Positions 1 through 32,344 of a stretch of 32,344 nt of DNA are shown here, piece by piece. The DNA is taken from positions 1 to 32,344 of the forward strand of contig JAFRPY010000039.1 in assembly GCA_017428925.1 (NCBI GenBank), written 5' to 3'. Below the pieces are notes generated by a model. It was not told the DNA's origin and ran no database searches. It was given only the letters and a program-made list of their open reading frames with translations. Position numbers and translations under genes: made by a program. The stretch is from Prevotella sp. Lineage in GTDB: Bacteria > Bacteroidota > Bacteroidia > Bacteroidales > Bacteroidaceae. The stretch's first letter is position 1; every line of letters starts with the position of its first letter.

Positions 1-2
1 AA

Positions 3-101
3 TCAGATGAAAACGTGATTCGAGAAAGACACCTCATGAGGCTGCAAGACAAGAAACGTGGTGCACATGTTCCTGAAAACATCGTGCCAATCTCAGATTG
101 A
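3..101 (+). CDS. 3' end of an unidentified gene (partial)
   Basis: An open frame enters from the left edge and stops with TGA at 99-101. The last 32 codons are basic and helical in character and end in PENIVPISD. I do not recognise the family from so short a tail. The following 200 nt hold no gene, and the next promoter belongs to the zinc-ribbon gene, so this is probably a separate transcription unit. Only the reading frame and stop are visible; the start lies outside the window. Confidence 0.4.
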   Translation, partial: SDENVIRERHLMRLQDKKRGAHVPENIVPISD

Positions 102-250
102 TCCACAATGTTTCCACGAATATGTGTGCCTTGTTTCCTTGCAGGCAGACAGCCGTGAGTGGTTATCTTTGGCATAGCCGATACCTCGGCCATCCCGAAG
201 ATAATCTTTCACGACGCAGTTAATCCTTTTCCGATAAAGCCAATGGAATA

Positions 251-282
251 TTCGTTTATCTGCCAAGGTTTTCGTACCTTTG
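251..282 (+). promoter_or_regulatory. Bacteroidetes-type promoter for the zinc-ribbon gene
   Basis: A -7 box TACCTTTG lies at 275-282. A -33-like TTCG lies at 251-254, separated by 20 nt. Transcription should begin near 289, giving a leader of about 20 nt before the ATG at 308. Confidence 0.6.
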
Positions 283-307
283 CACCCGCAAATCCAAATG
301 AATCCGT

Positions 308-877
308 ATGGCAAAGAACAAACATCAGGGGCATTACTGTAAGGTGTGTGGCGAATACAAGTCCAATGAAAGCTTCACAGGCAAGGGACACAAGAACCAC
401 ATCTGTAAGAAGTGTGCCAAGTTGTCTAAGGAAGACAGGGAAAGGATGATAAATGGTGAATTTGAAGAAGATTCTGACCTCTTAGAAGATATTGAACTGC
501 CATTTGATGAAGGCAATGGTGAATACCAATCATCAGATGCCGTCTATTACGATGGTTACCTTGGATTTGTTGGGCTTGATAGTTCTCTCTCTTCCGTAGA
601 TGAGACTAAAAGATACAGCAAACTAAAAGATCCAGAAAGAAACCTTTTTCGTGGAATCGTCCAGAATCTCATCATTGAGTTTTGGGAAGATAAGAGGTTA
701 ATTCCTGACGGTGGGGAGGTGAACCAGATAATGAATACAGCTATCAGGTTTTTCAAAGAAGAACGGTCGTTAACTCTCAAAAATGATAAAGACCTTCGCA
801 GGATAGTGCAGTCGATGGTCGTACCTACTATCAACAAGCAACTGAGACGTGAGAACAAAAAGAAAGAGGAAGGGTAA
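308..877 (+). CDS. Zinc-ribbon protein of unknown function
   Basis: This is a 189-residue soluble protein with no signal peptide. The N-terminus has a four-cysteine zinc ribbon: CKVC at residues 11-14 and CKKC at 33-36, with 18 residues between. An acidic stretch follows at about 50-70, then a charged, mostly helical C-terminal half ending in a Lys/Glu tail. The architecture suggests a nucleic-acid or protein-binding adaptor, but I do not recognise the family and assign no function. The ATG at 308 sits about 20 nt downstream of the predicted transcription start. The last five codons and the stop form one arm of the terminator at 864-920, so the tail sequence is partly constrained by RNA structure. 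It appears monocistronic. Confidence 0.75.
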   Translation: MAKNKHQGHYCKVCGEYKSNESFTGKGHKNHICKKCAKLSKEDRERMINGEFEEDSDLLEDIELPFDEGNGEYQSSDAVYYDGYLGFVGLDSSLSSVDETKRYSKLKDPERNLFRGIVQNLIIEFWEDKRLIPDGGEVNQIMNTAIRFFKEERSLTLKNDKDLRRIVQSMVVPTINKQLRRENKKKEEG

Positions 878-920
878 CCGTTGCCACTTGTAGCAACACT
901 TACCCTTCCTCTTCTTTTTT
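864..920 (+). terminator. Intrinsic terminator overlapping the end of the zinc-ribbon gene
   Basis: A perfect 14-bp stem pairs 864-877 with 900-913. A second short stem, GTTGC/GCAAC, lies inside the loop. CTTTTTT follows the stem. The upstream arm includes the last codons and the TAA stop. Confidence 0.85.
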
Positions 921-939
921 GCAGTTTTTCTACAAAAAG

Positions 940-971
940 TTTGTTTCGTTCAACAATTATTTGTACCTTTG
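940..971 (+). promoter_or_regulatory. Consensus promoter with no obvious gene
   Basis: TTTG at 940-943, a 20-nt spacer and TACCTTTG at 964-971 match the Bacteroidetes promoter pattern well. The downstream 130 nt contain only a 16-codon frame and a small hairpin (AGCCA/TGGCT), and run towards the convergent lipoprotein gene. It may drive a small RNA or be a remnant. Confidence 0.5.
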
Positions 972-1107
972 TTGCCGCAAAGGAAAGCCAATAAGGAGTT
1001 ATGTGGCTCCTCGCAGACCTCGGAAGAATGATGAAGCCGTTGAGTCTCTAATTCGTTACCCATTTTCAAGAACTCCATTTTGAATATTTGATTATCAATT
1101 AGTTATC

Positions 1108-1566
1108 TTAAACCATAAGTTCCACATCGTGGAATACCATGATTGCTGTGGATTGCTGAGACTGCTGTTGAACCTGTTGCTGTTGGTTGTTACTTGTTTG
1201 GATGTTCCCATTTACGTCTACCGGATACAAAGGTGTTCCCTCTACGATATATCCATGTCTACCATAGAGAAGAAAGTCAACAAACTTGCTTTTCACGACA
1301 CCATCTGCTAAAGCCACAGCACCAGGATACTGCTCTATAGCTTTATCAATAGCTTCCTTCAAATTTGGTACACCTGTGGGGACTATTAAAATCATGCTGG
1401 CCATATCCTTACCCTTCACACGTACAGGTGCTTTTTTAAGTTCAGATAAATCACCTAATGGAACATTTTTCGTAGAGATTACTGTAAAGTCAGTAAGTCG
1501 ACTCGTACAACTTGTAGCCATCAGCATTAAAAGAGCCACAAACGGAAATGCAATTGTTTTATTCAT
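1108..1566 (-). CDS. Small lipoprotein of unknown function with a Gln-rich tail
   Basis: A 152-residue protein begins with a lipoprotein signal peptide; the lipobox LMATSC places the lipidated cysteine at residue 20. The mature part starts with a beta-rich segment. The C-terminal region from about 121 has a Gln/Ser-rich low-complexity stretch (QQQQVQQQSQQ) followed by a short hydrophobic end. It is expected to be anchored in a membrane facing the periplasm or surface. I do not recognise the family. The gene is preceded by an unusually long structured leader with a near-consensus promoter at 1952-1983. A frame of 94 codons upstream ends in TGA overlapping this ATG (ATGA), which would allow translational coupling if that frame were real. 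Confidence 0.75.
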   Translation of the reverse strand: MNKTIAFPFVALLMLMATSCTSRLTDFTVISTKNVPLGDLSELKKAPVRVKGKDMASMILIVPTGVPNLKEAIDKAIEQYPGAVALADGVVKSKFVDFLLYGRHGYIVEGTPLYPVDVNGNIQTSNNQQQQVQQQSQQSTAIMVFHDVELMV

Positions 1567-1945
1567 ATTTATTATCGCGCCTCCTTGTTCCCTGATTCAG
1601 CATTAAATGATATTGGTTTCGATACGGCATACAAAAGATGTGGGAACTATCACTCTTGCTCGTCCCACAGATTGAGGTTCTCGCATACCCTACGAAGTCG
1701 AACGGGCAAGCGTAGAACCCACACTGAATGAATATACTACCTTCTCGTACCTGAAGCACAAGAAATATACGTATAAACACATCATGCGAGCATCTACCCT
1801 TTGCCATGCTCAAGACTTCGTAGTGAAATTTGCGAGATTCCAATCTGTCGTGAACAAAGCGTCAAGTAAACGCCTTTTTAATATGTCGTGACCCTCACGG
1901 AGTGTCCGCTTGCCGGCAAGCGATGCTTCATCGAACTCTGAGAGT
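1567..1945 (-). ncRNA. Candidate structured 5' leader RNA of the lipoprotein gene
   Basis: Transcription from the promoter at 1952-1983 would give a leader of about 380 nt. Pairings visible on inspection: GTGGGA 1640-1645 with 1663-1668; GGTTCT 1676-1681 with 1714-1719; CTACG 1690-1694 with 1711-1715; CTACGAAGTC 1690-1699 with GACTTCGTAG 1814-1823 (10 bp); CTCGCAT 1680-1686 with 1784-1790 (7 bp); CGTGA/TCACG 1887-1899; and the 16-bp palindrome CGCTTGCCGGCAAGCG at 1907-1922. Several of these compete for the same bases, as in a switching leader. A 94-codon frame at 1559-1843 runs through it, but its Cys-rich composition does not look like a real protein. Function is unknown. Confidence 0.45.
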
Positions 1946-1951
1946 TGTGTG

Positions 1952-1983
1952 CAAAGATACAAAAAGATTTCTGAACTACAAAA
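1952..1983 (-). promoter_or_regulatory. Strong Bacteroidetes promoter for the leader-lipoprotein unit
   Basis: On the minus strand TTTG (1979-1982) is followed by exactly 19 nt and then TATCTTTG (1952-1959). This is the canonical -33/-7 arrangement. The predicted start is near 1945. Confidence 0.75.
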
Positions 1984-2036
1984 CTTTACTTAAGAAAAAT
2001 AATTGGTAGTTAAAAAATATTGTTTTATTAGATCTA

Positions 2037-2178
2037 GTGAACAGAGAGCACACAAGGGAACCAGGGATTTCACTTCTGGTTAGTGTTCACGTTGAAACAG
2101 TACTTGCGAGAAATAACAAACCAACAAAATTTATCTGGCTCCGAAGAAGCAAATTGTCTATTCGGAGCCTGATTTTTA
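2037..2178 (+). ncRNA. Candidate small RNA with intrinsic terminator
   Basis: The segment opens with a nested hairpin: GTGAACA 2037-2043 pairs with TGTTCAC 2084-2090, enclosing AACCAG 2059-2064 with CTGGTT 2076-2081. It closes with a terminator-like stem, GGCTCCGAA 2137-2145 with TTCGGAGCC 2161-2169, followed by TGATTTTTATT. No clear -7 box precedes it (an AT-rich TTGG-N-TATTAGAT is the best candidate), and a 67-codon frame across it has no coding character. It could equally be a decayed mobile-element end. Confidence 0.3.
2137..2178 (+). terminator. Intrinsic terminator-like hairpin
   Basis: A perfect 9-bp stem (2137-2145 with 2161-2169) with a 15-nt loop is followed by a T-rich run. It would end a plus-strand transcript in the gene-free interval. 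Confidence 0.5.
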
Positions 2179-2184
2179 TTAGTG

Positions 2185-2382
2185 TCCGACCTGCCCGCAA
2201 ACAGCGTTCGAGTTGCCAAACTTTATCATTCGAGTTGTAATTTCAATGAAATTGCAAAGTAAAATCAATGAAATTGCTGAGCAATTTCAATTAAATTGGT
2301 CTGCAATTTCATTGAAATTACAATTCAAAAGATAGGGATTGGCAATCAGAATGATGGATTCTGACAAGTCGAACGATGGGGA
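2185..2382. repeat. Degenerate tandem array A, 22-bp period
   Basis: Nine consecutive 22-bp windows from 2185 show phase-locked matches. 'ttcgagttg' recurs at 2207 and 2229. 'tcaatgaa' or a one-base variant ends the four units closing at 2250, 2272, 2294 and 2316. 'gatgg' recurs at 2353 and 2375. The core units are near-palindromic; the first and last of them form a perfect 22-bp inverted repeat (2235-2256 with 2302-2323). Similarity slides along the array, each unit sharing a different half with its neighbour. It lies 80-100 nt upstream of the M15 peptidase promoter. No spacers are present. Confidence 0.7.
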
Positions 2383-2459
2383 GAATGTGTCTCTGTGCTT
2401 AGTTAAAATTCTATTTAGATATTTTTTACGCTCAAAAAAGATAATTAAATCTCTTTCTC

Positions 2460-2490
2460 TTCGCTGAATCAAAAAATTACACTAATTTTG
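2460..2490 (+). promoter_or_regulatory. Promoter abutting the M15 peptidase start
   Basis: TTCG (2460-2463), a 19-nt spacer and TAATTTTG (2483-2490). The box ends only 4 nt before the GTG at 2495, so the transcript would be leaderless or nearly so. Confidence 0.6.
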
Positions 2491-2494
2491 CAGC

Positions 2495-3214
2495 GTGAAA
2501 GAAAAGATTCTATATTGTTTACTCTTGTGGGGTGTTTTCTGCATAATGCCCGCTCAGGCCACAATGCCCAATAAAGGTTTCCCACAGAAATGGGTATCAG
2601 CAACAGTGGTGAGCGATGGCGACGTGAAACAAGCTGGTTTGGAACGCTGCTTCACGAGCGAACCCATCAGCGACGAGCTGTTTCAGCGCATGCAGGGCAA
2701 GTCATGGAAAAAGGACTGTCTGATGAAACGCAATGAGTTGCGCTATCTGAAACTGCTCCACCGCAATGCAGAAGGACGAACGCAGTTGGGCGAGATGGTG
2801 GTAAACGAGAAGATTGCCGACAAGGTGATTCGCATATTCCGCAAACTTTACGAAGCTGGCTATCGCATTGAGAGGGTGGTGCTGGTTGACGATTACGATG
2901 GCGACGACGAACATTCGATGGAAACAAACAACACTTCGTCGTTCAACTATCGAACTGTTCCTGGACAAAAGCGGCTCTCGAAGCATGCACAGGGACTGGC
3001 CATCGACCTTAATCCCCGCTACAATCCATACGTGACGCGACGTGGCATTTCGCCAAAGAACGGAAAGGAATTTGCCAACAACCGCGAAAACCGGAAGGAC
3101 ATTCCCTACAAAATTGACCATCAGGACCTGGCCTTCAAACTATTCAAGGCAGAAGGTTTCACATGGGGCGGTGACTGGCGCTCTTCGAAGGACTATCAGC
3201 ACTTTGAGTATTAA
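2495..3214 (+). CDS. Secreted M15-family peptidase (D-Ala-D-Ala carboxypeptidase-like)
   Basis: This 239-residue protein has a signal peptide (residues 1-22, cleavage after AQA) and is therefore periplasmic or exported. The C-terminal half carries the zinc-binding signature of peptidase family M15: SKHAQGLAIDLNP at about 162-174 (His and Asp ligands) and a closing HFEY at the very C-terminus. Family members cleave peptidoglycan stem peptides (carboxypeptidase or L,D/D,D-endopeptidase); the exact bond cannot be told here. The GTG start is chosen because the next in-frame ATG would delete the signal peptide. It probably forms a unit with the Cys/His-rich protein 30 nt downstream, although the functions look unrelated. 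Confidence 0.85.
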   Translation: MKEKILYCLLLWGVFCIMPAQATMPNKGFPQKWVSATVVSDGDVKQAGLERCFTSEPISDELFQRMQGKSWKKDCLMKRNELRYLKLLHRNAEGRTQLGEMVVNEKIADKVIRIFRKLYEAGYRIERVVLVDDYDGDDEHSMETNNTSSFNYRTVPGQKRLSKHAQGLAIDLNPRYNPYVTRRGISPKNGKEFANNRENRKDIPYKIDHQDLAFKLFKAEGFTWGGDWRSSKDYQHFEY

Positions 3215-3244
3215 TCCCACGAACTATATTAATAATATAATAAG

Positions 3245-3595
3245 GTGAGAACAGAAATACGCAGAACGATTATCGCGCGCTTGCTTTTGGCAGTGTTCCT
3301 GCCAATGCTCGTCGCCACCACACTCCACACCCACGAGGTTGTGCAGGGTGATGTCTGCGTAGAATGTGTGAACCACACGCCGCATGCCGGCCATTTTTCC
3401 GCTTCCCATCAACTTTTAGACGATTGTGTGCTTTGCCAGCTATCCACCCTACCCTATCTGGCGGCCGCAATTACATTATTCACTTCCTATTGTTTTATCA
3501 GCAAGGCACACATTTTGTTGGATGAACTGTCGGTTCCATCCCTGTCAGTGTCTTGCCCTACACTTCGAGGTCCTCCTTCAATTAATTTGGACTGA
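3245..3595 (+). CDS. Cys/His-rich small exported or membrane protein (putative metal-handling partner)
   Basis: A 116-residue protein with an N-terminal hydrophobic segment (about 11-26) and a second one at about 70-88. Between them is a metal-ligand-rich stretch: CVEC at 38-41, four histidines between 44 and 55, and CVLC at 61-64. A GTG start is used. It lies 40 nt upstream of the TonB-dependent receptor. The arrangement resembles the small DUF2946-type proteins found next to copper or zinc receptors in other phyla, but that resemblance is architectural only. I infer a role in binding or sensing a transition metal at the envelope. No homology search was possible. Confidence 0.6.
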   Translation: MRTEIRRTIIARLLLAVFLPMLVATTLHTHEVVQGDVCVECVNHTPHAGHFSASHQLLDDCVLCQLSTLPYLAAAITLFTSYCFISKAHILLDELSVPSLSVSCPTLRGPPSINLD

Positions 3596-3635
3596 GAATG
3601 TAGGAAATTTAAAATAAAACAATAGAAACAATAAA

Positions 3636-5645
3636 ATGAAAGCAATAAAATTTTTGATTTTACTGCTCTTCACGAGTGCATATAGCTATGCACAGGAAGA
3701 GCAAGACACGTGCGTACATCTGCACGAAGTGGTGGTGACCGGACTGACGGGTTCCACACACATCAACCATATCCCGTCGCCCGTCAGTGTGATTTCAGCC
3801 AATGAACTGCAGAAAATCACTTCAACCAACGTTATCGATGCTATTGCCAAACATCCTGGTATCTCGCAAATTACGACCGGTAGCGGTATTTCAAAACCCG
3901 TCATCCGAGGATTGGGATACAACCGAGTACTTGTAGTCAACGACGGCATCAGGCAAGAAGGACAACAATGGGGAGACGAACACGGAATAGAAATCGACGG
4001 TTCAGCCGTACATTCGGTGGAAGTGATGAAAGGGCCGGCATCGCTGATGTACGGTTCGGATGCAATGGCGGGCGTGGTCATCATGCACGATGCGCCCATA
4101 CAGGTACTCGGCACGATGGCCGGCAGCGTGGAAGGTGGCTGGCAGTCGAATGCCAACCTGTGGAACTATTCCGTGAACTTTGCCGGTAACCAGCAGGGAT
4201 TCGTATGGGACTGGAGATGGAGTCAGAAACACGCCGGGGAATTTGAAAATGCCATCAATCATCAAGTGAGAAATTCCCAGTTTGCAGAGCAGGCGCTTAG
4301 TGGAATGCTGGGATTCAACAAGAATTGGGGATTCAGTCATCTGAAACTCTCGTACTATCACCTGAAGCCTGGTATTGTAGAGGAAAGCGATGAAGAGGAA
4401 GAAGAACTTGAGTCACCATTCCAGCAGATTCATCACTACAAGGTTGCATTGGACAACATGTTCCGATTGGGCGAAGGACAACTGAAGGCGCTGATAGGTT
4501 ATCAGCAGAACCGGCGCCAAGAGTATGAGGAGCCCGATGAATGTGGACTCGATTTCAAACTTCATTCGTTGAACTACGACCTGCGCTATGTGTCACCTTC
4601 GTGGAGCGGATGGACCATGAACTTCGGTGCCAACGGAATGTGGCAGCAGTCGCAGAATCTGGGCACCGAATTTCTCATTCCGTCGTATAATCTATTCGAT
4701 GTGGGAGTATTTGCGACGGCATCTAAAGACTTTATGGAGAAAGTTCACCTGAGCGGTGGCGTAAGATTCGACACTCGTCATCTGCACAGCAATTCATTGG
4801 AGGACGATGGGGAAATGAGGTTCGAACAATTCAGCCGAACGTTCAATGGATTCACGGGCAGCGTGGGTGCCATCTATAATATCACGCCAAAACTCGACTT
4901 AAGGGTTAATGTGGCAAGGGGATTCCGAGCACCTAACCTGAGCGAGTTGGGAAGCAATGGAGAACATGAAGGCACTCTGCGCTACGAGATTGGCAACAAA
5001 GACCTTGATCCGGAAGGTTCGTGGCAATTCGACTTCGGCATCGACTATGCCGGCGAAATCTTCTCAACGAAAGTTTCGCTGTTTGCCAATCGCATCTACA
5101 ACTTCATCTTCATGGAGAAAACGGGAGCAATGGCCGAAGGAAAAGACGTATTCAACTACAAGCAAGGCGATGCACGGCTGTTAGGATTCGAGGGTACTGT
5201 TATCCTGCACCCCATTAGCCGTTTGCACTTCGAGGATTCATTCTCATACGTGGATGCCCAGCAGCAGAATCAGTCCGACGATGCCAAGTACCTGCCCTTC
5301 ACCCCGGCTCCGCGCTGGCTCTCTATGCTGCACTATGACATCAATAGCCGTTCGAAAGCAATACAGAATACGTTTGCTGAAGTGGAAATGGAATGTAATT
5401 TAGAACAGAACCACGTACACACGGCCTATAATACGGAAACCCGAACGCCGGCATACGTGCTTTGGAACGCTTCGGCAGGTACCGATATCATGCTCAATGG
5501 CAAACGGTTGGTCAAGCTGACACTTTCGGCTCAGAACATTTTCAACCGTGCCTATCAAAACCATCTGAACAGGCTGAAGGAAGGCGGTTTCTATAACATG
5601 GGGCGCAATATATGCATTAAGGCTATCGTCCCGCTAAGTTTGTAA
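3636..5645 (+). CDS. TonB-dependent outer-membrane receptor
   Basis: A 669-residue outer-membrane receptor with a signal peptide ending in AYSYAQ (20). A TonB-box-like HEVVVTG sits at 30-36. The plug domain covers about 45-150 (PVSVISANEL, GISKPVIRGLGYNRVLVVNDG, MKGPASLMYGSDAMAGVV). A 22-strand barrel follows and ends in an aromatic-poor PLSL. There is no carboxypeptidase-like N-terminal extension and no SusD gene, so this is not a polysaccharide receptor of the SusC type. A predicted surface loop at 249-260 is almost all Glu/Asp, followed by IHHYK. Together with the upstream Cys/His protein this favours a metal-ion or metal-complex substrate, such as zinc or copper, over a glycan. The substrate is inferred. 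Confidence 0.85.
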   Translation: MKAIKFLILLLFTSAYSYAQEEQDTCVHLHEVVVTGLTGSTHINHIPSPVSVISANELQKITSTNVIDAIAKHPGISQITTGSGISKPVIRGLGYNRVLVVNDGIRQEGQQWGDEHGIEIDGSAVHSVEVMKGPASLMYGSDAMAGVVIMHDAPIQVLGTMAGSVEGGWQSNANLWNYSVNFAGNQQGFVWDWRWSQKHAGEFENAINHQVRNSQFAEQALSGMLGFNKNWGFSHLKLSYYHLKPGIVEESDEEEEELESPFQQIHHYKVALDNMFRLGEGQLKALIGYQQNRRQEYEEPDECGLDFKLHSLNYDLRYVSPSWSGWTMNFGANGMWQQSQNLGTEFLIPSYNLFDVGVFATASKDFMEKVHLSGGVRFDTRHLHSNSLEDDGEMRFEQFSRTFNGFTGSVGAIYNITPKLDLRVNVARGFRAPNLSELGSNGEHEGTLRYEIGNKDLDPEGSWQFDFGIDYAGEIFSTKVSLFANRIYNFIFMEKTGAMAEGKDVFNYKQGDARLLGFEGTVILHPISRLHFEDSFSYVDAQQQNQSDDAKYLPFTPAPRWLSMLHYDINSRSKAIQNTFAEVEMECNLEQNHVHTAYNTETRTPAYVLWNASAGTDIMLNGKRLVKLTLSAQNIFNRAYQNHLNRLKEGGFYNMGRNICIKAIVPLSL

Positions 5646-5693
5646 AAATGCTAAAAAACTGCACGAAATCATTCCTTATATAAAAAATAATCG

Positions 5694-5701
5694 TAACTTT
5701 G
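5694..5701 (+). promoter_or_regulatory. -7 box for the TMEM43-family gene
   Basis: TAACTTTG at 5694-5701 lies about 50 nt upstream of the ATG at 5752. No convincing -33 element is visible at the expected distance. Confidence 0.5.
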
Positions 5702-5751
5702 TAGACAAAGTTGAATCATCAACCTTTAATACAAATATAAAAAAAGAATCT

Positions 5752-7113
5752 ATGGCTTATCAAGAAACTACCAGAACCGGCTATGGTACCCGAGTGAAAA
5801 ATTCATTTGGAGGTATCGGCGTAGGCTTTCTGCTGTTCATCGCCGGAACCATCATGCTATGGTGGAACGAAGGCAGCGCCGTGAAGACCGACAAAATGCT
5901 CAACGAATCAGAGAAAGTTGCGGTTCACATTGACAATGTGACCACACTCGATCCTTCGCTTGAAGGTAAACTCATTCATGCCTCGGCACTGGCCACGACT
6001 ACCGACACGCTTCGTGACGAAGCTTTTGGCGTGAAAGAGAATGCCATCGCGCTGAACCGATATGTTGAATACTACCAATGGGTGGAACACAGTTCGAGCG
6101 AATCGAAAGACAAACTGGGCGGTGCCGAAGAAACCACTACGACCTATACCTATAGCAAGCAGTGGGTTTCGGAACCCATCGATGCCTCTACTTTCCACGA
6201 TCCCGAATACAAAAACGTGAAGAATGGAGCCATCATCAAGGTAGATAACAATCATTTGTATGCTGAAAATGTCACTTTCGGTGCATACAAATTGCCGCAG
6301 TTCATGATCAACAGCATCTCGTCAGGAAACGACTTTGCCAGCGTGAACCCCACCGAGCAACAGTTGCGCCAATGGGACAAGGACATAGAGCGCATCCAGC
6401 GACAGCTGGGACGGGCAACGGCAACCACGAAGGCCACCATTGAAGAACCAAAGGAAAGCCCAGCACCAGTTGTCGTTAACGACTCGTCGAAGACTGACAG
6501 CATCGCACCTGTCGATACCATCAAGACGGAACCCGCCAAGGTGGGCGGCTACACGGCCACATACGTACACGCCGGAGAAGGCAAACTCTACTTTGGACTT
6601 AACGAGGGCATGCCCGAAGTGGGCGACGTGAGAATCAACTTCAGAGTCGCCAAACCACACGAAATTTCGCTGATGGGCGTTGTTCAGGGCAACACATTCA
6701 CTTCTTATACCGCCAAAAACGGCAAGACGTTCTCCGATGTGGTCAACGGGGTGAAGAGCATGGACGAAATGTTTGCCAGCCGCCACAAGGCAAACACCTT
6801 CTGGCTATGGGTGTTCCGAGTGATTGGCCTGATTATGGTTGTCAGCGGACTGAAGGGAATCTTCGGAATATTGACCACGTTGCTCAAGGTTGTTCCGTTC
6901 TTGTCGAGCATTATGGGATTCGGCGTTTCCGTCGTTTGTGGTGTGCTGGGCTTCATCTGGACATTGCTTGTTGTGGCACTTGCATGGCTCTTCTATCGCC
7001 CGCTCGTCAGCATCTGTCTGCTGGCAGTGGTGGCCGCCGTCGTTTTCTTCTTCTGGAAACGCGGAAAGGAAAAAAGACCCATCCCCGGCCCCTCCCTAAA
7101 TGGAGGGGAGTAG
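5752..7113 (+). CDS. TMEM43-family membrane protein
   Basis: A 453-residue protein with one N-terminal membrane helix (about 19-38, ending LWWNEGSAVKT), a large extracytoplasmic domain, and a cluster of three to four hydrophobic helices from about 343 to 440. This layout and the N-terminal FLLFIAGTIMLWWNEG pattern match the TMEM43/LUMA family (PF07787), which has bacterial members of unknown function. A Lys/Pro/Thr-rich linker at about 225-265 interrupts the soluble domain. The last residues (PIPGPSLNGGE) are encoded by a GC-rich palindromic repeat rather than by family sequence, so the original stop was probably a few codons earlier. It is likely co-transcribed with the DUF6935-like gene downstream. 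Confidence 0.8.
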   Translation: MAYQETTRTGYGTRVKNSFGGIGVGFLLFIAGTIMLWWNEGSAVKTDKMLNESEKVAVHIDNVTTLDPSLEGKLIHASALATTTDTLRDEAFGVKENAIALNRYVEYYQWVEHSSSESKDKLGGAEETTTTYTYSKQWVSEPIDASTFHDPEYKNVKNGAIIKVDNNHLYAENVTFGAYKLPQFMINSISSGNDFASVNPTEQQLRQWDKDIERIQRQLGRATATTKATIEEPKESPAPVVVNDSSKTDSIAPVDTIKTEPAKVGGYTATYVHAGEGKLYFGLNEGMPEVGDVRINFRVAKPHEISLMGVVQGNTFTSYTAKNGKTFSDVVNGVKSMDEMFASRHKANTFWLWVFRVIGLIMVVSGLKGIFGILTTLLKVVPFLSSIMGFGVSVVCGVLGFIWTLLVVALAWLFYRPLVSICLLAVVAAVVFFFWKRGKEKRPIPGPSLNGGE

Positions 7114-7171
7114 ATAGTAATATAGCATCCCAATAGCCTCCCCTTTGGGGAGGTTTGGAGGGGCTCCTTTA
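7077..7171. repeat. Pair of GC-rich palindromic intergenic repeats
   Basis: The first hairpin pairs CCCCTCC 7089-7095 with GGAGGGG 7102-7108 and lies inside the 3' end of the TMEM43 gene. The second, at 7136-7170 (CCTCCCC/GGGGAGG then TTTGGAGGGGCTCCTTT), fills the gap before the next gene. A near-identical copy of the second lies at 30847-30880, and a related hairpin (CCCCTCCTT/AAGGAGGGG) at 29506-29526. Confidence 0.75.
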
Positions 7172-7185
7172 AAAAGAACAATTAT

Positions 7186-7692
7186 ATGGAAGATAATAAA
7201 ACGAAAACTATCACGTTTGCAGGCATTCCGCAGAATATGGGCCAGTTGCAGGCCATGCGGGAATTCAGCCTTCAGGATGAGTTCGAAGTGGCAGCGCTGG
7301 TGGTGGCTGTGCTCTGCAACTATGAGCGCGACACCGAAGGAACGCTGGCCATGATTGATGCGCTGCGAGGTCCCGAACCCCTGAACGCCTACGGAAAACA
7401 GTTCCTGCGCGACCGCCTCAGCGGCAAGCAATACAAGACCTTCTCGTTCTTCGAGGGGTCAAGTCCGGCAAACGACTACACGCCAACGGCACCCTACACC
7501 ATCAAGGTGAGCAGCAATCCCTATTCGTATCAGAATGAGAACTATGCCACGCTCTACCTGAAGTCTTCAGGAGCCGACAGCGCACGCCCTATTACGCTCC
7601 GAAAGAAACCGAGCACGGGACAATGGTTTGTGGTGGATTTCAATTTCCTTGCCGACATCCGCATCCCAACTTCGCAGGACGCCTGGGCATAG
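7186..7692 (+). CDS. DUF6935-like protein
   Basis: A 168-residue cytosolic protein without signal peptide. From memory it matches the Bacteroidales DUF6935 family: an N-terminal TFAGIPQNMGQLQA, a central FFEGSSPANDYTPTAPYT, then NPYSY, RPITLRKK and a terminal PxSQDxWA-type ending. In that family these proteins often accompany membrane or stress-related genes, and no biochemical role is known to me. It starts at an ATG 15 nt after a GC-rich repeat and is convergent with trmB, the two stops being 3 nt apart. Confidence 0.7.
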   Translation: MEDNKTKTITFAGIPQNMGQLQAMREFSLQDEFEVAALVVAVLCNYERDTEGTLAMIDALRGPEPLNAYGKQFLRDRLSGKQYKTFSFFEGSSPANDYTPTAPYTIKVSSNPYSYQNENYATLYLKSSGADSARPITLRKKPSTGQWFVVDFNFLADIRIPTSQDAWA

Positions 7693-7695
7693 GCA

Positions 7696-8451
7696 TCAGA
7701 CGTGAGTATCGCTTCCGCTCCGCTTATCACGGCGATAAGAGCGGTAGTCGTCGAGCTCAATCTCAATTTCAGGTTCCGCCAGTTCTCCTTTGCGAGGCAG
7801 GCGGAACTTTTGGTATTTGATATTCAGCCCACGGTCCATCCACATCTTCTCGTAGTAAGTCTGGATTGAAAGGATTGGGCCGGCTCCATCGCGATACAAG
7901 TCTTCCGTTCTGAACAGCACCGGCAGGTGGTTTTTGTCTACCATATAGGAAGTATAGGTAAACAGGAAATTTGAGTCGGTCTTCAGGTGAATAATGCCTC
8001 CGTCAACCAGAAAGCGCCGATAGCGGTTCATGAAATATGTACTGGTCAGGCGTTTACGGGGGTTCTTCATCTGCGGATCGCTGAACGTAAGCCATATTTC
8101 CTGAACTTCATCTTCGCCGAAGAATCGGTCGATGATTTCAATGTTAGTGCGTAGAAAGGCCACATTCCCCAATCCTTCTTGTAGAGCCTCGGTGGCACCC
8201 GTCCACATGCGAGCCCCCTTGATGTCAACTCCAATGAAATTCATGTCGGGAAACAGTTTAGCCAGTCCCACGGTGTACTCTCCTTTACCGCAACCGAGTT
8301 CCAAAACAATGGGATTATTGTTCTTGAAATACATCTCGCGCCAATGTCCACGCATCTCAAACGGCACATCGGAAATCACGCCATAAGGATACTGAAAAAC
8401 ATTCTCATAACGCTCCATGTCGGCAAACTTAGCCAATTTCCCTTTTCCCAT
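7696..8451 (-). CDS. trmB: tRNA (guanine-N7)-methyltransferase
   Basis: A 251-residue enzyme that methylates G46 in the variable loop of tRNAs using S-adenosylmethionine. Visible signatures are the SAM-binding [12 protein letters not shown], the acidic strand end [11 protein letters not shown], the catalytic-region [16 protein letters not shown], and the C-terminal RTEDLY. Family length fits. A longer frame begins at 8490, but the -7 box CAAAGGTA (plus-strand reading) at 8468-8475 lies inside it, so the ATG at 8451 is the real start. The C-terminal tail is rich in Asp/Tyr/Arg and slightly longer than in enterobacterial TrmB. Confidence 0.93.
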
Positions 8452-8467
8452 AATCTCAAATTTTCGG

Positions 8468-8475
8468 CAAAGGTA
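8468..8475 (-). promoter_or_regulatory. -7 box for trmB
   Basis: TACCTTTG on the minus strand, 17 nt upstream of the chosen ATG at 8451. It decides between the two possible starts. The -33 region is not recognisable. Confidence 0.6.
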
Positions 8476-8499
8476 CAAATTATTATTCATTCTTCACCC

Positions 8500-8631
8500 T
8501 TCATCACTTATTTTTTGAATCCTTTCCGCTGGTTAAAAGAGTTCTTTCCACTGATTAAATGACTTGCTTCCACTGATTAAAAGAGTTGCTTCCACAGTCT
8601 ATTTGAATCTTTGTTACTGTTATTTGACGGG
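8500..8631. repeat. Degenerate tandem array B, 22-bp period
   Basis: Three well-conserved 22-bp units occupy 8522-8543, 8544-8565 and 8566-8587, built on the core 'cttccactgattaaa' plus 'gactt' or 'gagtt'. Flanking windows 8500-8521 and 8588-8609 still match the second unit at 13 of 22 positions, and 8610-8631 matches with a one-base shift. The array fills the divergent gap between trmB and the phosphatase gene and stops where the latter's -33 region begins. Confidence 0.75.
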
Positions 8632-8635
8632 TTTC

Positions 8636-8666
8636 TTGCACATTTGAAAGATAATCCGTAACTTTG
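8636..8666 (+). promoter_or_regulatory. Promoter for the tyrosine phosphatase gene
   Basis: A TTG at 8636-8638, a 20-nt spacer and TAACTTTG at 8659-8666. The expected start is near 8673, about 33 nt before the ATG. Confidence 0.55.
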
Positions 8667-8705
8667 CCAATAGAAATCTTAACAAAGAAATAATTGAATA
8701 CTGGT

Positions 8706-9209
8706 ATGAAACATAAGATACTCTTTGTCTGTCTTGGCAACATCTGCCGTTCACCGGCGGCCGATGGAGTGATGCACCATTTGGTCGAGTTGGAGGGCAA
8801 AGAGGCTGATTTTGAAATAGACTCGGCAGGCATCGGTTCATGGCACGTCGGAGAACTGCCCGACCGCCGCATGCGCTCTACTGGCGCTAAAAGGGGTTAC
8901 ACTTTCGACCACCGGGCTCGACAGATAGCAATGGCCGACTTTAACCGTTTCGACTATATCATTGGAATGGACACAGAGAACATGGCTACACTTCGCCGAA
9001 TGCAGAAACAATACCTGAGTTCAAATCATAGCGAAGGCTCAAAATGCGCAAGGCTGCTCTGTCTGGCCGACTACCTAAAACATCATCCAGGCCAGGCCAC
9101 CATTCCCGACCCTTATTACGGAAAACAAGCAGACTTTGAGTTTGCCCTCGACCTGATTGAAGATGCCTGCGAGGGACTGCTTGGTGAACTGATACATGAT
9201 GGAAAATAA
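8706..9209 (+). CDS. Low-molecular-weight protein tyrosine phosphatase
   Basis: A 167-residue cytosolic phosphatase. The P-loop CLGNICRS (Cys9 nucleophile, Arg15) is at the N-terminus and the general-acid motif DPYYG (Asp135) is in the C-terminal third, as required for the CX5R low-molecular-weight class. It should dephosphorylate phosphotyrosine or small phosphoester substrates. In Bacteroidales such enzymes often act with BY-kinases, none of which is in this window. A TTG four codons upstream is in frame, but the ATG at 8706 gives the standard family N-terminus. It is monocistronic and ends at a shared terminator. Confidence 0.92.
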   Translation: MKHKILFVCLGNICRSPAADGVMHHLVELEGKEADFEIDSAGIGSWHVGELPDRRMRSTGAKRGYTFDHRARQIAMADFNRFDYIIGMDTENMATLRRMQKQYLSSNHSEGSKCARLLCLADYLKHHPGQATIPDPYYGKQADFEFALDLIEDACEGLLGELIHDGK

Positions 9210-9240
9210 AAAAACGAGGAACTATTCCTCGTTTTCTTTT
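9208..9240. terminator. Bidirectional intrinsic terminator
   Basis: An 11-bp perfect stem (9211-9221 with 9225-9235) is flanked by an A-run on the left and CTTTTTT on the right, so it works for both the phosphatase (+) and mgtC (-). The TAG stop of mgtC is the three-base loop CTA at 9222-9224. Confidence 0.85.
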
Positions 9241-9671
9241 TTACCCCTTATCTTGTGGAGAAAGAAATTAAATGCTTCGAAACAGACTAGCACAAGGAGC
9301 GTACTGACTATGGCCAAGACGTACATTCCCACGCCGCATGCCAATCCGATGGCTGCCGTTACCCACAGGCCAGCCGCCGTGGTAAGTCCCTTCACTACGT
9401 TCTTCTGGAAGATAATGGTTCCGGCACCGATGAAACCGATACCCGACACTACCTGGGCGGCAATGCGCGAGGGATCCATGCTGAGCGTCATCTGGTCTTT
9501 GGGCAAGTTATCGAATCCGTGTACAGAAACGATCATGAACAATGCCGACCCCAAGGCTACCAGCACATGAGTGCGGAAACCGGCAGCCTTAGTACGGTAT
9601 TCACGGTCGAGACCGATAATCGCTCCCAACGCGGTTGCAACCAATAAACGTATAATGAACTCTTCGGTCAT
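9222..9671 (-). CDS. MgtC/SapB-family membrane protein
   Basis: A 149-residue inner-membrane protein with four to five hydrophobic helices. The family signature is clear: LLVATALGAIIGLDREY, the AAGFRTHVLVALGSALF segment, and QVVSGIGFIGAGTI. MgtC proteins are linked to growth under low magnesium and, in some bacteria, to control of ATP synthase; the role in Bacteroidetes is unsettled. The protein lacks the long C-terminal ACT-like domain of Salmonella MgtC, so it is the short SapB/YhiD-like form. A longer frame exists, but the ATG at 9671 gives the family N-terminus and overlaps the upstream stop as TGATG, pointing to coupling with the DUF975 gene. Confidence 0.9.
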   Translation of the reverse strand: MTEEFIIRLLVATALGAIIGLDREYRTKAAGFRTHVLVALGSALFMIVSVHGFDNLPKDQMTLSMDPSRIAAQVVSGIGFIGAGTIIFQKNVVKGLTTAAGLWVTAAIGLACGVGMYVLAIVSTLLVLVCFEAFNFFLHKIRGKKENEE

Positions 9672-10315
9672 CACTCGCCCTGCTGTTTCTTCAAATCCTC
9701 GTAAAAATGAGCAAAGGCCGAATCCATGTAAGGTTCTAAAAGAAGGAAACCAATGCCAAATGTTATAACAGAGAGGATTATCCAACCTATGAAGCTCAGA
9801 AACAACCAGAACAGTTCCATCTTATGACCTTCCATCATTCGCATCGACTTTTCAATGGCTGCATTGCCCGAAATAGTGGGATCGTCTTTCAAAATATAAG
9901 GCGTCATAGCATAGGAAAAAGCCTTTATGATTCCGGGGATGATGAGCAACAACGTCCAAAGAATCAAGAAGATGTACATCAGCAAATAAGTAACTCCCAC
10001 ACGTTTCCATTCACCATTCTTGTAACCGTCGAATAACGTCTTCCAATTGATGTCCTTATCACGGATAAGATTCAAGAAGAATACAGCAAATCCCCACAGC
10101 AAAGGAAAGCAAATAACAAGCCATAGGAAAGAAACACCTAAACCTGATCCTGCAACACCTGGAGATGGAGAGGCCTGAGAACTGAACGGCAGACTGACCA
10201 CCTGTCCAAGTCCTCCCGTGATGAGAAGGTAAATAGCTGTGACAATAACGGCCTTATCCCACTTGCCACTCAACGAGGCAAGTGACCTGTTTTTGTAACC
10301 TTGATTTGTATCCAT
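9671..10315 (-). CDS. DUF975-family integral membrane protein
   Basis: A 214-residue polytopic membrane protein with about five hydrophobic segments: 23-45, 60-84, 113-130, 165-185, and a later one running into GFLLLEPYM. The central cytoplasmic part, with NWKTLFDGYKNGEW and AFSYAMTPYILKDDP, is the hallmark of the DUF975 family, whose function is unknown. It lies 22 nt downstream of ilvE and is translationally coupled to mgtC through TGATG, so the three genes are probably one transcript even though their roles look unrelated. Confidence 0.85.
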   Translation of the reverse strand: MDTNQGYKNRSLASLSGKWDKAVIVTAIYLLITGGLGQVVSLPFSSQASPSPGVAGSGLGVSFLWLVICFPLLWGFAVFFLNLIRDKDINWKTLFDGYKNGEWKRVGVTYLLMYIFLILWTLLLIIPGIIKAFSYAMTPYILKDDPTISGNAAIEKSMRMMEGHKMELFWLFLSFIGWIILSVITFGIGFLLLEPYMDSAFAHFYEDLKKQQGE

Positions 10316-10337
10316 AGCTTATATAAGTTTTAAAGGA

Positions 10338-11360
10338 TTATTCAATCACCACGGTGGTCCATCCATGCTTATCCTCCACCGTTCCGTACTGGATACCGCG
10401 AAGCGTATCGTAAAGTTTCTTTGAGATGGGGCCGGGCTTGCCGTCCTCTGAGAACACATAGCTCTTGCCTGTCTCCAAATCGTCAATCTTCGAGATTGGC
10501 GAAATCACGGCTGCCGTTCCACATGCGCCAGCCTCTTCAAATGTTTCCAGTTCTTCTTCTGGGATAGGACGACGCTCAACTTTCATACCAAGGTCTTCTG
10601 CAACCTGCATCAGCGACTTGTTGGTGATAGAAGGCAGAATACTGGTCGACTCTGGTGTAACGTAAGTATTGTCCTTGATACCGAAGAAATTGGCAGCACC
10701 GCACTCGTCGATGTACCTCTTCTCCTTGGCGTCGAGATAGAACTCGCAGGCATAACCCAAGTCGTGGGCTTTCTTGTTTGCCAACAGAGATGCGGCATAG
10801 TTACCACCCACTTTATATATACCTGTTCCAAGCGGAGCTGAGCGGTCGTGGTCGCGAATAATAACATAAGGATTTGTGGCGAAACCACCCTTGAAATATG
10901 GTCCTACGGGAGTTACGAAGATAAGGAAACAATATTCACTGGCAGGATGAACACCCACCTGAGCACTTGTGCCGACAAGCAGCGGACGAATGTAAAGTGT
11001 AGCTCCGCTCTCGTATGTAGGAATCCACTCCTGATTCAGGCGGACCACTTTCTTCACCATTTCACAAAACAGTTCGGTGGGAAGTTCCGGCATCAAAATG
11101 CCACGACAAGTTGACTGTAAACGAGCTGCATTCTCCTCCATACGGAAAACTCGCACCTTACCATCAGGACAACGATAAGCCTTCAATCCTTCAAAAGCCT
11201 CCTGCCCATAATGCAGACAGGTAGCTGCCATGTGAAGTTTCAAATACTCGTCGGAACAGATTTCAATCTCTCCCCATTTACCATCACGATAGTAACAACG
11301 TACATTGTAGTCGGTTTTCATGTAACCGAACGACAGATTACCCCAATCTAAATTCTTCAT
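10338..11360 (-). CDS. ilvE: Branched-chain amino acid aminotransferase
   Basis: A 340-residue fold-type IV PLP enzyme of the larger, eukaryote-like BCAT type. It interconverts leucine, isoleucine and valine with their 2-oxo acids using glutamate/2-oxoglutarate. Visible family segments are HYGQEAFEGLKAYR near the N-terminus, RPLLVGTSAQVGVHPA, the PLP-lysine region GTGIYKVGGNYAASL, and the substrate-gating loop EEAGACGTAAVISPI. A longer frame from 11414 is possible, but the -7 box at 11404-11411 lies inside it and the ATG at 11360 gives the normal family N-terminus (MKNLDWGNLSFGY). Confidence 0.94.
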   Translation of the reverse strand: MKNLDWGNLSFGYMKTDYNVRCYYRDGKWGEIEICSDEYLKLHMAATCLHYGQEAFEGLKAYRCPDGKVRVFRMEENAARLQSTCRGILMPELPTELFCEMVKKVVRLNQEWIPTYESGATLYIRPLLVGTSAQVGVHPASEYCFLIFVTPVGPYFKGGFATNPYVIIRDHDRSAPLGTGIYKVGGNYAASLLANKKAHDLGYACEFYLDAKEKRYIDECGAANFFGIKDNTYVTPESTSILPSITNKSLMQVAEDLGMKVERRPIPEEELETFEEAGACGTAAVISPISKIDDLETGKSYVFSEDGKPGPISKKLYDTLRGIQYGTVEDKHGWTTVVIE

Positions 11361-11403
11361 AATGTATTGAATTCTTATGTTCTTTTTAAAACTATTCTGA
11401 CCG

Positions 11404-11434
11404 CAAAAGTACACAATTTATTGCAAATTGGCAA
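11404..11434 (-). promoter_or_regulatory. Promoter for the ilvE unit
   Basis: TACTTTTG on the minus strand at 11404-11411, with TTG at 11432-11434 (20-nt spacer). The predicted start is near 11397, giving a leader of about 37 nt. Confidence 0.55.
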
Positions 11435-11472
11435 TTTTTTTGATAAAAAATAGGTTCTTTCACGTTATTAGA

Positions 11473-11664
11473 CTACTTCTCGTCTAAGATTTTCTTGATT
11501 TCCTCTTCGGTCTTGGTGAGTTTATCCTTGCAAAACCTGATGAGTTGTTGTGCGCGTTTAAGCTGTTCGGACATCTGGTCAATGTCGAGTTCGTCATTCT
11601 CCATCTTACTGACAATAGATTGGAGTTCAGCAAAAGCGTTTTCGTATTTCTGTTCTTGTTTCAT
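11473..11664 (-). CDS. xseB: Exodeoxyribonuclease VII small subunit
   Basis: A 63-residue all-helical protein (KYENAFAELQSIVSKMENDELDIDQMS...) typical of XseB, several copies of which bind each XseA and are needed for nuclease activity on single-stranded DNA. The length is normal for the family. It is the last gene of the minus-strand unit, 16 nt after xseA, which supports the assignment. Confidence 0.93.
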   Translation of the reverse strand: MKQEQKYENAFAELQSIVSKMENDELDIDQMSEQLKRAQQLIRFCKDKLTKTEEEIKKILDEK

Positions 11665-11680
11665 AATTTATGGAAATGAG

Positions 11681-12928
11681 TTATGGGTTAACGGTTGAGC
11701 GGACAGAACCATTAGTGAAGCGGGTTTCTATTTCATCACCTGGACGAAGGGCGGAAGCATCACGAATGGTATGGCCATCTTTGAGCGTGATACTATATCC
11801 ACGCTTCAGCAACAAGGCTGGGTCAAGACTCTTGGTCTTTTCCTCGATAAGCTGCAAACGGTGACGTTCGTGCTGAAGCTTTCTGTCAATAATAATAGGC
11901 ATCTTTGCCTCGATGGCTTCCACTTTGCCTTGAAGGGCTACTACGCGCTGAGTGATGGCAGCTATAATACGGTTATATAAGGCATCGATTACGACTTCTT
12001 GCTTTATTTTCTGCTGTGCATAACGGGTGATGCGGACCTGGGCATCGTTGATGGCATCAAGGACCTGCTTCAAGTTGGAAATGAGGAAGGCGGCAGCTGC
12101 GGTGGGCGTCTTCACCCGGGTGTGACTCACCATATCGAGTATGCTCTCATCTCGGTCATGACCAATACCTGTAATTATCGGCAACGGGAACTGTGCCACA
12201 TTCTCGGCCAATGCCAAGGTGTCAAAACCGCTAAGGTCGGCTGTTGCGCCACCACCTCTTATAATTACTACAGCATCGAAACACGGCTGTGCTTCGGAAG
12301 TATTCCATATCTTGTCCAAAGCAGCAATAATACTCTGCTCAACCTGCTCACCCTGCATAACAGCAGGAAACAATGTCACATCGAAGTGAAAGCCGTATTC
12401 GTTCTCTGCCAATTGCCTACAAAAATCGCCATAACCTGCCGCCCCTTCTGCCGAGATAACGGCAATGCGCTGACAAAACATTGGCAGACGGAGTTCGCGC
12501 TGCAATTCGAAGACGCCCTCATCCTTTAATTGTTGGATAATCTCCTGACGCTTTCGTGCCATGTCGCCCAATGTATATGTAGGATCAATGTCGGCGACAA
12601 TCCACGAGAAACCAAAGTTTTCATGGAACTGAGGATATACCTTAAGCAGCACTTTCATGCCCGCATGCAACTGTTGATGGGTAACCCTTTCGAAATGAGG
12701 TTTTACCAAATTCCATGTAGATGCCCAACACTTGGCCGAAGCCCTGGCAACAGGTGTGTTGCTATGTGCCTCCTTCTGGATGAGTTCCATGTAGCAATGT
12801 CCCCTGACCTCACGAACCTCAGACAATTCGGCTTCAACCCAATAATCATCAGGCATTCCCGATTCGAGCGTCTGACGGACCAATGCGTTCAGTTCATATA
12901 AGGACAGCGTCTTTCTTAACTCTTCCAT
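11681..12928 (-). CDS. xseA: Exodeoxyribonuclease VII large subunit
   Basis: A 415-residue subunit of exonuclease VII, which degrades single-stranded DNA from both ends. An OB-fold covers about 1-100 (YWVEAELSEVREVRGHCYMEL; GMKVLLKVYPQ). The catalytic domain follows (RIAVISAEGAAGYGDF, VVIIRGGGATADLSGFD, PIITGIGHDRDESILDMVSHTRVKTPTAAA). A helical C-terminal region ends in GYSITLKDGHTIRDAS. All expected blocks are present. Its ATG follows the subtilase stop with no gap, so translation is likely coupled, and xseB follows directly. Confidence 0.94.
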   Translation of the reverse strand: MEELRKTLSLYELNALVRQTLESGMPDDYWVEAELSEVREVRGHCYMELIQKEAHSNTPVARASAKCWASTWNLVKPHFERVTHQQLHAGMKVLLKVYPQFHENFGFSWIVADIDPTYTLGDMARKRQEIIQQLKDEGVFELQRELRLPMFCQRIAVISAEGAAGYGDFCRQLAENEYGFHFDVTLFPAVMQGEQVEQSIIAALDKIWNTSEAQPCFDAVVIIRGGGATADLSGFDTLALAENVAQFPLPIITGIGHDRDESILDMVSHTRVKTPTAAAAFLISNLKQVLDAINDAQVRITRYAQQKIKQEVVIDALYNRIIAAITQRVVALQGKVEAIEAKMPIIIDRKLQHERHRLQLIEEKTKSLDPALLLKRGYSITLKDGHTIRDASALRPGDEIETRFTNGSVRSTVNP

Positions 12929-14296
12929 CTACTTTTCCCCGTTTCTTTGTTCCTCTGCAACAATAATTTTGCTGAAATCAGGAATCCCGTAACCATAGAT
13001 GTTATCGGGCCACTCATAACGGTCGCCACTCCTTCGCACGAGTTCAAGAATTTCGCAAGCCGTCTTATCGGGAAGAGCCTGCCACAGACAAGCCACAGCT
13101 CCGGCAATCAGGGGTGATGCAAACGAAGTCCCGTTCTGTTCACGTATTTCACCTTCACCCGTAATTACACAGCAAAGTCCGCCCATGGCCATCACGTCGG
13201 GTTTCACACGCCCGTCGGCAGTGGGTCCAACGCTACTGAAAGCAGTATTAATACCATCAGCACTCACAGCTCCAACGGTGAGTACATCCTCGGCATCGGC
13301 TGGAATGGTTATCTTCTTCCAAGTATCATCACCTGAATTTCCAGCACTACAGACGAGCACAATACCTTTCTTTGCCAACATTGAAGCCATGCGCGAAATC
13401 ATCATAGAGTGACCGTCCAGTTGTCGATAGGGATAGTTCTGCTCATCGTCATCGAAATCTGAATATCCCAACGAAGAATTGATTACATCAACGCCCACAC
13501 TATCAGCAAATTCTGCTGCCGCCGTCCAGAAATCCTCCTCGGCAAGACTCTCTGTCACGGTCTGTTCACAACGCAACAGCCAGTAATCAGCCTCAGGTGC
13601 CGACCCAATATATACATTTTTTTCGTTCACGGCCATCACCGAAAGAACTTTTGTGCCATGACTATGCTCGCGAAAGATGTTTGGAGAAGGAGGATAAACA
13701 AAATCTCGTTCCCCCACCCTGTTTATTCGCGTCATTGCCGGGATATGGTCAACATACTGAAAACCTCCGTCCAAAACCGCCACAAGCATTCCCTTTCCGC
13801 GATAACCGGCGCGATGAAGCTCGTCAAGATGAATCATTCCAAGCTGCTGAGCCGTTGCATTATCATCCGCTACGATTTCATCGAAAGCCTTTGTGCGGCG
13901 AGGACATTCGAAAGGTTTCAAAGAATCAGGTTCTTCATAAACTTTTTGAACACTAATTACAAATGGCAGGTCACTCAATGACTCCTTCAACGAGAGACTA
14001 TCATAACTGACCAAAACCGAATTATTCCATTTGCTCTTTGACACCACCTTAACACCCTTATGCTGCAAGAGGTCAATGTACGTCTGCGATACAGGCAAAT
14101 CCGTGGAATCCACTTCCAGATGCTGGCGCTTTCTGCGTGCAATAGCCCGTTCTGAGAGAAACTGTTCTGGATGCTGCAGGGTATATTGGCAGCCCTGTTT
14201 GTTGTTGAATACCACACGCCACAAACGAACTTTCCCTTCTGCGACGTTTGGCACCCACAATAACAGCATCAGTAAAAAGTGCAAACAATACTTCAT
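12929..14296 (-). CDS. Secreted subtilisin-family (S8) serine peptidase
   Basis: A 455-residue protease with a signal peptide (1-20). A propeptide-like region of about 130 residues is followed by the S8 catalytic domain. The triad is complete: Asp175 in VAVLDGG, His212 in HGTKV, Ser390 in GTSFASP, with the oxyanion Asn319 in SAGNSG. The protein ends soon after the catalytic domain (GYGIPDFSKIIVAEEQ) and shows no type IX C-terminal signal domain, so it is probably periplasmic rather than surface-delivered. It sits between vsr and xseA in a tightly packed minus-strand unit. The substrate is unknown. Confidence 0.9.
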   Translation of the reverse strand: MKYCLHFLLMLLLWVPNVAEGKVRLWRVVFNNKQGCQYTLQHPEQFLSERAIARRKRQHLEVDSTDLPVSQTYIDLLQHKGVKVVSKSKWNNSVLVSYDSLSLKESLSDLPFVISVQKVYEEPDSLKPFECPRRTKAFDEIVADDNATAQQLGMIHLDELHRAGYRGKGMLVAVLDGGFQYVDHIPAMTRINRVGERDFVYPPSPNIFREHSHGTKVLSVMAVNEKNVYIGSAPEADYWLLRCEQTVTESLAEEDFWTAAAEFADSVGVDVINSSLGYSDFDDDEQNYPYRQLDGHSMMISRMASMLAKKGIVLVCSAGNSGDDTWKKITIPADAEDVLTVGAVSADGINTAFSSVGPTADGRVKPDVMAMGGLCCVITGEGEIREQNGTSFASPLIAGAVACLWQALPDKTACEILELVRRSGDRYEWPDNIYGYGIPDFSKIIVAEEQRNGEK

Positions 14297-14317
14297 TTCT
14301 ACATTTTCAGTTTACGA

Positions 14318-14842
14318 TCAAGGCTCAGCAGCAATCTGTCTTTCGTCAGTAATATCCACCATATCTGCATAGCGGACTTTATGGTCTTGCAAGAATATAT
14401 GGTTCAAGGTATAGGAAAGCGAATCGAGGGTTTGTTCCCTGACTTTTGTTTTCAGTTCACATTCCCAAACCGTGATACAATGCCATCCCATTTGTGCTAA
14501 CTGTCGCTGCTCAAGAATATCTCGATTTTGGTTACGTTTAATCTTATCAATCCAAAACTGGCGGTTAGTGTGGGGAATCTTGCAACAGGGGGAATTATGA
14601 ATGTCTGAAAAGTCATCTGTAAAGTCAATTTGATGACCATGCCAAAAACAACCGTTTACAAAAATACATGTGCGATATTTGCGCAGTACTAAGTCGGGAT
14701 GTCCTGGTAGTCGTTTGTGGTTCAACCTATAGCGGAAACCACGTCTCCACAGTCCTTTGCGCACAATCAGTTCTGGCTTCGTGTCCTTTGAACGGATAGC
14801 AGCCATATTATTGTGGCGGTCTTGTGGAGATAATTTGTCCAT
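14318..14842 (-). CDS. vsr: Very short patch repair (Vsr) mismatch endonuclease
   Basis: A 174-residue endonuclease of the Vsr family, which nicks next to T:G mismatches that arise from deamination of 5-methylcytosine. Signatures are NMAAIRSKDTKPEL near the N-terminus, GHPDLVLRKYRTCIFVNGCFWHGH with the catalytic Asp50, and WDKIKRNQNRD-like (here FWIDKIKRNQNRD) with LAQMGWHCITVWECEL. The protein is longer than the roughly 130-155 residues usual for the family because of a C-terminal extension after about 135. No cytosine-C5 methyltransferase gene is in the window. The gene is only 4 nt downstream of a small lipoprotein gene and 21 nt upstream of the subtilase. Confidence 0.92.
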   Translation of the reverse strand: MDKLSPQDRHNNMAAIRSKDTKPELIVRKGLWRRGFRYRLNHKRLPGHPDLVLRKYRTCIFVNGCFWHGHQIDFTDDFSDIHNSPCCKIPHTNRQFWIDKIKRNQNRDILEQRQLAQMGWHCITVWECELKTKVREQTLDSLSYTLNHIFLQDHKVRYADMVDITDERQIAAEP

Positions 14843-14846
14843 CTGT

Positions 14847-15137
14847 CTATGGCCTCAAATTCCAATCTACGTCAAAGTCATCACCTTCGTCGGTCACCTT
14901 GACATCGTAGATTACATCCTTTCCATCGAGTTTTCCTTTCAGCACACCTTGATAATTCTTACCCTCTTTGTCACCCAAAGTAAACTCGGTGACCTCAAGA
15001 TTATTACCATTCGCACGTTCTTCATCAACGATAGCTGATTGTACACGTTCAGTGAGTTTCTTCTCAGAAACGATACATCCGTTCAGCAAAACTAATGCTG
15101 AGAATGCAATAAACGTTGAAATCAAATACTTTTTCAT
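14847..15137 (-). CDS. Small lipoprotein of unknown function
   Basis: A 96-residue protein with a lipoprotein signal (LVLLNGC, lipidated Cys21). A compact acidic domain follows that begins KKLTERVQSAIVDEERANG and ends in DFDVDWNLRP. The mature part resembles small DUF4333-type periplasmic domains in size and layout, but I cannot confirm the family. It is the first gene of the minus-strand vsr-subtilase-xseAB group; a -7 box at 15189-15196 gives a leader of about 45 nt. Confidence 0.75.
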   Translation of the reverse strand: MKKYLISTFIAFSALVLLNGCIVSEKKLTERVQSAIVDEERANGNNLEVTEFTLGDKEGKNYQGVLKGKLDGKDVIYDVKVTDEGDDFDVDWNLRP

Positions 15138-15188
15138 AAGTCAATCATTTATAGATGTGGTTCAACAATAAATATCTAAACTTTGGTG

Positions 15189-15196
15189 CAAATGTA
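15189..15196 (-). promoter_or_regulatory. -7 box for the lipoprotein-vsr-subtilase-xseAB unit
   Basis: TACATTTG on the minus strand. It is divergent from the MATE promoter about 65 bp away. No -33 match is visible at the usual spacing. Confidence 0.5.
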
Positions 15197-15259
15197 CACA
15201 TTATTCTTCAAAACAGAAAGAGTTTCTGTTTTAAATTAGGTCATCTGAGAAATTATTCG

Positions 15260-15267
15260 TATTTTTG
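15260..15267 (+). promoter_or_regulatory. -7 box for the MATE gene
   Basis: TATTTTTG ends only 10 nt before the ATG at 15278, so the leader is a few nucleotides at most. This rules out the longer in-frame start at 15155. Confidence 0.6.
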
Positions 15268-15277
15268 CAGCAAAATT

Positions 15278-16657
15278 ATGGACAACAAACAAAAGACACT
15301 GGAATTAGGAACCAAACCCGTCGGCAAATTGCTAACGCAATATGCACTGCCAGCTATGGTAGCAATGACGGCATCGAGCCTCTACAACATCATCGACCGC
15401 GCATTCATCGGTCAGGTGGTAGGTCCTGAAGCCATTGCCGGTTTAGGTATCACTTTCCCACTGATGAACTTGAGCGGAGCTTTTGGAGCTGCCGTTGGCG
15501 TTGGTGCTTCTACGTGTATTTCCGTAAAATTAGGGCAAAAAGACTACGAAGTCGCTGAACACCTTTTGGGGAATACTGTGACACTAAATCTTATCGTTGG
15601 CTTGCTATTCATGATTGTATGCTTCATTTTCCTCAATCCCATTCTTTTATTTTTCGGAGCGAGCAGCGTAACATTGCCCTACGCCCGTGAATTCATGGAG
15701 GTCATACTGGCAGGAAACATGATTACCCACATGTATTTTGGAATGAATGCAGTACTACGAGCGGCAGGAAAACCGCAACATGCCATGTATGCGGTGCTCT
15801 TTACAGTGGGCATGAATATTCTGCTGGTCATTACTTTTGTGTGGTGGTTTAAATGGGGCATACGCGGAGCAGCGCTTGCAACTGTGATATCACAGTCGAT
15901 GGCGTTGTGCTGGCAATTATGGTTATTCTCCGACAAAAAGGAAATCATCCATCTGAAGCGTGGCATCTACAAATTGAAAGCCAATCTGGTGAAGAATATC
16001 ATCTCGATAGGTATTTCTCCCTTCTTGATGAATGCCACAGCATGTATCGTGGTGATTTTCATGAACAACCAGTTCGTTAGATACGGAGGAGACATGGCCG
16101 TTGGTGCCTATTCAATAGCCAATTCCATTTGCATGGTGTTCTTTATGTTAGTGATTGGTGTCAACCAAGGTATGCAGCCCATCGCTGGATACAACTTCGG
16201 AGCACAGAAATACGACCGCATGTTGCGTGTATTATGGCTTGCCATCACGGCTGCCACCTGCATCCTTCTTCTCGGTTGGTCTCTCGCCATGCTCTTCCCA
16301 CGAGAGATGGCCCGTATTTTCACTACGGACAAAACACTCATCAGCATGGCCTCACGAGGCATACGCTTGAACATGCTTGTCTTTTTTGTTGTTGGCGGTC
16401 AGGCTGTTATCACAAATTTCTTCCAATGTATTGGACAAGTTAAGATTAGCATTTTCTTATCTCTGACACGCCAACTTATCATACTGATTCCGCTGGCTTT
16501 CATCCTCCCAAGGTTTCTTGGACTCGACGGCGTATGGTATGCCATGGCCGCCAGCGACTTTCTTTCCGCAGCTATGACATGGCCGCTACTTCTCGTTTTC
16601 CTTAAAAGATTCAAAGGCATAAAACCAGTTGAAAACCTAAAACCTCAAAATGGATAA
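15278..16657 (+). CDS. MATE-family multidrug efflux transporter
   Basis: A 459-residue inner-membrane transporter with about 12 hydrophobic helices in two halves, expected to export cationic compounds in exchange for Na+ or H+. MATE features include the N-terminal PVGKLLTQYALPAMVAMTAS, SLYNIIDRAFIGQVVGPEAIAGLG, and the second-half VIGVNQGMQPIAGYNFGAQKYDRM. The start at 15278 is fixed by the -7 box at 15260-15267. The stop overlaps the ATG of the next gene by 8 nt. It heads a plus-strand series of eight closely spaced genes. Confidence 0.92.
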   Translation: MDNKQKTLELGTKPVGKLLTQYALPAMVAMTASSLYNIIDRAFIGQVVGPEAIAGLGITFPLMNLSGAFGAAVGVGASTCISVKLGQKDYEVAEHLLGNTVTLNLIVGLLFMIVCFIFLNPILLFFGASSVTLPYAREFMEVILAGNMITHMYFGMNAVLRAAGKPQHAMYAVLFTVGMNILLVITFVWWFKWGIRGAALATVISQSMALCWQLWLFSDKKEIIHLKRGIYKLKANLVKNIISIGISPFLMNATACIVVIFMNNQFVRYGGDMAVGAYSIANSICMVFFMLVIGVNQGMQPIAGYNFGAQKYDRMLRVLWLAITAATCILLLGWSLAMLFPREMARIFTTDKTLISMASRGIRLNMLVFFVVGGQAVITNFFQCIGQVKISIFLSLTRQLIILIPLAFILPRFLGLDGVWYAMAASDFLSAAMTWPLLLVFLKRFKGIKPVENLKPQNG

Positions 16658-17258
16658 AATCATCATAAATATCGGTCGTCAGTTCGCTTCTGGTGGTCGT
16701 TACATCTCGAAAAAACTCTGTGAAGAGTTCGGTTGTCAATATTTCGACAAAGAGATTCTCGATATTGCCGCTAAGGAAAGCGGTTTCCCCTCATCCGTTT
16801 TTAAAAAGAACGACGAGAAGAAGAACTTTATTCATACCCTTTTTCACCTGCATGCTCCAATGCTCTCCGACGATAATTTCTACAACAACAAGTTCTCCGA
16901 GGAAAGCCTCTTCCAGTTTCAGTGTGAGGCCATCAAAAAAGCAGCAAGTCAAGGAAGTTGCCTTTTCATAGGACGATGTGCGGATTATGTACTTCGCAAT
17001 GAACCAAATACGGTAAACATATTCCTGACAGCAAACATGAAGGACCGCATCAACCGAACCATGGAACGCAGTCAGGTTGACGAAGAAACAGCAAAAAAAA
17101 TCATCAACAAGAAAGACAGTTCACGCTCTTCTTTCTACAACTACTATTCGGGCAAGAAGTGGGGAGCAGCTGAAAGCTATGATCTCTGCATCAACACCTC
17201 CATTCTTGGGCTCGATGAAACCGCAAAATTTATAGCAGACTTCATCAGGAAAAGATGA
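16650..17258 (+). CDS. Cytidylate-kinase-like protein
   Basis: A 202-residue P-loop protein of the cytidylate kinase-like group (AAA_26 / Cytidylate_kin2). The N-terminus IINIGRQFASGGRYISKKL is a P-loop variant, with Ala where canonical members have Gly (GRxFGSGG). The middle has LFIGRCADYVLR, and the C-terminal half has the lid-like NKKDSSRSSFYNYYSGKKWG. Such proteins often lie beside transporters in Firmicutes and Bacteroidetes, and their physiological substrate is not established. The gene overlaps both neighbours (8 nt with MATE, ATGA with the phosphoesterase), so it is certainly in the same transcript. Confidence 0.85.
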   Translation: MDKIIINIGRQFASGGRYISKKLCEEFGCQYFDKEILDIAAKESGFPSSVFKKNDEKKNFIHTLFHLHAPMLSDDNFYNNKFSEESLFQFQCEAIKKAASQGSCLFIGRCADYVLRNEPNTVNIFLTANMKDRINRTMERSQVDEETAKKIINKKDSSRSSFYNYYSGKKWGAAESYDLCINTSILGLDETAKFIADFIRKR

Positions 17259-17746
17259 AAAAAATAGGAATTCTTAGCGACACACACGCCTACTGGGACG
17301 AGAAATATTTGCATTATTTCGAACCCTGCGACGAAATATGGCATGCTGGCGATATCGGTTCCCTCGAGGTTGCCCAGAAGTTAGCTGAGTTCCGTCCACT
17401 TAAGGCCGTCCACGGAAACATTGACGGTGGTGATCTGCGTCGTATTTTTCCCGAAATCCTAAGATGGAAATGTGAAGAAGTTGAAGTGCTCATGAAACAT
17501 ATCGGGGGTTATCCTGGCAACTATGACTTCAGTATTCGCTCTACACTCTACACAAACCCTCCACAACTTTTTGTCGCAGGACATTCTCACATTCTGAAAG
17601 TAAAATACGACAAGACGCTCAACCTTTTACACATTAATCCAGGTGCCGCTGGCATACAAGGTTGGCATAAGGAGCGGACACTCGTCCGTCTCACTATTGA
17701 AGAGAAAGAATTCAAGGATTTGGAAGTAATAACTTTAGGAAAATAA
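17255..17746 (+). CDS. YfcE/MJ0936-type metallophosphoesterase
   Basis: A 163-residue calcineurin-like phosphoesterase. All metal-site motifs are present: SDTHAYW (Asp8, His10), HAGDIGS, HGNIDGGD, and the C-terminal GHSHILKV with a late HINPGA. The size fits the small YfcE family, which hydrolyses phosphodiesters in vitro with unclear in vivo substrates. The start overlaps the kinase-like gene as ATGA, and rfbB follows after 5 nt. Confidence 0.9.
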   Translation: MKKIGILSDTHAYWDEKYLHYFEPCDEIWHAGDIGSLEVAQKLAEFRPLKAVHGNIDGGDLRRIFPEILRWKCEEVEVLMKHIGGYPGNYDFSIRSTLYTNPPQLFVAGHSHILKVKYDKTLNLLHINPGAAGIQGWHKERTLVRLTIEEKEFKDLEVITLGK

Positions 17747-17751
17747 ACAAT

Positions 17752-18891
17752 ATGAAGAAAAGAACAATTGTAATTACTGGTGGTGCTGGCTTTATTGGAA
17801 GCCATGTGGTGCGCCTGTTTGTGAACAAGTATCCCGAGTATCATATCATTAATCTCGACAAACTGACGTATGCTGGCAACCTTGCCAACCTGAAGGACAT
17901 CGAGGACAAGCCCAACTACGAATTTGTAAAGATGGACATTTGCGACTTCGACGCGTTCTATCAGCTGATGCAGGACAAAAAGGTTGATGGCATCATCCAC
18001 CTTGCTGCCGAAAGCCATGTCGACCGAAGCATCAAAGATCCCTTCACCTTCGCCAAGACAAACGTGATGGGCACACTCTCGTTGCTTCAAGCAGCCAAGC
18101 TCTATTGGGAGTCGCTGCCCGAAAGATACGAAGGCAAGCGCTTTTATCACATTTCTACCGACGAGGTGTATGGTGCATTGGAACTAACGCACCCGGAGGG
18201 CATCGAGCCTCCGTTTACCACCACAGCATCTTCATCGGAGCATCATCTGGCGTACGGGGACAAGTTCTTCCTGGAAACGACAAAGTATAACCCCCACTCA
18301 CCGTACTCGGCAGCCAAGGCTTCAAGTGACCACTTTGTACGCGCCTACCATGATACTTATGGAATGCCCGTCATCGTAACCAACTGCTCGAACAACTACG
18401 GCCCCTATCAGTTCCCCGAAAAACTGATACCGCTGTTCATCAACAACATTCGCCACCGCAAGCCTCTGCCCGTCTACGGCAAGGGCGAGAACGTACGTGA
18501 CTGGTTGTTTGTCGAGGACCATGCACGTGCCATCGACCTGATTTTCCATAAGGGACTAATTGCTGAAACCTACAACATTGGTGGTTTCAACGAATGGAAG
18601 AACATCGACATCATCAAAGTTGTTATAAATACCGTTGACCGCCTGCTTGGACGTAACGAAGGTGAGGACATGGATCTCATTACCTTTGTCACCGACCGTG
18701 CCGGCCACGACCTACGCTATGCCATCGACAGTTCAAAGTTGCAAAAGGAACTTGGTTGGGAGCCCTCACTCCAGTTTGAGGAAGGTATCGAAAAGACGGT
18801 CCGCTGGTATCTCGACAATCAGGAGTGGCTCGACAACGTGACCTCCGGCGACTATCAGAAGTATTACGAGAATATGTATAAAGATAGATGA
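17752..18891 (+). CDS. rfbB: dTDP-glucose 4,6-dehydratase
   Basis: A 379-residue extended short-chain dehydrogenase that converts dTDP-glucose to dTDP-4-keto-6-deoxyglucose. The NAD-binding GGAGFIGSH is at 10-18, the catalytic TDE at 136-138 and YxxxK at Tyr185/Lys189. An insertion of about 25 residues between TDEVYG and the YSAAK motif makes it longer than enterobacterial RmlB and is, from memory, typical of Bacteroidales. No rmlA, rmlC or rmlD is in the window. The product is therefore probably used by the ketoisomerase at 21046-21450 rather than for rhamnose here. It ends in an ATGA overlap with purT. Confidence 0.94.
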
Positions 18892-20087
18892 AGAAGATAC
18901 TGCTATTAGGTTCAGGCGAACTGGGCAAGGAATTCGTGATTGCCGCTATGCGTGCAGGGCAGTATGTTATTGCATGCGACCGTTATGATAACGCTCCGGC
19001 CATGCAGGTGGCTGATGAGCGCGAAGTGTTCTCCATGCTCGACGGTGATGCGTTAGAGGCCGTAGTTAACAAGCACAAACCCGACATCATTGTTCCTGAA
19101 ATTGAAGCTATCCGTACGGAAAGGCTCTTTAAGTTCGAGGAGCAGGGCATTCAAGTGGTTCCATCGGCACGTGCCGTGAACTACACTATGAATCGTCGTG
19201 CCATTCGTGACCTTGCTGCCAAGGAGCTCGGCTTGCGCACGGCAAAATACTTTTATGCCAAGACCTTCGAAGAATTCAAGACAGCAACTGACGAGATTGG
19301 TTTCCCCTGCGTGGTGAAACCCCTGATGTCATCGTCTGGCCATGGACAGAGTTACGTCCACAATGAAGATGAATTGGAAAAGGCTTTCCACGAGGCTATG
19401 GAAGGAAGTCGTGGCGATGTAAAGGAAGTCATCATCGAGGAATTCATCGATTTCGAATCCGAATTTACACTGCTTACCGTAACCCAGCAGCATGGGTGGC
19501 CAACGCTTTTCTGTCCGCCTATCGGTCATGTGCAGAAGGCTGGTGACTATCGTGAATCGTGGCAACCTTATAAGATTAGCGATGAGGCTTTGAAACAGGC
19601 CCAGATGATGGCAGAGAAGGTAACGAAGGCGCTGACTGGTGCAGGCATCTGGGGTGTCGAGTTCTTCTTGACCAAGCAGGGCGAGGTCATCTTCTCGGAG
19701 TTGAGTCCTCGTCCGCATGATACGGGTATGGTGACACTTGGCCATACCACCAACCTCAGCGAATTTGAGTTGCATTTCCGCGCTGTGATGGGGCTGCCCA
19801 TTCCTGCTATTCATCTTGAGCATGCAGGTGCTTCTGCCGTTATCCTTTCACCTGTGGAGGCCAACACACCTGTTGACCGTTCGTTGTTGCCTTACAATCT
19901 CGAAGAGGCCTTGAAGGAAGACCGCACCCGCATCCGCATCTTTGGTAAGCCTGAGGCTCACAAGGGGCGACGTATGGGTGTGGTACTTTGCTATGGCGAG
20001 GTTGGCGATGATATTGAGTTCCTTCGCAACAAAGCCAAACGTTTGGCCACAACTGTACTGGGAACTGAACCCTATATGAAGAAATAA
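18888..20087 (+). CDS. purT: Formate-dependent GAR transformylase
   Basis: A 399-residue ATP-grasp enzyme that makes formyl-GAR from GAR, formate and ATP in purine synthesis. The N-terminal pre-ATP domain ([19 protein letters not shown]) is followed by the ATP-grasp domain with [32 protein letters not shown], and the metal site [21 protein letters not shown]-terminal barrel ends in [12 protein letters not shown]. It is full length. It is an odd resident between rfbB and sugar-modifying genes, overlapping the former by ATGA. Confidence 0.95.
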
Positions 20088-20093
20088 GTAAAA

Positions 20094-21041
20094 ATGATAG
20101 TAACGCTACAGTCCCTGCGCTTCATTTTTGTGATGCTGATTTTCCTGTCGCATTTTTCATATCAGGATATTGAGGCACTCGATGCAGGCGGAGATTGTGG
20201 CGTTACTTTCTTTTTCTTGCTTAGTGGTTTTGTCTGTTCGCTGGGCTATGGAACCAAGATAGAAACAGGACAGTTTTCACACTTCCGTTTCCTGTGGAGG
20301 CGCATACGTAAATTCTATCCCCTCCATTTGCTCTGCCTGCTGTTTTTCCTTGTCGTCAGTATGTCTTCAATTGACGTCAAAGTACTGCTCAACTTATTAC
20401 TTTTGCAGAGCTGGGTTCCCGATTCCAATTATTATTTCTCGTGCAACAGCGTTTCATGGTTCTTATCGAGCCTGCTATGTTGTTACTTGCTGTTTCCGCT
20501 TATTTATCGCTATGTGTCCACGGGTCTGACAATTGGCATAATGGCTGTATATGGAATTGTATATTGGTCAACTCCCTACGACCGTGTTAATTCCATTCTG
20601 TATGTTTTTCCATTGGTGCGTTTCGTCGATTTCTACTTAGGAATGGTGTTGTGCCAACTTTACCAGCGTCATCAAAATGTTGTCGTTCCGAACTGGATGG
20701 AAGTTCTCTCAATAATCTTTTTGTTGGTGTCATTGGCCATCTATCCTTTTGTGGACGAGAAATTCCGAAATGCACCTCTGTACTGGCTAGTATTGATACC
20801 TCTAATTCTGATTTTTGCCCATCAGCAAGGAATCGTTTCAAGGTGGTTGCAGACACACCATATGGCGTTACTTGGATCGCTCAGTCTGCCATTGTTCTTG
20901 ACTCATCAGATGCTCATTGGTTTCTTGACACATCACTTACCACAAATGCCTGCCATTCTAATGTTGACAGTTTGTATCTTTATAGCTTTAATAGTGAGTT
21001 GGGGAATACAAATAATATTTTCACGCATCTTCCGTTTATAG
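20094..21041 (+). CDS. Acyltransferase-3 family membrane protein
   Basis: A 315-residue polytopic membrane protein with about nine to ten hydrophobic helices. The N-terminus LQSLRFIFVMLIFLSHF and the GVTFFFLLSGFVCSLGYG loop are classic for the acyltransferase-3 (OafA-like) family, which O-acylates surface sugars or glycolipids; the His in LSHF is the conserved catalytic position. Context suggests modification of a glycan built with the neighbouring deoxysugar enzymes. It is spaced 6 nt after purT and 4 nt before the ketoisomerase gene. Its AT-richer, less biased codon use than rfbB/purT hints at a different history. Confidence 0.88.
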   Translation: MIVTLQSLRFIFVMLIFLSHFSYQDIEALDAGGDCGVTFFFLLSGFVCSLGYGTKIETGQFSHFRFLWRRIRKFYPLHLLCLLFFLVVSMSSIDVKVLLNLLLLQSWVPDSNYYFSCNSVSWFLSSLLCCYLLFPLIYRYVSTGLTIGIMAVYGIVYWSTPYDRVNSILYVFPLVRFVDFYLGMVLCQLYQRHQNVVVPNWMEVLSIIFLLVSLAIYPFVDEKFRNAPLYWLVLIPLILIFAHQQGIVSRWLQTHHMALLGSLSLPLFLTHQMLIGFLTHHLPQMPAILMLTVCIFIALIVSWGIQIIFSRIFRL

Positions 21042-21045
21042 ATAT

Positions 21046-21450
21046 ATGAGACCAGAAAAAGCAAGAATTATCGACCTTCCAAAGATAGTGGATTCTCGTG
21101 GTAACCTGACCGTGGCCGAACAGAAGAAGATTGTTCCGTTCGATATAGCCCGTGTCTATTGGACTTATGACGTCCCTTCGGGTGAACGGAGAGGCGGTCA
21201 TGCCCACCGCAGCTGTGAAGAAATTGTCATTGCTGTCAGCGGTTCTTTCGATGTAGAGGTTTATGATGGTCAAGAACGACAGTCATTCCACCTCAACCAT
21301 CCTTATCAGGGACTTTATATCGGAACAGGTGTTTGGCGCACGTTGGAAGATTTCTCCAGCGGTGCCGTCTGCTTGGTGCTTGCTTCTGAGCTGTTCGATG
21401 AAGATGAGTATATCTACGATTACGACGAATTTAAAGTGTTCGTAAAGTGA
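21046..21450 (+). CDS. Sugar 3,4-ketoisomerase, FdtA/QdtA-like cupin
   Basis: A 134-residue single-domain cupin of the WxcM/FdtA type. Family markers are LPKIVDSRGNLTVAE, IARVYWTYDVPSGERRGGHAH (His52 and His54 in the active site), a beta-barrel core, and the YIGTGVWRTLEDFSSGAVCLVLAS signature. Characterised relatives convert dTDP-4-keto-6-deoxyglucose to the 3-keto isomer, the step before 3-amination in dTDP-Fuc3NAc or dTDP-Qui3NAc synthesis. The substrate would be the product of RfbB encoded upstream. The aminotransferase normally next in line is missing here. Confidence 0.88.
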   Translation: MRPEKARIIDLPKIVDSRGNLTVAEQKKIVPFDIARVYWTYDVPSGERRGGHAHRSCEEIVIAVSGSFDVEVYDGQERQSFHLNHPYQGLYIGTGVWRTLEDFSSGAVCLVLASELFDEDEYIYDYDEFKVFVK

Positions 21451-22388
21451 TGTTCGAGATAAGGCGATACACAGCAGAGAAGGAATCGGAGTGGAACATG
21501 TTTGTGGCCCGGTCGAAGAATGGCACGTTTCTCTTCAACAGAGGTTATATGGACTACCATAGCAATCGATTTAACGACCATTCACTGATGTTTTACCTTG
21601 ATGGTCGCCTTTACGCCTTGATGCCAGCTCACGAAGATGGTGAATTATTCTGCACACACCGCGGTCTGACTTATGGCGGTCTGGTGATGGATAGCAAGAC
21701 TACTGCCGCACAGACTGTATTATTGTTCAGAGAATTAAACGATTATCTGCGACATGAAGGTTTCTGCCATGTTCTTTACAAGTGTGTACCTTGGATTTAC
21801 CATCAGATGGCGGCTGAAGAAGACCTTTATGCCATGACCAGTGTTTGCAACGCCCGACTGGTCAGCCGTGACTTGGGAATTGCCATCATTCAGCGTAACA
21901 CCATCCGATGGGAAAGAGTACGCCGAAGGGCGCTGAAACGTGCTCAGGAAACAGGTATTGCTGTAGCACGTAGCAACGATTACGCTGGTTTTTGGAAAGT
22001 ACTTACTGAAAATCTGGCACAGAAGTATGACTCAAAACCTGTGCATACCTTGCAAGAAATAGAATTGCTGAATTCACGATTCCCATACAACATCGTTCTC
22101 TATACTGCGCAGAAAGATGGTGAGATTCTTGCTGGCATGGTGCTGTATGTAAGTAACCAGGTGTCCCGCGCTCAGTATAGTTCTGCAAGTCCGTTGGGAA
22201 AGCAACTGGGAGCCATTGATTGTATTTACGATCAGGTAATCAACCATGACTACCGTGATTTGCCCTATTTTGAGTTTGGCACATCAGCATTGAATAATAG
22301 CAATGCTATTAACGAATCGCTCATTTTCCAAAAAGAAGGCTTCGGTGGAAGAGGTATATGCTTTGACATATACGAATGGGACATATAA
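21450..22388 (+). CDS. FemAB/GNAT-type N-acetyltransferase
   Basis: A protein of about 312 residues with two GNAT-like halves, as in FemAB or Acetyltransf_6 proteins. Recognisable parts are WNMFVARSKNGTFLFNRGYMDY near the N-terminus, the central YDSKPVHTLQEIELL, and the C-terminal YFEFGTSALN...NESLIFQKEGFGGRG, which is common in Bacteroidales sugar-locus acetyltransferases. It probably N- or O-acylates a sugar intermediate from the ketoisomerase branch. A GTG at 21447 is also in frame, but the ATG at 21450 overlaps the upstream TGA as TGATG and is preferred. Last gene of the plus-strand series, followed by a terminator. Confidence 0.8.
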   Translation: MFEIRRYTAEKESEWNMFVARSKNGTFLFNRGYMDYHSNRFNDHSLMFYLDGRLYALMPAHEDGELFCTHRGLTYGGLVMDSKTTAAQTVLLFRELNDYLRHEGFCHVLYKCVPWIYHQMAAEEDLYAMTSVCNARLVSRDLGIAIIQRNTIRWERVRRRALKRAQETGIAVARSNDYAGFWKVLTENLAQKYDSKPVHTLQEIELLNSRFPYNIVLYTAQKDGEILAGMVLYVSNQVSRAQYSSASPLGKQLGAIDCIYDQVINHDYRDLPYFEFGTSALNNSNAINESLIFQKEGFGGRGICFDIYEWDI

Positions 22389-22393
22389 AAAAC

Positions 22394-22440
22394 AAAAAAG
22401 GGAATGTGCCCTTTAAGATGCATTCCCTATTAATGTTTTC
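22394..22440. terminator. Bidirectional terminator between the acetyltransferase and lutC
   Basis: AGGGAATG 22399-22406 pairs with CATTCCCT 22421-22428. On the minus strand the stem is followed by TTTTTTGTTTTTT, a strong signal for the lut operon. On the plus strand only a weaker ATTAATGTTTTC follows. Confidence 0.75.
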
Positions 22441-23034
22441 TTATTCTGGCATCAGCAGCACCGTAACACTGCGTGCTGCCTGTGCGCCCATAACCAAGAC
22501 CTGAGCAATATCGGCTGTTTTTGAAGGTCCGCTAATGAACGTACCATAGCCGTCATACTGCTTGTCAAATTCGATGCGCTTGTAAGCCTCGTGCATATTA
22601 TTCACGATTTGGCTCTTGGGCATCAAGATAATCAGATTCTCGGATATGAAGCAGACTGCCTTTTCTTTCATCTGCTGCGGTATCCAGATACAGCCATTCT
22701 CTGCCACACCAAACATTCCCCTGATGATGCCCACATCGGTGCCGTTCAGGTCACGTGCTCGTCCCACGGTATCAGGATTTCTCGTTGCGATGGTTATCTC
22801 GGGCAGATTACTTGCTATCTCCTTGGCATCAGGATAGAGTTCCTTAATCAACGTGTTAATATCGCGATCTGGAGACACTTCTATCACCTGACCACCCACA
22901 CTTTCGCTCATCTTTATAAATTGCACCAAAGGCTCTGGATAGGTGATAGCTTTAATGTCGTCGAGCGAAGGCATGTCGTATCTGACCTTCACATTCTCAC
23001 GATACCTTTTCAGTATATCTTCTTTGTTACTCAT
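22441..23034 (-). CDS. lutC: LutC-type LUD-domain protein of lactate utilisation
   Basis: A 197-residue LUD-domain (YkgG-like) protein. It is the third component of the LutABC system that oxidises L-lactate to pyruvate. The C-terminal FISGPSKTADIAQVLVMGAQAARSVTVLL carries the family's GPSxTADIE-like block (here TADIAQ, a slight departure). The N-terminal region and central WIPQQMKEKAV fit the family. It is the last gene of the minus-strand lut operon, 42 nt after lutB. Confidence 0.88.
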   Translation of the reverse strand: MSNKEDILKRYRENVKVRYDMPSLDDIKAITYPEPLVQFIKMSESVGGQVIEVSPDRDINTLIKELYPDAKEIASNLPEITIATRNPDTVGRARDLNGTDVGIIRGMFGVAENGCIWIPQQMKEKAVCFISENLIILMPKSQIVNNMHEAYKRIEFDKQYDGYGTFISGPSKTADIAQVLVMGAQAARSVTVLLMPE

Positions 23035-23076
23035 AGAAAAATCTCAATTATCTGTTAAATCAATATAAATACCCAC

Positions 23077-24447
23077 TTATTTAACCTTTCCTTTCTTCCA
23101 AAGAGTGTGGAACGACTGTTTCGGGAATGTCATCATCTTATGTCCGTCGGCCCATGGATTCAATCCGCAGTTTATGAGAGCGTCGGGAACAAAGTTGGCT
23201 AAGGGTGCGAATTTTAGGGCCGTGTTGTAAATGCCACTGCTACCATAGACCATATTCATACCCTTGCACATAATCTTCTTCTGTGGATTGGCCGTACCAA
23301 AGTCGTCCAGTTGCTGACGCCACTGATAGACTTGGTCACCGAGATTAACTTTCACGGGGCATACCGTCTGACAACTCAGGCACAGCGTACAAGCCGAAAC
23401 ATTACCACTATGCTGATATTTGTCGCGCAACATACCAAGGTTAATGCCGATAGGCCCAGGGATAAAATAGCTGTAGGAATAACCGCCCGAACGACGATAT
23501 ACAGGGCAGGTGTTCATACACGAGCCGCAACGTATACACTTCAGTGCCTCCCAGTGCTCCTCATTGCCTATCCATTCCGAACGGCCATTGTCCACCAAAA
23601 CAATATGCATCGGAGCTGCCGTCGGACGAGCCTTCCGGAAATGCGACGTATAGGTAGTTGTAGGCTGTCCCGTTCCAGCACGACAAAGCATGCGCTGGAA
23701 CACAGCCAGACTGTCGTAGTTGGGTACCACCTTCTCAAGTCCCATGGCTACAATGTGCAGCTTGGGGCATGAAGTGCTCATGTCGGCATTACCCTCGTTG
23801 GTGCATACCACGATATCGCCCGTTTTGGCAATACCGAAGTTAGCTCCTGTCATTCCGGCATCTGCCGTCAGGAACTCGTTACGAAGACTCAGGCGAGCCT
23901 GATAAGTAAGATACGTCGGATCGTGGTTGCCTTTTTCCGAACCGAGTTTTTCCTCAAACAATTCGCCCACGTCGTCATGGTTCAAGTGAATGGCAGGCAT
24001 GACGATATGGCTCGGTTTCTGCCCTTTCAACTGAATGATGCGTTCACCCAGGTCCGTCTCCACCACCTCGATACCATGTTGCTCCAGATAGGGATTCATC
24101 TCGCATTCCTCTGTGAGCATCGATTTCGACTTCACGATTTTCTTGACGTTGGCTTTCTTCAATATACCCAGTACAATTTCATTAAACTCGTCGGCATCTT
24201 TTGCCCAGTGAACGATGCAACCGTTTTTCTCGGCATTGGTGGCGAACTGCGCCAGGTATTCATCCAAGTGAGTTACCGTATGACGCTTAATCTGTGATGC
24301 TTTCTCGCGCAACTGCTCCCACTCTTCCAAGCCGTAAGCCATGTTATCGCGCTTGGTACGTACGCTCCAGAAAGTAGCGTCGTGCCATTTCGAATATGTC
24401 TGGTTCTTCAAGAACTCCTTTGCTGCTTTACTGTGTCCTGTACTCAT
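23077..24447 (-). CDS. lutB: LutB-type iron-sulfur lactate oxidation protein
   Basis: A 456-residue protein joining an N-terminal LUD domain (to about 290, with VKSKSMLTEECEMN and DAGMTGANFGIA) to a bacterial-type ferredoxin module. Two 4Fe-4S motifs are visible, CIRCGSCMNTCPVYR at about 305 and CTLCLSCQTVCPVK at about 352. A short C-terminal extension ends in a Trp-rich segment. It is the electron-transfer core of LutABC, cytosolic and redox active. Gene order lutA-lutB-lutC on the minus strand matches the standard operon. Confidence 0.93.
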   Translation of the reverse strand: MSTGHSKAAKEFLKNQTYSKWHDATFWSVRTKRDNMAYGLEEWEQLREKASQIKRHTVTHLDEYLAQFATNAEKNGCIVHWAKDADEFNEIVLGILKKANVKKIVKSKSMLTEECEMNPYLEQHGIEVVETDLGERIIQLKGQKPSHIVMPAIHLNHDDVGELFEEKLGSEKGNHDPTYLTYQARLSLRNEFLTADAGMTGANFGIAKTGDIVVCTNEGNADMSTSCPKLHIVAMGLEKVVPNYDSLAVFQRMLCRAGTGQPTTTYTSHFRKARPTAAPMHIVLVDNGRSEWIGNEEHWEALKCIRCGSCMNTCPVYRRSGGYSYSYFIPGPIGINLGMLRDKYQHSGNVSACTLCLSCQTVCPVKVNLGDQVYQWRQQLDDFGTANPQKKIMCKGMNMVYGSSGIYNTALKFAPLANFVPDALINCGLNPWADGHKMMTFPKQSFHTLWKKGKVK

Positions 24448-24486
24448 AATTAATTAGTTTAATAATTTGAGTTAACTACCTGGTTA

Positions 24487-25221
24487 TTATAACCCTGCGG
24501 CTAATATCTCAACCACATGTTTAAACTGTATATTCATGCCTTCCTTCTTGGCAACGCCTGCCATGTGCATCAGGCACGAACAGTCGGGACCTGTCACGTA
24601 TTCGGCACCCGTCTGGATATGCCTCTCCACTTTGTCCTTGCCCATCTGTGCCGAGATGGCCGTTTCCTCAACCGAGAACATACCTCCAAAGCCACAGCAC
24701 TCGTCGGGCCGTTCGGGTTCCACCACTTCGCATCCGTCAACCAGTTGAAGAAGGTCACGAATCTTGTTGAATTTCTTCACGTGCTCTTCCGATGGAGAAG
24801 AAAGTCCTAATTCCCTCACACCATGGCACGAATTGTGCAGACTCACCTTGTGGGGAAACGTTCCCAGCGGATGATCCACCTTCACCACGTCGTGCAAGAA
24901 CTCAACCACATCCATGCACTTTTTGGCCGATTCACACTCATGACCAGCCAACAGCCGTTCATAATTGATTTTCACAAAAGCCGTGCAGCTCACCGATGGA
25001 GCCACCACATAGTCAAAGCCCTTGAATTTCTCCTCAAACTTCTCCGCCAGGGGCACCGCCATCTTCTCGAATCCGGCGTTGGCCATAGGCTGGCCGCAAC
25101 ACGTCTGCCCCTCGGGATAGTCCACGTCGATTCCCAGATGCTTCAACAGCTTATACGTGGCCACACCTACCTCTGGATAGAGTGCGTCCACATAACAGGG
25201 GATGAATAGTCCGATTTTCAT
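24487..25221 (-). CDS. lutA: LutA-type CCG-domain lactate oxidation protein
   Basis: A 244-residue protein with two CCG cysteine-rich domains. The first reads TCCGQPMANAGFE from about Cys41; the second reads ECCGFGGMFS near 175-185, with an upstream HNSCHGVRELG. Such domains bind an Fe-S cluster and are found in heterodisulfide-reductase-like and glycolate/lactate oxidases. As the first gene of lutABC it should act with LutB and LutC in L-lactate to pyruvate oxidation. No lactate permease or regulator is adjacent. A minus-strand -7 box lies at 25270-25277. Confidence 0.92.
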   Translation of the reverse strand: MKIGLFIPCYVDALYPEVGVATYKLLKHLGIDVDYPEGQTCCGQPMANAGFEKMAVPLAEKFEEKFKGFDYVVAPSVSCTAFVKINYERLLAGHECESAKKCMDVVEFLHDVVKVDHPLGTFPHKVSLHNSCHGVRELGLSSPSEEHVKKFNKIRDLLQLVDGCEVVEPERPDECCGFGGMFSVEETAISAQMGKDKVERHIQTGAEYVTGPDCSCLMHMAGVAKKEGMNIQFKHVVEILAAGL

Positions 25222-25269
25222 AATGTTATTGTAAATAGATTTTTAGTTAATGTCTGATAGTTCTGTGTG

Positions 25270-25277
25270 CAAATATA
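25270..25277 (-). promoter_or_regulatory. -7 box for lutABC
   Basis: TATATTTG on the minus strand, giving a leader of roughly 40 nt to the lutA ATG. It is about 60 bp from the divergent topB promoter. Confidence 0.5.
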
Positions 25278-25338
25278 ATAAAAAATCCGTCAACTTCTTT
25301 ATTTTTCGCCGTTTTTTTTTAGTATCGATTATTTTTTT

Positions 25339-25346
25339 TACCTTTG
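25339..25346 (+). promoter_or_regulatory. -7 box for topB
   Basis: TACCTTTG at 25339-25346 behind a T-rich run; the ATG at 25375 lies about 22 nt beyond the expected start. Confidence 0.6.
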
Positions 25347-25374
25347 CATCCCAAATCATTCATCGCAGAGAAAA

Positions 25375-27204
25375 ATGATCGTTTGCATTGCAGAGAAACC
25401 CAGCGTGGCTCGCGATATTGCCCGCATCATCGGAGCCAACAGTTCACGCCAAGGCTACATGGAGGGCAACGGCTATCAGGTGACCTGGACATTCGGCCAC
25501 CTATGCACGTTGAAAGAACCCCACGACTACACCCCGATGTGGAAGTCGTGGAGCCTTTCGTCGCTGCCCATGATTCCCCAGCGCTTCGGCATTAAGCTTA
25601 TCGAAGACGATGGAATAAAGAAACAATTTGCCATTATCGAGAAACTAATGCAGGCTGCCGACGGCATCGTCAATTGCGGCGACGCCGGACAAGAGGGTGA
25701 ACTCATTCAGCGGTGGGTGATGCAGAAGGCACAGGCCAAATGCCCGGTGAAACGGTTGTGGATTTCATCGATGACCGACGAGGCCATCCGCGAAGGTTTC
25801 AGCCAGTTGAAAGACCAAGCCGAATACCAGCCTCTCTATTTGGCGGGACTGTCACGTGCCATTGGCGACTGGATTCTCGGAATAAATGCCACGCGACTTT
25901 ATACGCTGAAATATGGCCAAAACCGACAAGTGCTCTCCATTGGCCGCGTACAGACACCAACATTGGCACTCATCGTGAACCGTCAGAAAGAAATCGACAA
26001 CTTCAAGCCCGAACCCTATTGGGTGCTTTCCACCGTTTACCGTGACACCACCTTTACGGCCACCCAAGGCAAGTTCATGAGCCGGGAAGAAGGCGAGGCC
26101 GCTTTCCAACTCATTGCCGACCAGCCTTTCGAGGTTACCGACGTGCAAAAGAAAGCGGGCAAGGAACAGCCACCGCAGCTCTACGACCTCACGTCACTCC
26201 AGGTAGATTGCAACAAAAAGTTCGGTTATTCGGCCGAGACAACGCTCAATCTTATCCAAAGCCTCTACGAAAAAAAAGTCACCACCTATCCCCGTGTCGA
26301 CACTCAATATCTCTCCGACGACATCTACCCCAAGTGCCCGGCCATCATGAACGGTCTTTTCCAGACCAAATTCGGAGGCGAGGCTCCATACGCCGAACTC
26401 GTCCGTCCGCTTGGCGGAAAGCCGCTGAAGAAAAGCAAGAAAGTATTCGATACCTCGAAGGTGACCGATCACCATGCCATCATCCCAACGGGCGTGCCCC
26501 CACAGGGACTAAGCGACATGGAGCGCCGCGTCTTCGACCTTGTTGCCCGTCGTTTCATCGGAGCTTTCTATCCTGAGTGCAAATTCTCCACGACCACCGT
26601 TCTCGGCAAGGCCGGTGAAGTGGAGTTCAAGGTCACCGGCAAGGAAATTATCGATCCCGGCTGGCGAATCGTCCAACAGGTTGCTGTGCCACAGCAACCC
26701 ACTCAAGACGAAGAAAAGGAGAAAAAAGACGAGGAACGGACGTTGCCCACCTTCGTAAAAGGGGAAAGCGGCCCTCACACACCTACCCTCACCGAAAAAC
26801 AGACCACCCCCCCACCCTACTACACCGAAGCCACCCTGCTTCGGGCAATGGAGACCGCCGGCAAATTTGTCGACGACGAAGAGCTGCGCGCCGCCCTCAA
26901 GGAAAACGGCATCGGCCGTCCTTCCTCTCGCGCCAGCATTATCGAGACACTTTTCAAGCGCCATTACATTCGTCGCGAGCGCAAACGCCTCGTAGCCACC
27001 CCGACGGGCATCGAACTTATCGATCTCATCAAGGAAGAACTGCTGAAAAGTTGCGAACTGACGGGCATTTGGGAAAAGAAACTGCGCGACATAGAGCATC
27101 GCAAGTACGATCCCGCACAGTTCATTCAGGAACTGAAACAGCAAATCACCGAAATCGTCAACCAAGTGCTCGCCGACAACACTAACCGGAGAATCAGTTC
27201 ATAG
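25375..27204 (+). CDS. topB: DNA topoisomerase III
   Basis: A 609-residue type IA topoisomerase that passes single DNA strands and decatenates recombination or replication intermediates. The Toprim domain has the N-terminal IAEKPSVARDIA and the metal site GDAGQEGEL at 102-110. The active-site tyrosine is Tyr305 in TTYPRVDTQYL, and later HHAIIPTG and GIGRPSSRASIIETL blocks are present. There is no C-terminal zinc-finger extension, so it is shorter than E. coli TopB. A Glu/Lys linker at about 442-456 interrupts the core. It is a chromosomal-looking gene with its own promoter; no conjugative genes are near, so I do not read it as a plasmid TraE-type copy. Confidence 0.93.
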   Translation: MIVCIAEKPSVARDIARIIGANSSRQGYMEGNGYQVTWTFGHLCTLKEPHDYTPMWKSWSLSSLPMIPQRFGIKLIEDDGIKKQFAIIEKLMQAADGIVNCGDAGQEGELIQRWVMQKAQAKCPVKRLWISSMTDEAIREGFSQLKDQAEYQPLYLAGLSRAIGDWILGINATRLYTLKYGQNRQVLSIGRVQTPTLALIVNRQKEIDNFKPEPYWVLSTVYRDTTFTATQGKFMSREEGEAAFQLIADQPFEVTDVQKKAGKEQPPQLYDLTSLQVDCNKKFGYSAETTLNLIQSLYEKKVTTYPRVDTQYLSDDIYPKCPAIMNGLFQTKFGGEAPYAELVRPLGGKPLKKSKKVFDTSKVTDHHAIIPTGVPPQGLSDMERRVFDLVARRFIGAFYPECKFSTTTVLGKAGEVEFKVTGKEIIDPGWRIVQQVAVPQQPTQDEEKEKKDEERTLPTFVKGESGPHTPTLTEKQTTPPPYYTEATLLRAMETAGKFVDDEELRAALKENGIGRPSSRASIIETLFKRHYIRRERKRLVATPTGIELIDLIKEELLKSCELTGIWEKKLRDIEHRKYDPAQFIQELKQQITEIVNQVLADNTNRRISS

Positions 27205-27301
27205 TTCATCGTTCTTGATTGCAATAAAAAGCCTTTCTTTCCGTTATGTTTCTTGACGGCAAGCCTGTACCAGGCTAACCATGAACCATGAACTAAAAAC
27301 T

Positions 27302-29359
27302 ATGAACTATAAAAAGTTCACCATATACATATTGTTGTGCCTGCTCCTCATCTCATGCGGGGCCGACCACTATATGAAGAAAGGCGAGAAGGCCATGGCC
27401 ATCGGCGAATACTACGATGCCTCAAACTACTTCAAGCGAGCCTACTCCGCTACACCCACCAAGCAGCGCGACCTGCGTGGCAGGCGAGCCGCCCGTATGG
27501 CCGATGCCTACCAAAAGATGGGCTCAACGCAAAAAGCCATCGCTGCATATCGCAACCAAATCCGTTTTAAACAAGACTCCCTGCTCACCCATCTCGACTT
27601 CGCCCGCCAACTGCTCAAAAACGGCAACTATAAAGAGGCAGCCGAAGAATTCCAGACCGTGCTCGACTCCCTGCCCGCCAGCCAACTGGCCCGCAACGGA
27701 CTGAAATCTGCCCAGACGGCACCCGAAATCAAACAGCTGGGTTCTCGCTATACCGTCAAGCGAATGGACATTTTCAACTCGCGCCGGTCCGATTTCTCCC
27801 CCATGCTTTGCGGCGACGAGCACGACCAGTTGTTCTTCACGTCAACCCGCAACGAAGCCCAGGGCGACGAACTCAGCGGCATTACCGGCACCAAGGCTGG
27901 CGACATCTTCTATGTGCAGAAAGACGACAAAGGCAAATGGGGCAAAGTGCAAACCATCGAGAGCGGGCTCAACACCGCCTACGATGAGGGTGCCTGCTGT
28001 TTCTCTCCCGACCAGCGCACCATGTATTTCACCCAATGCGCCTCCGACCCCTCCTATCCCCGCTTTGCAACAATCATGACCAGCAACCGCTCAGATGCGG
28101 CCTGGGGCAAGGGAACACTCTTGCAAATTTCACGCGACACCCTTTCCAGCTATGCCCATCCAGCCATCTCGCCCGACGGTAATTGGCTCTATTTCGTCAG
28201 CGACATGCCCGGCGGCGAAGGGGGACTCGACATCTGGCGAGTGCAAATTACCGCAGCCGGACTCGGCGGAGTAGAAAACATTGGCAAACCCGTCAATACC
28301 GAGGGTGACGAAATGTTCCCAACCTTCCGTCCCAACGGCGACCTTTATTTCTCCAGCGACGGTCATCCCGGTATGGGCGGACTCGACATCTTCATCGCCC
28401 GAGTGGGCAGCGACCGCAAATACCACCTCGAACATCCGGGCTATCCCCTGAATTCACAGGGCGACGATTTCGGCATGACCTTCGAGGGACCCCACAATCG
28501 CGGCTTCTTTTCCAGCAACCGCGGCGACGGACGCGGATGGGACCATATCTATTCATTCGAGAATCCAGAAATCATCCAGACCGTTAAGGGATGGGTTTAC
28601 GAGATGGATGGCTACGAGTTGCCTGCCGCCCAGGTATATCTTGTTGGCAACGACGGCACCAACCTGAAACTCTCCGTTAAGATGGACGGTTCGTTCGAAC
28701 AGGTCGTCAATCCCGGCGTTGACTATGTGATGCTTGCCACATGCCCCGGATTCCTCAACCACAAAGAAGAAATCAGCATCCGTCCGACGGAAAAATCCGA
28801 AGAACACGTCCTGCAGTTCCCGCTGGCCAGCATCCGCGTTCCCGTGCTGATAGACAACATTTTCTACGATTTCGACAAGGCTACCCTGCGCCCCGAATCC
28901 TCGGCAGCCCTCGACGAACTCGTAAAAATGCTTCAGGAAAACTCCAACATCACCATCGAACTCTCCGCCCATGCCGACTATCGCGGCTCCGCAACCTACA
29001 ACAAAAACCTTTCGCAGCGACGCGCAGAAACCGTTGTCCGCTATCTCATCGACCACGGTGTGGCCAAAGACCGTCTTACGCCCGTGGGTTATGGCAAGGA
29101 GAAGCCCAAGACCATTCGCAAGAAAGTTGTTGAGAAATACCCGTGGCTCAAGGAAAACGATGTGCTCACCGAGGAATTCATCAAGGCACTTGACCCCGAA
29201 AAGCAGGAAATATGCAACCAGCTGAACCGCCGAACCGAATTCACCGTGCTGCGCACCACCTACGGTATGTTCGACGAAAAGGGGCAACTGAAAAATCCTC
29301 CCAAGCCCCGTCAACAGGAAGAAAAAGGTTCAGACGAAGACTTATACCTCGACTTCTGA
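27302..29359 (+). CDS. porE: PorE-like TPR/WD40/CRD/OmpA lipoprotein of type IX secretion
   Basis: A protein of about 685 residues with a lipoprotein signal (LLLISC, lipidated Cys19). Domain order: TPR-like helices at about 25-140 (MKKGEKAMAIGEYYDASNY), a PD40/WD40-type beta-propeller at about 150-420 (repeated SPDG-like and DIWR blocks), a carboxypeptidase-regulatory-like domain at about 428-498, and an OmpA C-terminal peptidoglycan-binding domain from about 515 (NIFYDFDKATLRPES, ADYRGS, NLSQRRAETV). This exact order and length match PorE (PG1058) of the Porphyromonas type IX secretion system, which anchors the machinery to peptidoglycan. An upstream in-frame ATG at 27281 lies in repetitive DNA; the ATG at 27302 gives a normal signal peptide. 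Confidence 0.85.
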   Translation: MNYKKFTIYILLCLLLISCGADHYMKKGEKAMAIGEYYDASNYFKRAYSATPTKQRDLRGRRAARMADAYQKMGSTQKAIAAYRNQIRFKQDSLLTHLDFARQLLKNGNYKEAAEEFQTVLDSLPASQLARNGLKSAQTAPEIKQLGSRYTVKRMDIFNSRRSDFSPMLCGDEHDQLFFTSTRNEAQGDELSGITGTKAGDIFYVQKDDKGKWGKVQTIESGLNTAYDEGACCFSPDQRTMYFTQCASDPSYPRFATIMTSNRSDAAWGKGTLLQISRDTLSSYAHPAISPDGNWLYFVSDMPGGEGGLDIWRVQITAAGLGGVENIGKPVNTEGDEMFPTFRPNGDLYFSSDGHPGMGGLDIFIARVGSDRKYHLEHPGYPLNSQGDDFGMTFEGPHNRGFFSSNRGDGRGWDHIYSFENPEIIQTVKGWVYEMDGYELPAAQVYLVGNDGTNLKLSVKMDGSFEQVVNPGVDYVMLATCPGFLNHKEEISIRPTEKSEEHVLQFPLASIRVPVLIDNIFYDFDKATLRPESSAALDELVKMLQENSNITIELSAHADYRGSATYNKNLSQRRAETVVRYLIDHGVAKDRLTPVGYGKEKPKTIRKKVVEKYPWLKENDVLTEEFIKALDPEKQEICNQLNRRTEFTVLRTTYGMFDEKGQLKNPPKPRQQEEKGSDEDLYLDF

Positions 29360-29360
29360 G

Positions 29361-29483
29361 GTTTAGTCGTTTAGTTGTTTGGGAGATTGGTTGTTTGGTC
29401 ATTTAGGGAAATTGGCCGTTTGGTCGTTGGGGAGAATCCGTTTGGTCGTTTGGGAGAATCCATTTGGTCGTTTAGGGAGATTG
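29361..29483. repeat. Minisatellite D downstream of porE
   Basis: Five degenerate units begin at 29369, 29393, 29418, 29440 and 29462, with spacings of 24, 25, 22 and 22 nt. They are built on 'gtttggtcgttt' plus 'gggaga' and 'atcc'. The last two intervals are exactly 22 nt. No coding potential is apparent. Confidence 0.7.
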
Positions 29484-29505
29484 CCCGTAGGGATGGTTCT
29501 CACTC

Positions 29506-29564
29506 CCCCTCCTTGGAAAGGAGGGGCCAGGGGTGGTTGATAGAGGGGCCAGGGGTGGTTGATA
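29506..29564. repeat. GC-rich palindrome followed by a perfect 22-bp tandem duplication
   Basis: CCCCTCCTT 29506-29514 pairs with AAGGAGGGG 29518-29526. The segments 29521-29542 and 29543-29564 are identical 22-mers beginning 'gaggggccagggg'. The palindrome belongs to the same family as those at 7077-7171 and 30847-30880. Confidence 0.8.
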
Positions 29565-29642
29565 ACATTTTTCTTTACATTTCCCCCACTACAATCCGCA
29601 TAAAAGTAGCAAAAAGAACGTATGATTTTTGCAGATTCAATG

Positions 29643-29818
29643 TCTTTGAAATGCAAAAAACAAGCATCCGCTCAGCAAAAAATAGGGATTTAAAGTCTAA
29701 ATCCAGTTCATTTAAAGTTCAAATGATAAGCAATTAAAGTCCAAATAAAAAGCAATCAGACTTCAACTGACCGTCAATTGAAGTCCAAAAGCCTATGATT
29801 TAAAGTTCGGGAAATGAA
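29643..29818. repeat. Degenerate tandem array C, 22-bp period
   Basis: Eight 22-bp windows from 29643. Six clear units start at 29687, 29709, 29731, 29753, 29775 and 29797, each opening with 'gattta', 'cattta' or 'caatt' followed by 'aaagt' and 'caaa'. Read on the minus strand they share 'actttaa(a/t)t' and a 'ttttg' end, with about seven variable bases between. The windows at 29643 and, more weakly, 29621 continue the phase (15 of 22 matches between 29643-29664 and 29731-29752). It lies between the convergent porE and higA genes. Confidence 0.75.
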
Positions 29819-30095
29819 AAAAGAAACCTCAAAAACAAAATCTTCCACGTAAAGATTTTATTATCAACAACTTGCAGAAAACACCTCAAAACTCGTCTAT
29901 TTTCCGCCAAAATCCCGTTTGCTGACTTCCGCGCCACAATCAGCGCACCAAAATTCAGAATTTTCTTTACCTTTCGCCAATGGACGAACATTTTACTTCA
30001 TACTCGCAGCGAAGCGAGAACACATCAAAATTCAAAATTCAAAATTTATGCAAATATACCCCTCCACCGCCCAATGAGTTTGGACGGAAGCATAT
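29819..30095. other. Gene-free interval next to array C
   Basis: This AT-rich stretch holds a short hairpin (CTCGC/GCGAG within 30000-30020) and a simple 'aaaattc' repeat near 30025-30050. A 63-codon minus-strand frame across 29800-29991 is hydrophobic and lacks a plausible start context. Read on the minus strand, the segment leads directly into array C, so it could be a flank or leader conserved with the array. Confidence 0.35.
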
Positions 30096-30395
30096 TTAAA
30101 AGACCGCAGCACAGGCTTTCTTGATATCAACCAGCCTGTCAAGAAGCGATTTCTTCTGCCGTGCCACAGACATGTTATAGCGCGCCTGCATGTTGATGAG
30201 CAGTTCGGGATTGATGCCGAGAGCAGCTTCCATCATGAGCGCGAAATCCGTTGTCACTGGACGTTTGCCGTTCAAAATCTCGTTCAACTGAGTATAGGGC
30301 ACAGACAGCACCTCAGAGAATTTCTTCTGCGAAATGCCCCTTGCCTCCAGTTCTTCCTTCAGTATCTCTCCAGGATGTGTTGTCGTTCTGTTCAT
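30096..30395 (-). CDS. higA: HigA-family antitoxin
   Basis: A 99-residue helix-turn-helix protein of the HigA/VapI (XRE) type. The N-terminal THPGEILKEELEARGISQKKFSEVLSV is the family hallmark, followed by the recognition region YTQLNEILNGKRPVT and the LGINPELLINMQARYNM block. It should bind and neutralise the toxin encoded 6 nt upstream and repress their shared promoter, where an inverted repeat (30752-30770) is a likely operator. Toxin-first gene order is typical of higBA. Confidence 0.9.
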   Translation of the reverse strand: MNRTTTHPGEILKEELEARGISQKKFSEVLSVPYTQLNEILNGKRPVTTDFALMMEAALGINPELLINMQARYNMSVARQKKSLLDRLVDIKKACAAVF

Positions 30396-30401
30396 AATCC
30401 G

Positions 30402-30710
30402 TTATTGATAATGGTTTGTAATGTCTGTTACGGTGCAAATGGTCACCACAGGCTCTGTACTCTCCTGTCTGATCTTAAACTCTAAGCGATAGTGGTAGTC
30501 TATACGGATAGAGTAATAGCCATTTTCCAATGCTTCGAAATTAAGAGAGTTGAACACGAACAAGTCTTCTATGCGAGTAGCTGCCATCAGCGTATCTATT
30601 CGCCTCTGGTACTTCGTGACCACAGGCTTCTGAAAACGGTACTTTTTGTTCTTACAGCGCCCGTCGTTATAGAGTTCTTCAAGATAATCTTTTTCGTATT
30701 CAATAATCAT
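30402..30710 (-). CDS. higB: HigB/RelE-family toxin
   Basis: A protein of about 102 residues with the RelE/HigB ribonuclease-toxin layout: two N-terminal helices (EKDYLEELYN, KYQRRIDTLMAAT), the strand DLFVFNSLNFEAL, then YYSIRIDYHYRLEFKI, which carries the conserved Arg/Tyr of the active face, and a final strand. It should cleave translated mRNA on the ribosome. A frame start at 30740 exists, but the -7 box at 30728-30735 lies between it and the ATG at 30710, so 30710 is the real start. Confidence 0.85.
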   Translation of the reverse strand: MIIEYEKDYLEELYNDGRCKNKKYRFQKPVVTKYQRRIDTLMAATRIEDLFVFNSLNFEALENGYYSIRIDYHYRLEFKIRQESTEPVVTICTVTDITNHYQ

Positions 30711-30727
30711 TGCACTCCATTTGTTTG

Positions 30728-30770
30728 CAAAGATAAACAATTATTTCAGAATTCACAAATTTAGTGAATA
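30728..30770 (-). promoter_or_regulatory. higBA promoter with operator-like inverted repeat
   Basis: TATCTTTG on the minus strand at 30728-30735, with TTTG at 30757-30760 (21-nt spacer). The inverted repeat ATTCAC 30752-30757 / GTGAAT 30765-30770 overlaps the -33 element, the expected place for HigA autorepression. Confidence 0.6.
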
Positions 30771-30783
30771 TTTTTTTTGAAGA

Positions 30784-30823
30784 AAGGAAAAAAATCCCCG
30801 ACTTCAACAACTGAAGTCGGGGA
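30784..30823 (-). terminator. Intrinsic terminator of the FISUMP remnant
   Basis: A perfect 12-bp stem (30795-30806 with 30812-30823) and a 5-nt loop, followed on the minus strand by TTTTTTTCCTTT. It insulates higBA from the remnant upstream. Confidence 0.85.
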
Positions 30824-30846
30824 TGAAATCGTAATGGAAGTTCAAA

Positions 30847-30880
30847 AACCTCCCCTCGGGGAGGTTTGGAGGGGGTTCCT
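30847..30880. repeat. GC-rich palindromic repeat, copy of 7136-7170
   Basis: AACCTCCCC/GGGGAGGTT with a 2-nt centre, then TTTGGAGGGGGTTCCTTT. It differs from the copy at 7136-7170 at only a few positions and lies just after the stop of the FISUMP remnant. Confidence 0.75.
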
Positions 30881-30883
30881 TTT

Positions 30884-31270
30884 TCAGTTCTTGCGCACGG
30901 GGCGCACAGATTGACCGTAGTCGCGGCGGCCGTTGTCGTTCGTGCCCACGACCCCACTGTCGAAGTGCAATCCGTACGCGCCGTTCGTGTACGACTCGTA
31001 GAGCGACGACAACCAGTAGCAGCCGTCCGAACCCGCGTTGTACAACCTGCCTCTCCAGCTGTAGCCCGCGGCGGGAAGGAAGATGGAGGCTCCATTAGGA
31101 CCGGTGAACCTTCTGCCGATAACGCCGTTCTCGGTAGTCCACTCAGAAGTGCAGCTGTTCTTCAGTTCCTCCTTCTGCTCCTTACTGGGCATCACCCACG
31201 GACTGCCCCAGTTCACAGTGGCGGCATCGTACTGGGTGCCGGCGATGTTGGTGCCGATATCGAGGGTCAA
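30884..31270 (-). pseudogene. 5'-truncated FISUMP/DUF1566-type surface protein gene
   Basis: The frame encodes the C-terminal half of a Fibrobacter-succinogenes-major-paralog (TIGR02145-like) domain: ATVNWGSPWVMPSKEQKEEL, WTTENGVIGRRFTGPNG, SIFLPAAGYSWRGRLYNAG, CYWLSS and the closing GQSVRPVRK. Full-length relatives are secreted, with a signal peptide and more repeats upstream. Here the only start is a TTG at 31270, inside REP-like sequence, with an in-frame stop two codons before it. The family part begins abruptly at the RAYT element, so the gene looks cut by that insertion. The terminator downstream is intact. Confidence 0.75.
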
Positions 31271-31342
31271 GGGTCATGGGGAAGGGTCATGGGGACAGGC
31301 GATTGACCCAAGCCTGGGTCAAGGCTCCTGTCCCCATGACCC
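31271..31342. repeat. REP-like palindrome at the 3' end of the RAYT gene
   Basis: The outer arms 31284-31299 and 31327-31342 are perfect 16-bp complements (GGGTCATGGGGACAGG). The inner arms TGACCCA 31304-31310 and TGGGTCA 31315-31321 pair around AGCC, and small bulges separate the two stems. GGGTCATGGGGA is also duplicated in direct orientation at 31271-31282. The RAYT stop codon lies in the inner stem. Confidence 0.85.
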
Positions 31343-32140
31343 GTCCCGCCCGCCTATACGCTGAATCACACTATAGCTTAATCCAGAAACTCTGGACATC
31401 TGGCGAGGACCGACCTTGAGACAAGACATAACTTCTGTAACAATTTCTTTCTTAATCTTTTTATCCAATGCCTTGAATGCGGTGATACTTATAGCACCGC
31501 TACTCTGAAGCAACATCCGCCTAACTTCTTGGTCTGCTATTACCATTTTCTCATTTTCAATATCAAGACAGGCTAAAACGTCGGGCAGCGGTGTGTCCAC
31601 CAACTCCTGAAGACGACGCAACTCAACGCGCCTAAGCACAGGACGAATATAGCATACCCGAATGGGCGAACAGCCCAGATAATCATTGCTCCAACTGCTA
31701 TAACGATAGTCCCTAACGTTCTTCACCAACCCCGCCTTCAATGGATTTTGGTGTATATAACGAAATAATGTAAAGAAATAAGGCATGTCATCACATGGTT
31801 CACTCTTAAACCTATCCTGAAACAGATGTCCAATACGGCCGTACTTCTTGTTGAAATAGAAAACATAACTGGATGCTATAGACTTAATGATAACCCCAAG
31901 ATGCCAATCCCTTTCCCTGACAAGCAAATGGACATGATTAGGCATCAGGCAATAGGCAAAGATATGGCAAACGCATTTCGGAGTCGTCAATTCATCCGAA
32001 GGCCGCCTATTTAAACCTGACAGAATCTCAACGAACATCCTATAGTCCTCATCCTCCTCAAAGATGTCCTGACGATTGATTCCACGAAGCATAACGTGGT
32101 AGATTCCTGTGCCACTTTGTTTGCGTGCTTGACGAGACAT
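31319..32140 (-). mobile_element. REP-associated tyrosine transposase (RAYT, Y1 HUH family)
   Basis: A 273-residue IS200-like transposase. Signatures are the N-terminal GIYHVMLRGINRQDIFEEDED, the HUH-type metal motif HVHLLV within YCLMPNHVHLLV, the GRIGHLFQDRFKSEP segment, and the nucleophile region YFFTLFRYIHQNPLKAGLV with the catalytic Tyr. A C-terminal helical extension of about 100 residues (DVLACLDIENEKM; VSGLSYSVIQRIGG) is typical of this RAYT group and probably binds REP DNA. The last residues (GSWGQEP) are encoded by the REP arm. The start ATG lies inside a 14-bp hairpin. Such proteins mobilise short palindromes. Confidence 0.9.
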
Positions 32141-32178
32141 AATTCCGTTAAAACTTACATTTAAAACGGAATTATGTC
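32136..32178 (-). promoter_or_regulatory. Hairpin sequestering the RAYT start codon
   Basis: GACATAATTCCGTT 32136-32149 is the perfect complement of 32165-32178, with a 15-nt loop. The initiating ATG (complement of 32138-32140) is in the stem. If transcription starts upstream, translation would be blocked until the hairpin opens; if it starts inside, the transcript escapes. It may also be the element's end. Confidence 0.6.
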
Positions 32179-32184
32179 TACTTT

Positions 32185-32217
32185 ATTGCCAAGTGGGTCA
32201 AGTACCTCTTACCTTTG
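32185..32217 (+). promoter_or_regulatory. Promoter pointing out of the window
   Basis: ATTG at 32185-32188 and TACCTTTG at 32210-32217 (21-nt spacer). The next 127 nt carry only a 24-codon frame, so the target gene probably begins beyond the edge or the signal is orphaned. Confidence 0.45.
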
Positions 32218-32344
32218 CATCCGATTATAGAATTGTTCCATTTTACTTGAATTAATTCTTGTATATGGATGCAATACGGTTTGAATATCGTAGCTTTGCT
32301 AGAGATTTAGGCCGTGAGGGTGAGAAGACAGGGACCTAGGTAAA

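What the first reader, a model, noticed from the sequence alone, without database searches (positions are those of the whole stretch)
2185..29818. Dispersed intergenic arrays that share a 22-bp period
Arrays at 2185-2382, 8500-8631 and 29643-29818 each keep a 22-bp register over six to nine units although single units are strongly diverged. An exact 22-bp duplication (29521-29564) lies close to the third. In a common phase, 2244-2265 and 2310-2331 each match 29731-29752 at 16 of 22 positions, so two arrays 27 kb apart look related. The period is two helical turns, cannot be coding (22 is not a multiple of 3), and there are no spacers. This could be a binding array for a DNA-organising or regulatory protein, or a slowly decaying selfish repeat family. 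I know of no described function.
Basis: partly seen in the sequence, partly recalled or inferred. Interest (0 to 1): 0.7.

Follow-up and report, generated by a model that had tools for sequence, protein, structure and literature searches.

The report
Period-locked 22-bp arrays between genes
A Prevotella-like genome and its relatives carry many short repeat arrays between genes whose repeat length is mostly 22 bases although the letters differ from array to array and from species to species, which suggests that the length itself matters.

Summary
In the window, of lags 10-60 only 22 and its multiple 44 stand out. In 920 kb of the same genome, 32 of 50 non-coding tandem-repeat places have period 22 or 44; no other period has more than 5 (TRF: 30 of 49). 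The 37 arrays found in 952 kb form 23 unit-sequence clusters. All five other genus members sampled have 22-bp arrays, as do two other genera of the family. Nine other Bacteroidales families (740 kb) gave 0 of 16 at 22, but 6 of 16 at 21 or 42. Units are alike within a genome; between this genome and relatives similarity is at chance.

Array 1 belongs to a dispersed near-palindromic family (13 places); array 3 sits in a MITE-like element (18 copies aligned); array 2 has one clear relative.

Best reading: intergenic minisatellites, akin to BrickBuilt of Porphyromonas gingivalis, with unit length held near two helical turns, most likely as same-face contact sites for a sequence-tolerant DNA-binding protein. 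Selfish satellites with an inherited period are a close rival. Function is untested; two 21-bp arrays in genus members argue against a strict lock.

The parts
2185..2382 (.). Array 1: nine 22-bp registers; best-conserved units about 2229-2338
   Evidence: lag-22 identity 0.574, 0 of 1000 shuffles; TRF 2239-2319 period 22; column conservation over 13 aligned copies
2165..2391 (+). Family A element around array 1: imperfect palindrome, dispersed in the genome; ends not sharply defined
   Evidence: 13 distinct places at E below 1e-17, longest other match 2165-2391 at 89%; inverted repeat 2184-2278/2280-2374, 74% complementary; alignment
8500..8631 (.). Array 2: six 22-bp registers between two divergent genes (trmB-like methyltransferase and low-molecular-weight phosphotyrosine phosphatase)
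   Evidence: lag-22 identity 0.600, 0 of 1000 shuffles; TRF 8524-8595; Pfam of neighbours; one clear relative in the genome, C28:9046-9120, E 1.3e-5
29416..29480 (.). Short further 22-bp repeat (2.9 copies) in a low-complexity GTTTGGTC stretch; weak
   Evidence: TRF score 100, but 13 of 1000 shuffles match its lag-22 signal over 29360-29500
29521..29564 (.). Exact 22-bp duplication in a different dispersed intergenic repeat
   Evidence: partial hits of this stretch alone
29643..29818 (.). Array 3: eight 22-bp registers
   Evidence: lag-22 identity 0.532, 0 of 1000 shuffles; TRF 29712-29770
29577..29972 (+). Family B element: leader, 22-bp array, tail, long imperfect terminal inverted repeat; ends approximate, read from the alignment
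   Evidence: 18 copies aligned, window included; consensus inverted-repeat score 36 against a maximum of 34 in 500 shuffles; 1 of 15 single copies tested beat all of its 100 shuffles, 2 tied

Best explanation
The arrays are minisatellites that lie between genes and whose unit length is held near two helical turns (22 bp in Prevotella) while their sequence drifts. Shown: the arrays, the excess of period 22 over every other period in this genome, its presence in the genus and in two other genera of the family, and its independence from any one sequence. Inferred: units are gained, lost and homogenised by slippage or unequal exchange; some arrays are carried to new sites by copying elements (families A and B); and the length is kept because successive units must face the same side of the helix for a sequence-tolerant DNA-binding protein that contacts part of each unit. 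Such a lattice would organise or insulate the DNA between transcription units.
For: Period 22 or 44 in 32 of 50 non-coding places in 920 kb, next period 5; TRF 30 of 49; block shuffles of eight lags gave none. 34 non-coding and 0 coding lag-22 places at 50/88 in 952 kb. Five of five other genus genomes and G086 have 22-bp arrays. 23 unit clusters share the length; units of this genome and relatives are not alike beyond chance. Conserved and variable columns cluster within the unit in own arrays (Fisher P 3.8e-4 over 33 arrays, 6 of 33 at p<=0.05; 0.68 for 34 arrays of other lags). Outer units of family A keep some columns and not others, mirrored on both arms. In 27 of 31 array-to-start-codon intervals a TAnnTTTG box (Bacteroidetes -7 element, recalled) lies in between, so most arrays are not in 5' leaders.
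Against: No protein is known and no common motif exists. Column clustering is not significant in relatives (0.21 over 12 arrays), and family members were counted singly, which overstates P. Dyad symmetry is uneven: stem-loop score P 1.7e-4 in own arrays but 0.13 in relatives; whole-unit self-complementarity 0.51 in own clusters. Units within a genome are related, so shared descent could explain the shared length. Two 21-bp arrays lie in genus genomes (L092, L112), G004 has four non-coding places at 21, and G203 and G173 of the same family have one 21 and one 23. Random placement was not simulated for the promoter-box count.
Confidence: 0.4

Rival explanations
1. Selfish or neutral satellites with an inherited period: arrays descend from ancestral 22-bp arrays, spread by transposition or conversion, and diverge by mutation; the length persists only because copying is in register.
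For: Families A and B are dispersed; units are alike within a genome; family B was found in 1 of 200 genus genomes, its own, and family A cores in 10 of 200 with its own (three candidates per genome scored); array 2 is not at the matching site in an 81-93% identical relative contig, where another 22-bp array lies about 290 bp from the end of the alignment.
Against: Sequence similarity between this genome and relatives is at chance while the length is the same; in 920 kb there is no non-coding place at 21 or 23 (one search counts one at 21 before overlaps are resolved), although drift in unit length would be expected.
Confidence: 0.35
2. An enzyme with a 22-bp ruler (nuclease, polymerase or recombinase) makes tandem duplications of that size, and arrays are its by-product.
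For: Many unrelated units at one length; other lineages with another length (21).
Against: No candidate enzyme; within-genome similarity of units is not predicted.
Confidence: 0.1
3. RNA-level elements: transcribed strings of small stem-loops, one per 22 nt.
For: Stem-loop enrichment in own units (P 1.7e-4; arrays of other lags 0.98); among double changes in stems 29 of 73 are complementary against 89 of 379 in mispaired columns (P 0.005).
Against: Double changes are not in excess (17.6% against 17.1%); 5 arrays lie between divergent genes; no Rfam match in the window.
Confidence: 0.1
4. REP-like elements made by a Y1 (RAYT-type) transposase, one of which lies in the window.
For: Y1_Tnp protein at 31319-32137 (-), E 3.8e-11; short intergenic dyads in many copies.
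Against: Four array-bearing genomes (G016, G086, G173, G057) had no Y1_Tnp match, and 13 of 25 genomes examined had one without tracking arrays.
Confidence: 0.03
5. Chance or low-complexity artefact of AT-rich intergenic DNA.
For: Single arrays are short and degenerate.
Against: Excess at 22 alone, none in shuffles, same result by TRF.
Confidence: 0.02

Closest known systems
BrickBuilt minisatellite/MITE of Porphyromonas gingivalis (PMC4596501; abstract and sections 5, 7 part 1 of 2, 8 and 9 read)
   Same: Imperfect tandem units of two helical turns without spacers, intergenic, about 19 places per genome, in a leader-array-tail element with inverted-repeat ends; units with a conserved and a less conserved half; predicted stem-loops; species-limited sequence. 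Family B has the same layout. The paper also says that 41-, 23- and 22-nt direct repeats were noted earlier in strain W83.
   Different: Unit 23 nt against 22; one unit family against 23 unit clusters here; its ends (GAGACC...) differ from family B ends; no class with shared length and free sequence is described in the parts I read.
PINSR, 188-bp intergenic repeat of Prevotella intermedia (PMC4755523; passages and section 14 read)
   Same: Prevotella, intergenic, 177-184 copies, lineage-specific, length like family A (about 190 bp).
   Different: The text mentions no 22-bp period; its consensus is in a figure that is not held, so it could not be compared.
Prokaryotic satellites survey (PMC6749651; abstract and parts 1-2 of 5 read, word search of the rest)
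   Same: Non-coding tandem arrays, some families dispersed.
   Different: No occurrence of Bacteroid-, Prevotella or Porphyromonas in the text; dispersed non-coding families with long repeats reported only for Leptospira interrogans and Methanocella conradii.
TAACTGA direct repeats of Beggiatoaceae, Cyanobacteria and some Bacteroidetes (PMC4679880; abstract and section 12 read)
   Same: Intergenic fixed-length direct repeats, function unknown.
   Different: Heptamer of one sequence, mostly just upstream of start codons in the main genome.
REP/BIME elements with RAYT transposases (recalled)
   Same: Short intergenic palindromes, species-specific sequence.
   Different: No fixed tandem period; Y1 transposase does not track these arrays.

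Membership tests
BrickBuilt | 23-nt tandem unit without spacers | tested here: not met
   unit is 22 bp in all three window arrays
BrickBuilt | intergenic location, multiple copies | tested here: met
   34 non-coding, 0 coding lag-22 places at 50/88 in 952 kb
BrickBuilt | terminal repeats of the GAGACC type | tested here: not met
   family B consensus ends read AGAAAATTCCTGACATTTC
MITE (family B only) | terminal inverted repeats | tested here: met
   consensus score 36, 0 of 500 shuffles as high, maximum 34; single copies mostly not significant (1 of 15)
MITE (family B only) | target-site duplication | tested here: inconclusive
   no clear duplication seen by eye in the alignment; no computed test
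MITE (family B only) | autonomous partner with the same ends | tested here: inconclusive
   right-end search of the own genome gave 12 good matches (E below 1e-15); 11 fall at copies already known and one, C62, is a truncated copy at a contig end; weaker matches were not examined
CRISPR array | conserved repeats separated by unique spacers | tested here: not met
   units are head-to-tail without spacers
REP/BIME | Y1 transposase in the genome | tested here: not met
   none found in four array-bearing genomes
PINSR | 188-bp consensus sequence | not testable with these tools
   consensus only in a figure

The most novel reading that the evidence does not exclude
Bacteroidales genomes contain a trans-acting length ruler (a protein lattice or an enzyme) of 21-23 bp, set per lineage, that keeps about a hundred intergenic arrays per genome at one period while their sequence is free: a bacterial counterpart of satellites whose unit length is tied to the nucleosome.
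Probability: 0.35. Interest if true: 0.85.

Novelty: new variant of a known kind. Interest (0 to 1): 0.6.

Why it matters
Repeat families are normally recognised by sequence. Here the shared trait is the length, so sequence searches miss the class. If the length is selected or set by a machine, the arrays point to an unknown DNA-organising factor in abundant gut and rumen bacteria, and the period offers a direct handle to search for it across genomes. Even if they are selfish, they show unit length outliving sequence.

Tried and rejected
One 22-bp family for everything: rejected, 23 clusters among 37 arrays. Dyad symmetry as a universal trait: not upheld. Contiguous-dyad score: 3 of 23 own and 1 of 17 related arrays at p<=0.05. 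Stem-loop score: 6 of 23 own, Fisher P 1.7e-4; 3 of 17 related, 0.13; 1 of 44 arrays of other lags, 0.98; family members not merged. Whole-unit self-complementarity on clusters: own 1 of 23, P 0.51; related 2 of 16, 0.026; eight 21- or 23-bp arrays from other genomes 3 of 8, 0.004; control 0 of 27. Dyads of unlike sequence within an array lie within 1 bp of multiples of 11 in 34 of 64 pairs against 29 of 103 in control gaps, but this follows largely from repetition plus symmetry; for multiples of 22 alone it is 10 of 64 against 14 of 103. Compensatory change: weak. RAYT origin: rejected. Rfam: no match in the window. Paper searches of the open-licence PMC library showed no description of this class beyond BrickBuilt; of the listed papers I opened five.

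Full report
What was checked. The window is contig C22 of a 3.56-Mb draft genome in 122 contigs. The one named relative found with a window protein is a Prevotella sp. from sheep omasum (84% identity). Lag autocorrelation in 88-base windows shows only lags 22 and 44 at 48 matches or more.

Two arrays belong to dispersed families. Family A (array 1 and flanks) has 13 distinct places at E below 1e-17. In 13 aligned copies the four to five core units are nearly letter for letter the same, while outer units keep only part of their columns (TTCGAGTTGCCAA on the left, TTGGCAA on the right). The element is an imperfect palindrome of about 190 bp. Family B (array 3) was aligned in 18 copies: about 400 bp with leader, 22-bp array and tail, and a long imperfect inverted repeat at the ends that is just significant on the consensus and in 1 of 15 single copies tested. 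Family B was found in 1 of 200 genus genomes, its own; family A cores in 10 of 200 with its own (three candidates per genome were scored). Array 2 has one clear relative in the genome. In the related contig L065 the trmB-like gene aligns up to window 8495, just short of array 2, and no array lies directly there; another 22-bp array lies at L065 5532-5702.

Genome-wide. A first 520 kb (fetched, scanned) gave 17 lag-22 places at 50/88; the next lags are the harmonic 44 (16) and lag 16 (7). Block shuffles tested at eight lags gave none. A second 400 kb gave 13, with 44 (8) and 24 (5) next. The stretches were not blind: C68, C57, C28, C93, C12, C58 and C6 were known to carry matches to the window arrays. 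C38, taken for its length, gave 3 in 200 kb. So density is about 15 to 35 per Mb, roughly 50-120 arrays per genome by extrapolation. With a simple gene caller of my own, 952 kb with the window holds 34 non-coding and 0 coding lag-22 places at 50/88; the next non-coding lag is 16 with 6. At 48/88 there are 37 places, two of them overlapping a called gene by 51-58%. With one lag per place in the 920 kb, 30 are at 22 and 2 at 44 of 50. TRF gives 24 at 22 and 6 at 44 of 49.

Relatives. Five genus members, 398 kb: 10 of 25 non-coding places at 22 and 2 at 44, each genome with at least one at 22. Against this, G004 has four at 21 (some built on 7-bp repeats) and G011 three at 41. Of seven genomes with stretches in other genera of the family, G086 has 4 of 4 at 22 (60 kb); with 20 kb each, G203 has one at 22, one at 21 and one at 19, G173 one at 23, G205 one at 33, G161 and G195 none. 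That is six genomes, the window's genus aside. Nine other Bacteroidales families, 740 kb: 0 of 16 at 22, and 6 of 16 at 21 or 42 in three families, one of which (L200) may be coding. TRF agrees there: 7 at 21, 2 at 42, none at 22, coding not removed. Rest of the class and phylum, 400 kb: two non-coding places, at 24 and 25; TRF has one at 42. In 29 loci of about 5 kb around the OmpA-like gene of genus members there are two places at 22 (L091, L103) and two at 21 (L092, L112). The last two are against a strict lock.

Sequence against length. The 37 own arrays form 23 clusters of unit consensus, the 17 of relatives form 16. Own units resemble each other more than shuffled ones (11.04 of 22 against 10.42; reversed control 10.58); between this genome and relatives they do not (10.55 against 10.53 and 10.55). 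Within-genome similarity exceeds between-genome similarity (11.55 against 10.49; without this genome 13.56 against 10.26; permutation P 5e-4 each), the second figure resting mainly on five arrays each from G004 and G011. So each genome has its own loose dialect and the genus shares the length.

Shape of the unit. Short stem-loops are enriched in own consensus units and not significantly in relatives; other symmetry tests were weaker or negative. In L084 and L082 the unit changes from a TTCCGCT.AGCGGAA type to an AGACTTTAATT type without loss of register; by my own reading of the listing the dyad centres keep their phase. That is two cases, not a test.

Context. Of the 37 places, 18 lie between tandem genes, 9 convergent, 5 divergent, 3 at an edge, 2 overlap a called gene. 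In 27 of 31 array-to-start intervals a TAnnTTTG box lies in between; placement at random in the same gaps was not simulated. Y1 transposases do not track the arrays.

Judgement. The class is real. Its length is kept where its sequence is not, which favours a constraint on length over pure inheritance, but only modestly, because units within a genome are related and exceptions at 21 exist. I commit to a two-turn contact lattice for a sequence-tolerant DNA-binding protein at 0.4, with inherited-period selfish satellites at 0.35. BrickBuilt (PMC4596501) is the closest known thing: family B works like it in layout, but unit length and ends differ, so it is not filed as a member.

Noticed in passing
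31319-32140 (-), with inverted repeat 31279-31299 / 31327-31347: Y1 transposase (PF01797, E 3.8e-11) of the RAYT type flanked by a 95% complementary 21-bp inverted repeat; one of two Y1_Tnp matches in the genome.
   Followed up: partly
29521-29564: Duplicated unit of a dispersed intergenic repeat (GAGGGGCCAGGGGTGGTT type) with many partial hits in the genome.
   Followed up: no
30096-30740 (-): HTH_3 protein next to a HigB-like toxin (PF05015, just over its cut-off): a probable toxin-antitoxin pair.
   Followed up: no
L217 578-664; L197 16867-17062; L149 8981-9061; L150 15598-15671; L211 6194-6427: Arrays of period 23 (G173) and 21 (other families) in other Bacteroidales genomes, three of them with significant self-complementary units.
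   Followed up: partly
G011 stretches L116-L120: Three non-coding places of period 41 in one genus member; P. gingivalis is also reported to have 41-nt repeats (PMC4596501, section 7).
   Followed up: no
L112 1283-1474; L092 3670-3778: 21-bp arrays in genus members near the OmpA-like gene, exceptions to the 22-bp rule.
   Followed up: no
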